Shown here: one piece after another, positions 1 to 64,000 of the stretch
Layout of the letters: the number at the start of each line of letters is the position of its first letter
How positions within the stretch are numbered: the stretch's first letter is position 1
Assembly (NCBI GenBank): GCA_963920765.1
Contig: OY987243.1
Span: forward strand, 16,306,001 to 16,370,000
DNA from: Ulota crispa
Taxonomy: Eukaryota > Streptophyta > Bryopsida > Orthotrichales > Orthotrichaceae
Reading direction: 5' to 3'
DNA: 64,000 nt
Translations under genes and position numbers: made by a program
The notes under the pieces: generated by a model
What the model saw: the letters and a program-made list of their open reading frames with translations, nothing else
What the model was told of the DNA's origin: nothing
Databases searched by the model: none

Positions 1-467
1 GTGGCTTTAACTCTCCTAGTAGTGTGAACAATAAGTACCAAAAGTACAATTCATCCTTGCTAAACAAAACTGACAACATTTGCAAGGTGTAAGTACCCTT
101 TGTAAAAATCATAACTTTTTATTACAAGCAAGTGAAAAAACCCTTTTCTCAGTTTCAACCTTGATTCTGAGTAGAAAGAACATGGGACAAGTATTTAATT
201 TTTGGGCAAAAATTTGCCTAAATATTACCTCAAAACCTAAGTGGCAAATGTAACACTAGAAAAATTCATGAAAAAAATGGATGAATTTGTCAAATCCCTC
301 CGTCCGTTTGCACCAAATTTGGCAGCTTTTGGATGAAAGCTACTACTATTAGTAGATTTCTTGGATGAATATACACATGTCGTTGATTCTGTCCAACTCT
401 ATCCAAATTTTCCTTACGTGCTGGCATGATGGGGTGCGTGTTGCTCTACTAGGGAAAAACAAAAAAT
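1..467. other. AT-rich spacer, no gene seen
   Basis: No plausible coding region and no complete element termini were recognised here. The sequence is AT-rich non-coding DNA running up to the first MITE. Confidence 0.5.
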
Positions 468-469
468 TA

Positions 470-792
470 GGGGGCTTCAAACATCAAATTTTTTGGTAAC
501 TCACGTCGTGATTCACCTCTGTGAATCCACTAGTGAATCTTGACATGACTCACCTTTGGACTTCACTCCTAACGTGATTCACGTGAGGAGTGAATTTTAG
601 GAACTCACTTTTGTGGCTTTGTAGGGCTCATTTGCCTGCGTCCTCAAACCCCCAAATTTCTTTCGCAGAAATTTCTGCAAACTCACGGGTGTCTCAGACT
701 TTGCTTGTGCGAGGGAACAAAAAAAATTCACTAGTGAGCGGAGATCCGTGAGGTGAGAAGATCGAAGACTAGATTTTATGTTTGAAGCCCCC
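470..792. mobile_element. MITE with GGGGGCTTCAAACAT termini
   Basis: A 323-bp non-autonomous element. The left end reads GGGGGCTTCAAACATCAAAT and the right end is its near reverse complement (ATTTTATGTTTGAAGCCCCC). A TA dinucleotide flanks each side, so a TA target duplication is possible, but TTA/TAT also fits and the superfamily is left open. The interior repeats GTGAATC/GATTCAC several times. No coding capacity. Confidence 0.65.
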
Positions 793-797
793 TATTA

Positions 798-1193
798 AGG
801 TAGTCGCTCTAAAACCGTCACTTTAAGGGCTGTTTTGGATTTTCAAGTGCTTTTCAAGATGTGAAGATTTTTTGCTTAATTTTTTGTCAAAGAGAAATGG
901 ATGCTAAATGTAACCCAATTTTTTCCATATTTTTTGAAGCATTATTGAATTATTGATGAATTTTCAAAGTTTTTTGTAGTAGGCACCTATCTGTGACCCT
1001 AGATCTCCCATAAAGTGTCCCCTTGCAACTTGTAAAGAAATCAAGTGAACAGAGGAGTATGATTGGCTCTCGCAATAAAGTACACCTTTTCTTTTAAGAC
1101 TAAGAAGGGTCCATTCAAGAACCATCTCAATCCATTCTTAGATGGGCTATGGATTGTTTTAAATGTGAGGGTTGCAATTAGAGCCGACTACCT
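798..1193. mobile_element. AGGTAG-family MITE, copy 1
   Basis: A 396-bp element with inverted termini (AGGTAGTCGCTCTAAAACCG / AGAGCCGACTACCT), flanked by TA. Its interior matches the copy at 22753-23161. The right TA overlaps the TTAA used by the next element, so the TTAA element appears to have inserted at its edge. Seven elements with this terminus occur in the window. Confidence 0.65.
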
Positions 1194-1196
1194 TAA

Positions 1197-2119
1197 CCCC
1201 TAAAGGACCATGGCCTTTATTTTGTCAAAAGACACTCAAAACTGCCACTTCTATATGAAAGAGTAAAAAAATTTGAAGATTGGTCTTTTTGCATATCTAA
1301 CTGTAGGATCTTGTACTAGACTTGTACAAGAATGTGTTATTCAAAATTTAAAAACTTTGACCGCACAGATTGCAAGATATTTGCATTTAAAGTATAAAAA
1401 ACAAGGTTTTTTGCACCTTGCAAGACTAGATTATTTGACTTTGAATTTTTTTAACTTAAAATTTTTGGACCATGGAGTTTTGAGGTTTATTTTTTTATGG
1501 TGGGGAATTGAGTTGAGAATCTTTGCAACAAAAACCAAAACAAAAAATACATAATTCTCATTCTTAAAAAAAACATCAAATAGAAGAAGGTTTGAGACTG
1601 AACAAAATCTTACATTGTTAAAAACCTTGCAATGGAATTTAATCACAATAATCCCAATGGTGAGATTGTTCTAGCAAACAATCTTCACCCTTTCCAATAG
1701 TTCCTTTTGCAAAAATATTAAATTTGCATTCAAAAATGAAGTTTATAAGTTATTTTTTCAAAGCAAACCCACACCTAGCCACAAACTAAAACTTCTCATA
1801 ACTTTCATCTCATCTATTAGAATTCAATGATTCAAAGCTTCCCACGTCTATATAAGTCTAAAGAACCTATTTCAGATTTTTATTAAAAAGAAACAAATTT
1901 TTAAAAAAAGTCTTTGGCTACCCAATTTTGCCTGTTTTTAGAAATTCATGCATAACTTCTTCAATAAATGTCAGAATGAAGAAAAAATTACATTCCCATG
2001 TAGATCTTTGCATTCCTTACCTTCAGTAAAAGTTTCATAAAATCACGCAATTTAGTTTAACCATAAGTACATGCCCAAAATCCAATTGTCCCCCGAGGGG
2101 ACAGATGGTCCTGTCGGGG
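1197..2119 (+). mobile_element. TTAA-flanked element E1
   Basis: A 923-bp element bounded by TTAA (1193-1196 and 2120-2123). The left terminus is CCCCTAAAGGACCATGG and the right ends in TGGTCCTGTCGGGG, its imperfect reverse complement. Just inside the right end is the palindrome TTGTCCCCCGAGGGGACA. The interior blocks (AAACTGCCACTTCTAT near the left, ACTAAAACTTCTCATAAC near the right) recur in most other copies. Short open frames inside are not conserved between copies, so it is non-autonomous. Confidence 0.75.
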
Positions 2120-2123
2120 TTAA

Positions 2124-2732
2124 ACGCTGCGTGGGACTCATTTTCAAGAGTACAACTAATGAGTGGCAAGAACTGGAAACTACTAGGGCTCCTTCGGATT
2201 TTATGGCTGTATGGCAAATAAATTACATGGGGGAAAATAATGGCAGGAATGTGGGATTCGGGAGAAGGTAGGCCATACTCGTGAGATACGGTACCAGATA
2301 GCCATTGATATACGAGACACCGCTCTGTCGCTGGCACATGCCAGCCAAAAAATACGCAGCCGGGGTGCTTGAGATGGCGCCGGCGCACCTGGAAAACGTG
2401 TGCCCCTCACTCGCCCGCAATCGGCGACTTTGCTGTTTTGCTGCCGGGCCTCAATCGACGCAAACATATAGTGGATCTTGCAGTGTTGCAGCAAGTTCGA
2501 GACGCTAGTGGATGTCGGATCAAACCCATTTCCCACGAAGCAGTTCGCGACTGTGAATCGAAGCGAATCGAGGCCGGGACTGCGTGCATCGGGTTGGTGG
2601 GTTTTTTTAAAATCGAGCGACGCACTGCATTAGGGAGGGGTTTTGCTTGCTTGCTTGCTTATTAGCCGGATCCTAGATTGAGGGGGCATTGGGGGGCGAG
2701 AACATTGTGTGAGAGAGTTCGGGATATCGATC
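2124..2732 (+). promoter_or_regulatory. Presumed promoter and 5' leader of the CYP74 gene
   Basis: About 600 bp between element E1 and the CYP74 start codon. Base composition rises in GC from about 2300 onward, as in the genes of this window. A (GCTT)n run lies at about 2645-2660. No clear TATA box was identified and the transcription start is not known. The element copy immediately upstream could have changed regulation, but nothing in the sequence shows this. Confidence 0.4.
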
Positions 2733-4205
2733 ATGGCGGTGCCGCCGGGTGCAGCAGCAGCAGCGTCGACGACGGCGATGACAGCATCCAGTTTGCCTCT
2801 GCGGGAGATTCCAGGTGACTATGGGCTGCCCTACTATGGGGCCGTGAAGGATCGACTGGACTACTTCTGGTTCCAAGGCGAGGAGAAGTTTTACCAGAGC
2901 CGCATTGAGAAGTACAAGAGCACGGTGTTCCGAGTGAACATGCCACCAGGCCCAATCATCGCCAAGGACTCGCGAGTGATCTGCGTGCTGGACCAGAAGA
3001 GCTTCCCAGTGCTCTTCGACGTGGACAAGTGCGAGAAGAAGGATGTCTTCACGGGCACGTATATGCCAGCTCTCAGCTTCACCAGCGGCTACCGCGTGTT
3101 GCCATATCTCGACCCCAGCGAGGACCGGCACACGAAGCTCAAGCAATGGTGCTTCGACGTCATCGCGAAGAATGGGCGCAACTTTTTACCGGAGTTCCAC
3201 AAGGCGATCACGGAGTCGATGGTGCTGTGGGAGAACGACGTCGCGAGCGGGAAGAAGGGGGACGTGACGGGGGAAGTGAAGCAGTTTGCATTCAACTTCT
3301 TGTTCCGGGCGATCTGTCACCACGACCCGGCCGCGCCCGGGCCGGGGAGCCTGGGGCGCGACGGCGGCGGCCCCGGCGCGAGCCTGTGGACGTTGCCGCA
3401 GCTGGCGCCCATCGCAGGGCAAACCGGCCTGCCTCACCCGGTGGAGGAGATCGCGTTACGCACCATCCCGATCCCGTCTTTTCTCGTGAAGGGGAAGTAC
3501 GACGCCATTCACAACTTCGTGAAAACGTACGCCACTGAAGCGCTGGACATGGCGGAGGCGAGCGGCATCGAACGCAACGATGCCATAGCCAACCTCGTCT
3601 TCTTCCTCTCCTTCAACGGTTACGGCGGGTTCAACATCTTCTTCCCAGAGCTCATCGCCTTCATCAGCGCCGCCGGAAAGGACCTCATGCACGATCTTCA
3701 CGAGGAGGTGACAGCCGCTGTCGCCGCCACCGACGGCCAGGTCACCCTCAAAGCCCTCGAGAACATGCCGCTGCTGAAATCCGTCGTCTACGAAGGCTTC
3801 CGGTTCAAGCCCCCCGTGCCGTACCAGTACGCCCGCGCCAAAACCGACTTCGTCATCGAGAACCACGAGAACTCGTTCCAAGTGAAGAAACACGAGATGC
3901 TGTATGGGTTTCAACCGCTCGTAATGCACGACCCCAAGGTCTTCGCCAACCCCGAGCAGTTCCAGCCGCGCCGCTTTCTGGGCTCCGAAGGGGAGCAGCT
4001 CATCCAGTACGTCTTCTGGTCCAACGGCCCGGAGACGTCGACGACAACGGTGCACAACAAGCAGTGCGCTGGCAAGGACCTTGTCGTGACTATGTCGCGC
4101 GCGTTCGTCGCCGAGATGTTCTTGCGGTACAAGGACTACACGCTCGAGATCGACGGCGCCGGAAACGCGGCCAAGTTCCTCTTCACCGCCCTCTCCAAAG
4201 CTTGA
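2733..4205 (+). CDS. CYP74-family cytochrome P450 (allene oxide synthase-like)
   Basis: An intronless 490-residue protein, the usual size for CYP74 enzymes without a long transit peptide. CYP74s use no O2 or reductase; they rearrange fatty-acid hydroperoxides to allene oxides (toward jasmonate/OPDA), aldehydes or divinyl ethers. Visible motifs: the family opening PLREIPGDYGLPYYG (from residue 22), the I-helix FNGYGGFN (294-301) with no normal P450 acid/Thr pair, ExxR at E354-R357, and the CYP74 heme loop NGPETSTTTVHNKQCAGKD with the cysteine ligand at residue 445. The start at 2733 (ATGGCG) is preferred: the frame is open back to 2709, but that codon is GTG. The heme loop and I-helix favour allene oxide synthase over lyase or divinyl ether synthase. 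The HPL/DES alternative is not excluded. The Ala/Ser/Thr-rich first 20 residues may be a weak plastid signal or leave the enzyme cytosolic. An unusual Gly/Pro-rich stretch (PAAPGPGSLGRDGGGPGA) follows ICHHD. Confidence 0.93.
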   Translation: MAVPPGAAAAASTTAMTASSLPLREIPGDYGLPYYGAVKDRLDYFWFQGEEKFYQSRIEKYKSTVFRVNMPPGPIIAKDSRVICVLDQKSFPVLFDVDKCEKKDVFTGTYMPALSFTSGYRVLPYLDPSEDRHTKLKQWCFDVIAKNGRNFLPEFHKAITESMVLWENDVASGKKGDVTGEVKQFAFNFLFRAICHHDPAAPGPGSLGRDGGGPGASLWTLPQLAPIAGQTGLPHPVEEIALRTIPIPSFLVKGKYDAIHNFVKTYATEALDMAEASGIERNDAIANLVFFLSFNGYGGFNIFFPELIAFISAAGKDLMHDLHEEVTAAVAATDGQVTLKALENMPLLKSVVYEGFRFKPPVPYQYARAKTDFVIENHENSFQVKKHEMLYGFQPLVMHDPKVFANPEQFQPRRFLGSEGEQLIQYVFWSNGPETSTTTVHNKQCAGKDLVVTMSRAFVAEMFLRYKDYTLEIDGAGNAAKFLFTALSKA

Positions 4206-5040
4206 AAGCTCTCTCTTTGTCTCTCTTGCACTTATCAGAAGACTTGATGTAAAGTACTAGCTGGGTCCTTCTAGATTGTGCATAAGTACTCCAGATCGAT
4301 CACGCTACGGCAACCGATCGTTCGGATAAGTGTTGATAGGTAACTACGCATCCAGAATTCGGATAATGAGGGATCTTGCGTGAAAGATGCGAAGGGTTTG
4401 TCTTCCGTAGCTGTGGGTTCCTTTGGCAAGGAAGAACTTGTTACATTATTTTGTCTAGTAGGTAGGGGCTCTCTGAGGAGAGTTTTGCGAAAACCCCCTC
4501 TGTACGATTATTGAGATTTGCAACCTTCTTCTCCGGTTTTTGAGGTTTTTGATCTGCATCACGTCTCGTTTTCGCATCGCATTTGTACATGTTTGGGAAG
4601 GAACTGCAAAAGCGGCATTCCATAGCATTTGTCGATCCTCAGGTGAACACTGAACAGTCCTTGCTGGAGTACTGTCACTGTCACTGTCACTGCAAATGTG
4701 GATTCTTTCACTGTGAAGTACGAAACTGACAGTGTACAATAATACCAATACCTACACTAATTCATATCTCTTACAAATACTTTGACGTTGGGATACTAAA
4801 GGTCCATTCCCACATGGACCCAGCTTTCAGGGTTTTAGGGAACCTGGAACGTGCAATTGTTCCCTGGCATTGAAGGTTTTTTTTGCTTTTGAGATTTTTA
4901 CCAAAAGCAAGCGTGACGCAAGGACTTAAGGACGTCGTGTTCACACATAATCTTTGATGATTACTGGCCCCCCTCTCCTGGCCCGCCACGTGTTGAACAC
5001 AATGGGGGGGTTCACATATCAGTTCTAGGTTTTAGTAGAA
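4206..5040. other. CYP74 3' flank, no gene seen
   Basis: The 3' untranslated region and downstream spacer of the CYP74 gene. It contains a short CACTGT tandem run (about 4672-4692) and a G-box-like CACGTG at about 4986, but no coding evidence and no element termini that I could pair. Confidence 0.4.
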
Positions 5041-5790
5041 CTTGTAGTCACTCTCGTTGTCGTGTCTGTGCTTCGTCTCTGCGCTTGTCATTAAAGAGCC
5101 TTTTGCTGCAGCTTTTAGCACCGTCTCGTTGCGTTCACGCTCTTGTTTTCGTCCGTGTTGACGCTGATTCCCGACCTCTTGCGCGAGCGTGTTGTTGTTT
5201 TCGTCCCTAGCTTCATCCTCTTGTCATTGCTTGAACGTTGTGACTTTGTGGTGCCGGTGCTGAGGTTAGAATTGAGGAGTTCATTGCAAACTCGTCTTCA
5301 TATTCAAATCTGCTGTTGTTGTTGCAAACTTTGCGGCCCTTTGATATCGCTGCGCATGAATACCTCTTGTGAATTCTAACGCCCAAGTCACGTGATTTTG
5401 TTGGTGCTTGGCGGAGCGGTGCTTTTCGAAATTGATCGACTAGCGCAAGGTAAGTTTCAGTTTTGCTTTTTGTATTTTGTTCCTCAGATGTTCAAATTTC
5501 TAATGAGTTTGTCTATGTTTGTAGTAGGGTTTAGAGAATGGATTGTGTTCAGACTATGGACTTTAAGTTTGGATTGTCCACCTCAATTAAATGAGATTTT
5601 TGCCCTAGTCATTGTTCTGTCGTTAATTGAAGTGTTGGTTGCTGTGAACTTCAAGTGTACACTGAAATTGGTATTTTATCATTTGTCCTTAGTTAATCCA
5701 CTCTAACAGTGGCTTCCTTGTTAGGGTTTCAAAGATTGGGAAATAGACGAGACTAGTGGTCCACCATCCGAAGTCATTCTAGCCATATGG
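5041..5790 (+). promoter_or_regulatory. 5' region of the Harbinger transposase relic, with possible intron
   Basis: The composition resembles a plant 5' leader (TC-rich, CGTCTC/CGTTG words). A consensus donor (CAAGGTAAGT, about 5446-5455) is followed by a plausible acceptor (CTTGTTAG, about 5717-5724), after which the transposase frame is open. The frame reads upstream of 5791 without a stop to about 5734. The first in-frame ATG is at 5806, so the true start probably lay upstream or was lost. Confidence 0.4.
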
Positions 5791-7101
5791 TTGTTCATTC
5801 AAACGATGATCCCGCATATCACCGCCCCCTTCCCCGCTTCTATCGATGATGACGAGGAGGACAAAATTGCTGCAAACTCCATTTTACGGAGGCTAGCGGA
5901 GCCAACGATTGATTACTTTGTCCCTTTGCAGAGTGCTTTGCACAGCTTTTGTCTTTTCACTTCATCATATTATGTGGAGGAAGATTTGGGGTTCTACGTG
6001 AAGCCCAGTTCAACCGCATGGTTCTCTCGCTTTGTTCTCACCGTGTATGATGACCAACGGTGGATGCAACTAGTTTGCATGCCCAAGCAAAATGTCTTCG
6101 CCCTATCACTTTTACTATCACCGCAATTGAGTCGTAAAGATACTAGGTATTGTGTAGCCATTCCTATTGTTGTTAGAGTTGCTTGTGCTTTATTCAAACT
6201 TGCTCAAAGGTCATCTCTACTTACGTATTTAGAGGTTTTTGTTATTGGCAAGAGTATCGTGTCCAAGATCTTGCAAGAAGTAGTCCATACTGTTAATGAC
6301 ATGTTGAAGGAAAAATTAAGTTGGCCAACCAAGGATCGTATGCACAGTATCCAATAGAAATTTACAGATCTGTGTGGGCTTCCATGTGTTGCTGGTGCCA
6401 TTGACAGAACCCATGTGTCCATAGCTAAATCCAGGAATTTCCCAGTAGACTATTACTACTTTAAAAGTGGTGGATACTTGTTGAATTGCCAAGCTGTGGT
6501 TGATAGTGAGAAAAGATTTCTAAACATAAATTTGGAGATACCGGGATCAACCAACGACTCTAGGGTTCTGCAAAGATATTCTTTGTATCATTTGGCAAAT
6601 CAAGGTACATTGTTTGCCGGGAACTCTGGTACAGACAGGTTTTCTCCTTACCTTATTGGAGATCAAGGTTATCCACTCATTCCTTGGTTGATGGTCCCTC
6701 ATCGTTAGAGCACTAACCTATCTCTAGCTGAGTCTCTGTTCAACAAGAAATTAAGAAAATGACATTGCATAGTAGATAATGCCTTTGGGATGTTGAAGTA
6801 GACGTTTAGGGAGCTTCTAAACAAGTCTGAGTTACATGTGTGCTTCATACCAGATGTCATTCTTTGTTGCGCAATTTTGCATAACATACTCTTCGGGCAG
6901 TTCCCCGAGGATGTTAAATATTTGTTGTGCTTTCTCCGCATACATGGTTACCACGGAGAGTCACTGGAGGACACCGTAGGGGACATTACCGATGTTGGAG
7001 AGGGGGTCCCAGAAATTGCTAGGACCGTGGCTGCTGCTGAGAAGAAACATCGGGCTTTACTTGAGCTCTCAAAGACCTCAAGTGCTTTAGGGTTACGGTA
7101 A
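5791..7101 (+). pseudogene. PIF/Harbinger transposase relic (HARBI1/ALP1-like)
   Basis: One reading frame runs through the whole region and matches the DDE nuclease of plant PIF/Harbinger elements: CAIPIVVRVACALFKLAQ-type N-terminal helix region, GAIDRTHVSIAK (first catalytic Asp), NCQAVVDSEKRFL, GSTNDSRVL (second Asp), LIGDQGYPLIPWLMVPHR, IVDNAFGMLK, and CCAILHNILFG near the end. The frame is broken by four stop codons at 6355 (TAG), 6706 (TAG), 6760 (TGA) and 6799 (TAG), with no frameshift seen. Each stop is one transition away from the residue expected in the family. The third catalytic position is Asp in VDNAFG where the family usually has Glu. The partner Myb-like relic is convergent downstream, the usual two-gene layout of these elements. 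The element's own termini were not found. Confidence 0.88.
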
Positions 7102-7578
7102 GAGTTTTATCATACCTTATTCTGTTGTTATCCTTTTTTGTTTTGTTGGCTTTGATTGTGGAAGTATGAAACTATTAATCAATTACAAGTACGACCTAAT
7201 TTTTGAGGAGCGAATCAAGAGTGCTCCAATGCTTTTGCCTTTCCTCAGAGAATTGAATAGTGGTAACAAAAAATGTATTTCTGATTATAAAAATAGATGT
7301 AGATATTCAACTTGCTTCAAACCCTCCGGTACAGGTAATACTGCAATTCCATCCTAAACCAATATTCACTACACCCGCTTCTACATTTTAAAAACAAACA
7401 CAAAACTAACCAACTACTCATGCACTTAGAATGCAAAAGCAGAGGCTCTGCATCCTAACGCATGGAGGAGGTGCCAAAAGGGCAGCATTTACCATCCTCA
7501 GATGTCTAGCCGGTCTCCATGGCGCTCAATGCCGCTGCCAAATGTGGTTCTTGCTCGCTACTGCTGCTGCCGATTTGG
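7102..7578. other. Spacer between the two Harbinger relics
   Basis: The 3' flank of the transposase frame and of the convergent Myb-like frame. Nothing else was recognised. Confidence 0.4.
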
Positions 7579-8885
7579 CTACTCCATCGCCATTTGGTCA
7601 CCGCTGCCAATGTTTGGGGTGTGGAAGTCTCTGCCCAAATTGGTAGCCATGTTGCCTGTTGTTTCTGCTGGCTGTCTAGGTTCAATGGGAGGTCCAGCCA
7701 ATCTTTCATAGGGTTGCATACGTGGTTCGATAGGTCTTACAGACCTCATCGTCAGAGGCTCCTCCCCTAAAGTTGGACTAAGGAAAGTTTTCCTTGCACC
7801 TGCAGCGTAGGCAGTGGTGGACTTTGCATTGCCGTGTCCTCCAAAGCTCCTACTGAGCACACTCAAAATGTCACAAAGGCAAACCACTATGTCATTTTGT
7901 ATTTCTATTGCAAGCTTAGCAAAAAATTTTGCTTCCATGGCAGTTGAATACAATCGTTGATCTTTGTCTCTTTGATGTTGCATTTGCTGCTCAAAAATCT
8001 TGAACTACGCCTCGATCTTCAGCCTCTCCATCTTGCGGTGAGAAACACTGAACTCCTCCAATTTCCTTGCCATAGTATGTCCTGCTGTTGTCATTGCGTC
8101 TGCCATAACTATATGTCCTGACATGTTCTTTTGTTTCACCCTAGTATTCTCGACACGCCTTCCCTGTGAGTATGAGGAATTACTTGAAGAATTGATAAGT
8201 TGTGGCATGACACCGTCTGAGACTCCTGCATCCAACCTAAGCGGAGGGGGTGTGAAATCGGTCAAAGGAGATGGAGGTACAATGGTCGGAGTGGACGGAT
8301 AGCTACAGAGAAGTGATGTAGAGCTCCCTAGTGACCAAGGAGGGTTGTTGGGGAAGTCAAGCCCATTTGGTGGGACTCCACCACCCCTGCTGCTTCGTCT
8401 TCTATGGGGAAGATGACTCCTTCTTTGCCTTCTGCTGTCCTTGCAATTCCTGCAAAGTTAGAGTTGTTACGGGTGAGATTGTCCCTGCCATGTGGCGGTG
8501 TGTTCTCGGGTCTTCCTCCAAACCATCCAGAAATGGATTTGTAAATCTCCACAGAAAAGTGCCAAGGTACGCCCTGCTCTTGTCGTTGCACAGTTGTCAA
8601 TTCCCAGTAGTCTTGCATGTTTCTCCCCGTGCGATGATGGTAGTCGGAGATCCTCTTGAACTCAGGATATACTAAGTTCCATTTGGCTTTGCAAGCATGA
8701 GCATCATGGAGGCATGGAGACAAGTTCTCTCTCATGATTCCTCAAAGATTCGGTTCTACTTTGGAGTGTAATTACCATGAGGTCGCGTTCGTCAATGACC
8801 TCCTTGTTTTGTAATGTCATTTTTTCTTTGTTGTGATTAGGGCCATCACCTCCAACTCACTCCAGTTGGGCCTCCTATCTTGCCT
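7579..8885 (-). pseudogene. Myb/SANT-like second gene of the Harbinger element (relic)
   Basis: Read on the minus strand from about 8885, the translation begins RRPNWSELEVMALITTKK, typical of the trihelix-type Myb/SANT domain that PIF/Harbinger elements encode next to the transposase. It continues with CKAKWNLVYPEFKRISDYH (about 8690) and ends with a coiled-coil-like, Gln/Arg-rich tail (MERLKIEA, then FKIFEQQMQHQRDKDQ). In-frame stops separate the first segments around 8735-8830. A frame change is needed between about 8330 and 8265, and one TAG lies at 8005-8007. In active relatives this protein binds the element ends and helps import the transposase. This copy cannot be translated in full. 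Confidence 0.72.
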
Positions 8886-10435
8886 AGGTCTTCAACTGCT
8901 ATTGCTTGGGTTGTTGGTTTGGGCAGGTACAACAGCCGGGGTAGTTGGAGTAGCACACAACGTTGCTGTAGCGATTGGTGTAGTAATGGAGTTATATGAG
9001 CTGGTTGGCGATGGTAAGCTGGAGCTGCTACGCACATTCGTCCGCGCATTGGTTGGGGTTGATGGCGTCCCGATGTGATGCTGCAGCAGAGTTGAAGCAA
9101 GAGGATGTTGGGAACTTGATGGGCTCTTGTATTGAGACGGTGGCCTACTATACTGCAAGGCGTTCACCGAGAAGCCCATGGCTTGTGCAACATACCAGAA
9201 AATGGTTGAGACATGCAGCGTTTGGAGTAGCGCAAGTGATACAAACAAAGGTAAAAGTTAACCAAACCCGCGCTACTGAATTTTAGTTTCAATCAAACTC
9301 TTATTGGGGCATTGGAGGGTGTTTGTGGGATATGCAGGTAAATTGTTCTTGTGTAGACTTTGTGGCAACGGAGGATTGAATGCAATGGAGGGAAGTGGGG
9401 TGTTCACTGGATTTAAAGAGTAGAAGCATTACAATCATGGCAATGAATAAAAGGATTTGAATAGATTGACGTTCTTAGCATTTGAAGGTTATGTTTGCAG
9501 TAATGGGGGAGTGGTGTAGCAGTCCTAGGTACCCACTCAAAATGTTGGGGCCATGTTTATGCTTGGAAGGAAGGCAATCAATTCAAGGAAGACGGGCAAA
9601 GAAGTTCATCAGAAGAACAACAACGATTTCAAGAGAGAATGCAGCATGCATTCATAGATTGTGAGAGTAGGAGCTGCAAGGAAGGGAAGAGAATCTACAA
9701 CACCTACAAGTAGCTTCATTAGTGTTTGATTATATGAAATGCAAAGGAGCCCTTGTGGCCTATTCACTACTGTTTTCTACGTGGATTCAAAATTTCACAA
9801 GCACTTACTAAGAGCAAATCTAGAGAGTACAAACTTCTAAACCAAACAAAAATTCGGACAACACTTTGTGCCACAAGGAAGCTAGGGGAAAGCAGCATTA
9901 ACATACAAAGGCAACACAGTGAAAAAAAAAAAGAAAAAAAAAGGACATGATACCGAGATTACTTTGGCAACTGCAGACGACAATTGACAAGGGCAGAAGA
10001 AGGCTGCAAAGGTCAAAGCTCTGCGGCACTGGTTAAGTAGGCAGCCCACTTTGGCATTGAACCGCCACTAAGAGAGGTCCCAAATTTGCAAAAGGGGGTC
10101 CCGATCGTATTTGATGCGAAATTTTGTAGGAGCGGTCTTTCCAAATGGAGGCCAAGAGCCATGCATACTAAAAACTATAATTAAAGGCCTGTAACTTTCT
10201 CAAATCCACGATTTCAAGAGATTTTTGTAAAACTTATTTCCTCTAACTAATCCCAAAAATCGTGGGTGTTATCCCAAATATTTCTCAAAAAGCCGCTATT
10301 ACCAACCCTGGCCCAACCTTGCCATTGTGGATCAGCCTCTAACACCTTGCGTTGATGTGACTCCCCCCCCCCCCCAAAAGCATGGCAAAAACCGCTACTT
10401 ACTAAAAGCAAAGTCCATGTGGGAACATACCATAA
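8886..10435. other. Probable remainder of the Harbinger relic and spacer
   Basis: The first few hundred bases are the upstream side of the Myb-like gene (short Ser/Thr/Pro-rich minus-strand frames, not confidently coding). An A-rich tract lies at about 9921-9943 and a C run at about 10364-10375. I could not find inverted termini that would bound the autonomous element. Confidence 0.3.
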
Positions 10436-10659
10436 GGGCTGCTTCACACTATGGCCAACCAAGTCAAGAGGCATTGGGATTTAGTGCCCAAACCTTGTTG
10501 AGAGGCCAAAGAAATGTGCTAGAAATAAGCAACAAAATGTTATTTTTGACACCTTTGGTTGTACTTACTGTGAAGCTTCCAAAGGTTAAGTCCAAAGGCC
10601 AAACTTTTGGCAATGAGCTTCCACAACCTCTCAACTTGAATGGCCATAGTGTGAAGCCT
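10436..10659. mobile_element. MITE, Harbinger-like, degraded right end
   Basis: The left end GGGCTGCTTCACACTATGGCC follows TAA. A matching inverted block (GGCCATAGTGTGAAGC) lies near 10641-10656, and a subterminal AAGTCAAGAGGC / CCTCTCAACTTG pair also matches. It shares termini with the element at 15273-15638. The last bases of the right end are altered, so the exact boundary and target duplication are uncertain. Confidence 0.5.
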
Positions 10660-10697
10660 TCAAAGGCCAAGCCAAAAGTCCAAAGTCATAGCATTTA

Positions 10698-11527
10698 GGG
10701 AAAATATCAAAAACACCCCTCACTTTGTGTAGTAATATCAATTAGACCCTTAGTTATCTTTGAGAATATCATAAATGTCCCTAGTTTTTTGTGCCTCTCT
10801 ATTGCAATTTAAAGTAAGGGAAAATTTCATGGATCCCCCTGAAGTTTGCAATAATTTCATAGATCTCCCTGCTTTTTCAAAAAATTCATAGATACCGTTG
10901 GACCAAAATTTTCAAGTGCTTTTTTTGTGTTGTGCATGCCACTTCCCTTCTCCCTTTGTGCACACCCTACTTCTTTCTTGTTATGTGTGCGCACAAAGGG
11001 AAAAGGGAAGTGGCATGCACAACACAAAAAAACACCTGAAAATTTTGATCCAACAATATCTATGAATTTTTTGAAAAATTAGGGGTATCTATGAAATTAT
11101 TGCAAACTTCAAGGGGATCCATGAAATTTTCCCTTATTTTAAATATCAAAATGACAACAAAAGTTACTATGTAATCACTGCAGTGGCTTTGACCACAATA
11201 GACTTACATGTAAACACCTTATTTAGAGCTTAAATAGCTTACTTCCAAGTTTTGTCTTGCTTTCAACTTACATCTAACTTTTGCACTTTCTATTATCATC
11301 CAAGTATTTACAAAAACTTGCAAAAAGACAGACAAGTGGGTTAGGAATATTTTTAAAATTCAAGTAATATAAGGTTATATTTGGTGTTTCATAATAATTG
11401 AGGGTCCCAAGAACTAGAGGCAAAACTAATACTAGTACACAAAGTCAAGGGTATTTTTTATATTTCAAATAATATAGGGATATATTTGACATTTTGAAAG
11501 AACTGAGGAATATTTTGATATTTTCCC
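10698..11527. mobile_element. TIR element GGGAAAATATC, host of a nested MITE
   Basis: An 830-bp element with inverted ends GGGAAAATATCAAAA and TTTTGATATTTTCCC and a TTA duplication (10695-10697 and 11528-11530). Its middle is interrupted by the separate foldback element at 10818-11133. The TTA target suggests PIF/Harbinger, but no coding region is present. Confidence 0.65.
10818..11133. mobile_element. Foldback MITE GGGAAAATTTCATGG, copy 1 (nested)
   Basis: A 316-bp near-palindrome. The arms begin GGGAAAATTTCATGGATCC and end GGATCCATGAAATTTTCCC, and the complementarity continues inward through the CATGCCACTTCCC / GGGAAGTGGCATG blocks. Flanks are TAA and TTA. It lies inside the element at 10698-11527, so it arrived later. 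Related copies are at 32317-32634 and 47409-48650. Confidence 0.7.
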
Positions 11528-11530
11528 TTA

Positions 11531-12113
11531 TTTTTTAATGTAAGAATAGGTCCCTCAAATTTTTATAATCATTTTTGTAGACTTTTTCAAACCAACAATT
11601 TAAGTTTCTAAAAACCATTGTTTCCAAATTGTTACCCTTGATTGGTGGAAAGGTTGTTCTTAGTAAAAACAATACATGAAACCTTGAGCAAAGTGATTGT
11701 CCCGTAATACTCCAAAAACACAATTGACTTCTTCATATGTTCCAAATTATCTATTTGACTTGTGTGTGGCATCAGCCATGGATTTGCATGAGTTTTAATG
11801 ATTATAAGGCACAGGCATCTTTGCAATATTCACAAAGCGGTATTATGCATAATCACAATGGACTCTGAAAATGAGGTTGAATCGATGACAAACAAAAGGT
11901 AAATCATGTATGAACCAAGTACGTTTTTGAAATGAGCAGCACGACCTCATTCATCCTTGATAGTTTTGCCTATAAAGGTCATAACTATTTTCTAAAGGTT
12001 TTTCAAGTAGGATCTAAAGGTAAATAAATTATTGAATTATTGGACACAATTAGTTGCATCCAACTTTATCCCCAACATGAATTTGCACTTGGTTGTCCAA
12101 TTCAATCAATACG
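11531..12113. other. Spacer, nothing recognised
   Basis: AT-rich non-coding sequence between two MITEs; no paired termini and no supported coding region. Confidence 0.4.
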
Positions 12114-12531
12114 GGTAGTCACGGCATTTTCTTGCGTAAGTGTGGAGAATGAGAACGCAAACGTGCCACGTTGCTTGTAGCTGCTGGAGTTTCCATCGTT
12201 CTTTGCGTGCTAAACTTCTCACCATCCCATTCTTCTCCTCTAGAGGTAAAGAATGGAGTGGAGAATGAGTTAGGAGTGTGAACTTCTTACCATGGTTTGC
12301 TCATTTTTCCCGTTGGTGAATTGCTTTTCACCCTAGCTCTTTTTGCTCCTCCAATTGTTGGTTGTGCTGCCTTTCTCTAAGTAAACCATTCTCCTTTTCT
12401 CCATTCTCCATCACACACAAATAGGGTGTCACAACACCTTCACAAAGAACGAGCTCCTATTAGCTCCTACTTTCACTCAACCGATTCTCAATCTCCATTC
12501 TCTTTTCATTCTCCAAGAAGCCGTGACTACC
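12114..12531. mobile_element. MITE GGTAGTCACGGC, copy 1
   Basis: About 418 bp with inverted ends GGTAGTCACGGCATTTTCTT and CCAAGAAGCCGTGACTACC. The interior (AATGAGAACGCAAACGTG, then GCTAAACTTCTCAC) is shared with a second copy at about 22204-22660. The target duplication is not clear, so the superfamily is left open. Confidence 0.6.
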
Positions 12532-12697
12532 ACTAATGTAACTAGCAATTTAGTAGAGAAGTTATGACATGTAATCCTCAAGCTCATGTTTAAGGTGCTC
12601 CGGCCAATTGAGGCAGTTGAGATAATTTGAGTTGAGATGTGGATTTTGCATACATGATTTGTCTTCTTAATCATGGAAAAGCTATTTTTATAACAAG

Positions 12698-12951
12698 AAC
12701 ACCATATTTGTTAAATTGGGAAAATAAAGGTACCATTTTGTACTCTACCTTAAACCCAAAAAGTTACCTTAAACCAGATTTGAAGGTATCAGATTCAATC
12801 TGAGCCACTAAGATTTTTTTCCTCGCAAATTCCTCCTCTCAGGTTAAGACATTGTACCAAACAAATGCTATGAACTTGATTTTAGGTGATCACCTAAAAC
12901 CTTCAAAAGTCCCAAAATGCACTGTTTTCCCAATTTAACGAATATGGTGTT
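12698..12951 (+). mobile_element. MITE AACACCATATT with 4-bp target duplication, copy 1
   Basis: A 254-bp element with ends AACACCATATTTGTTAAATT and AATTTAACGAATATGGTGTT, flanked on both sides by CAAG (12694-12697 and 12952-12955). Related copies are at 20667-20920 and, in the opposite orientation, 21896-22163. A 4-bp duplication of variable sequence is unusual among plant MITEs. Confidence 0.7.
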
Positions 12952-13203
12952 CAAGGCTCTTCCATCACACATAATTTTAATTGGTCAAATCCTTTTCATT
13001 CAGCAATCAATGGTACAAAGAGGACTCTAAAATATACTTGTCTCTTAAAAAGCGGCATGTTGAAAACTTGTGTTTTAACAATAGCTTTAAGTAGGTTGTA
13101 CAGAGACCTTTGGGCCTAATTTTTGAAGTAGGTTGCAACAAACACAATGTTTATCATGAATTGTAGTGTTACAGAATCTGGACCCTCATGAATAATATAT
13201 TTT

Positions 13204-13608
13204 GGGAATTGCTAAAGCCACATCCAAAATTGCTAATGCCACACTCCCAATGTGTTCTTTGAATTTGAAATGTGAGAATTCATGTTGATTTTTTAAATTT
13301 GAATCCAAAGATTTGTTTCACTTCTATCATTTTAAGGCTATATTAAAAAAAAATGGAGGTATTTGAATTTGAAATTAGAAATATAGGACTTTTGAATTAC
13401 TTATAGCAAAACTACATTAAAAAAATGGCAATGGTACAATAAAAGCTTAAGAAAATTTTGTGTTTGTTTTTTTTTCTTTCAAGGCAATGGTAATGCACTA
13501 ATTGAACAAATGATGGACCACTTGAACAAAAAATAGGAGTAAATTCTCAAATTACATGGTCACAAGGGTGTGGCCTTAGCAATTTTGAATGTGGCTTTAG
13601 CAATTCCC
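13204..13608. mobile_element. hAT-type MITE with 8-bp duplication TATATTTT
   Basis: A 405-bp element with long inverted ends (GGGAATTGCTAAAGCCACAT / ATGTGGCTTTAGCAATTCCC). It is flanked by identical octamers TATATTTT at 13196-13203 and 13609-13616. The 8-bp duplication is the mark of hAT transposition. No transposase is encoded. It lies immediately next to the plastid-derived fragment. Confidence 0.78.
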
Positions 13609-13621
13609 TATATTTTGCAAT

Positions 13622-13735
13622 AAGGCTAATGACGATAATGAGTACATTGAACTATCTATGTGGCTGAGAGCCTTCACAATCCAAACACAACAACGCAATT
13701 CTCAAGGGCGCGCTCTACCATTGAGCTACTAGCCC
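13622..13735 (-). pseudogene. Nuclear plastid DNA: trnI-GAU exon 1 and start of its intron
   Basis: On the minus strand, 13735-13699 reads as the 37-nt first exon of chloroplast tRNA-Ile(GAU), with a perfect A-box (TAGCTCAATGGTAGAGCG). It is followed by the start of the group II intron (CTCTCAGCCACATAGATAG, then TTCAATGTACTCATT). From remembered plastid sequence, most differences are C-to-T or G-to-A changes, as expected for methylated nuclear copies of organelle DNA. The anticodon GAU appears as GAG, and the second exon is absent. It is therefore an inert NUPT fragment, not a tRNA gene. The exact borders are uncertain, especially the left one near the hAT MITE. Confidence 0.75.
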
Positions 13736-13818
13736 ATTGTGTTGGTCTCCCTTGTTGGGAAAACCTACAATTGCAATACAAAGGGCAAAAAGACCTATTC
13801 TCATGTTACGTTGTTTAA

Positions 13819-14858
13819 CCCCTAAAGCCCTAGGGTTTTTATTTTGTCAAAAGACACTCAAAACTGCCATTTCTATGGCAAAGAGTAAAAAAGTTTGGAA
13901 ATTGATATTTTTGCATATATAACCATAGGATATTGTACTAGACTAGTATATGAATGTGGAAAAAAAAATTCAAAAACTTTGACCTCACAAATTGCAAGAT
14001 ATATGAGTTGAAAGTGTAAAAAATAAACTTTTTTGCACCTTGCATGACTAGATTATTTGATTTTGAATTTTTTTACTTAAATTTTTTGCACTACAATGTT
14101 TTAAGGTTTATTTTTTTATGGTGGGAAATTGAGTTGAGAATCTTTGGAAGAAATTCAAAACAAAAAACACTTAGTTTTTGTTCTTAAGAAAAACATTAGG
14201 TAGAAGGAGGTATGAGATTAAACAAAAACTTAAATTGTTAATAACCTTGCAATGGAATTGAAACGCATTAATCCCAATGGTGAGATTGTTCTAGCACTAG
14301 AAGAAACATGTGTTTTTCTTGACGGATTTTTTTGGATATCCACTTGTTTTTATGTTACAACTGAAGTTAAACTAACATCCTAATGTTATGTTTGATGTCA
14401 TTGTTAACATAAAGACAAGTGGGCATCCAAAAATATCCGTCAAGAAAAACACAAGAGTGTTGAAAGCAAATTTCACCCCCTTTCCAACAAGTTTTTTTTG
14501 AAAAAATGTTAAACTTGCATTCAAAAATGAAGTTTATAGGTTATTTTTTTCAAGAAGATGCTTGAATTGCCCAAAAAACAAGATTGTTTATAACCTTCTC
14601 ATAACTATTTCAAATGGAATTAATCAAAACTTTAGATGTAGACAAAACTATAACTTATGAGAAAAAGAAATTGAATTTTTTTTGAAATTTTTGTAAAGAA
14701 ACAATTTATGCCTAATCTCCATAAATTTTTGCTTATATGACATAACTTTTGCTTCCAAGCATAAATTGGAATAAAATGTATATTCCCCAAAAATTGAGGC
14801 CGTAAATACCTACCCAAAATCCCATTTGTCCCGCAAGGGGACAACATGTTTTTAGGGA
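13819..14858 (+). mobile_element. TTAA-flanked element E2, interrupted by a CACTA-like MITE
   Basis: Bounded by TTAA at 13815-13818 and 14859-14862. It starts CCCCTAAAGCCCTAGGG and ends TTTAGGGA, with the subterminal palindrome TTGTCCCGCAAGGGGACAA. It aligns to E1 through the interior, except for a 165-bp insertion at 14295-14459. Same orientation as E1. Confidence 0.75.
14295..14459. mobile_element. CACTA-like MITE nested in E2
   Basis: A 165-bp near-palindrome that begins CACTAGAAGAAACA and ends CAAGAGTG. Its long complementary arms include TTCTTGACGGAT / ATCCGTCAAGAA and TATGTTA / TAACATA. Aligning E1 with E2 shows that this segment is absent from E1, so it is an insertion. The CACTA...AGTG ends suggest the CACTA (EnSpm) superfamily; matching 3-bp flanks are no longer visible. 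Confidence 0.6.
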
Positions 14859-14862
14859 TTAA

Positions 14863-15269
14863 AAAGACATTGAGATAAATTAATAAGCTACTTATATCAG
14901 CTGGTTCCGACCTAATAAAAACACGAGATTGTAATGGACCACTTATTGTGAGATAGAATTAATGGTAATTAATTTGCTATGTTGAGCATGGCCATGAGAA
15001 GAATTTCAAGTGTCTTCCTCCACAATTAATAATTACTAGCAACCTAGCAGTTTGCCCTATTTCACTTCTATTTTTTCACTTTTTACAAATTTTCATCCTC
15101 CCTTCCCCTCCCTTTTCCTCTCCCTCCCCTCTCTTTCAAATTTTTGGTGATGGACATACAACCAATCGTTTATAATATACATAAATAGATGAGTGCCTCG
15201 CTTTTCTTTCAGTTTCGTATGGAGTTCTGTTGAGCATAGATTGTTGAGTAGGCTTACACCCAAGCCTAT
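14863..15269. other. Spacer with pyrimidine-rich tract
   Basis: No gene seen. A strongly pyrimidine-rich stretch (CCTCCC/CCTTTTCC words) lies at about 15096-15138. Confidence 0.4.
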
Positions 15270-15272
15270 TGA

Positions 15273-15638
15273 GGGCGGCTTTGTACTATGGCCGAAGGTC
15301 GAGAGGCTGTCGGTCTGCACCAATCAGACTGCACGATATTGAGGGTTTGGTTGCTCAGGTCTTCACACTAGAGACCAAATTTCAAAAATTGTCATCCATC
15401 ATTTGTCTACATAACAGCACTTTATCATTCAAGGTTGATGGTTTTTCAAAGGAAAGTTTGGGTTTAGCAAAAATGGAGACCCAAACTATGAGCAAGAGGC
15501 CATTAGTTTTAGCATTTATTGCTATCAATTTCAGTATTTATTGTCTATTTTCAAACAGATTTTCTTGGCCTCTCGGCAAAATTTGGCCACTCAATTTGAG
15601 GGCCTCTCGACTTGGCCTGTCATAGTGTGAAGCTGCCC
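15273..15638. mobile_element. Harbinger-like MITE GGGCAGCTTCACACTATGG
   Basis: A 366-bp element. The left end is GGGCGGCTTTGTACTATGGCC, and the right end reads CATAGTGTGAAGCTGCCC. TGA is duplicated on both sides (15270-15272 and 15639-15641). Subterminal blocks (GGTCGAGAGGC / GCCTCTCGACTTGG) also pair. It is a relative of the degraded copy at 10436-10659. Confidence 0.65.
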
Positions 15639-15641
15639 TGA

Positions 15642-17754
15642 TTATCACCTTCTCCATTTCAAATCTGTAGTCACATGGTTTCCCAAGGACGGGGGTTTTA
15701 TTCACTAACAGTGGAGCTTTGTTTGCGCTCATCTACAAAGACCATGAAATAGAGCAAAATTTCAATTTACCGGGTTTATTTTTCATTTTTGATTTCGCAT
15801 GAACTAGCCTCTGGCAAGGAGCCTTTTGTAAAGGGATTTATTAAAGAGAAATAGAAAAAAAGAAAATTGTTCGACCTAAGCTCAACATTGGCATCACGTA
15901 CTACTATTAGAAGAGTCACACGATGTCAAAGAAATTGAAAAAGATTTCTTGTTTTATTTATTTCAATGAAAAAAAAACCAACAAATCAATTTCTTTTAAT
16001 GTTTGTTTCTGTCATCAAGTTACTTAATGTATTGAGATCACGTGACACCAAAAAAAACATTAAAAAATAGTATATCTTATTATTACATTATTGTAATTAT
16101 TATTACTATGGAATTATGTACTAATAGCTTGTCATTATATTTTTACTAGCCTAAGATTACGCAATGACAAAATTTTAATTATTTAATTATAGTGGATTTC
16201 TAATTTATTATATATAATAATTCATCGATATTATATATGATGATTCATCAAAAATAAGTCATTTTGATAAATCATCATTATAATATGATGATTCATCAAA
16301 ATGATTCATTAGTATCCTAATGAATGACCGGGGAAAGCGAACGACAAGCGCCATTTAACAAGCCGCAATTAATGGAGTGGAGGGAAGTCTTGAAGCTTGC
16401 CTATTATTATAAATTAGCCCAAGACCTCCCATGAAAAGCATCAGTGAAAGCCACTTCTATAGTATATAACGTGAAGAGAAAGAAGAGCACCCTTTTTTCA
16501 AGTAAAATTGTGTTCAGGAATAACATAGCATAGTAATAAATAATAATGATAACAATGCTGCTGCTAATAATAATAACTAACAAAATGCAATTGCTCATTT
16601 TATATTAAACCTTTTTTTGTCATCAGGTTACTTAACATGCTGAAATTACGTGATGCCAAAAAAATCCTCATTTTTATTTGCCGAATTTGAATTTGCAAGA
16701 GTTTTTTGGGGAGTAGAACTAGAAGCTTCTTCAATAGCGGCCCTAGTTCTATCATCCCCCATAAAATTGCTCCTTTCTATATCCTCTTCTTCACACGTGC
16801 TTAAAACTAAGGCAGGGCAAACTTTCATGCTAGCCCAAAATTGTAAAATGTAAAATTAACAGACAAGTTTTTCATGCAAATGTTTGTCATTTTCTAGGGC
16901 CAACATGAAAGTTTAACCGCAATCATAAACATGTCTCAATTCTGCAAGTCCACTCTTGTGTAAACAACAAATTAGCCAAAGTAACACTTTAAAGAACAGG
17001 TGGTGAATTGACATGATAATTGTTTTCAAGATATTTTCCAATAAAGAAGTTCTCAAGAAGAAAAACAAAGGAGTTCAAAGATGAAAATCTAATGTGATCT
17101 CTCAATGCTTGATTGGGATATGTGAAGTTGTTGCATGTCTATGGAGTAATAGTATAGGGTTCTCAATGTTTTCATGTTAATCATGGGGAATAAAACATTT
17201 TTTGTTTATTTAATGTCCATTGATTTCCAACTTCAAAAATTCAAAACTAGATCCAAAAGAGCTCAAAACACACAAGTCAAAGTGGGTTATATAAGACTTC
17301 CATTTATCTTTCAAGAAATTTTTTTTCTTGAAATATGTCTGGATTCATATAAGCCTTCTAAAAAGCAATTTAAAATGCAAACAAAACCAACACAAGAAAC
17401 TAGTAAGATGTGGATGGATGCATATTTCTTTTTTGTGTGCATGAGACACATTCACTTGTTCAATGTTTTGAATGTTTGGTCCACAAGGGGTAAAAAACTT
17501 ACAACCCTCATTTTCACACACACATCTTCTATGCATCATGTTACTGCAAACATACAAGCATGAGATTTTATTACTTAGCCATTGTGTTTATGTAGATAAA
17601 ATGATTATCGTCTTAAATGGTAATAACTTCTTCTTCTTTTTTTTTAATTGCAAAATTCATGCCTTCAAAAGCAAGAGGTCTTAGAAATCAATCCACATGT
17701 AAACTAGTCAAACTTTAGGATATCTGCATCATAGCATCCAAATCATATGATAAC
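15642..17754. other. AT-rich spacer without recognised genes
   Basis: About 2.1 kb. At 16190-16320 there are short interleaved AT-rich inverted repeats (TGATGATTCATCA words). A block near 16015-16055 (GTCATCAAGTTACTTAAT) recurs diverged at about 16619-16660. No coding evidence and no paired termini were found. Confidence 0.4.
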
Positions 17755-17757
17755 TTA

Positions 17758-17911
17758 GGGCATCCTTCCATGTGAGATTGGTAGACAAGGAAGCTCAATA
17801 TAGCTCATCGATAATTGGTTAGATGGGAGTTCATGTTTTCTAGTATCCCATCCAACCATCCGACCGATTGGTGAGCTTCACTAGCCACTAGTCTCACATG
17901 AGAGGACGCCC
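17758..17911. mobile_element. PIF/Harbinger-type MITE GGGCATCCTTCC
   Basis: A 154-bp element with TTA on both sides (17755-17757 and 17912-17914). Its inverted ends are GGGCATCCTTCCATGTGAGA and TCTCACATGAGAGGACGCCC. TTA target duplication plus GGGCATC termini is the plant Tourist/Harbinger pattern. Confidence 0.75.
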
Positions 17912-18435
17912 TTATTGGTAAATAATCTTTGAAAAGAGAGCACCAAGATACTCATGCTAGTCATGGCAACACTTCTTTTGTGTTGAGAAAAATCAGCTTC
18001 AAAATTTCCTATTTACCAATTTTTTTGACAGACCAATAAAACACCAAAAGAAGCCACTTTCACATGAGAAATTTACCTTCTTAGTTCAAAAAACGGATTT
18101 CTTGGCAATCTTCGAAGACCTTTTGTTGCAATAATCTTCAGACTATTTTTTGCCCTTTCTCATGTATTTCAAATGAAATACCATATTAAAGGCTAATCAA
18201 TTCAAGACAGTTTTGTTGAATTGGCACAATTTGGTTGAGCTGCAAGGTTATGCACCGTAAGAACCCTTGAGTACGTAATTGTATCTTCTAATCAAAGCAT
18301 CAGCAACACCAGATTAGAGAGACGAACTCAAGCACTCCAGCACGAACAGGCACATGAATTGCAGAATTTCAGAACTGCTACGCTTGAACAGATCTGGCAT
18401 GCTCAAACATTTGTGAGGATATCTGATTCATCGTA

Positions 18436-18732
18436 CACTGAACATTGCATTTAGGTTGGCCCACACTAATTTTTTGACATTTCACACTACATAATATACG
18501 CTGCTGCTACAATAATTTCATCAAAAATTATTACAAATTTAGTTTTCAAATGACATGTTAACAACAATGAAATTGAGAAAAACCAAATTAGTAGCTTTTG
18601 ATTCATAACTCATGTGAATCCAAAATATTTAGAGAGTTGCATGCACCTCCAAATGACCAAGTGATGAGTCAGGAGGTAACTTACTTATAAGGATAAGGCA
18701 ACCTAATTGTCAAGGCAATGCAATATTCCGTG
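18436..18732 (-). mobile_element. TA-flanked MITE CACTGAATATTGCATTT, copy 1
   Basis: About 297 bp with ends CACTGAACATTGCATTTAGG and GCAATGCAATATTCCGTG, and TA on each side. The interior is shared, in the opposite orientation, with the element at 36138-36438, including a block about deferring CACTTGGTCATTTGG-type sequence. Non-coding. Confidence 0.6.
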
Positions 18733-19330
18733 TAAGTTTTAAAAATTGAAAAAAAAATGAATTCCCTTGCATGCCGAAGTTAATCTGACTTGAGAAATCT
18801 AGAGGATCATCGTCTTCTCTCAGGTTGCCTTCAAAGCCTTTCCTAAACTGTTAAGGTGATGGCATAATATTCAGGTAAGCTTGTAAAGAGAGGGAAATTT
18901 GGATCGCTCTCACCTGTGGAAGACGAGTTGGAAGCCCTAAGTTGCGCAGACGAGAAAGAAAGTGGACGCACAACTTTCTCCTTTCCCTTTCAAGCTCTTG
19001 AAAGTACAGTATAATCGAAATATTTGCCTTTCTGTTCAGTCATCGCGATCTCATCATGCAAGAGCGTAGAACTTTGTAGACCGATATCGACAAGCAACTT
19101 AAGCACCAGTTCGCAATAAAGCCGACTGCGAGAGGGAAAAAAAATCGAAAAAATCTAGCAAAATGCCTCCGGAATGTTTCAAATCCTAAGAAAACAAAGA
19201 TACGTCCGAAGAGAGATACAACTTGCTGCGCCGTTCTCGACGAAATTATCAACTCGCGTCCCTTCCCTGGAAAATGCTGACAACAAAGAAATCATTCAAG
19301 ACTAGTATATTACCCATCGTACCGACAAGT
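18733..19330. other. Spacer before the minisatellite
   Basis: Somewhat GC-richer than its surroundings, but no supported coding region. Minus-strand short frames here are not convincing. Confidence 0.35.
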
Positions 19331-19332
19331 TT

Positions 19333-19862
19333 ATGCCCCCCACCCCCTATCCCCATGCTCTCCAATCCTTGTGCCCCCATATTGCCGTGCCCTCTATCCT
19401 CGTGCCTCTATCCCCGTGCTCCCATATCCTTATGCCCCCATATCGCCATGCCCTCTATCCCCGTGCCTCTATTCCTATGCCCCCATATCCTTGCGCCCCT
19501 TTATCCCAGTGTCCTATCCCCGTGCCCCCTTATCCCCGTGTCCCCTTACCTCGTGCCCCCTTATTCCCATGCCCCCTAATTCCCGTGCCCCCTTATCCTT
19601 GTGCCCCCTTATCCCTGTGCCCCCTTATCCCTATGCCCCCTTATCCCTGTGCCCCCTTATCCTTGTGCCCCCTTATCCTTGTGCCCCCTTATTCTCCTAC
19701 CCCCTTATTCTCCTGCCCCCTTATTCTCCTGCCCCCTTATTCTCCTGCCCCCTTATTCTCCTGCCCCCTTATTCTCCTGCCCCCTTATCCTCGTGCCCCC
19801 TTATCCTCGTGCCCCCTTATTCCCATGCCCTCTAATTTCCATGCCCCCTTATCTCTGTGCCC
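19333..19862 (+). repeat. 16-bp minisatellite, long block
   Basis: About 33 tandem copies of a 16-bp C-rich unit (consensus GTGCCCCCTTATCCCT), degenerate at the left and more homogeneous (CTGCCCCCTTATTCTC) in the middle. The unit is not a multiple of three, so all frames cycle through the same Pro/Leu/Cys-rich peptide and stay open. The long open frames here are an artefact of the repeat. The minus strand carries runs of five G every 16 bp. Confidence 0.9.
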
Positions 19863-20280
19863 TCTTTTGGCCAAGAGAAAGTTGTGGTACAACTGAAAAT
19901 GACAGTGCAACCGCCAGTGACTTCTTGTTAATGTCTAGTGAAGCAAATAAAAGAGTCATAGGTGATTACTACCTGTCGTACAAACGGGATTATGACCCCC
20001 ACCCCCCTATCCTTGTGCCCCCATATCGCCATGCCCTCTATCCCCGTGCCCCTTTATCTCCTTGCCCCCTATCCTCGTGTCCCCTATCCTCGTACCCCCT
20101 ATCCTTATGCTTCCTATCCCCGTGGCCTTTATCGCCGTACCCCTTATTCCCGTGCCCCCTTATCCCTGTGCCCTCTTTTGGCCGAGAGAAAGTTGTGGTG
20201 CAACTGTCAGTGACAGTGCAACTGCTAGTGACTTGTTGTTAATGTGTAGTGAAGCAAATAAAAGAGAGTCATAGGTGATT
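19863..20280 (+). repeat. Compound satellite: second unit and duplicated 105-bp tail
   Basis: The minisatellite is followed by a tail of about 105 bp, from CTTTTGGCCAAGAGAAAGTT to GAGTCATAGGTGATT. A second, shorter minisatellite block follows (about 19997-20174), and then a second copy of the same tail (about 20175-20280). The sequence before each block is also alike (CGTAC...TATG-CCCCCACCCCC). The whole region is therefore a duplicated higher-order unit. Confidence 0.8.
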
Positions 20281-20666
20281 TTACTTTATCCACATATACC
20301 TTTTTGATCCTAGTCATGCCCAAGTCTAATTTATGCCCAACCCTAATTGATTGAACGCTATCATATGATAGGCCCTAACTGACTAACCGCTGTTCTTTTA
20401 TTAATATAGATAAAGAAAAAAAGTTTCTCAATCCCGCACTACATGTAAGTACTAGGCGTAGGGGTAAGGTAGACTTACCTTATTCCGACCCTTTAAGAAT
20501 TCTGATCCTATGTACCCAACATGTTCATTTCATTTTTGAAATGAATATGTCGCCTATAGAGAGGTTGGAATTAACCCTTAAAGGATCATAGGGCATAATA
20601 TATATGCTGTCGTATAATTGGTATTTGCTACCAATAAGAAAATTTAATTTGGGATCTCAAGTATTC

Positions 20667-20920
20667 AACACAATATTCATTAATTTGGGAAACGGCAATT
20701 CCCAATTTGTATGTTTCCTTAATCTGAAACTCTCATCTTAATCTTGTTTGGCACACCTGTGAAAAAACAACTGATACTTTTCAGATACTTTACAGATGGC
20801 AGATGTCTAAATCTGAATTAGTCATGAAGAAGTGGAGATAAAATGGGCGTGACATGAAATGAAAATGTGGCCAAAAGTCCCAAAATGTGCTAGAATTCCC
20901 AAATTAATGAATATCATGTT
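20667..20920 (+). mobile_element. MITE AACACCATATT, copy 2
   Basis: A 254-bp element, with left end AACACAATATTCATTAATTT and right end AAATTAATGAATATCATGTT. The flanks ATTC (20663-20666) and ACTC (20921-20924) differ by one base. It abuts the mariner-like element that starts at 20922, so one inserted beside the other. Confidence 0.6.
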
Positions 20921-20921
20921 A

Positions 20922-21746
20922 CTCCCTCTGTCCCAATATAAAGCTCCAAATTAGGCATAGTTCTTGTGCCACTAAAAAGCTCCCTTTTGCTAATTTCAAC
21001 TACTGAAAAAGTTTTTGTCATATTCAATGATCTCATGGGGGCAAGTTAACCCCTAAGCACCCAGGCCATATTCACTCAAATCCATATCCTTGTGTACTTA
21101 GTCCAATAAAAGTATTACCTAAGTAGAGTCAAATAGCTTGAATTTTTTTGAGTGGTAGTAGACACATGCTTGGAGGTACATGAAAAAATACAAGTCCTTT
21201 GACTTTACCATTAAGAAGAGGATAAGAGTCAAACATGGACATTTTTCAAAACTAAGAGACCACATAGTGGTTGCTGGGGCACTCAAGGGTTAAGCAATTA
21301 AAGAGCATTACTCTCCTAACAAGCCTAGCCTTGCCCATATGAGGTACCATTGTTGATGCTAATCTTTAAATCATTAGTAATGAGGAGCTAGCAACATGTA
21401 CAAATATGGTACTTTTTGCATGGAATTTGGGTGCCCAAATGGCGACATCAAAGCTAGAGATTTTGCATACATTTGGTAGATGGTATGTTGATTCTAGAAC
21501 ACATGTGTTAATAGAAAAAAGACTAAAGCAATGAGGAGCCGGTAGCTTCACAAACTATGCACAATTATGGTACTTTTTGCATGAAATTTGGGTATCTAAA
21601 CGACAACATAAAAACTTGAGATTTTGCATATATTTGGTAGGTGGTATATTGATTCTAGAATGCATTTGCCACTAGCATAATGACTGAAAATACAATTAAT
21701 CCCTCATGGAGAAGTTTTTTGGAGTTTTATAATGGGACTAAGGGAG
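20922..21746 (+). mobile_element. Stowaway/mariner-like element CTCCCTCTGTCCC, copy 1
   Basis: TA duplicated at both ends (20920-20921 and 21747-21748). It has CTCCCTCTGTCCCA and TGGGACTAAGGGAG termini, the classic plant Stowaway (Tc1/mariner) end. It is interrupted at 21046-21293 by a TTAA element. The rest aligns in order with the copies at 41781-42202 and 55919-56251 (reverse orientation for the interior). Confidence 0.75.
21050..21289. mobile_element. Short TTAA-flanked element E3, nested in a mariner-like element
   Basis: A 240-bp element with TTAA at 21046-21049 and 21290-21293. It starts CCCCTAAGCACCCAGG and ends CTGGGGCACTCAAGGG. The two other copies of the host element in this window have a single uninterrupted TTAA at this place (42075-42078 and 56121-56124). 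This confirms insertion into TTAA with duplication of exactly four bases. Confidence 0.8.
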
Positions 21747-21895
21747 TACCTCACTAGAACCGCTTTGATCTATTTTCCAACTTCTTTGTTGATCTCAAAT
21801 CTAGTAGAGAAGTGGATCCATTCCAAATACAAGAAGAATATCCTGTATGGTACTGGTTGCAGTGGCACGCTTAGTCCTTTGGAGTTAAGATAGGG

Positions 21896-22163
21896 AACAC
21901 CATATTCATTAATTTGGGAAAAACGGTACATTTTGGGACTTTCAGATTTTGATATGAAAGTTTTAGGTGGCCTCCTAAAACCAAGCTCAACGTATTTTTT
22001 TGTACACATGTCCTCATCTAAGAGGAGGAATTTGTGAGGGAAAAAACCTTAGTGGCTCAGATTGAATTTGATACCTTTGAATTTGGTTTAAGGTAATTTT
22101 TTGGGTTCAAGGTGGAATACAAAGTGGGACACTTGTTTTTCCCAAATTAACAAATATGGTGTT
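21896..22163 (-). mobile_element. MITE AACACCATATT, copy 3, with AGGG duplication
   Basis: A 268-bp element with AACACCATATTCATTAATTT and AAATTAACAAATATGGTGTT ends. It is flanked by identical AGGG (21892-21895 and 22164-22167). The interior is the reverse complement of copy 1 (for example GTGGCTCAGATTGAAT versus ATTCAATCTGAGCCAC). Confidence 0.72.
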
Positions 22164-22203
22164 AGGGTCGGAATTACAAGGTCGGAATAAAGCATGTCTA
22201 CCT

Positions 22204-22660
22204 TAGTCACGGCATTTTCTTGGCCGGTTGTGATGAATGAGAATGCAAACGTGTCGCTTTGCTATTGGCGGTCTGAGCTTCCGTTTTGGTTAGTTTGCTA
22301 AACTTCTCACTGTCTCATTCTTAGGCTTTGGAGGCAAAGAATGGGGCGATGAGAAGTTTAGCACAAGAAATTTCACATCTCGCAACCCACATTTCACCTT
22401 GTTGTGCTTGTTTTATCGTCAATTGACTGCTCCTACTCAGTTAGTGGAGAGCTTAGTAATTAGTGCATCTTCTGAAAGTGCATCTTCTAAAAGCAAATAA
22501 TCATTCCCCAATTGCATTCTCCAAAACAAACAAACAAACAAACAAACAAAGAGGGTGTCACACCATCTTCATGAAGAATGAGCTCCTATTGACTCCTTGT
22601 ATCTCTCCACAAATTCTCAGCCTCCATTCTCTTTTCATTCTCCAAGAAGCCGTGAATACC
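22204..22660. mobile_element. MITE GGTAGTCACGGC, copy 2
   Basis: Ends TAGTCACGGCATTTTCTTGG and CCAAGAAGCCGTGAATACC. The interior matches copy 1 at 12114-12531, including TTCACACC/CATCTTC and GAGCTCCTATT blocks. A (CAAA)n run at about 22523-22550 is an internal expansion. Confidence 0.6.
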
Positions 22661-22752
22661 CCTACTATTTTTAGTTTCCACCTAAATTTGAAATTTTGAG
22701 GGATCGAAATAAATACAACGACTGGCCAGGACCTCCAGGAAGACTGGCTTTA

Positions 22753-23161
22753 AGGTAGTACGCTCAAAAACCGCCCATCTAAGGACTCCTCCCTCTTTTT
22801 CATGGTCTTCTGTGGATGTAAGGATTTTTAGTTCATTTTTCAAACAAAGAGACATAGATGCTGAATGCAGCACAAGTTGTTTCATATTTTTGAAGCATTT
22901 TTGAGTTACTTATGAATTCTCAAAGTACATGTGTCATCAGTACCTATCATTAACCTTAAACCTTCCAAGAACCATCCACTTGCAAGTTGTGAAAAGATTT
23001 GAGGAAGCAAGGAGAATGATTGGCTCTTGCAATTAAAAACAATTTTTCTTTCATGCATTCAATGAGTTGTAAGAGGCTAATGTAAGAACCACTTGTGCAT
23101 CATTCCACAACAAACTACTAGATGGTTCAAAATGAGCAGACGGTTTTTGAGCGTTCTACCT
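22753..23161. mobile_element. AGGTAG-family MITE, copy 2
   Basis: A 409-bp element with ends AGGTAGTACGCTCAAAAACC and GGTTTTTGAGCGTTCTACCT, flanked by TA. The interior aligns with copy 1 at 798-1193. The large Harbinger-type element inserted at the TTA formed by its right edge. Confidence 0.68.
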
Positions 23162-23163
23162 TA

Positions 23164-26084
23164 GAGCATCTCCACCAAGGGCTTCCCCTTCCCCAAATGG
23201 ATGAAGATGCAGGGAAGATGGGGATACGGGTGGGGAAGCCCCACCAGTTCTTCCCTAGCTGCCATGTTTATTACCCATCAGCCACATGGACAGTGTAAAC
23301 ATTGATCTTGCTCGCTCTTCCACCGGGACCTTTGTAGATTTGATTGATGTGTGGCTAGTTTTGATTGATGTACCCTTGAATATTTCTGAGTCATCAACCA
23401 TTAATTGAGTCAATGGTTAACAAAGTTAGATTGGTAATTAGGTTACTAATTTACCTACAAATGCTACCATTATTAATCAACAAAATGAAATTAAGCTTGT
23501 TAGAAGAATTTGAATACAAATTGACAATGAAATAATTTAATAATTGTGAGAATTTTTGAAAAGGGTTTAAAAAATAAATTAGGGGATTTAGAAAAAATAA
23601 ATTTTTATTTTTTGTGAAAAAGAAGAAACATGTAATTTAAAAATTGAAGAGCACTACTTGTTTTTGGGTTGGTTCAAAAGTTATAATATCAATTATTAAC
23701 AAAAAAAATAAATTCATGTGTAATAGTTGATCCAAAAGTTGAGCAATAATTTTTTTCATTAATTTAGAAGGTGTACTATGGCCTCCAAGCTAGTTTTGTT
23801 CATTTTGTTTTACCATTCAAAAAATTTGGTATGTTATAAAATAAAATTAGCATTTTAGAATCTTGTACCATTATTTTTTAATTCTTACACAATCCCAATC
23901 AAGCATACCAAATTTTGAGTTTCAAAAAATCAAATTCCTATTTTTGGTGAATTGTTTTACATAACATTCATGGTTTTACATGATAAAGGATTAAAAAATT
24001 TTGGTAATGAATTTTAGAGATTTGATTTCATAGATGCATAGGAAACATCCACACACACATCTTTTCTTCTAATAAGCTTCTCCAAAAAAAATTATAATTC
24101 CTTCTATGTAGATTTTATTAATGAAGTGATTACAACCAAATCTTGTAAATTAGATATTTCTTCATGGTAATCACATTTTTTTGTTTGACTTATACAATAT
24201 AGTTAGGTCTGAAACTTTGAGCATAATGATATGATTCTTTTGCCAAAAACTAGTTAAAATTACAAAAATCTCTATTTTACAAAATTTGATCATGATCACT
24301 CCAACATTAAAATCTACATAGAAGGAATTATAATTTTTTTTGGAGATGCTTGTTAGAAGAAAAAATGTGTGTGTGTGGATGTTTCCTATGCATCCATGAA
24401 ATCAAATCTCTAAAATTCATTACCAAAATTTTTTAATCCTTTATCATGTAAAACCATGAATGTTATGTAAAACAATTCACCAAAAATAGGAATTTGATTT
24501 TTTGAAACTCAAAATTTGGTATGCTTGATTGGGATTGAGTAAGAATTAAAAAATAATGGTACAAGATTCTAAAATGCTAATTTTATTTTATAAAATACCA
24601 ATTTTTTTGAAGGGTAAAACAAAATGAACAAAACTAGCTTGGAGGCCATAGTACACCTTCTACAATTTACTTTACAAGCATTTTACTATTTGTATAAGAA
24701 CTAAAATAACTACACAACCTATATTATTGTAATTAGTTTCGTTTAGTTTTCTTAGTAATTGAGGCATAGAAAACATGTAACTTATGCTATGTACTAAAAA
24801 TAATTTGCCTTTACAATTAGAGAGTTTTATTTCAAAAAGTGTATTTAGAAGCCATAAAAGTCATCAAATGTTTTTGTAAAAAAGTCCATTCTTACAAAAG
24901 CACGTTCATGATTACAACAACACCAAATTCAAGAGTAGTTCATACTTATACAACAACAAATGATATTTATAGAGTGTCAAATGTCAAGAAATTAGTGTGG
25001 AACAAATTAATTTTACTATTTAAAAATTTAGTGACCAAGTTCTTAATGATGTTCAATAATTATGCTAATTAATTAGTAGCTTGAACGTAGCATGAATTAA
25101 ATACTCTAGCTAATTAATTTTGGATACACACCAAGTGATTCAATTGTGATGTGATGGATAATGAGTTAATCCCTAAATGCCCAAGGCACCCAATTTGGGT
25201 GTTCACAAAACTTTGAAGATGAAGAAAATCTTATCAAACCACTATTTTCACTAAAAAAATTCAATAATTTTTTTGTTTTGAAATCTATTTTTAACATCAA
25301 AAATTTGATTTTGAAAATGAATGTTGGTGATTTTTCTACTCAAAATTTTGTACAAGGGTGTTGATTGCAATCTTGAATTCATTTGTGTTGAAAATCTTTA
25401 AGAGTCTTAAATGCACTAGAGCTTGGAGAAAAAATCAACATTAGAAATTCATCAAAATAAATATAGGAGTAGATTTGAAAGCTGTAAATTGATTAAAGTT
25501 AAACATGTAATCACCTTAAACCTCATGTTTTTTTGGTCACCAACTTTTTAGATTTGACAAGTGAAATGTGTATTGGAAGACTTCAAGTCACTTTTACAAG
25601 TTTAAGACCCTCATATTCAAACATTATAATCTTTCAAAATATAAGTGATATTGTCAAGTTTTTGTTTTTCCATGTAATATCTAACATGTTTAACTAAAAA
25701 CTATACGGTTACAATTTTAAAAAATTGCTGAAATTATAAAAAGGTTAGTTGATTGTGTAGTTCATGGAAAATCCAAGAGGTCAGAAAATCCTTGTGCAGT
25801 GAGGAGTCAAGGGTGCCCAAGCTAAGGGGAAATGGGTGTAGTGGGTCGATGAAGGTGGGCCAGGAGATAAAAAGAGTAAAAGCCAAGCACTTTTTCTGGA
25901 AATAAGTGGGTACGGTTTACTAAATATGAGTTCCCTATATGGGCCTCTGGATACGGAATTGGGCCCCCGGAACACCCGGATCTCTAAATATTTAGAATTA
26001 CAGGCTGCTGGTGGAGGGGTTTCTTCCCTACCCGGATGGAATTCATCCGGATACGGATAGGGATCCTCCCTGGTGGAGATGCTC
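23164..26084. mobile_element. 2.9-kb non-autonomous PIF/Harbinger element
   Basis: A 2,921-bp element with perfect ends GAGCATCTCCACCA and TGGTGGAGATGCTC. Identical TTA lies on both sides (23161-23163 and 26085-26087), as in plant Tourist/Harbinger elements. The subterminal regions are GC-rich and the interior is very AT-rich. No transposase frame is present. It carries the nested foldback element at 23767-24660. A possible single TTAA-family end lies at about 25166-25200 (TTAATCCCTAAATGCCC), with no partner found. Confidence 0.75.
23767..24660. mobile_element. 894-bp foldback element with TA duplication
   Basis: Two arms of about 350 bp are almost perfectly complementary, starting GAAGGTGTACTATGGCCTCC and ending GGAGGCCATAGTACACCTTC. 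They enclose a unique centre of about 190 bp (roughly 24120-24310). TA flanks both ends (23765-23766 and 24661-24662). Transcription would give a long hairpin. Both arms carry the same TGTGTGTGTGGATGTTTCC block in opposite orientation. No coding capacity. Confidence 0.82.
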
Positions 26085-26087
26085 TTA

Positions 26088-26300
26088 GTTCGGGGCACAA
26101 AACAAAACCTTCCACCCCTGCTTGGCCATGTGTACATTTGTGGCAGGGCGCGGGCGGAGGAGACAGCTGCCACACAGCTCCTTAATTGGCTTCCTGGATT
26201 GCCGCACCAGATAATGCTGTTCACGATTCTCGACATTCGGCAACTGCAGTGGACCCGAGTTCCAGATCGGGCGCCGGCGTCGACGAATCCGCGAGTAAGT
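26088..26300. other. GC-richer unique segment
   Basis: About 210 bp of higher GC than the flanking elements. Short frames exist on both strands but none resembles a known protein. It may be remaining host sequence between insertions. Confidence 0.3.
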
Positions 26301-26302
26301 TA

Positions 26303-26616
26303 AGGTAGGAACACCCATAAGCGTCATTGTCCCCATAATCGTCACCTCTCAAATCTTGTAAAATCTATGGAAATGAATAAATGTAATTACAAAAATGTAC
26401 AACATGTGAACATGAAATTTTGAAAGTGGTTATAGATACAATGGCAATTTGCTTTTTAAAAATTCACAACTTATTCTCATAGTATCCAAATAATACATTC
26501 GAAAGTGCAAACTTAATATTTTTCTGTTCCTAATAGGATCCTATAATTTGCTAGATGTTTATTAATACTCATCATGTTCAAAACTCTTAGTTTGACGCTT
26601 ATGAGTGCTCCTACCT
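26303..26616. mobile_element. AGGTAG-family MITE, copy 3
   Basis: A 314-bp element, TA-flanked, with ends AGGTAGGAACACCCATAAGC and GCTTATGAGTGCTCCTACCT. It forms a subgroup with 46674-47392 and 57072-57458 through the ACACCCATAAG block. Confidence 0.7.
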
Positions 26617-26747
26617 TATTCACTTTCCTAGTTGTGAATGTGAACAATTGGTGCTCTTCCTACGACTGCCTTCCAAATTGTGCTCACGGCCGAGCAGTCA
26701 CGGCATGATATAGAGTTGGATGTTGTTTTAGTCCCTGGACCTTCTCA

Positions 26748-27081
26748 AGGGCGGTTCAGACTACGTCCCACGTCCCATGTGATGAAGTCCCACATGAGTG
26801 CAAAATTTTATCTTTCTGGGTTAGAGAAAATGGAAAAAGATGGGACTTGGGTTAAAAGATGGGTCTTCCAAAATGCTAAACTCAATCTTGGAGTGAAGTC
26901 CTACTTTTTTTGATGCCAAAACTTGGAAAAGTGCTACCATGTAAGCTCCATGTAAGGAAGTGGGATGTGGGACTTGGGACATAGTCTGAAATGCAAAATC
27001 CCATCTTTTGCCTCTTCACCAATCAAATTCTTAAATTTCATCGAACTTCAGTGGGACTTGGGACGTAGTCTGAACCGCCCC
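26748..27081. mobile_element. MITE AGGGCGGTTCAGACTACG with TCA duplication
   Basis: About 334 bp, with ends GGGCGGTTCAGACTACGTCC and GGGACGTAGTCTGAACCGCC. TCA lies on both sides (26745-26747 and 27082-27084). The 3-bp duplication suggests a PIF/Harbinger relative. Confidence 0.65.
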
Positions 27082-27084
27082 TCA

Positions 27085-27599
27085 GTTCGCAGTGACAATT
27101 CCACACTGGCAGATCTCCCCAGGAATGCTTGGTTGGGCTCTTCCTAGAACTCCGTCAGTTGCCGTAAGCTTGGCCGTGCGGCCACGGCAGGCCGTCGACT
27201 ACGGCACAATTGGGTCGCAGTAGTGAGCCTGGATTACGATTCGTTTCAAGGTGACGCGTCAACACGGCAGAGGATCGAGTGGTTCTTTTTGGATATGCAT
27301 AGCGGGCTGTATAAAACTTTCGTAGCGGACCGCAAGATTTGGGGAGAATCGGCGGTTGGTGTAGTGGCAGTCGATTGAAATTGCAAAAAATTTGGTTGTA
27401 GCCTCAGATTGTCGCATGAAAAACCAGTTCATTTTCTCAAAAAATCTAAATATAGTATTTTATCATATAAATTGAGAAGTTTTAGAGAAAAAACTGGTGC
27501 ATGTTAATGAAAATTTGGTTGAAACTGGGAAACTCCAAATTTTAGTTGGTGAAGCTAAAATTTCTCCCCAAACATTGGTAGAGAGTGCCTGAATTTTCT
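27085..27599. other. Spacer, partly GC-rich, no gene seen
   Basis: The first 200 bp are GC-rich (repeated CGGC words), the rest AT-rich. No coding region was supported. Confidence 0.35.
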
Positions 27600-27912
27600 G
27601 ATGCTAGAACCACACATGCCAAAGCATCCGGTTGAAACAAATGAAGAAATAACTTGTATTTCTGGAAAACTAGGGGACAATCACCTTTTGAAAGTTTTTT
27701 CAGCTACCATTTAAATAACCTTTCCATCATTCTAAAGTAGGAGGTTTGAGATTCTGGTTTCTAAACTCTCTAAAAAGTCACTTTCAAACAAACCAAAAAA
27801 ATGAGAGTAAAAAGTCAAAGAATTTACTTTTCCACACAAAAGTAATAGCCGTCACTTGTTTTCCACAAAACAACATTTTGAAATGCTGGTTTAATTTGGT
27901 GTGGCCTGGCCT
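27600..27912. repeat. Diverged repeat with GGCC-rich right end, copy 1
   Basis: Aligns over its length with 46215-46583: shared blocks include AACTTGTAT, ATAACCTTTCCATCATTCTA and GTGTGGCCTGGCCTTG at the right end. It is also related to the split copy at 34974-35626. It is probably an old TIR element whose left end has decayed. Confidence 0.55.
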
Positions 27913-27991
27913 TGGCTCAACATTCAGGGAGTTTTTGAGTTTTTCACAAAGACATGCAATTATCCTTCATTTCTTGTATTTAATCCATTAA

Positions 27992-28932
27992 CCCCTAAAC
28001 CACAAAGTTTGTTCAACAATTGGTTGAAAGTTTGGGTAGGGTCCTATGAAGTCAATTTTTGGCGGATGTTTTTTGAAATTTGGAGACAAGGTGCACACAA
28101 TGAGTACCTTTGTGTGGAAAAAAAGAAAACTCCAATCAGATGCTTGAGTAAAAAGTTATGTTGCCCAAAAGAATTTGGGCTCCTTGGACTTGGGCATTTT
28201 TGGAGAATCTTATGCTAAAACTCTCATTAACTTTTGAAACTTGGCAAGTACGTAACTAATGAAACATGGTACACGATTGTTTAAAAAAAAAATGAGCTCC
28301 CACATCACATTCTAAGAGGAGTCAAACTTTGTTAACTATGTTTGGGCAATTTCAAAAAAAGACATTTCTTCTAACATTAGGCCCTATTATCTTTCAATTT
28401 ATAAATTTAAAGTTCTTGAATTTGTTTTTGTTTATTCCTAATGTTTGTTTCTAACTTTTCACTATTTGGATTTCAGATAAAAGACTTCCTTATTGCTCAA
28501 GAAATCATGAAAAAATGACTAGTGTATTGCCAATTCACTAAACTTCCTTGCATTAGAGTAGTTTAGAATAAGCTAGATTCTACATGTGCTTCTGAAATTT
28601 TTCACAGGTGAACCTCACATCATGTGCTTTTGAATGGAAATTTTTGTTTATTTTTGTAGAGCAAAAATTTTACTTCAAGAGGGCTCAAAGTTTGTTGACC
28701 TTGTTTTGCAAGAGCAAAAAATGGTGTTTTTCTCACTTCAAACATTATAACCTTACAATCTACTCGGTCAAGTGGTCTGAATTCTTTTGCACACACTATT
28801 TTACTTGTATATTACACTTGTATGCGGGTCGGAATTTTTTTTTAAAGTGTTTATTTTGAATTTTAAATGAATCATTAAAAAAATACAATTTTGGTCTTAT
28901 TTTTCTCTGCAACACCTGTAGGGCTTTAGGGG
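27992..28932. mobile_element. TTAA-flanked element E4
   Basis: A 941-bp element with TTAA at 27988-27991 and 28933-28936. The termini are CCCCTAAACCACAAAG and TAGGGCTTTAGGGG. The interior differs from E1, so it is a separate subfamily that shares only the ends and target. Non-coding. Confidence 0.68.
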
Positions 28933-28936
28933 TTAA

Positions 28937-29667
28937 GGTTAGTGGTTGATTTTGGGGTGGGCAAGGCCTATTTCGGTGTTTTGGAAAAACTCATACTAAC
29001 AAAGAGTACAAAATTATGCGTACAGAATATCCAGTCATACAAATGGCGATGTCATGCATCACTTTTTTATGTTTGATTTTGTTTGCAAGTGGGTTTAAAT
29101 GTGCATTTATGCATTTTTGTACAAATATGGCAATCTCTATAGTGGTGGATCGTATTTCTTTATGGATTGTTCTTTCTTGTTGCTTAGTGAACCACGTGGC
29201 AATTCTTTAGGGTGATGATGGGTTTAGGCTAGGGAAAACCTAGATTCTTAGGAACGCGTATAAGTATCAGATCTTTACCAATTATGACCATCTTTCTACA
29301 TTCATTCATGTATTTTGGCAAATAGTGCTTCTTGAGTTTTTCCAATGCCCTAACCATGTGGCAGCTCAGCTAAACCTGATTTTTGTTCCAAGCTATGGGG
29401 TTCTTAATTGCCTACTTGTGCCCTCTTTGCCGCATCCTCAAATTCCCTGACATGCTCTCCCTACCAACTAAAAAGAGTCGAAATTGACCAGAAACTGGTC
29501 AATCAGACCTTAATAGGTTAATTGGGCGCCCTTCATGTCCTTACATTAGATATTCCTCTATTGATACTATAAATAAATCAATTTGACAAATTCTAATCTT
29601 GCATTTCACTAAAAAAATTGTTTTTTTTTTTTTTTTAGGTTTCACAATACACTTACACCAATTCTCC
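28937..29667. other. Spacer, nothing recognised
   Basis: AT-rich, with a T run of about 19 at 29618-29636. No gene and no paired termini. Confidence 0.4.
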
Positions 29668-29671
29668 TTAA

Positions 29672-29893
29672 CCCTGAACGGCCCAAAAGCCCTTTGCGGC
29701 TGTATGTACAGACGTATTTGAGCTGCTCTAAGGCATTTCCAAAAAAAATTATGCACCCACCATCATACAACTCTTCAATATGTATGGTTGGAACACTTAA
29801 TTTCCAGCTAATTTCCAGCTAATTCAAACTTTTGAATATTGGTTGCGAATGTATTTGGTACCGTAGCTCTAGAGCCCAAGGGCCCTTCAAGGG
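29672..29893. mobile_element. Short TTAA-flanked element E5
   Basis: A 222-bp element with TTAA at 29668-29671 and 29894-29897. It starts CCCTGAACGGCCC and ends GGGCCCTTCAAGGG. With E3 it forms a short subgroup of the TTAA family. Confidence 0.7.
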
Positions 29894-29897
29894 TTAA

Positions 29898-30535
29898 ACA
29901 TTGCTCTCACTTGGAGGGTTCGGTAAGGAAAGTTTGAAATTTGGTTGTCATTGGACTATAATATCTTCAATGCACGCATAAAGCCTAAACATGAAATAAG
30001 GCAGGTATTGTACTAAAATTATTGCTTGGAATTTCAATAAGTTGATTCAAAATGATTTAAAAAAATAAATTAAGGAGATGTAAAGATGGAAACCTTCTAG
30101 GGTTTCTAAACTGTCTTCAATCTTAAAGAAAAGCAACTCTCACGCACTATAGGTCATAGATTTGTGAAATGAATAGCACAAACCCAAAACATGTATATTT
30201 TCATTCTTGACCTGCATATTGAAATTTTCACGTTTGACAATTCCAAAATACAAAATTTGTAATGAGGAACCTCTAACCTTGGTGAGAATATTTCTAAATA
30301 TCTCCAAATCTTTACCCGCAAGACGCAAGTACGTCAATTCTAGAAAGTTTCAGTTACCAAGCATGTATATATAAGCATGTATATATAAACTCTAATCTAA
30401 ATTCTTTGTCAGTTTGGAACATTGGTTATTTCGATTAGTGCAAGCTTTTGAATAGTGCTAGATCTCTACACAATAACTTAGGTGAATTGTGTTTAATTAG
30501 TGTAAAGGTGTAGCATGCATTCAACCCTTCATCTC
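29898..30535. other. Spacer, nothing recognised
   Basis: AT-rich non-coding sequence. A 14-bp word (AGCATGTATATATA) is repeated at about 30360-30388. Confidence 0.4.
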
Positions 30536-30539
30536 TTAA

Positions 30540-31448
30540 TCCCTAAAGAATCAAGCAAATCTTTCACCAAAAACTCTCCAAAATTGTCATTTTTAGAGCA
30601 TCAAAAAAAATTTGAAAACAAAAACCTTTATGCATATGTAACCGTAGGATCTTGTAGAAGAATAGTTTTAGAAGACGTGGAAAAAAATTCAGAGTTTTAC
30701 ATTGCGTGGATTAGAAGTTAGAATGGTTTGAGTATCCAAAAACGTCTTATGAAAAATTGGGCAACTACCCTTCAAAAGGTGAAATTCCTAAGGAAAAAGG
30801 CCATGTGGGTGGTGCTTCTCTAAATTCCTTATACCACCTAAGTAAAGTACATGTCAAAAAAGTTTCAAATCATTTGGAATTGTATACATATGAAAAAAAT
30901 TAGTAAGTAAAAAGAAGTAGAAAATGATTCAAAACACAAAATCGTTAAGAATATAATAATGGAAATGAAAAATGCCAATCCCAATGGTCATAATGTTGTA
31001 ATAAACAATCTACATCCTTTGGTTTTGTTTTTTTCCAAAATGTTGAAAATTGAGTAAAATAAAGGACTTCAAAGTTTATTTTAGAGTAGAGAATCCATAA
31101 GTGTTTGCAAACAAAAAAACTCATAACTTTCATCTTGTTGATCAAAACGGAATGATTGAAAGCTTCCTACATTCACATAAATCTCCTAAACCAATTTAAA
31201 GTTTTTGTTTTTGAAAAAAATGATTTTTGAAATCTGCCCAGGCTGCCCGACAAACGTAAAAAAACAACATATTAGGCCATAACTTTTTACTCATAATTCT
31301 AAATGTCATGAAATTTGTTGCATATGAAAGATAAACCTTGTTCTTACATTCTATCAAAATTTCAGTCTAAAATATGAAAAGCTCCAATCACAAGTACATG
31401 CCCAAAATCACTATGTTGCTAAAAGAAAGGGGTCTGATCCTTTAGGGA
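30540..31448 (+). mobile_element. TTAA-flanked element E6
   Basis: A 909-bp element with TTAA at 30536-30539 and 31449-31452. Ends are TCCCTAAAGAATC and GATCCTTTAGGGA; both terminal bases have changed together from C/G to T/A. The interior blocks (TATGTAACCGTAGGATCTTG, AACTTTCATCTTGTTGAT) match E1. Confidence 0.75.
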
Positions 31449-31452
31449 TTAA

Positions 31453-32316
31453 TAAGTGTTGTGGCCAAAACTTTTTGCTGCCCTTCAAGTAACAATTTGA
31501 GGGTGAAACTTTTGTAATGCAACATCTTTCACACAACCTCTAATTAAGCTATATGTTTACAAAAAATTCTTAGAATTTAGCCACTTGGATTATGCTATTT
31601 GAAATAGCATTTAAATACTATACCCATACTACATTGAATTAACCTAAACTACCAAGAACTACTTTATTATTGCGCCTTGCAAATTCGCCTCTTTCTTGAA
31701 TTAGTACAAGTTTGTTTTACTAGTGTGAAGTGAAATAGTTGTAATAACTTGTATAGTATGGTGTACATCCCCTACGAAAAACAAAAAACCAGTGTAAACG
31801 TTTGTTGGTGTATCTGTAAATGATGGAAAATAAACCACGCACAACAAAACAAAAACAAAACATCTTTCGTAGATGTATTGAGTTCAAAAAAATGGGAATA
31901 TAAATTTAACTTTTTTGAATATTTCCAATCGACGTGTTATTCAACAATTTTCATGGATATCGGATAGATACTGTATTCAAAGTGTAAAGTAATAAAGAAA
32001 GGCCTTACGTGGTTGGGACGTTAGCTTCATGGTAAAGCACGTTCCATGCACAACTGTCTTCCAGGCAGCCTCCAGGCAGCTCTATCATTTTAGCCTAGTC
32101 TATACAGACTACTGCGCTAGCCAATAGTACGCAGCGCAATCTTTACCGCCTCGCTCATTGGCTGAGCTCTGTACAACTACCACGTGGGCTTCTCCCACTG
32201 GACCAGTCACCTCGGAAGATGGGCCCCGCCAACAAAAAGATTCCAACCAATCGACCTACCATTAATCAGTTGCCCCCCCTTCTCTCTCATCCGTCTTTAC
32301 CCTCTAGGAAACTTTA
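31453..32316. other. Spacer; right part may be distal promoter of the COL gene
   Basis: AT-rich to about 32000, then GC-richer unique sequence. A palindromic G-box core (CCACGTGG) lies at 32180-32187. No coding region. Confidence 0.35.
32181..32186. promoter_or_regulatory. G-box CACGTG upstream of the COL gene
   Basis: CACGTG within CCACGTGG, about 1.1 kb upstream of the COL start codon. It is the core site of bZIP and bHLH (HY5/PIF-type) factors that often act on light-regulated genes. Its use here is inference from position only, and a MITE now lies between it and the gene. Confidence 0.3.
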
Positions 32317-32634
32317 GGGAAAATTTTATGGATACCCATGAAGTTTGCCATATTTACACAGATACCCCTGCTTGTCCAGAAATTACACAAATACCCTTGT
32401 ATCATAGGTGTTTATCTGTTGTGCTTGTACTTTCTTCATTTCATGACCAATGTTGAAGAAGGGAATGTAATGAAATAAAAAAGAAGCAATTTATGTACCA
32501 AGAAAAAAGGGAAGTGACATGCACAACAAAACAAACGCTTGAAAATTTCGGTCCAAAAATATTGGTGTAATTTCTGAAAAAGCAAGAGTATCTATGTAAA
32601 TATTGCAAACTTCAGGTATCCATGAAATTTTCCC
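32317..32634. mobile_element. Foldback MITE GGGAAAATTT, copy 2
   Basis: A 318-bp near-palindrome with ends GGGAAAATTTTATGGATACC and GGTATCCATGAAATTTTCCC. TTA lies on the left; the right flank AAA is altered. It shares the AGGGAAGTGACATGCACAAC block with the copies at 10818-11133 and 47409-48650. It lies about 630 bp upstream of the COL coding region. Confidence 0.68.
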
Positions 32635-33262
32635 AAAATTTTAAGGACCCGCAAATCGATAAGGAAACTAGTTCATCTTGAACCTAGAATTCCCAAACGC
32701 ATTACTACAAGCGCTCACTGGATCAAAAAAGGTTTTAGGTTTAAAACATGTACATAAAACATCAAAATCGAATTTTGATTTTCGATAAAAAGAAAACGGA
32801 AGGGGCAGTCTCCGAAACTTTCGGAGCTGCTGCCCAGAAACGAAGGCCTGGCCGTGTCCTCTCTGTTCGCTCTCTGCTAGGTGACTTTGTTGCAGCTCTT
32901 CTTCTCTCTCTCTCGTGCTTCAAGCCCTGCTCGCCATGTCTAGATTCGCTGCCTGCTTGCGTTTTCTCTAACATAGGCGCATCGTGTTGCTTTCAATTCG
33001 TCGAAACTACAGAGAATTCGGGTTTACAAGGAGCTGTCTGGGTAAAAAGTGTTCGCTGGATCTGTGTTTAGCGAGGCCATTTGTTTTCTCTACTGGGGTG
33101 GTTTTGCTGTTGCTGTCCTGATATTCAATCTGGGGGGTTGCGGACCCCGTTGCTTGAAGCTTGACGAAGAAGGGCGAGAGAGTGTGTTCGTGTTCGTGTG
33201 TGTGTGTGTGTGAGAGAGAGAGAGAAGGGGTTGTTGGTTGGTTGTGAGAGTGGCAGCTGAGT
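32635..33262 (+). promoter_or_regulatory. COL proximal promoter and 5' leader
   Basis: The region changes from AT-rich to TC-rich leader-like sequence at about 32820. An 11-codon upstream ORF (ATG at about 32937) could lie in the leader. A TG dinucleotide run followed by a GA run (about 33196-33225) lies 40-70 bp before the start codon; such runs are common in plant 5' leaders and length-variable. No TATA box was confidently identified. Confidence 0.45.
33196..33225 (+). repeat. TG/GA microsatellite in COL leader
   Basis: About eight TG units run directly into about seven GA units, just upstream of the COL start codon. A likely site of length polymorphism. Confidence 0.85.
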
Positions 33263-34443
33263 ATGCCGAAACCGTGTGACGCATGCTACGCTTCCAACGC
33301 GGTAGTGTACTGCCGGCCGGACGCGGCCTACCTGTGCTCCGAGTGCGATGGCAAAGTGCACGGCGCCAACAAGCTCGCGTCCCGCCACGAGCGCGTCTGG
33401 ATGTGCGAGGTTTGTGAGGCAGTCCCGGCCGTCGTAACATGCAAGGCGGACGCGGCCTCGCTCTGCGTGGCATGCGACACGGACATTCACAGCGCCAACC
33501 CTCTCGCGCAGCGGCACGAGAGAGTCCCCGTACAGCCGTTGTCCTCGGACCACCACCCAAGCAAGGCCGATGACTCGGCGCCGCACTACCACGACGTTCT
33601 CAGGGCGGAAGAAGCCGCGGACGCGGCGGAGGCCGTCTCGTGGCTGCTCCCTCAGCCCAACAACAACAAGGTCCTTATCATCCGGGGCAGCGCCGCGGCC
33701 GCGGAGGCTGAATCAGAAGCTCATCCTGCCAGCGCCAAGCTCCCTCAGCAGAAGAAGCAGAAGATCGACATCCCCGCCGATATCTTCTCCGACGTCGACC
33801 CATTTCTCGACTTGGACGACGCGGCCGTCACGGGGATTCAACCCGACAGTCTGGTACCCGTCCTCATCCCCGAGTGTTCCGAGCCGTCGTCCGCCACGGA
33901 GTTCGACAAGAGCGGCTTCAGCTACGGCACCAACCCCGCCCTCTCTCACAGCGTGAGCCCCACCACCCATGCCATAACGCATTTCTATCTTGGATGCTGA
34001 TGTGGAGAATTTTCTGCTCCAGTTTCACGTTTACTATCTCGGGCCGTAAGTCTTGCCCTGAAGTTTGTCTTGCCTCTAATTCAAGGACGTTTCCCGTGCA
34101 GATTTCGTGCTCCTCGGTGGATGCGGCCGTGGTGCCGGACTCCAGTGAGATTTCCACCTCCCACCTGGACTCACAGAGCAGCCAAGAGTTCGCCGCGAAC
34201 CAGGGGATGCAACAGCAAGCAGGATCGCAGTCAGTGGACACTACGGTGGACCGAGAGGCCCGAGTGATGCGGTACAAGGAGAAGAGACAAAGGCGCAGGT
34301 TTGAGAAGACAATCCGATACGCGTCTCGAAAGGCTTATGCAGAGAGTCGGCCTCGGATCAAGGGCAGATTCGCCAAGAGGACAGACTCTGACGTGGATCG
34401 CATGTTCGGTGACTCGAGCTTTGGAGTAGTGCCTTCTTGTTAA
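33263..34443 (+). CDS. CONSTANS-like zinc-finger/CCT transcription factor (two exons)
   Basis: Exon 1 is 33263-33952, the intron 33953-34101 (149 bp, GTGAGC...GTGCAG, phase 0), exon 2 34102-34443; the product is 343 residues. Two B-box zinc fingers lie in tandem at 5-47 and 48-90 (C5, C8, C17, C25/C28, H33, H42; then C48, C51, C60, C68/C71, H76, H85). The middle is acidic and Ala-rich. The intron falls exactly after NPALSHS, with the conserved [10 protein letters not shown] motif resuming in exon 2. The CCT domain is at about 281-323 ([20 protein letters not shown] onward). The tail ends FGVVPSC, close to the VVPSF end of COL3/4/5-type proteins. Two intact B-boxes plus CCT place it in group I of the CONSTANS family. 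These are nuclear regulators that bind CORE/CCAAT-type elements with NF-Y partners in light, photoperiod and growth control. Its specific role in this species is unknown. Confidence 0.95.
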
Positions 34444-34973
34444 ACCCTTTTACCATCTCGGTGAAGTGGGTGTACGCCATAATTCAATGCTCTCTCGTTT
34501 TTTCTGTTATCTGTTGTCCCGTCATGTACTATAGAAAAGGTGCTGGAAGGAGACGGCTATGGAAGAACCGCGCAGTAGGTTGCACCTGGCACTGAATGTA
34601 CAAAGGCTTGTCTTAAAGGTGCTAGGTCATGCCATTCTTTACCCCTGCTCTTCTCTGGGGCAGCGGTCACATATGCAGAGGTGGTGGTGGAGTTCTGATA
34701 GCGGAGTGTCGAGGTTGTCTATTGATTCGGAACTCTGGGAAGTTGGGTGAACATGCTGTGATACTGCGTGTGACCTTTGTCATGTCGTCCTCCGTAAGAG
34801 CAAGTTCTTCCGACCTTGATTTCTCTCGTACTGCTCTTTTCGGGTATTCTTGTCACAAATTTTGTGAGAGGATGTAGTGTGTACTGTACAGCATGTGCTG
34901 CTTGTGACATATTTTTGTGAATATTTGCACGCAATTCTGGCAAGTTCTGTCTGTTGGTGAAACTTTGTGCTAT
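34444..34973 (+). other. COL 3' flank
   Basis: The 3' untranslated region and downstream sequence of the COL gene, mixed GC. No further coding region; the small frames on both strands look like chance. Confidence 0.4.
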
Positions 34974-35626
34974 CAAGGCCGGACCACACCAAACGAAACG
35001 TTTGTAAAAAACAGGTGGCGGAGTTTACATGTTTGTATGTTTGTGTAAAAGTAGATCCTCTGACTATCGTAGGGCTCACTTTTGTGATTTGTTCAAAACT
35101 GCTAGTTTTGAGAGTTCACAAACCGGCGTTCCAAAGTCTCAAACCTCTTACGGCATCTCCACCGATGCAGACTCGCTCAAAGTTTTTCATGTGGTATGGT
35201 GAGGCCTGAAGGCTCTCAATCTCCACCCATGCTCTTTGAAAAGGTGGCCTAACACTCCAAGACAGCCCATAAATAAGCAGTTGACCACTTATCCAAGGAG
35301 GCAAGGAGGCAGAGGATAAAAATCACTAAAGTTTGAGTGAATAGTGCATGAATAGTGGCTTGGAGAGTGGCTTGCTAGATTCACTAGATAAGAGAGTTTG
35401 AGAGGGTCTTGAGAGGGGCCTGGCTACTTTTCGTCCACTTTGAGCGTGCCGGAGCCACTGGGGGAGATGCCCTTACCCTAGAATGATGGAGACGTTATCT
35501 TTAGTAGAGAATGGTGGAGAGGTTATCTGTAGTAGAACAGTACCAGAACAAGTGGTTCTTCCCCAAATTTTCAAAAATACTACTTCATCCGTTTCAAACC
35601 GCCGGTTTTGGCCTGTGTGGCCCAGG
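34974..35626. mobile_element. TIR element CAAGGCCGGACCACACC, split by a later MITE
   Basis: The left end CAAGGCCGGACCACACC and right end GCCTGTGTGGCCCAGGC are imperfect inverted repeats. The halves on either side of the MITE at 35151-35472 join into a sequence resembling 27600-27912 and 46215-46583 (for example GTTCACAAACCGG, TCTCAAACC, then ATGGTGGAGAGGTTATC). Confidence 0.55.
35151..35472. mobile_element. PIF/Harbinger-type MITE CGGCATCTCCACCG, nested
   Basis: A 322-bp element with TTA on both sides (35148-35150 and 35473-35475). Ends are CGGCATCTCCACCGATGC and GCCACTGGGGGAGATGCCC. It lies in the element at 34974-35626. Its GCATCTCC termini relate it to the large element at 23164-26084. 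Confidence 0.72.
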
Positions 35627-36136
35627 CATCAGTAGTTCAAGAATACAGAGATCAGAAACCGGTGTTCGGATATTCTTGAACGAGACTGTGATCTGCAATA
35701 TATTTGAACTTTTCCCTGATTGATATCACTTCTTTCGTGTCTGATATGCGAGTTACGAGATTTTATAAGCTTCAATTCAATTCAGCATCTCGTCAAATGT
35801 AGAATCACCCCCCTCCCCCCACAAGGAACCTTCGCTAGATCTCGATGAGCTCTTTGAAAGTAGAAAGTGGCCCGTGACACCTTTCTTATCAAACTAAAAT
35901 TAGGTCCTTGGAAGATGCAGAGGGATCTTATTTGTTTGTTAGTACGTAGATGCAAGAACGTTGCCGAAGAGAACTTTACATTTTGTGTTAATGATTTGTA
36001 ATAGTTGCCACGTGTTTGAAGTCTTTTTACTTCTATTGGAGCATTTCGGGATGATTGTTACTCGTTGATGGAATAGGTGGTGGAGTAGATGTTCATTGAG
36101 CCATCTTTATTGACTTTGACATTAGGAGAGGAACTT
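35627..36136. other. Spacer, nothing recognised
   Basis: Mixed composition with a C run at about 35808-35820. No gene seen. Confidence 0.4.
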
Positions 36137-36137
36137 A

Positions 36138-36438
36138 CACTGAATATTGCATTTCGGTTGCCTTGTCAATTAGGTTACCGTACCCTAAAAAGTTATCTCA
36201 TGACTCATCACTTAGCCATCTGGAAGTATATGTAACTCTCTAGAACCTTGGATTTCATTTGGTTTACATGTTAGATGTAGTTAGTTTGTTTTTTTGCAAC
36301 TTTTTTGTTATTGCAAAGCCCTTTAAAAGTTAATTATTGCAATAATTATTGATGAGAATCATTGTAGCACCAATAAGTACTGTATAGTGTAAAATATCGG
36401 GAAGTTAGTGTGGGGCAACCTAAATGCTATATTAAGTG
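36138..36438 (+). mobile_element. TA-flanked MITE CACTGAATATTGCATTT, copy 2
   Basis: A 301-bp element with ends CACTGAATATTGCATTTCGG and CCTAAATGCTATATTAAGTG, and TA on both sides. Related copies are at 18436-18732 and 48656-49382. Confidence 0.65.
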
Positions 36439-36499
36439 TAATGAGAGCATCTCTTGCAACCTTGCAAATTACCCCTCCCCTCTAATTTTTGGATGATAA

Positions 36500-37448
36500 G
36501 GGCATCCTCATTCCACCTTGGCATAAAAGCCGCTATATCAATCTTGACTTATTAATAACAGATAGTTAATCACACAAAAATCATGTGGTTTGAATGGCAT
36601 GAAAATTTTCATTCTAAAAACGTAATAAAAATTTGGTTTGGATGTCATATGATTTAGATATATCACATCAAAGATTAGCTAACTTTCAAAAAAAATAGAG
36701 GCCTCTCCAAATCAAGCCTAAATAAGAGCATCATCAATGTGTACACTCGAAAAGAGACGAGCTTGCATTTTGCTTGGTGGAAGCCACTTTAGAGAGAGGT
36801 TAGGGATTTCTAGGGCTCCAACATCGCCATCGGAATGGAAACGCCGGACTTGACCCCATTAAAACCACCTCTTGGAGTGGCATATTGTCTTGTTTTCTTG
36901 AGCCCCAATTGGTTTATCCATTGCACACTGCATTTGCTGACGGAGTGACACGTTGCTTGTGATAGCTTACAATAGCTTGCAATTTCCCAGCAACAACTTG
37001 CAAGTACTTACATTCTTCTACTAGCGTGCTTGGATCTGTGACAGGAGTTGCGCCAACATTGGAAGGATCCGGCCGATGAAAGAAACTGCATACTTAAGGA
37101 GCAAGGAGTGACACATGACCGGCTACTTTTGAGTCCCATTCGCAGTGTACACATTGATGATGTTTTAAGGAAATTTTAGTAAAAGTGGACGGCAAATGTA
37201 CCAACCCCTCTACTAAAATTTCCTTATGTGGGCTTGATTTGGAGAGGCCTCTAAATTTTTTGGAAGTTAGCTAAAATTTGATGTGATATATCTAAATCAT
37301 GCTATGTCCATACCAAATTTTTATTGCACTTTTAGAATGGAATTTTCATGCTCTTCGAATCATATAATTTTTGTGTGATTAACTATACACTATTAGTAGA
37401 TCAAGATTGATATAGCGGCCTTTCTACCAAGGTGGACTGAGGATGCTC
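36500..37448. mobile_element. PIF/Harbinger-type element GGGCATCCTCA with long arms
   Basis: A 949-bp element with TAA on both sides (36497-36499 and 37449-37451). Its ends are GGGCATCCTCATTCCACCTT and AAGGTGGACTGAGGATGCTC. Complementarity continues inward for about 240 bp on each side (to GAGGCCTCTCCAAATCAAGC and its complement), with a unique GC-richer centre of about 480 bp. Confidence 0.75.
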
Positions 37449-37943
37449 TAAGCAATCAATTTTAGTGTGTGTCAACCCGTACATTTACCTTCCCCCTTCA
37501 AATAAGCCAAATTTGACGGGAGCCTAAACCCTCTACATGCTATATTTTCTTTTGGAATAGCAAATTGTCGTAGCTTACTCTATTGCTTTCGGAAGTTCTT
37601 TGACTTGTGATTGGTTGTCACTGTATTTAACAGCTTGCATTGTTGGGGATATACGTGACCATCCCCTCTGAATTGGACAAGAGATTTGTAGGGACCTCTT
37701 GGTGATTACAAGGTTGCAGGAGATGCTCTGAGTTGGTAGAACCTATCACTTGGATAATGTCATAATATACAAAGGACTACAGACAACAAGACTACGACAA
37801 CAATAGATTCTTACACTATAATATATTAATTTAGAGATTGCTAGAATGTATAAACAATATTCAAACACAATGTAAGTAGAGAAGATTGGGGTGGACAAGA
37901 ATCGGAGTGTTTGCGAATGGCTAGAGGGCACTTGTACTTATAA

Positions 37944-38336
37944 GGGCATCTATAATGGTCACCCAGGAAAAGCCCTCTATCGGGAAAGAATAGGGTTGTT
38001 TCACAAGACCATCCCCGTTTTCATTTTATTTCAATCGTCAACACCCCAATGCATGACGGGTATGATTCTCTGCATATGAAAACTTGATCAATTGTTATCC
38101 AACACATGGAACCTTGGAACTACTTTTTATGAACTTGAGCAATCAAGGCTTGTGGAAAAAGTAACAAGACCTTTGGAGGGACAGGCAAATCATTGAAATC
38201 TACTGGTCTGATGCCTCCGCATACCAAGGCTAGGAAAGTGCAGGCGTTTTTGAAGGTCGCATTGGAGCCCTAAAAGAATCCTTGCGACGATACAATGCCG
38301 ATGCCAAGAGCCATACCTGTTCCATTGGCGATGCCC
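37944..38336. mobile_element. PIF/Harbinger-type MITE GGGCATCTATAATGG
   Basis: A 393-bp element with TAA on both sides (37941-37943 and 38337-38339). Inverted ends are GGGCATCTATAATGG and CCATTGGCGATGCCC. Non-coding. Confidence 0.65.
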
Positions 38337-38404
38337 TAAGTCGCAATTTGCACAATCTAGTCACCATGGACCATGACTAATTTGGAATTCAAGTAGCTAC
38401 TTTT

Positions 38405-38705
38405 GGGCTCAGTTTACTGCACATACGTCTATGTGGGGCCAGGGCAGAAAAGCTCCGGTATTTTTACACACGAGGGTAATAGTAGTAATCTGCCCCTACT
38501 TTTTTGGTGTTCAATTGTATACTTATCCTACTCCAGGGTCCTAATGTAAAGCAGAGTTTCTGAATCCAAATATGAATTCAAAATTCTTAAATTCGAACAC
38601 CCGATGGTAAATATCTAAACTTTCACATATTTTCTGGCAGGTGAAAAAACAGTGCTTTCTCACCCTGGCCCCACATCGACGTATATGCAGTAAACTGAGC
38701 CAATT
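38405..38705. mobile_element. TIR repeat with TGGGGCCAGGG blocks
   Basis: About 300 bp, bounded by GGGCTCAGTTTACTGCACAT and ATGCAGTAAACTGAGCC. The arms continue through CTATGTGGGGCCAGGG / CCCTGGCCCCACATCGAC. A partial copy of one arm lies at about 57689-57740. Target duplication not determined. Confidence 0.55.
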
Positions 38706-39432
38706 TCTAGCAGTATATCCTTTTCTATCTTCTTTACCAGTAAGCACCTAAAGAGGCAACTCCAGTAAGATCTGTCTGTGCCGAACTCTCCGTCGCTCGG
38801 TACCAGGACCAATAAAATACTTCACGTGCTGCAGTTGCACTGATTAGGACCCTGCCTGCATGTACAGCTACGACCAGTGCCGTGCAGTCAGAAAAAGCAA
38901 AACACGCATATACCGTGGGTTTCAAAAATAGCATTAAAATATGAACAAAATCATGAAAACGCTGTGGGTTCAATTCAAAAAGGCACTGGCACTACAGTAC
39001 AAGTAAAACCACGGGTTGAAAAACCTGCAACTTGTATAGGATTGGTTCAAATTTTAAGGATCTCTTCGCTGTGCATAGAGCTTGCTGCAGACAGCACTTC
39101 ACACGTACCTGTGCCGTATACTAATTGCATATTCGGTGACATTCTCTAAAGACAACATTCCGGAACGTCCTCACACTACTATAGTCACTCCACCGAGTCA
39201 TCAACTACAGAACAGTTCTGACGCATTCAAACTGTGTCACGAGGAAGTTTTTTCTGGGACCCCCACCCCCAGAAAATGAAGAGATCAAGCGGGGAGGGGG
39301 GGTGCCAAACCCATTTAGAACTTTGCAATTGTCAAGCTGGTTCCAATCGAAGAAAATGAATGGTACAAAAAATCTACAATGTCCAATATGAACACAAAAT
39401 GCTTGGGGCCTGATTTTTGAAGCCCGAGAGTG
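38706..39432. other. 3' flank of the SKP2A-like gene
   Basis: Downstream of the minus-strand F-box gene. It has a G run with AGGGGGGG at about 39292-39301. No coding region was supported. Confidence 0.35.
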
Positions 39433-42400
39433 CTACGAGGCGAAGAGCAAGCGCCGCTCCCGCCGGGACTTGTCTCGCCGGGCTTCAATGGCGCAGACGC
39501 AGTTGACGGTGGAGAGGTTGAGGCACCCGCTGGTGACGAGCGACTGCTGGTCGGCGCAGGTGTGGAGGTCGGGGAAGGCGTCGCACACGGCCTGCACGGC
39601 CTTGGCGGACAAGGTGTCGCAGTGGCTGACGTTGAGGCACAGCAGGCCGTGCTGGATGGGGTTATCCTCCAACAACGTGTCCAGGCCCTCCCTCTTGATG
39701 GGCAGCTTGCTGGCGTCGCTGCATGTGCTGCCGCTGCTGCTGCAGCTGCTGGCGGCGTGGATCTTGTGTCGCCTCGGCACTCGGAAGTCGCTCATGTCCA
39801 CGTTGTTCTTTTTCACCGACACTCTCTTACGCTTCCCTTTCGAGCTGCTGCTCTGCGACGCCACCGCTTTCTTGCTCTCTATCAGCGTGTACATCGCCAA
39901 GTCCGTCAGATTGTGGCACGTCGACAGCCCCAAGGCGCACAAGTACTGGCAGTTGTCTGCCAAGTATATCACACTTTGATCTGCAACCACCACCACCACC
40001 ACCACCAGGTCTTAAAAAAAAAAGCAAGAAAACTAAAAAACCTCCAGAACAGAGGACATTGTTTGCATAATATTCTAACCATTTTAGCCAAGTGTGAGTT
40101 TCAAGAGATTACTAAGCTTATGATGCTGTGAAGAGTTCACCTTGGGTTACAAGAGCCAATTTAGCCATGTCATGGTTTCTGGCGTCCAACTTAGGGTATT
40201 TGTATCGTATTCTAACCTTTTTAGCCAATATGCACGAGTGTGCGTTTCAAGAGATTACTATGATGCTGTGAAGAGGTCACCTTAGGTTACAAGAGTCAAT
40301 TTCGCCACGTCATGGTTTCTGACGTCCAACTTAGGGTATGCTCACACTTGGGTGTTAGGAGGGGTATTAGCAATATGAATGCAGTCTAAAGGTGTGTCAA
40401 AATGCATCTGATTTTTCCTTCGCTACTACCACTCTTAACAGCAAAAAAACTGAAAACCTCCAGAGCAGAGGACATTGTTTGCATCGTATTTTAACCATTT
40501 TTAGCCAATATGCAGGAGTGCGAGAGACTATTACTATGATGCTGTAAAGAGATCACCTTGGGTTACAAGAGCCAATTTAGCCACGTCGTGGTTTCTGACG
40601 TCCGACTTAGGGTATGTTCACACTTGGGTGTTAGGAGGGGTATTAGCAATATGAATGCAGTCTGTCCAAATGCATATGATTTTCCTTCGCTACTACCGCT
40701 CTTAACATCAAGTGTGAACATACCCTTACTAAGAGAAGGCCAACTGGATGATACGACTGGTTGTTGGAAACAGGGTTAAGTGAAAAGGAGACGGGAGGTT
40801 TTAGTATCTCTCTTACCTTATGCAGTATTTAAGATGACTGAGTACAGAGGCTTAGTTTTTACCTGGTGTGTAGTTAGGTTTGCAGTTTGCAAAGCTTTTT
40901 CGTACAGAGCACATCAGATAACCTTTAGAATACCGTCCCTTCTTTATATGGTATGTGAGCTTTTGCACGACGTGATGGAAATAGGGGTTGTGGATCTAAC
41001 CTGTAATAAGATTACACCTACACAAGTCGATGACACGCAAGTCTGTGCACCCACGTGTGAACGCCAAGATTCCTTTGTCGGTGATTTGTCCACACCACCC
41101 CAAGTTGAGCGACTGGAGCGCTTTGCAATGCCTTGCCAGCGCCTGTAAGAGAGCCGGCAACCCTCGAGGTCAGTACACATGACAACAGCAAACATACTGC
41201 TTCACAAACTACTAAAGCAGCAGCAGAGTGACACAAAAAAATCAAAGAGAGAGAATGGGTGGGTAAGGAAAGCCACTGTACCTGCAACACTCTGTCGGTA
41301 CCCGCATTATTGCATCCCCAGAGATTGAGATGCCGCAAATTGTTGCACTTTTGCACGATGGCCAGAAGCCCGGCTTCGGTGATGCGCCTACAGCCACTTA
41401 AATCGAGTTTCTCCAACATTGGACACCCATTTGCTAATGCGAATAACGCGGCGTCAGTCAACCTGACGCCGTCACTCAGTTCTAAGGTTTTTAGCCCAGG
41501 CCAGTTTTCGCACGCTGTCAGAATTGCTGCGTCGTTCAAGAAGACACACCGCTTTAGTCTACAGAGCTGGAGGCGTGGAAATTTGGGCGCTACTGATTGG
41601 ACCAACTTGCTCACACTGTGCCCACACCTGCTTGACACACACACACACAGACACACACAACATGCTTTAGCATTCCACAGTTTGCTAAGCTCTTGAAACG
41701 CAAAAGGGTTATCTACAGTTTTTTTTTTTTTTTTTTTTTTTCTGTCAACAAGCTTAAAGTGGCGTTACCTTACGCAACTACTCCCTCTGTCCCACTAAAA
41801 ACATCTAAAAAGCTTCCTTGCAAAGGATAAACTGTGTGTTTTAGTCTTTGTGCGAGTGACACATGTACTCTAGAATCAATATATTATCTACCAAATGTAT
41901 GCAAAATCTCCAGCTTTGGTGTTGCCGTTTGGGCACCCAACTTCCATGCAAAAGAGTACCATATTTGTGCATGTTGCCAACTCCTCATTATTAACAATTT
42001 AAAGATTAGTAGCAACAATGATACCTCAAATGGGCAAGGCCAAGCTTGCTAGGAGAGGAATGCTCCCTAATCGCTTAATTTGCCCCTATGAGATCATTGA
42101 ACATGACAAACGCTTTCTTAGGATTTGAGATCAGCAAAAGGGAGCTTTTTAGTGGTACAAGAAACGTGTCTAATTTGGACGTTTGTAGAGGAACGGAGGG
42201 AGTAAGAATTTTTTTTAAACTAGAGCGGAAATGGAAAAGCGCACCATGAGAACGAAAGGTCATGGATGCCCTGGCCAACAGAGTCGCGCCATCCACGACA
42301 CACTCCTGATGCCGTTATTACAGTTCGGTTGTCCACCAACATGAGGACTCGCACCAGGAGCTCCATTGGAAGGTCATGCCAATGCGTCTTCTTATCAAAC

Positions 42401-42642
42401 TTTTCAGACGTTTCACCGGCCTTCTGTTGCGCTGCACCGCGCGTTTTCGAGTACCGTTTCCACCTTCGTTTCCGCTCTGGAGGCCGTGATTCCATCTCCT
42501 CGTCGTCCGGGCCCCAGAAAAACTGCGACAGCAAGGATGAGTCATGGACTGGTCTCTCCACCTTCTCGCCTAACTGCAAAATTGTTGCAAGTCGTTCTTC
42601 ACAATGTCTCCGATCTCCACCATAGTCATTTAAATCCCGCAT
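39433..42642 (-). CDS. SKP2A-like F-box/LRR protein (four exons)
   Basis: Minus-strand exons: 42642-42245, 41627-41282, 41142-41001, 39980-39433. Introns are 617, 139 and 1,020 bp, all GT-AG with consistent phases (2, 0, 1); the product is 477 residues. An F-box lies at about 88-128 (WHDLPMELLVRVLMLVDNR), ending LSFSWC with the Trp codon split by intron 1. Then come leucine-rich repeats (LEKLDLSGCRRITEAGL, LQSLNLGWCGQITDKGI, LRVIDLCRCNLIT), and the C-terminal block AVQAVCDAFPDLHTC...SGCLNL typical of plant SKP2A/SKP2B. Family members recruit targets such as E2F/DP factors to an SCF ubiquitin ligase in cell-cycle and auxin control. Between the last LRRs is a Ser/Lys-rich linker of about 60 residues (KGKRKRVSVKKN), a possible nuclear signal longer than I recall from Arabidopsis. 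The frame is open to an ATG at 42777, but a possible acceptor at 42657-42658 makes 42642 the preferred start. Confidence 0.92.
40071..40615 (+). repeat. Three diverged copies of a 130-bp module in intron 3
   Basis: Modules at about 40071-40199, 40208-40339 and 40487-40615 each run from TATTCTAACC through TATGATGCTGTGAAGA and GGTTACAAGAG to GTCCAACTTAGGGTAT. The third is preceded by a second copy of the AACCTCCAGA-CAGAGGACAT leader also seen at 40040. A larger unit was thus duplicated inside the intron. Confidence 0.8.
40334..40440 (+). mobile_element. Truncated copy of the intron-3 Harbinger MITE
   Basis: Follows TTA and matches the complete MITE at 40610-40725 from GGGTATGCTCACACTTGGGT to CTCTTAACA. 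It lacks the right terminal repeat, so it was carried along and cut by the tandem duplication. Confidence 0.65.
40610..40725 (+). mobile_element. 116-bp PIF/Harbinger MITE in intron 3
   Basis: Inverted ends GGGTATGTTCACACTTGG and TCAAGTGTGAACATACCC, with TTA on both sides (40607-40609 and 40726-40728). Compact and complete. Lies in intron 3 of the F-box gene, in the opposite sense to the gene. Confidence 0.8.
41781..42202 (+). mobile_element. Stowaway/mariner-like element, copy 2, in intron 1
   Basis: A 422-bp element with TA on both sides (41779-41780 and 42203-42204). It has CTCCCTCTGTCCCACTAAAA and AGAGGAACGGAGGGAG ends. It fills most of intron 1 of the F-box gene. It has an uninterrupted TTAA (42075-42078) at the place where copy 1 contains element E3. 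A T run of about 23 precedes it at 41719-41741. Confidence 0.78.
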
Positions 42643-44429
42643 ATCCAGTAGTTGACCTGTTAACAAGGTGCCACAGCTTCTCATTAAAAAAACCAACAGG
42701 AAAGCCGTTTGCAATTCACAAACTAGGAGATTCAGCCTAGTTGGTGCATCTCTTTTGACTTCGACATAGTAAACCATCAGAAGGGCGAACTCGTAGTGAA
42801 TCTGATGTGGCCTTTACAGAAGCTAAACCTATGATTAGAGACATTAATCTGCTCTCAAGGACAAGGAAAGTTTGTTGAGAAATGTTTTGTGTGTGGATAC
42901 TAGAAGGACATGGCAAGAGGGAGGGTTTCGTTGGTCACCTTCTCTAGAATCTATTGATTCAGAATCGGAATCCATGATCGTTTACTCCAGCCGAAGACAA
43001 GCTTAGATTCTGCACAAGGTCCTTCGTTTTTCAATCTTGGCATGCACGCACAGTGACTCAATCATGTAAGGCCCTGTATCTATCTACCACAATAGAGAAA
43101 GAGAACAGAAAAGCAGTATCACCGGGAAGAGTAAGTAACGAGAAACCTTTTAGTATAGGTAACTACAAATCATCGTCGCAAATCTAAAGTTTCGGCTCAT
43201 CACAAAACCAAAAGAAACCGAAAAAACATCTGTGGCAATGTGCTGTGTTGTGTAAGAGCAATGATCCAATGGATCTCTTCGAAATGCAGAGATACAGTAG
43301 TGGAGGAGAAGATGTCTGTAGACCAACATTGCAGCACCGACAGAAGAAGAAGGCGGACTATTCAAGGAAAGTTACAGTACCGACACAAGACCCTATAAAT
43401 AGAAAGCATGACGATGACTTTCATAAGAGTGAAACGCCCAGCTCCTAGTATAGACTTCAACAAAAAAGCATGTGAACCTTTAGAAAAGACAAGAGGGGTA
43501 TAACCGGAGAAAGGCTAAATCCCGGATGATCTAGGGTACGGCCACCCCAAATTTTCAAACTGATGACACGTTTTTCAACGAATTAGGTTTCGACGATAAG
43601 AAAAACGCGTGAACCATCGTCCGAACAGAAGAGCAGAAACAAACCAGTGTGAATTAAACTCCTGTTCTAAACAACACATTGGCACACAAACGCTGCCGCT
43701 GAGATCTTACAAAACCCCAAATGCAAATTGGCGCCCAAATTCTGGACCTTTTAAACCTCGATAGCAACAACCCGATTCTAGAAAAACGCACGATGCTCTC
43801 AAAGAGAACTTTTGTCCAGCAGCGGAATTCACGAGGTAGTACGAATTGGCAGGCTTCTACTTCACACTAAAAGAATCGTAAACCCCAAACCCTCCTCGCA
43901 TGAGAAGACGCGCCATGGCCTACCAATTCAGATGCCATCCCTCCAACCCAAAAAATAAAGTTTACATAAAACCGCGAACCAAAAGTCGCTCATTATTCCT
44001 CTAAGCTCTGTAAAACCGCAACAACTTACGAATGAAATTTCAATTGCCTGAAGAGTATCGCCCAACGTACAGAGACATCCAACGCCTTGATTACTTTGAT
44101 CTAGCACAACAAAAAGAACGCGTGGGAAGTAACAAACAGTCAAACAAAAGCGCACAGACACCAGAGTTCGCAGTCAACTACCTGCAGGCGAGCGCCCAAT
44201 TACGTTCCAAAGGGAGAGTTCTGCGCGGATAGATAGAGAAACATAAAGAGACAAAGACGATTGTGGTAGCGGAGATGAGAGGGACTATTGCGGAGATGGC
44301 AGCTGCGAAATTGAGAGGACGGAGATGCAATCATTCAGGGAATACCGGCGGAATCAGATGACAGGAAAGCAGCGCTGCGTAAGGGTAGGCGAGGTGTGAG
44401 ACTACTAAAGCTTAAGTTACTGTGGTGGC
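42643..44429 (-). promoter_or_regulatory. 5' region of the SKP2A-like gene
   Basis: About 1.8 kb of unique, moderately GC sequence upstream of the F-box gene. It is free of recognisable transposon ends, unlike every other long spacer here. It probably holds the promoter and a leader, perhaps with a leader intron ending at about 42657. No TATA box could be assigned. Short frames inside are not supported as genes. Confidence 0.4.
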
Positions 44430-44504
44430 GTGCGTGCAGGTGATGCTGGTTCTCTCGGGAGAGTCGCGTCGCGGACGACGACGACGACGACGGTGAAAGC
44501 AAAG

Positions 44505-44730
44505 AAAGGGAAGGATGCGAAGGAAGGGAAGGATGGGAAGGAAGGGAAGGATGGGAAGGAAGGGAAGGAAGGGAAGGAAGGGAAGGAAGGGAAGGAAGGG
44601 AAGGAAGGGAAGGATGGGAAGGAAGGGAAGGATGGGAAGGAAGGGAAGGAAGGGAAGGAAGGGAAGGAAGGGAAGGAAGGGAAGGATGGGAAGGAAGGGA
44701 AGGATGGGAAGGAAGGGAGAAAGGAGGAGG
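44505..44730 (+). repeat. GGGAAGGA purine satellite
   Basis: A pure purine tract on the plus strand built from GGGAAGGA/GGGAAGGAT units (4- and 9-base registers), preceded by (GAC)n at about 44473-44492. It makes long Lys-Glu-Gly or Arg-Lys-Gly frames on the plus strand and Leu-Pro frames on the minus strand, which are artefacts. On the minus strand it is a CT-rich tract upstream of the F-box gene. It could form triplex (H-DNA). Confidence 0.9.
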
Positions 44731-45480
44731 GGGGCTGGCTCGCCTTGGTTGGAGCTCCTCATGGGTCTTGCCACGTGGCCCCCGAGCCTTGCGGCCTGCT
44801 GCCAGTCCGGCAGGCAGGTAAGATTTTTCTCAGTGGGTCCAGGCAGGTTTTTATGGAAGGATAACCCAAAAGCGAGGGTGTTCCCAAAAGTGAGCCCCAG
44901 CCCCCAGTTGCTGATTATCAGATATTTGTTGGAGAACGTCTACCTTCTTTGAGGGTCTAATGACCCCAAGTCCCAACTTATTCCTATCCCCTGATTGGTA
45001 GAGGGCTTGAAATTGGGGACTTCTGGCCAACTTCACAGTTCACACCATGTCCCGAGTCCCAAACTCCCAACTCCCAACTCCCACAGGTTCCTCGAACCCA
45101 ATTGAGCAAGAGACCTAATTGGTCAAGACAGAGGTCAAGACGGAGGTAAGCTTACACTAAATAGTGCATTTTATCGGAAGACAATATATCCCGAAGAAAA
45201 TATATCCCCTGCGAGTGCCATGCGCCACCTTTCGTGGGGTGGGGCCAAGGAGCTTTTTCACATCTCAAATATTGTAAGATTTCAAAGTTTTACTATTTGG
45301 AAATTGAGTTTTGGAATTTTGAATTCAAATTTGGATTTCGGGACCCTGTTTTACTTCAAAAAACTTGGAAAAGTTTATGATTGAACAACCGAAAAATAGG
45401 GGGCAAATTATTACTCTTACCCCTATTTGGACCTGGCCCCACCCCGCAAAAGGTGGCGCAAGGATATATTGTCTTCCCAT
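44731..45480. other. Spacer, no gene seen
   Basis: Contains a short tandem of CCCAACTCCC words at about 45060-45083. Two near-identical blocks mention TATATCCC (45185-45209). Nothing was identified as coding. Confidence 0.35.
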
Positions 45481-45484
45481 TTAA

Positions 45485-46204
45485 CCCCTAAAGGACCACT
45501 TGTCCCTACGGGGGACAAATGGGATTTCAGGCATGTGCTTATGTAAAAACTACTTTTTGTAATTTTTTGAAACTTTTATGGAAGATGGGGAATTCAAAGA
45601 TCTGTATGGGCATCTAATTTTTTCCTCATTCCGACATTTATTGAAGAAGTTTAAAATGATTATATGAGAATTTTTGTTTGGCGGGCAACCCAAAAACTTC
45701 TTTAAAAATTGCATTTTTTTAAAAGAAAAATTTGAGGTTAGTTCTTTAGACTTAAGTATATGTGGGAAGCTTTGAACCATTCAATCCTAATTGATGAGAT
45801 GAAAGTTATGAGAAGTTTTAGTTTGCAAGTACGTGTGGAAAATCTCAAAACCATGCCTACACGCAAACTAAAACTTCTCATAACATTTATCTCATCAATC
45901 AAAATTGAATGATTCAAAGCTTCCCACATATACTTAAGTCTAAAGAACTAACCTCAAATTTTTCTTTTAGAAAAATGCAGATTTTAAAGAAGTTTTTGGG
46001 TTGCCTGCCGAACAAAAAGTCTCATATATTCATTTTTAACTTCTTCAATAAATGTCGGAATGAGGTAAAAATTAGATGCCCATACAAATATTTGAATTCT
46101 CCATCTTCCATAAAAGTTTCAAAAAATTACACAAAGTAGTTTACCCATAAATACATGCCCAAAATCTCATTTGTCCTCCGTAGGGACAAGTGGTCCTTTA
46201 GGGG
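45485..46204. mobile_element. TTAA-flanked element E7, snap-back (two right ends)
   Basis: A 720-bp element with TTAA at 45481-45484 and 46205-46208. Both ends are the same palindrome-bearing terminus (CCCCTAAAGGACCACTTGTCC and its complement), so the whole element is an inverted repeat with arms of about 345 bp and a centre of about 30 bp near 45845. The two arms encode 76-codon open frames on opposite strands that are about 85% alike. These are open by chance; the same frame is closed in E1. Confidence 0.85.
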
Positions 46205-46214
46205 TTAAGAGCTT

Positions 46215-46583
46215 TTCCACTGCAGCCCTCAACCGGAGCCGGAATACTAAGCCTGGTTTATTGATGTTGGGCCACACATGCACAAAACCAGCGGTTTGAA
46301 ATAGATGAAGGGTAACTTGTATCTTTGGAAAATTGAGAGATAAATATTTTTCCAACTTTTCATCTATTGTTCACCTAAAGATAACCTCTCCACCATTCTA
46401 GGGCGGAGGTTTGAGTCGCCGGTTTGTGAACTCTCAAAAGTGAGTTTTGAACAAACTAAAAAAATGGGCCCTCTAAAAGTCAAAGGATCTACTTTTCCTG
46501 AAACCAGTAACTCTGCTTCCTCCGCTCCTTGTTTTTATAAAGTGTCAATTTTGAACGCATGTTTTGGCAGGTGTGGCCCGGCC
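46215..46583. repeat. GGCC-end repeat, copy 3
   Basis: Aligns with 27600-27912, sharing GAAGGGTAACTTGTAT, AGATAACCTCTCCACCATTC and the right end GTGTGGCCCGGCCTTG. The left end is within 10 bp of element E7. Confidence 0.55.
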
Positions 46584-46619
46584 TTGATAGCCATCAAATC
46601 ATGATTTGATGGCTATCAA
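46584..46619. repeat. Perfect 36-bp palindrome
   Basis: TTGATAGCCATCAAATCA followed at once by its exact reverse complement, with no spacer. It begins within the GGCCTTG end of the preceding repeat. It can extrude as a cruciform. Confidence 0.9.
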
Positions 46620-46673
46620 TACACCAAGCTTGATATTCCAGCTGCTGTTGAGAGCTACAGTGGAGAAGCTCAA

Positions 46674-47392
46674 AGGTAGCAACACCCATAAGTATGAAAC
46701 TAAAACTTTGGCCAAAGTAGGAAAATCAACTGATGAACTCTTTTTTTAATTGTTAAATAAGGAAGAGGAATCCAAAAATATTAGCATTGTTTTACAGTTC
46801 CAACTACAAGCATTTGTTCATTAAAAAAATCCAAAATCCAAAATCACTCAAAGTGTATAGTTGTATGTAGGAGATGCTAAAAAAGACCCTTACTATTAGT
46901 CTTTAGTGTGCTCATACGCTCATGGTTGCTTAAATAGTGAGATGGAGCACTCATAATTGTCATGCAAGATGACAAAATATTGTGCTTAGGGTAGTTGAAT
47001 GGTGTTGTCACTTCCTTTTTTTATTCTCATGGTGCTGCAAAACTATCTGATGCCATTCAATGAACTTCTTTCCAAGCCCATTGGCATTCAAATGAGATGC
47101 ACTTGTCACTTATAATAATTATATTGTCATTCAAAACCATCACTTTGTCACCCACAAGGTAGGAGGCTCAAATTCCACTCAGGTTCTAATTACATTCACG
47201 GTCTAGAAATGAGTGACATGTTCCTTTAAATTACTACTACTGTCATTAAGGAGTTAGGTACACTTAGATGGTCAGTTTATGGACCTCCTACCTTAACTAG
47301 TTCTTTTTTGTAATTATGACTCACTAATATAGACTGGGTGCAAAAGTAGGTAACATTGATGAGGACACTCATGGAGAGGGGTGTTGCTACTT
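46674..47392. mobile_element. AGGTAG-family MITE, copy 4, containing copy 5
   Basis: Ends AGGTAGCAACACCCATAAGT and GGGGTGTTGCTACTT. TA is kept on the right only. The interior is related to copies 3 and 7. The 137-bp element at 47157-47293 lies inside it. Confidence 0.6.
47157..47293. mobile_element. AGGTAG-family MITE, copy 5 (nested, 137 bp)
   Basis: Ends AGGTAGGAGGCTCAAATT and TATGGACCTCCTACCT, TA on the right. Terminal sequence matches copy 6 at 50425-50755. Confidence 0.55.
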
Positions 47393-47408
47393 TAGGTTGT
47401 TTCAACAA

Positions 47409-48650
47409 GGGAAATTTTGGTGGATACATTTGAACTTTGCATTATTTGTATAGATACCCCTATTTTTTCAGAAATTATACAAATATCCATGGACAACAAT
47501 TTTCAATTGTTTATTTTATTGTGCATGTCACTTCCTTTTTTCTTTGTGAGTATGTTGATTTTTTTCCTTCCATTGCACTCCCTTCTTCAACATTGATCAT
47601 TAACCCCTCATTGCCTAAAGTCCGACTAGGCCTAAAAGCATCCTTGCTTTTCAAATTTTGTAAGTCTAAATTTTAGTGGAGTATGAAAATCTCAACCATG
47701 CAAGCTTGTAGTATGCATGTTCTAGATGATGTGGATCAAATTTGGGGTCATCTGACCACATAGATTGGAAGATTATAATCTTTTAGTATTAGAAAAAGAT
47801 GCTGAAAATTTCCTAAAAACATATTTGGAGGTGAAATATGATTTCTAAACCAACTCAACTGAAAGAAAATGAAAATGTAAAGTGATTCAAACCAATATAC
47901 AAACACATTGGCAAAAGAAAATATCTATCAATATACTCATTTTGTTTGCAAAATTAATTTGAAATGTAAATAAACAATGAAAAAAGTAGCAAAAAATCAC
48001 ATCTTTGGCTAAACCTCCCTCTACTAAAATGTTTTCACTCATAACTTATTGGACTAATATAATATTTTAACCACAATAACTAGAGTAGTATGTTCAACTT
48101 TTCCAATAACAAATATGACGAAGTTATAAGCCACCAAACTTCGCTGTAATGCAAAAATGTGCATTCAAGGAAACTTGGATTGATGTGAAAATTCTACCAC
48201 AATTACTAGAATTTAAGAACAACAAAAAATAGCAAATTTTATTGAAAAAAAAACATTTGATGAAAAAGATACAAGCCCCCAAAGTTGCAACCCCCGTATG
48301 TAGTGTGGTAAACTCAAATTGACCTTGTGAACTTTGAATGGCTTTCACAAACTTAATGTGTCTTAGATTGATTTAAAATTTCTATCATAGGAACCAGACT
48401 AGTATGTGCAACTTCTCCAATAACTTTTATTGAATTTTAGCAATAAATACAAAAATTATAGCACTTTAGGTAGGATTGACAGTCACCTAGAGGATGCATT
48501 CTATCCCCTTAGGCAATAGGGGTTAAGGAAGTGACAAGCACAACAAATAAATGCCTAAAATTATGGCCCAAGGTATTTGTGAAATTTTTAAAAAAGTTGG
48601 ATTAAATATAAAAATATTGCAAACTTTAGGAAAACCCATCAAATTTTCCC
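47409..48650. mobile_element. Foldback MITE GGGAAAATTT, copy 3, split by a TTAA element
   Basis: The left arm (GGGAAATTTTGGTGGATAC through TGTGCATGTCACTTCC) and right arm (GGAAGTGACAAGCACAAC through CCATCAAATTTTCCC) match the copies at 10818-11133 and 32317-32634. TTAA element E8 sits in its centre. Confidence 0.68.
47604..48522. mobile_element. TTAA-flanked element E8, nested in a foldback MITE
   Basis: A 919-bp element with TTAA at 47600-47603 and 48523-48526. Ends are CCCCTCATTGCCTAAAG and CTTAGGCAATAGGGG. These termini keep CCCC and the TTAA target but differ from E1 after base four, so it is another subfamily. Confidence 0.7.
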
Positions 48651-48655
48651 TTTTA

Positions 48656-49382
48656 ACAATTAGGTTGCCCTATCCTTGAAAATAATCTCATGATTAATTG
48701 CTTAGTCACTTAAAGGTGCATGTAACTTTTTAGATACCAAGAATTACATGATTTATAGCGTGGATGTTGTTAGCTTGTTTCTCAGCACCATCATTATTAT
48801 TGCCATGTTGTGTAAATAGACATTGCTAAATACAACACATCATGTACTATCACTAACAGCACATAAAAACAAAAATGTAACCAAAAAACATATATACAAA
48901 TATGCTTTCAATGATAAAATACAAAATCTAAGCACTAAAGCGTCAGTCAAGCTACCTCTCACTCCGCTCATGGGAGAATCCAAGAGTGCAAGGAGAAGCG
49001 TGAAAGATAGTATAAAACTCAAGAAAACACAGCAAGCGTATTTTCTCTCAAAAACACCTTACAAGACTTGATTTGACAGAGAATGCCAAGTTAAGGAAGT
49101 AATGTGCCTTAACTAACCCCAAACCCTAAGTGGCCTCAAATGAGGTGTCAAATGGAATGAGGTGCCAAAGGCCCTAACCTTCCCCAAAACTACTAAAAAC
49201 AAAAATCATCCACTAATGAAATACATCCAATGTGGCATATCCACGATGCCACATCACGTGACAACCAAGTTTTTAAAAATTGTAGTAATTATTGATGGAG
49301 ACAAATGTAATATTAGTAAATATTTCTATAGCGTAAAATGTCAGGAAATTAGTGTGGGATAACCCAAATGCAATATTTAGTG
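48656..49382 (+). mobile_element. TA-flanked MITE CACTGAATATTGCATTT, copy 3, interrupted
   Basis: The left part (AATTAGGTTGCCCTATCC...) and right part (GGATAACCCAAATGCAATAT...TTTAGTG, then TA) match 36138-36438. About 490 bp of unrelated sequence separates them (roughly 48790-49280), and the left terminal bases are missing. Confidence 0.5.
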
Positions 49383-49384
49383 TA

Positions 49385-50424
49385 GCATTTTTAGGGAAGT
49401 ATTGGAGCGGACGACGCTATTTTGTGAGCGTAAAATGGTGAGCTTGTGAGCGGTGCGCCAAAATGTGGTGAGCAAGAATCACTTTAGAGCTCAAAATCAA
49501 TGAAAAAACTAAGAAAAAATCAAGTTTTTCAAGAGATAAAAGTTTAAATGCACAATTCTAAAGCCCTATGTACACGATTATAGGTGAAATTGAATATCTT
49601 GACAAAAAATCTAGGCTTGTGGCTCACAAATCCTGCTCACGACATAGCATTTTAATACGAGCCAAGCGAATGGTACTTAGCTTTAGGAGTTGAGTATAAC
49701 AAAAACAAAAACAAAAGCAAATCATCTTTAGAGCCAAATCTCAAGAAGAACATTATCAAACAGGCTAGAGTTCGTTTAATTTTTTTTGGTTGCACCTCTT
49801 TCAAACTAACCAACCTGGCACTTGAGTCATTGTAAAAATTGCTTCGTATCGCAAAATGGTCAATTTTGAGATCCTTGCAGGATGTTTAGCACCAAGACAT
49901 TGAATTTTGAGCACACATTTAGGAATTTTACTTAGTGATTTCACCCTATGTATTTAAGTATTAAGATGTTGTTTTTGAGCTCGACCTAAGTTTTGAAGGA
50001 ATTTGTGTTTTTGCAATCAGAAGCTCAAACCTTGTTACTATTGAAAACACAAGATATGAGGGTGTTTGTCACCCAACCATAGAAGTGAGATACTAAGCAC
50101 TACAATATTCAGCTTATATTTTTTATTTACTTAAGTTATGTTGTATATTAATTAGATGGCACTCCACATGTTAGAATATATAAAAATTAGAAAGTGTATC
50201 GTGCACCTGCTAGTGGTATAGTTTTTTTATCTTTTAACTATAAATTGCTAGTATCTCTAGTCTTCCAATTACCCTCAGCAACTACCAATGTCCTATAATA
50301 TTGTACCTACCTCATAATCCATAGGTTGTAGGTCAATCAAAGTAGCATAAAATAATTTAATTCCAACCACTATCATACAACTATGATTGTTTAGGAAAGT
50401 TGTGTTTGATAATACAACAATTTA
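49385..50424. other. Spacer, nothing recognised
   Basis: AT-rich with repeated GTGAGC words at 49420-49470. No gene or paired termini. Confidence 0.4.
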
Positions 50425-50755
50425 AGGTAGGAGGTTCTAATTTGGAGCAAGCTCTTAAATGGAGCACCTCCTCAAATGCACTTCATTTGTACATGTTTTT
50501 TTTCATAGCCATTCAACAATGTATAAATAGTGTGCATTTGAGGAGGTGCTCCAATTTAGAGCCCTAAGACCTTTTCCCTTCAAAATTTCATAACTAATTC
50601 CACAAAACTCCAAAAAACATGAAACAACTTGGGTTAGGTGTCAATTTCTCTTGTCTTTCAAGGAAAATTTACTGAAAATCATTTCAAGGAGTTTCACCTA
50701 CCCAAAATTCAGTTTCAGCCCTGAGATGCTCCATTTATGAGCCTCCTACCTACCT
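50425..50755. mobile_element. AGGTAG-family MITE, copy 6
   Basis: A 331-bp element, TA-flanked. The left end is AGGTAGGAGGTTCTAATTTG and the right GAGCCTCCTACCTACCT, with a 4-bp tandem at the right terminus. An internal inverted pair (GAGCACCTCCTCAAATGCAC / GTGCATTTGAGGAGGTGCTC) lies in its left half. Confidence 0.65.
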
Positions 50756-50757
50756 TA

Positions 50758-53220
50758 CCTTTTGAATGAAAAAGACACCATTCATGCTTGGGTCTGTCTT
50801 TGACATATTTTTCCTCCTTCGAATTTTTAAAGGAATATATAACATTGTTCGGCAAGGATAGAAATTATTCACAATTATTTCCTTGGAGCAAAACATGCTT
50901 TGCAATGTATAAGATTTTAAAAATTCAACAAACTAACCACAAAGAATAAAACTTTAGTATTCACATGCTAACACCATTTTGGAAAAATAAAAAAGAATTT
51001 ACCAATCAATTGGAGAAAGATTTGACTTTTGTACGAGCTTTTATAGTTTTAAAAAATAAAAATTATAAGAAGCCCTCACTTTTAATATCGTATACTGTAT
51101 TGACCTCAATCAAACCTCCCTCTATCATCAAATAATATCATATGGGCAATTCCCAAAACATGATTTTCGTTCCTTTATACTTGATGTTATTGTAATAAAT
51201 GTTAACTCAATGTCTTGGAAATTGCAAGTACAAGGAGTTTAGGTAATGATCTAGTTTTATTGTCCTTTTTTTCACACGTTTTAGTAATTTCCAATAGTTA
51301 TTTAGTTGTTGCCTAAGCTTAGTCATTTAATTTAATTATATATATTTTTTGCATTTAGGTCATTTTCTAAAGTTTGTTCGAGCAATCAATCAAAAAGAAA
51401 ACAAATAAAATCACAGGTCATTTCAAAGACTGAATTAAAGGCAGTTCATCAACTCAAGGCAAATTGAATGTTAATTCAACATTGATTGCCACGTAAGGTA
51501 AAGAAGCGTAAAATCAACCACAAAATAAAGCAAAAAAATATGAAAACAAAACACTTTAATATGAATGAAATATCCTAAAATACTAAAGTAACATTCAAAG
51601 ATATCAAATTCATACTCTCAAACATCAAAACAACACTTAAAACCACCAAATCGGCACTTATAGGCATAAAGACAACTATGTAAAACAAAAAAGAATCATT
51701 CAAAAACATTAACAAAAGTTACACAAAGAATACACCATAATATATTATTTGCAAGGTTCAAACATGGCTTAACCATTTTTCATTAAAAAAACTAGGGATT
51801 TTCACTTCATCACATTTTTGTAAAGGTAGAATTTTAAAAAAAATTGTTGAAAAGAAATAAAAATATCTTAGTGACCAACCTTGCATATAAGATAGTCTAA
51901 TACAATAAAAAGGTTATTCTTATTCTTTACATAGTTTTAGTCAAAATTCCATACAAAATTATAAACCCAAAGTATTATGGTTATTTTGCACACAAAGTTA
52001 GTCAATTCTACGTACAAGATTATCAAATCATGTTCATTTACCATACAAGATTGGTCACTAAGATATTTATTAGAAACAAAATATAAATACTTCAATAGTT
52101 GAATTTTGCCATAGTTTAATAGCAGCAACCAACACGTGATCAAAATTCTCAGATGGCTCTTGTATAGCTACCTTTAACACACTTTTAGACTGCTTTGTAT
52201 TCAATCAATTTCTAAAGTTTAACTTAATCACATTAAATATTGAGCAAGTATTTTCATACTTTAGCATCTTGTAATATACCAAGGGTGCCATTGGGTTTAG
52301 AAAGGCCAAATCAGTTGGTTAAGACAAGCTAAACTAATATTCTTGATATTATGATCACCTCAAACTAACAAATGCCTTAATTGTGAAACATAGGAGTAGA
52401 AATTCAATCAAAGGAATTTGCCTCTTTTGAAAATTTAGACTTTGTTGACTACTCTAAAAGGACTATGAGAGCTAGAAAAACACTCATCTCTTGCTTGAAT
52501 TGAGCATTTTCTCTTTGTAGAATTACGGTCAACCCCTAGAAAATGACTAGAAATGGTTGTTGTTGATCGTTGGAACTTGGAACTCCTACCGCGATCAAAT
52601 TGACTTGAAACTCGATGGGTATTTTGGGATCAAAGAAGAATTTAATTTGAATTTTGACATGATTTTATTGGTGGAAGTTGAATTCCTAGAGTTTTTTAAC
52701 TGAGAATTTGACTAGTTGACCGTCCAAAATAAGGCCTTTTACAATGCAGAAGGATTTGAAATTTTTTGTGAACCTTCCCACAAAGGTCTACAAAACATGG
52801 GTAAACTAAAACTGTAGTCTTGTACATTTGATATAGGGGTGGATTAAAACCTCTTCAATTATCGGTCACCTATCTCCAAAGAATCTTCCTCATAATAGGA
52901 AATCTTGACATATCGACTTTGCCGTTGAATTTTTGGAGTAAAAATACACCATGGTAGCATACTTGTAACTCTAGATTCCTATATCCCACTGGTTGATCTA
53001 TTTTCTATCTAATGAATTGACATTTAGTATCTAACTGAGAATTTTCCAATTATTGGAGCCAAGGTGGGTTTTGAGATCCGGTTTTTGCGTTTTCTACATC
53101 CATTTATGTTGACTAACTTTTAGGGTTGGATATGTCTATTTTTAGAACATAGGTTACAGATTTTTTTTTAACAACTATGTCTTGAGACCTAGGATAGGGC
53201 AAGTTTATTGCCTACTTGGT
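50758..53220. other. AT-rich desert, nothing recognised
   Basis: About 2.5 kb, very AT-rich. No coding region, no clear element ends. Confidence 0.45.
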
Positions 53221-53224
53221 TTAA

Positions 53225-54723
53225 CCCCTAAACCACCAAGGTCATTTTAATGCCAAAAACCACTCAAAATTGTCCCTACTGCGTTCATTAAAATTTTCAA
53301 CAAAATGTTGTTCTTGAAAATCCAACCATAGGATCTTGTAATGCTTTTGTAGGAAAAGAATCAATGAAAACTTGGTGACATTTCACCATACGGATTGAAA
53401 GTTATGAGCATCTGAAGGGAAAGTTTTCTTTTTCTCATTGAGCCTGAAAATTTCAAATGGCTTTGACCACCATTTGCTGATTTTTTTTGCACTATAGACC
53501 TTGAATTTGTAATTTTATCTTATAAGTACACAAGTTAGACCTTTGTACACCAATTTTCAAGGCAATCAAAGACAGAGAACACATCCTAAAAAATATTGCA
53601 ATGCCACTATATGACAAGTTTTGCAAATACACTATGATATTTTTGAGTGAAGTTTCCCACCGCATGTTTTTAGATATGAAAAATCCAAATGGTGTGTTTG
53701 AAGATAAAAATGTACAAGTAGTTTACCCTAGTATCACTCCGCTCCTATTATTATTTTTCTATCTTCAAAAATTCATATCTTTTACAGTTTAGTTTCAAAT
53801 CCAAATTTACAAGTATTGCAAGAAAGGCCTCAGAGTCCTTTACTAATCCTCAAATTTTTGTTCCATTTGACCAAAATTTGCAAAAGATATTGCGTATTAG
53901 CTATAAAGACCTTAGTTAAATATACAATTTATTGCCCCTGCGCCTTAGCTAAGCAATTTTAGTTGCAAAATATAAAAAATAAATGAAAATTGTCAGCTAA
54001 GTTAGCACTTATGGATGACCATAGAGGTCAAGGAAAGGAAGAAGAAGTTCAAAGATGAAAATGACAAAGTGTTATCATATATGACAATGAAAATCTCTAA
54101 AGAAGTGGTAAGGAAGTGATAATAGGGCAATTTCAAATTTGAGTTGAACCTAGACCTTACCTTATTGTAACCTTGATAACTATTTCATACTCCACTCATT
54201 TAGGAACTTGGAACTTGATACAAAACCTTGACTTGATTATCTTTTAGATGAGACCATAACCATATCATTTGATATATTATAACTATTTTTTTATTGATTT
54301 TTTGTCTAAGGCCCAATGATAATAGGGTAAACTACATGTACTTCAAATGTCAAAAAAAAGTTAAAAAACTCAAAATCTCTAAAATTTAGAAGCTCCCAAA
54401 GTCCAATTTGACCTCTTAATTGGAAATAAAAGGGGAAGTAATGGGGACCACTAGAGCAACACGTGGCAACCCCTCCTTACTCCCTCTCCTCCAAAGTCAA
54501 TATTTTCTCCCTTGACCAAGCTGCCCTTCAAACTGCTTTTGGCCAAAAACAGCCCATAACTTTTGAATCGTGTGACATAATCACATGATTTTTTGCATCC
54601 CACAAACCTTATACATTCATGCACACTCATAATAGGTTTTAAAAAATCATGTAAAAAATTGAGGTTACACAAGCCTATCCAAAATCCCAAAAGTCCCTCG
54701 AGGGGACTTTGATCCTTTAGGGG
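53225..54723 (+). mobile_element. TTAA-flanked element E9 (longest copy)
   Basis: A 1,499-bp element with TTAA at 53221-53224 and 54724-54727. Ends are CCCCTAAACCACCAAGG and GATCCTTTAGGGG. The subterminal palindrome is AAAGTCCCTCGAGGGGACTTT-like (about 54690-54710). Both of its arms differ from the other copies in matching positions. It is longer than its relatives and may contain a further insertion that I could not delimit. Confidence 0.65.
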
Positions 54724-54727
54724 TTAA

Positions 54728-55918
54728 CAAGGGTTTAGGTTTCAATATAGGATCATTTTGTGAAAGTCTTAGAATCTCTCAAATTCAACACTACAAGAAA
54801 AATTGTCCAAATTGATAAAATGTGTCCAAAATGACAAAAAAATGATCAAACCAACATGTCCAAATCTACAAAAATGTCCAAATTGACAATGTTCCCACTT
54901 CTTGCAAGAAGTGGTTATTAGTTGAATTTGATCTTGAGTTTGCAAGGGGCAAATAAGTAAATCGACACCCTCTCTGAAGGGAGACATAGCCTTGAAACCC
55001 AATTTTAACATATACATTTTTTTCACTTGATCATAGTTATTTATAAACAAAAACAAAATACAAGATGACAATGGGTGCCAAACAAGATCTGGATTTTAGG
55101 ATGATTGTTTTATAGGAAATGTTTTGAAAATAATAATGACATTGTGCTAATTAAATAACTCTATTCATACAAGTTAAAAAATTTATACACTATCATTCAT
55201 TTATATATAAATTTTAGTGTATATTTCTATGCGACACCATTTTCTATTGGGGCCAGGGGTTCATTCAATAAGAACAAAAAGTACATTTTAGTGTCCAAAA
55301 TTTGTGGATGGATCGTTGTCACCAACTGCTTGGTCATCACTGGAGGAGTGGGTATCCAATGGTTTTAGTATTACTTTCTTGCCTTCATTGCTGTGGGGAC
55401 GCTAATGGAAGTCAAAGTTGTTTGAAAAAAATTCCCACTTATGTGTTGCGTACTCCTAGGCAAAATTTGAATAGCAAATGCACAGCAATGGAGGGCACAT
55501 GTTCCCATTCTTCACTATGTTTTTCGACACAAATTATACTCTTCTATTGTTTCTTATATTACCATATGTATTACCAAGGCTTCTACTAGCTCTTTTTTGC
55601 CTTTGGTTTCTTATATTGAAATTGTGTATATGTCATTGCACAATGGCTCATAGTACTAGACACTTTCAAGATAGTGCTAAACTTGGGTAAAAAAGTGCAT
55701 ATAACAAAAACAATGATTTACAAATAATAACTGGGGTATAAGGAAAATAAATGATTGTAAGTAATATAGGGTAGCTTAAAATGAGCCCCTAGAAAATTTA
55801 TAAGTACCAATATTGTGCACTTAAACACTAACATTTGCCTTTACTTTAAAAAATACCATATCTTATAATTTGTTTGATAAGGTAAATAGCCCCCATTTAA
55901 ATAGGTCATTATCACAGT
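54728..55918. other. Spacer with a single CACTA-type terminus
   Basis: CACTACAAGAAAAATTGTCC at 54789-54808 is the standard plant CACTA terminus, but no partner end was found. A 95-codon open frame at 55302-55589 does not resemble a known protein. Confidence 0.4.
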
Positions 55919-56251
55919 TGTATGCAAAATGTTAGAGGGAGTGATCTCCCCGAGCTCCAGCTTTGATGTTGTTGTTTGGGCACCCAAATTCCATGCAAGA
56001 AGAACCATATATGTGCATGTTGCGAGCTCCTCATTATTGATGATTTAAAGAATAGTAACAACAATGGTACCTCATGAGGGCGAGGCCAGGCTTGCTTGGA
56101 GAGGAATGCTCCCTAATTGCTTAACGTGCCCCTATAAGATCATTGAACATGACAAATGCTTTCTCTACGTTTGAAATCAACAAAATTTGAGAGCTTTTTA
56201 GTGGTACAAGAAATGTGTCTGATTTGAATATTTTTAGAGGGACAAAAGGAG
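55919..56251 (+). mobile_element. Stowaway/mariner-like element, copy 3, left-truncated
   Basis: Matches copy 2 from TGTATGCAAAAT rightward. It ends AGAGGGACAAAAGGAG, followed by TA (56252-56253). The first 140 bp of the family are missing. It keeps a single TTAA (56121-56124) at the E3 insertion site. Confidence 0.65.
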
Positions 56252-56253
56252 TA

Positions 56254-57069
56254 TTACACTAAGATACTTTTGGAGGGTTGGTGAATAGTTGTGTTTACAA
56301 ATGTGGCCAAATTTAGCTAAATTCATATAAATTATTGTGAGCCACAAAAATCAGGAACACAACATTGTTTGATGCAACTTGTCAATTTATTTATAATACA
56401 TGGAGCTAACTATGAAAATCATATTTGGGGCAACTTTGTTCTAGAAGTCAAGGCTAGTTTTCAATGTTTGACACTCCCAATGTTAGCATTTCATTAATTA
56501 ATTCTCTCAAATCAACGTCAAGGCATATATACAAAGAGCCAAGGTCAATTTCTCAAAACATATTATGTTATTTAAGAACCAAAATCTAACACGGCTCCAA
56601 TTCAAAAAATCAGGTCCTCCAAAAATGGGAAGGGTCACTTCTTGGCCTTGGGGTTACTATCAAAATTTATCAAAACATAATTATCTGAATAAAAAATAAT
56701 CTTTTGAGATAACCAAAATTGTTGGGTGAAATAAAAATATCAATGGCTCTCCTTGGTAATTTTTTTAATCCCATTTCTCTTTAAATTCTCAAATTTTGCT
56801 CTAGTGGCTTCAACTTTTTGGCCTTAAAGCCTTTTACACACAAGAGAATAGGCCCATGTTATACCCATATTCTAGTGAGTGCTTGGAGTTGTTCTTAAGT
56901 CTATTTGGAACAAAAATTTGTTTGAAACAATTCCAAGTTTTCATGACCTTGACTCTTAGTTTAAAAGGCACCTAGAATCAATGGTCAATTGACCTTGAGT
57001 TTCCATATTTATAAACTATAATTAAATACTAACATCCCAACTTGTACTCTCGGCTCCACTAACTACACA
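56254..57069. other. Spacer, nothing recognised
   Basis: AT-rich, no gene, no paired termini. Confidence 0.4.
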
Positions 57070-57071
57070 TA

Positions 57072-57458
57072 AGGTAGGCACACCCATAAGTGTGGAAGTA
57101 AGGGGTTTTGCAATAGGTAAAACAATTGACTAGCTTTGAAAAAAATATTGTAAGTTAGGAAGTGGAAACCAAAAATATTGGCATCAATTTCAAGGTTCCA
57201 ATTGCAAGCATTGTTTACAAAGAATTTTCAAAGTTCAAAATCACTGAAATTGTAAAAACCATGTGTAATAGATGCTAAAAACAAGGCTTGTTGGTTCTTA
57301 AATAGTGAGATGGGTACTCAAAACTGTCATGCGAGTCACCCACAACCATCATGTCGCACATAACTATCACTTAATTACCCATAACCATTTGATTTATATT
57401 TGTTAGTTCCTATCACGTAACGCCCATGAAAACATGATAAGAATGGGTGCGCCTACCT
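57072..57458. mobile_element. AGGTAG-family MITE, copy 7
   Basis: A 387-bp element, TA-flanked (57070-57071 and 57459-57460). Ends are AGGTAGGCACACCCATAAG and ATGGGTGCGCCTACCT. The interior is close to copy 4 (AAGTAAGG, AATAGTGAGATGG, AAACTGTCATGC blocks). Confidence 0.7.
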
Positions 57459-57460
57459 TA

Positions 57461-58100
57461 AGCTTACGTCAATGTGAGTCCATAGTAGAAAAGCTCAATT
57501 TATTTTACAATTTAGGATACAAATAATGATATATCCCGTGGTTTGACGTTGTTCGATGGTATTCTCCACCATAGATTCGTCCTCCATAGAATTGGATTAA
57601 ATCAAGGTCTTTCAAAGAAAGACCTTGTGAATTCAAAAATGATGGTAACTTAATATCTAAACTTTCTAATTTCTGCGGCTCTTGAAAATGCAGGGCTTTT
57701 CCACCCTGGCCCCACATCAATGTATATGCACTATACCGAGACCTGAATCCCCTGGCACCCCTGCATCCGAGGGTTCCTGTCTCCTCTTGCACGTTGCCTC
57801 GTATTAATCATGTCAGAAGTCAGAACAGAAGAAAATGTGGCAGTACCACTGCTTTTTTCAGAAAAATACTTCATCGGTTTTTTGAGATTTTTTGTGGCAA
57901 AACTCGATATTTTCCTCCGGTAACCATCAAAAGGATCCAATCATGAAAGGGCCTGAATGCAGGGACCCAATCTACAACATCCGCATTAAGTTTTGCAAGC
58001 CTTTTCATATTAGAAGGACAAGATAAGTTTGAACTATGGTGCAAGACAACATAAAGTAACAAACACTTAACAACCATATCAGCTGTTCTACTAGCACCCT
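57461..58100. other. Spacer with a partial TIR-repeat arm
   Basis: Includes one arm (CACCCTGGCCCCACATCAAT, about 57700) of the element at 38405-38705. Minus-strand frames at 57731-58077 have a protein-like look, but I recognise no family. Confidence 0.35.
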
Positions 58101-58104
58101 TTCA

Positions 58105-59003
58105 CCCCTAAAGGATCATTGTCCCTTCCGGGACAGGTCGGACTTTGGTCATGTATCTATGGCTAAACTGCTTTGTGTGATTTTCTAAAACTTTTATTGA
58201 AGGTGGGGAATTCAAAGATCTATGTGGGCATTTAATTTTTTCTTCATTTTGACATTTGATGAAGAAGTTATGCATAAATTTATGAAAATTTGGGGAGGAC
58301 TGCCCATCCGGGCAACCAAAAAACTTCTTTAAAAATTACTTTTTTTTAAACTGAAAAAATGAAATTGGTTTTTTAGATTTTTTTTATTCATGAGAAGCTT
58401 TATTCAATTTCAATCAGTGACATGAAAGTTATGAGGAGTTTTTGTTTGCACGCAGTTATGGAATATTTACTCTAAAATAAACTTTGAAGTCCTTTATTTT
58501 ACTCAATTTTCAATATTTTGGAAATATAATTAAACCAAAGGAAGTAGACCGTTTATCACAACATTATGACGGTTGGGATTAGCATTTTTCATTTCCATAA
58601 TTAAATTCTTAACAATTTAGGGTTTTGACTCATTCTCTACTTCTTTTTACTTACTAATTTTTCCCAAATTCTCCCAACACATACCTAACTTGATCTCCTA
58701 CATGGAAAAAATAAATTGCAACTTTGGGTAGAGCAAATTTTTTTGTTACAAGAGTGGTCAAAGGCTTCTGAAGTTTTTGGGTAGCATGGAAAAAAACTTA
58801 GTTTTTCACTTTAGATGTAAATATCTCACTCCTCTTCATTTGGAATGAGTTGATTTTTTTCTTACAAGTACCTCTTCTAGTCCAAGGCAAGCTCCTACGG
58901 ATGGATTTCTCAAAAACAAAACACAAAATTATTTTTTTCTAAACCTCCTAGAAATGGCAATTTTTAGTAATTTTGGTAAAAAAAAGGCTTTTACCTTTAG
59001 GGG
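58105..59003 (-). mobile_element. TTAA-flanked element E10
   Basis: An 899-bp element, inverted relative to E1: the palindrome-bearing end (CCCCTAAAGGATCATTGTCC) is on the left and the other end (ACCTTTAGGGG) on the right. TTAA is intact on the right (59004-59007); the left reads TTCA (58101-58104), one substitution away. Confidence 0.72.
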
Positions 59004-59060
59004 TTAATAAGCTGAAGCTCTTTCTGACTATGGTGGAAGCACCCACGTCCAATAACTTAA

Positions 59061-60001
59061 TTCCTAAAGGACCATTGTCCCTTTGGGGGACAATTGGGAT
59101 TTTGTGCATGTACATGTGGCTAATCTACTTTGCCTGATTTTTTGAAACTTTTAGTGAAGATGGGGAATTATAAGATCTACGTGGGAATCTAATTTTTCCT
59201 TCATTCTGACAATTATTGAAGAAGTTATGCATGAATAATTGAAAAACATGGGAGAATCGGGCAGCAAAAAAAATACAATTTTTAAAAATAAAATTTTGAA
59301 ATTGGTTCTTTAGACTTTTATGTATTTGGGAAGCTTTGAATCATTCAATTTTGATAAATAAGATGAAAGTTATGAGAAGTTTTAGTTTGCGGGTAGGTAT
59401 GGGACTCCCAAACCTCTATTCCTTTTCCCCCTTGTAAAACTTGTTGCTTTACTTTTTTGAGTTTTTTGTGTATTCTTTTTTTGATTTCTTTTTGCAAGTT
59501 GTAGTAGACTAAGATTCCTTGGCTTTCACCATTTGGATCAAAGTAATTTGGGTTTTTGAATTTTGCATAAATCCTCCAATTTTGCCTAGTGTATATACAA
59601 ATTTCATGACCTTATAGCATTGCAAGATTTTACAAAGTATGATCCACACCTCCGTTTCATTTGAAAATTCTCCGACACATATCGAACTTGGTCTTCTACA
59701 TGGGAAAATAAACCTCAACTTTGTGTAAAGCAATTTTTTTTGATATAGGAGCTGTCAAAGGCTTTTGAATTTTTGGGCAGTAGTGAAAAAAACTTTTTTT
59801 TTTCACTTTAGATGTGAATATCTCACTCCCCTACAACTAGAATGAGCTGATTTTTTTCCCCACAAGCACCTCCTATAGTCTAGGGCAAGATCTCACGGTT
59901 GGATTTCCAAAAGTACTTTATTTCCTACATTTCTATTCAGTCCTCCAAAAGTGGCAGTTTTGAATAATTTTCACAGAAAAAAGGGCTTGGTCCTTTAGGG
60001 G
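59061..60001 (-). mobile_element. TTAA-flanked element E11
   Basis: A 941-bp element with TTAA at 59057-59060 and 60002-60005. The left end TTCCTAAAGGACCATTGTCC carries the palindrome ATTGTCCCTTTGGGGGACAAT; the right end is GGTCCTTTAGGGG. Same orientation as E10, 57 bp away. Nearly the same sequence recurs inverted at 62150-63093. Confidence 0.78.
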
Positions 60002-60005
60002 TTAA

Positions 60006-62145
60006 GCGGTTTTACAAAAAACTACAAAGAGTTTGAGGCAACAAATATTTTTCCCATGTTGGAAGATGTAGAATGCCTAATTGTACTTAAATTCTAAATT
60101 TTAACAAATAGGTGCTCTACCCCTATTTATGAGCAGTTTATAAGCAAATTGGTAATTAAAAGGATACAATTAGGTTAAAGAGATTGGAAAGAAGCCAAAT
60201 TGGCCAAGAGTCAATGGATTTTGTGAATAGACTAGAAAGGAGATTCCAATAGGGTTGAGAAAAACTACAAATAGGGAGAGGAAGCAAGTAGGAGGGACCC
60301 ACAATTTTGGAGAGCGTGAGAGTCTCAGCCCTAGTTGGTTGTGTAAGTTTTATTTGTTTTTGCTTGTTCTTATCAATATAGTATATATTACTACTTGTTG
60401 TGTTTGAGTATGTGTTCATGTGTGTGATGCTATCTGAATGTGTGATTGAATGTGATTTAATTTGATTTCCAATTGAGAGTTTGGATCAATGTTGTAGTTT
60501 TGAGAGAAGACTGAATTGGTACTTGAGTGAGAGTTTATGAAATTCCTACTTAGAGATAATGTGTATGGAGAATTGATTAATGTCAGTAGCAATTGGGAGC
60601 TCGTATGATTGTAAAAATCTAATCCAATTTGCTTGATTGTGTATGTAATTTGTATGCATGTATGATTCTTTCCATTTGGGTCAAGAGATTGAATTGGAGA
60701 TTAGGGTTTGAAATGAAATATGAATCAACTTGTTATTTAGTGTCGTTGAAGTGTGTTTGTACCAACTGGGTGTATGAGAGATTGCACAAATGAGTGTTGA
60801 ATGCTTAAGTATTTTAAATCCGATTGGGTAAGATACCTGAGATATACAAGTTGAGAAAACAAAATCAGTGAGTGATGTGAGCCTACTTGGAAGTGAGAGA
60901 GAGATACTTCAATTAAATTGAGGATTAAAGAGGCTCATGAGATAATATAAAAGCCAATTTCGAGAGTGTGTGAGTAGGTTATTGAGAGAAAATAAACACA
61001 TCCTGAGTTGGAATAAGAGTGATCTGAGAGAAAAATATTCAGTCGATTAGGAATAAAAGAAGAGGGAATGAAAATAAGAATATCCCGAGTTGGATGGTGA
61101 GAGGCTAAGAGAATAAAAGTGTCTCAGGGAGGGATATAAACCGAATTGGGTAATGAATGAACAAACTAGCCAAATTGGAGTAAAAACTAGAAAGAAAAAG
61201 AGAGAATATCCCGAGTTGATGGTGAGCATAAAATAAAAGAATAAAAGCATCAAGTTGGAGAGTGATTTCCAGTGGCTGTAAGATAAAAGCGTTACAACTC
61301 GGAGTAAAAACATGGACCTGTGAAGCTGCCAAGCTCAATGAAAAGACTGCTGCCAATTGGAAGAGATACAGAATGGAGAAAGAAAGCTTGAAGATTGCTT
61401 GAGGTTAAAAAAGAAGAAAAGAAAGTTAGATTTGAATATTCTAACTCTATTTGGGCATATAATTAAGAGTGTAACATCCTAATAGCAATTAGGAGCATAG
61501 TCAATAATCCGATTAAAAAAGGAATTTCCTACTTGGGTTTTTAAGTAAAATTGAAAGAGTCTTGCAAACCTATAAAAAATAGTTTCCCCAAACAAACTCA
61601 TCCCTAAACTAGGTTTACAATTAAAGTAATCCAAATCTAACTCCACAGAAGATAAAAAATATTAGGATTGCAAAACTTTCATAATTTTATTTGCAAAATT
61701 GAAATTACTTTGAATGTTGGGAGTCAAAAAGTATTTTGGAACCATTGCCAAGTCTAGATTCATGTAGTTTAGATAATAGCCAAACTACTTTCAACTCATT
61801 ACTTCCTACCTCACTTTGGGACATGTGGCATGACCTAAGTGGCCCCAAGCTTGAAAAGGACACAAAAACGCAATCCAAAGCACCTATCCTTGCTTATGGT
61901 GGAAATAGCACATCCTATTGGTTGGATATGAAGCGTTGATGGAAATGGGTGCTTCCACCTTATAAGCAAGAAAATCTTAGGATAAAAATTATGAAAACAA
62001 ATTAAAGCTGCTGTTTGCCCAAAAAATGTTATTGACATTTAAAGTTGACAACTATTTGGCTATTGTGGCCAAATATTTGCTGGTTTATGGTATCTTGCAC
62101 TATATATTTGGGATTTTGGAATTTTGAGATTTTGCAATATTTGTT
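60006..62145. other. Spacer with degenerate purine-rich repeats
   Basis: No gene seen. From about 60470 to 61500 the plus strand is A/G-rich. It repeats variants of CCRARTTGG followed by GAGAG/TGAGAG words at irregular intervals, which suggests a decayed minisatellite. The segment at 60160-60400 resembles an LTR or promoter in composition, but no LTR pair was found. Confidence 0.35.
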
Positions 62146-62149
62146 TTAA

Positions 62150-63093
62150 CCCCTAAAAGACCAAGCACTTTTTTTGTGAAAATCATTCAAAACTGCCACT
62201 TTTGGGGAAATGAGTAAAAGGTAGCAAAAAAAAATTAAAAAAAAATCCAACCCTAAGATCTTGCCCTAGACTATGGGAGGTGCTTGTGGGAAAAAAATCA
62301 GCTCATTCTAGTTGTAGGGGAGTGAGATATTCACATCTAAAGTGAAAAAAAAAGTTTTTTCCCTACTGCCCAAAAATTTCAAAAGCTTTGACAGCTCCTA
62401 TATCAAAAAAATTGCTCTACGCAAAGTTGAGGTTTATTTTTCCCATGTAGAAGACCATGTAAGGTATGCATGGGAGAATTCTCAAATGAATTGGAGGTGT
62501 GGATCATACTTTGTAAAATCCTGCAATACTGTAAGGCCGTGAAATTTGCATATACGCTAGGCAAAATCAGAGAATTTGTGTAATACTCAAAAATCTGAAT
62601 TACTTTGATCCATATGGTGAAAACCAAGGTATCTTAGTCTACTACAACTTGGAAAAAAGAAGTCAAAAATAAAATAAAAAAGGAGCTCAAAAAAGGAAAG
62701 CAACAAATTTTACAAGAGGCAAAAAGAATGGAGGTTTGGGAGTCCCATACCTACTCGCAAACTAAAACTTCTCATAACTTTCACATCAATCAAAATGAAT
62801 GATTTAAAGATTCCAAAATTTGTATAAATCTAAAGAATCAATTTTAGATTGCTTTTTTAAGAAAGTGCAATTTTGATTATTTTTTCCTGGGTTGCCCGCC
62901 CTCATCCTTTTTCAGAAATTCATGCATAACTTCTTCAACAAACGTGGGAATGAAGAAAAATTTAGATGCCCATGTAGATCTTTTAATTTCCCATCTTCAA
63001 TAAAAGTTTCAAAAAATCACAAAAAATAGATTAGCTCTAGGTACATGCCCAAAATCCATTTGTCCCCCAAGGGGACAGTAGGTCCTTTAGGGG
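62150..63093 (+). mobile_element. TTAA-flanked element E12
   Basis: A 944-bp element with TTAA at 62146-62149 and 63094-63097. Ends are CCCCTAAAAGACCAAGC and AGGTCCTTTAGGGG, with the palindrome TGTCCCCCAAGGGGACA. It is the inverted near-copy of E11, so the two could pair across about 2.1 kb. Confidence 0.78.
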
Positions 63094-63097
63094 TTAA

Positions 63098-64000
63098 ACT
63101 AAGGGCTTCTTTATATTAACCCTTTAGTACGCGGTTGACCACTTTTGGGTTGATTTTGGTACTCTGTGGTTCTTGTCATCTAAGTTCTATTTGATTTGCA
63201 AAAACACAAAACGTAACAGAGCTGGGGGTTTAGCTTGTGCTCCTACTGGAAAAAATTTCAAAGCAAGGCATAAAGATACACGGTAGCTATGTGTGTTTTA
63301 CATATGAAGCTAGGAATCTCATAAAAGTATAACAAATGAAATACTAATTCATTGCAACTGTGACGTGGCACCAAAGCCCACATATTGCACTCAAAGTACC
63401 TAGTGCTAACTCTCTAGTAGTTGTGCAAAAGATGCATAGTTTATTTAGGAGTTCTGACTTGTGGTGTATTTAAGCTACAACATTGTGTATTCCATGAGTT
63501 CTAAGGCTCCAAAGGTTTGCAATGCTAAATGTGGGACCTTGTACCTCAAATGACACCTAATGTAGATGATATTGACCAATCAGATTTTGTGGAAACATGT
63601 TCCATGCATGACGTATTCAACCGTATATGTGTGGCCATGTTTGTATTCTTCCAATGCTCAATTTCACAAATCATGCCATGAAATGCACAGATTGACTCAA
63701 ACTTTGTATTTTTTTAGAAGTGCACTAACCTAAAATGGGGCAATAGTCTTTACAAATTTCACCACTATCAAAAGTTTCAATTGCACAATTGACACTAATT
63801 AGTTAGAATGTCTCACATTTTTGCACAACAAGTTTTTTTGGATCATCAAGCTTCTCACAACCCTCACATGGAATCATTTTGATAAATCAAACCTTTTTTT
63901 TATATTCATGTTGCCAAAGTTTATAACTTTGATATGTCTAATCCGATGTCATTTTAGAAACACATATTTTGTCTTTGAATGTGCACAATGTGTTTTGCAA
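63098..64000. other. Spacer to window end; possible TTAA-family left end
   Basis: TTAACCCTTTAGTACGCGG at 63116-63134 resembles a TTAA-family terminus, but its partner, if any, lies beyond the window. No gene seen. Confidence 0.35.

Follow-up and report, generated by a model that had tools for sequence, protein, structure and literature searches.

The window analysed here, a stretch of 64,000 nucleotides from the genome of a land plant, probably a moss, contains twelve TTAA-flanked elements that are almost certainly non-autonomous (MITE-like) piggyBac members, moved by the transposases of longer copies with the same termini and likely by the mechanism of the insect element. The first-pass annotation, which was right in assigning this DNA to a plant genome, had counted twelve such elements amounting to about 10.2 kb, or 16% of the window, and every one of them was recovered at delimited coordinates (Table 1, where the positions of E1 to E12 include the TTAAs; without them, 9,975 bases for 11 elements plus 222 for the element at 29668-29897). 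TTAA lies outside 23 of the 24 sides, the single exception being the left side of E10 at 58101, as had been reported. The inverted termini are CCCC or close variants, again in agreement with the earlier description. Starts other than CCCC were TCCC at the right end of E2 and both ends of E6, TTCC at the left end of E11 and CCCT at the ends of E5.

When up to two mismatches were allowed, the window contained 20 occurrences of TTAACCCCTAAAGG, compared with an expectation of 0.76 and a maximum of 3 in 100 shuffles. Interior sharing among the window elements was determined by BLASTN (E ≤ 1e-5, alignments of at least 60 bases). A common interior had been proposed for E1, E2, E6 and E9 to E12. We found it in E1, E2, E6, E10, E11 and E12, and E7 also belongs to this group. 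E9 does not, as it had no match to another window element at these thresholds; its segment 53320-53583 is a 69% match to the right interior of the transposase-bearing element at locus L049.

Table 1. Elements of the window and longer transposase-bearing copies. Positions of the longer copies are those of their own loci.
Element	Position	Strand	Features
E1	1193..2123	+	very probably a non-autonomous piggyBac element; TTAA both sides; right end palindromic (TGTCCC..GGGACA)
E2	13815..14862	+	very probably non-autonomous; left half 84% to E1
E3	21046..21293	+	248 bases; nested within another repeat
E4	27988..28936	+	family member also nested inside L049 (2517-3442, 76% by BLASTN)
E5	29668..29897	+	230 bases; ends CCCTGAACGG / CCCTTGAAGG
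E6	30536..31452	+	TCCC ends; interior common to E1, E7, E10, E11
E7	45481..46208	.	fold-back; palindromic end in two inverted copies, arms 89%
E8	47600..48526	+	left end CCCCTCATTGCC, right end CCCCTATTGCC; nested inside another inverted-repeat element
E9	53221..54727	+	1.5 kb; right end AAAGTCCC..GGGACTTT
E10	58101..59007	-	TTCA replaces TTAA on left flank
E11	59057..60005	-	about 84% to E12; right terminus and interior match 3' ends of L031, L032 and L049 (transposase-bearing)
E12	62146..63097	+	E11 subfamily, orientation opposite to E11
Further degraded member (CCCTTAAAGG)	20571..21888	+	other insertions inside, E3 among them
Further degraded member, CCCCTAAATGCC family	25166..25811	+	palindrome CACCCAATTTGGGTG centred on bp 25; right end decayed
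L049 element	505-8537		8.0 kb; TTAA outside; ends CCCCTAAAAG / CCCCTAAAGG
L050			5.7 kb; CCCCTAAATGCC ends; PF13843 frame; plan as in L049
L029/L030			5.0 kb; CCCCTCATTGCC-type ends, as in E8; PF13843 frame (L029); plan as in L049

The source transposase, which the first-pass annotation had left open, is of the piggyBac type. The check it had proposed was a search for longer elements that share these ends and encode a piggyBac-type transposase, and such copies were found at L049 and in the sister families L029/L030 and L050. For three transposase-bearing families (L049, L050 and L029) the full extent from one TTAA-flanked terminus to the other was determined, and long copies with matching ends encode PF13843; one of the L049 frames matched this family at 3.2e-44. 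Thus the piggyBac interpretation previously drawn from the TTAA target and CCC termini is supported by a PF13843 transposase between the same termini. The left terminus of L049 is 82% identical to E7 and its right terminus 82-83% to E11 and E12, while the terminus type of E8 is that of the L029/L030 elements. A transposase is also present in L031 and L032, which terminate in TTAACCCCTAAA(A/G)G and have about 550 and 450 bases, respectively, in common with E11. Their left ends were not found within the 10 kb read. AG borders identified by eye suggest that L031 and L032 likely have an intron ahead of the main coding exon. Region 3319-3762 of L031 was considered as part of the element and rejected, as a genome search identified it as another nested repeat with 40 scored places including itself; it therefore says nothing about the left end.

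Structural matches were confined to the same family. The only PDB matches at E ≤ 0.01 were insect piggyBac (6x67/6x68) and piggyBat (9c0f), with E values of 1.8e-17 for L049, 1.6e-25 for L029 and 1.7e-16 for L050 (to 9c0f). D268, D346 and D447 of 6x67, the catalytic triad of the insect enzyme, all align with aspartates in L049. Across the best 20 loci these positions are D in 18, 13 and 18 cases, and 10 of the 11 losses are to N. A region rich in cysteines lies C-terminal to the catalytic domain in L029, L049 and L050 (identified by eye); the cysteine-rich C-terminal tail of L049 alone had no PDB match. Kolobok and other superfamilies such as Sola3 also use TTAA, and elements of such a superfamily could have a piggyBac look only. 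We consider this very improbable, since PF13843 is encoded by all three elements delimited with these ends (L049, L050 and L029), the piggyBac catalytic residues have counterparts in the L049 alignment and the termini start CCYT, in keeping with the rule given for piggyBac in PMC10175614. For these three delimited families this alternative is already refuted. In all, the terminal repeats start CCYT or CCC and are of the CCCCTAAAGG, CCCCTAAATGCC and CCCCTCATTGCC types, with a few window ends starting TCCC or TTCC.

The TTAA flanks were also examined beyond the window. Exact TTAA was found outside 56 of 66 CCCCTAAAGGACCA ends sampled on the plus strand in the initial 3 Mb of contig C1, the other 10 having no exact TTAA. 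Genome-wide copies without TTAA flanks, or a transposase of another superfamily, had been named as findings that would speak against piggyBac; instead, TTAA predominates at the sampled ends and the long copies encode PF13843. With respect to PIF/Harbinger specifically, the elements read have TTAA on both sides, in place of its 3-bp TTA/TAA duplication, and a PF13843 transposase. Three paralogous empty sites of E3 each contain a single TTAA. Together, flanks and single-TTAA empty sites point to duplication of a TTAA target, although an empty site alone cannot separate this from duplication of TA alone where every target is TTAA, which would likewise leave a single TTAA. Thus a Tc1/mariner- or Harbinger-type enzyme (TA or TTA target) might have moved the short copies, with the piggyBac copies being coincidental neighbours. 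This explanation has very little probability, as the short copies have the termini of the transposase-bearing ones and also match them over as much as about 550 subterminal bases, and the whole TTAA is kept at 56 of the 66 sampled ends. Moreover, the L049 element (505-8537) is one insertion, because its flanks, when joined, align with L050 without a break and with one TTAA. The repeat hosting E8 (47404-47603 / 48525-48652) was compared with 32309-32642 as a possible empty site and dropped, since this host is palindromic and diverged and the junction is ambiguous.

Genome-wide counts were 44,334 for TTAACCCCTNA (773 for the reversed control) and 15,411 for TTAACCCCTAAAGG (1 for the control). 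From the 44,334 ends we infer a copy number on the order of 20,000 in this land plant. The genome-wide share of these elements is probably lower than the 16% seen in the window, because exact TTAACCCCTAAAGG ends in the window (7) exceed the number predicted from the genome average (3.6). The genome-wide transposase search, which covered PF13843 only, gave 120 matches at about 116 places with a best E value of 1.3e-73 (of 528 initial candidates, 116 were scored); the Pfam scan covered six open frames, drawn from L049, L050 and L029. The transposase lineages are many and diverged (median identity of 35% among the best 20). Among the best 20 matches, 19 carry at least one stop and 18 carry at least two. 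The longer transposase-encoding copies are thus mostly decayed, and present activity is not supported. PF13843 was found in 0 of 14 control genomes, a count that is no evidence on plants because the set seems to hold none (PF00223, a photosystem family, matched Synechococcus alone). A pattern search of viral contigs with one query, L050, found no relatives.

Because most known occurrences of piggyBac are in animals, fungi and protists (PMC12732532), we asked whether the elements derive from animal or fungal contamination of the assembly. This is scarcely credible: plant-type genes (P450, B-box and CCT, F-box/LRR) surround the elements on a 37-Mb contig, the elements occur nested within other repeats of that genome, and transposase places were found on contigs C1 to C11.

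The ends were also found to contain a palindrome at a preferred position. In 11 of 37 end clusters a palindrome was centred on bp 24/25, with arm sequences differing between clusters, whereas a column-permuted null gave a mean of 1.0 and a largest value of 5 in 500 permutations for this centre. Centres from 34 up in the same 37-cluster test had a mean of 2.2 and a largest value of 7. When spacing was left free and each cluster was represented by one end, the centre fell at 19-29 in 8 of 30 clusters compared with 3-6 of 30 in other intervals. In an independent sample of 60 ends, centre 25 was found in 11 and centre 77 in 9, and centre 14, whose arms extend into the terminal repeat, was also found in 11; by cluster weight, centre 25 (3.17 of 25) was below centre 77 (3.67 of 25). 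The independent sample supports the palindrome position, more weakly with clusters weighted. Automatic pairing of ends gave 24 pairs (palindrome on both ends in 3, one in 10, neither in 11). Three wrong pairings (21046-28936, 25166-28936 and L049 505-3442) were removed, leaving 21 plausible pairs with the palindrome on both ends in 3, one in 8 and neither in 10 at the threshold used.

The left end of insect piggyBac has a CRD (C-terminal zinc-finger) dimer site at bp 17-33 (PMC7351741), and by analogy the plant palindrome, which occupies the same position, is a putative CRD site. It is possible, though unlikely, that the palindrome is instead a by-product of fold-back structure or end composition and no protein site. 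E7 and L029 430-1155 are near-complete or whole palindromes, GC-rich arms stand in AT-rich surroundings, cluster weighting gives a modest peak in the independent sample with one distant centre higher, and 10 of 21 pairs have the palindrome at neither end. Against such an origin, the centre stays at 24/25 while the arm sequences differ, at a frequency exceeding every permutation, and it equals the centre of the insect site. Whether plant and animal piggyBac ends have in common a fixed ruler, with a palindromic CRD-dimer site at bp 24-25 whose sequence is free, is in our view an evenly balanced question.

In the mechanism that we propose, a DDD transposase would bind the short terminal repeat and its C-terminal cysteine-rich domain, as a dimer, would grip, inside an end, the palindrome with its centre at bp 24-25. 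Seamless excision would follow, and the element would be inserted at TTAA, which would be duplicated; the window copies may have been mobilised by this particular transposase subfamily. The transposase domain between termini, the single-TTAA empty sites, the aligned aspartates and the preferred palindrome position directly support parts of this scheme.

The element kind, piggyBac, is already known. The Trichoplusia ni element is about 2.5 kb in length. The present elements are longer (5.0-8.0 kb) and differ from it in their CCCCTAAAGG-type termini, in palindrome sequences that vary between clusters, in the likely intron of L031 and L032 and in their land-plant host. They share with it the three aspartates aligned in L049, the TTAA target, a CCC-starting terminal repeat and a palindrome centred on bp 25 (insect left end bp 17-33; PMC7351741). 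PiggyBat has a transposase of the same family in an animal host. Teratorn-type piggyBac elements also have TIRs, of 12-19 bp, beginning CCYT and a TTAA target (PMC10175614); in contrast, Teratorn has an animal host and includes the genome of a herpesvirus, and we saw nothing comparably large here. Tourist (PIF/Harbinger) and Stowaway (Tc1/mariner) MITEs are likewise short, numerous and non-coding with inverted repeats (PMC10004981), but they duplicate TAA/TTA or TA, whereas the present elements have TTAA and a piggyBac transposase. In the same source, angiosperm MITEs are sorted by TIR and TSD into seven superfamilies, one of which is PiggyBac; its passage on these MITEs mentions no PiggyBac transposase. 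Another land plant, C-fern, has 1,230 PiggyBac copies in the repeat-annotation table of its draft genome (PMC6890710), but this table line amounts to 122 kb and 0.00% of the assembly, in contrast to the present genome, where ends number in the tens of thousands and transposase-bearing copies were delimited.

In the literature searched we found neither such numbers in a land plant nor the shared end geometry described. These elements extend the host range of piggyBac in substance and supply many transposase-end pairs, and the recurring palindrome position allows a direct cross-kingdom test of piggyBac end recognition. Plant genome engineering borrows the insect piggyBac enzyme (PMC10794571), and native plant enzymes could matter for this field. 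If the fixed-ruler reading is true, each transposase lineage in this moss would have its own palindrome, the lineages would form a natural series for reading the CRD recognition code, and a land plant would be among the richest known sources of piggyBac diversity.

All twelve TTAA-flanked elements with CCCC-type termini proposed in the first-pass annotation (E1–E12) were present in the window, and summed without their flanks they come to about 10.2 kb of the 64 kb. TTAA was found outside 23 of the 24 element sides and was missing from one; most termini were of the CCCC type, with a few ends beginning TCCC, TTCC or CCCT instead. Allowing at most two mismatches, the window contained 20 occurrences of the 14-base word TTAACCCCTAAAGG, compared with 0.76 in shuffles. 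The shared interior was confirmed for E1, E2, E6, E10, E11 and E12, and BLASTN added E7 to this group; E9 did not belong, having no BLASTN match of at least 60 bases to any other window element. E7 is a fold-back, made up almost completely of one end and its inverted copy, and a second element of this kind lies in the stretch read at L029. Transcripts of fold-back elements would form long hairpins and are possible small-RNA sources.

In the 274.8-Mb assembly, where the window occupies C2:16306001-16370000, TTAACCCCTAAAGG occurred 15,411 times versus once for the reversed control, TTAACCCCTAAATGCC 4,241 times and TTAACCCCTCATTGCC 259 times (reversed control 0 for both), and the looser pattern TTAACCCCTNA 44,334 times (reversed control 773). 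At two ends per element, we infer that the elements number on the order of 20,000, an estimate that misses decayed ends. When TTAA was not required, CCCCTAAAGGACCA occurred 8,876 times (control 0). Comparison of the listed CCCCTAAAGGACCA places with and without TTAA in the first 3 Mb of contig C1, plus strand, revealed exact TTAA outside 56 of 66 ends.

The genome was searched with the profile of the piggyBac family transposase domain (PF13843, DDE_Tnp_1_7), and 116 of 528 first-look candidates were scored. These yielded 120 matches (best E 1.3e-73). None of 14 control genomes gave a match; this set seemingly lacks plants and was not counted as evidence. For six of the 20 top-scoring places, we read 10 kb of surrounding sequence. 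The longer copy with matching ends and a DDE transposase that had been sought was found at L049, where nested insertions have enlarged the element to 8.0 kb and the ends are CCCCTAAAAG and CCCCTAAAGG; its left terminus matches E7, its right terminus matches E11 and E12, and it contains a PF13843 frame. The elements at L029 and L030 are 90.5% alike, both 5.0 kb, with ends CCCCTCATCGCC or CCCCTCATTGCC, and CCCTTCATTGCC. TTAA lies outside these ends except on the left side of L030 (TTCA), and E8 has the same terminus type. The L050 element is 5.7 kb with ends CCCCTAAATGCC. L031 and L032 also encode the transposase and have about 550 and 450 bases, plus the right terminus, in common with E11; no left end of either was found within the 10 kb read. 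Two further frames, at L115 and L114, had no paired TTAACCC ends within the 6 kb read and may be transposase genes that are old or have been domesticated.

Positions of features in the window and in the stretches read around transposase matches
Feature	Stretch	Position	Detail
Fold-back element E7	window	45481-46208	same end twice, in inverse orientation; arms 89%
Fold-back element	L029	430-1155	same end twice, in inverse orientation; arms 96%
Transposase-bearing pair	L029; L030	1863-6889; 1897-6922	417 transitions, 60 transversions, ratio 7
Transposase-bearing element	L049	505-8537	
Nested repeat in piggyBac copy	L031	3319-3762	~440 bases; also at 39 further scored places (84-87% identical)
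piggyBac-domain frame	L115 (C8)	2451-3866	no internal stops; 472 aa
piggyBac-domain frame	L114 (C1)	2150-3838	no internal stops; two pieces
Empty relatives of E3	window; L049	~42,075, ~56,121; ~1,527	one TTAA each
Inverted or tandem repeat family	window	10807-11144, 32309-32642	insertion target of E8
Other inverted or tandem repeat families	window	23761-24667, 40020-40711	
Minisatellite	window	44409-44864	9-base periodicity; one frame reads GKEGKE-type repeats

The L049 element is inserted in a repeat, an uninterrupted relative of which is present in L050. Because the joined L049 flanks align straight through this relative (GGATTTTAAGATATTTG versus GGATTTTAAGGTATTTG), the element is a single insertion in which TTAA was duplicated. 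Three empty relatives were likewise found for E3. Duplication of TA within targets that are always TTAA would leave the same empty-site picture; it is the transposase that favors piggyBac over this alternative.

The transposase frames matched PF13843 with E values of 3.2e-44 (L049), 2.6e-59 (L050) and 6.1e-61 (L029), while a 5′ frame of L049, one of six frames scanned, had no Pfam match. At E≤0.01 the only PDB matches of these three proteins were insect piggyBac (6x67/6x68) and piggyBat (9c0f), with respective E values of 1.8e-17 and 1.2e-11 for L049, 1.6e-25 and 2.7e-21 for L029, and 3e-13 and 1.7e-16 for L050. In the printed alignment, L049 has an aspartate opposite each of aspartates 268, 346 and 447 of 6x67, the catalytic triad. 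Among the best 20 places, aspartate was retained at these positions in 18, 13 and 18 cases, and 10 of the 11 losses were to asparagine. By eye, a cysteine-rich stretch follows the catalytic domain in L029, L049 and L050; a PDB search with only the tail of L049 gave no match. Pairwise identity among the best 20 domains had a median of 35% (range 27–81%), indicating that many old lineages coexist.

At least one internal stop was present in 19 of the best 20 matches and at least two in 18; judged from these sequences, present-day activity of the piggyBac copies is not demonstrated. The high transition/transversion ratio of the L029/L030 pair, the aspartate-to-asparagine losses and the TAG/TGA stops suggest that the coding copies are decaying through cytosine methylation. 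The ratio was 1.2–1.4 in short pairs (E11/E12, the E7 arms, and E4 versus its L049 copy), which may reflect their greater age, and 3.7, on 14 changes, in the arms of the L029 fold-back.

In insect piggyBac, the C-terminal cysteine-rich domains dimerise on a palindrome at bp 17–33 of a left end, centered on bp 25, and both ends contain the internal repeat, with different spacing (PMC7351741, Chen et al. 2020). Palindromes in the moss ends were spotted by eye before statistical testing. With free spacing, perfect 5-base arms centered at 19–29 occurred in 27 of 66 ends versus 3.9 in shuffles; with one end per cluster, the count was 8 of 30 versus 3–6 in other intervals. When the insect geometry was imposed on the same ends (arms 4–8 bases either side of the center), the peak fell at center 25, with 17 ends and a cluster weight of 9.1 of 30; weights at other centers were mostly 0–2, the largest being 5.25 at center 70. 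The center-25 prediction was then fixed in writing before a test on 60 fresh ends, 11 of which had the palindrome, against 1.1 in shuffles and at most 6 in any of 2000. Center 14, where the arms overlap the conserved terminus, also gave 11, and center 77 gave 9. By cluster weight, center 25 reached 3.17 of 25 (shuffles 0.42, largest 3.00) and was exceeded by center 77 at 3.67. In the pooled 126 ends, which form 37 clusters, the palindrome was present at center 24/25 in 11 clusters; a column-permuted null gave a mean of 1.0 (largest 5 of 500), and centers from 34 up had a mean of 2.2 and a maximum of 7.

The arms themselves vary (TGTCCC/GGGACA, CACCC/GGGTG, GGACG/CGTCC, TGGCT/AGCCA, GGACA/TGTCC, GGGAC/GTCCC). 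At the threshold used, 21 plausible end pairs had the palindrome on one end in 8 cases (for example E1, E9, E12, L006, L007 and L050), on both in 3 and on neither in 10. The position in the end is the same as in the insect element. On the simplest reading, the plant transposases would also dimerise on a palindrome at an insect-like distance, a protein–DNA contact that we infer, and the palindrome sequence would have changed lineage by lineage.

The window also includes a P450 gene, B-box and CCT (CONSTANS-like) frames, and F-box and LRR frames. The plastid contig C157 encodes psaA, for which the top-scoring PDB entries are 6l35 and 8htu (1642 bits each), both from the moss Physcomitrium, ahead of 9lut (1610 bits) and of further chains at about 1572 bits. 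Of 48 PF00223 matches, 46 lie outside this contig, in nuclear contigs C1–C10. These psaA/psaB pieces are nuclear insertions of plastid DNA, although chance may account for the weakest of them.

The moss elements fit the piggyBac rule of 12–19 bp TIRs, a CCYT start and TTAA, as given in PMC10175614. Other papers describe CCC starts with TTAA in animals (PMC10813416), occasional piggyBac in plants, with red algae named (PMC12732532), PiggyBac among angiosperm MITE superfamilies (PMC10004981) and 1,230 PiggyBac hits in a fern (PMC6890710). No paper on piggyBac in mosses was among the matches listed from the open-access literature; a moss paper among them contained merely the word "piggybacking". 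With a PF13843 transposase between matching TTAA-flanked termini, the finding is real and the earlier piggyBac reading was right. A known kind of transposon is present in very high numbers in a host where it is hardly described, and its ends hold a palindrome where the insect element has one.
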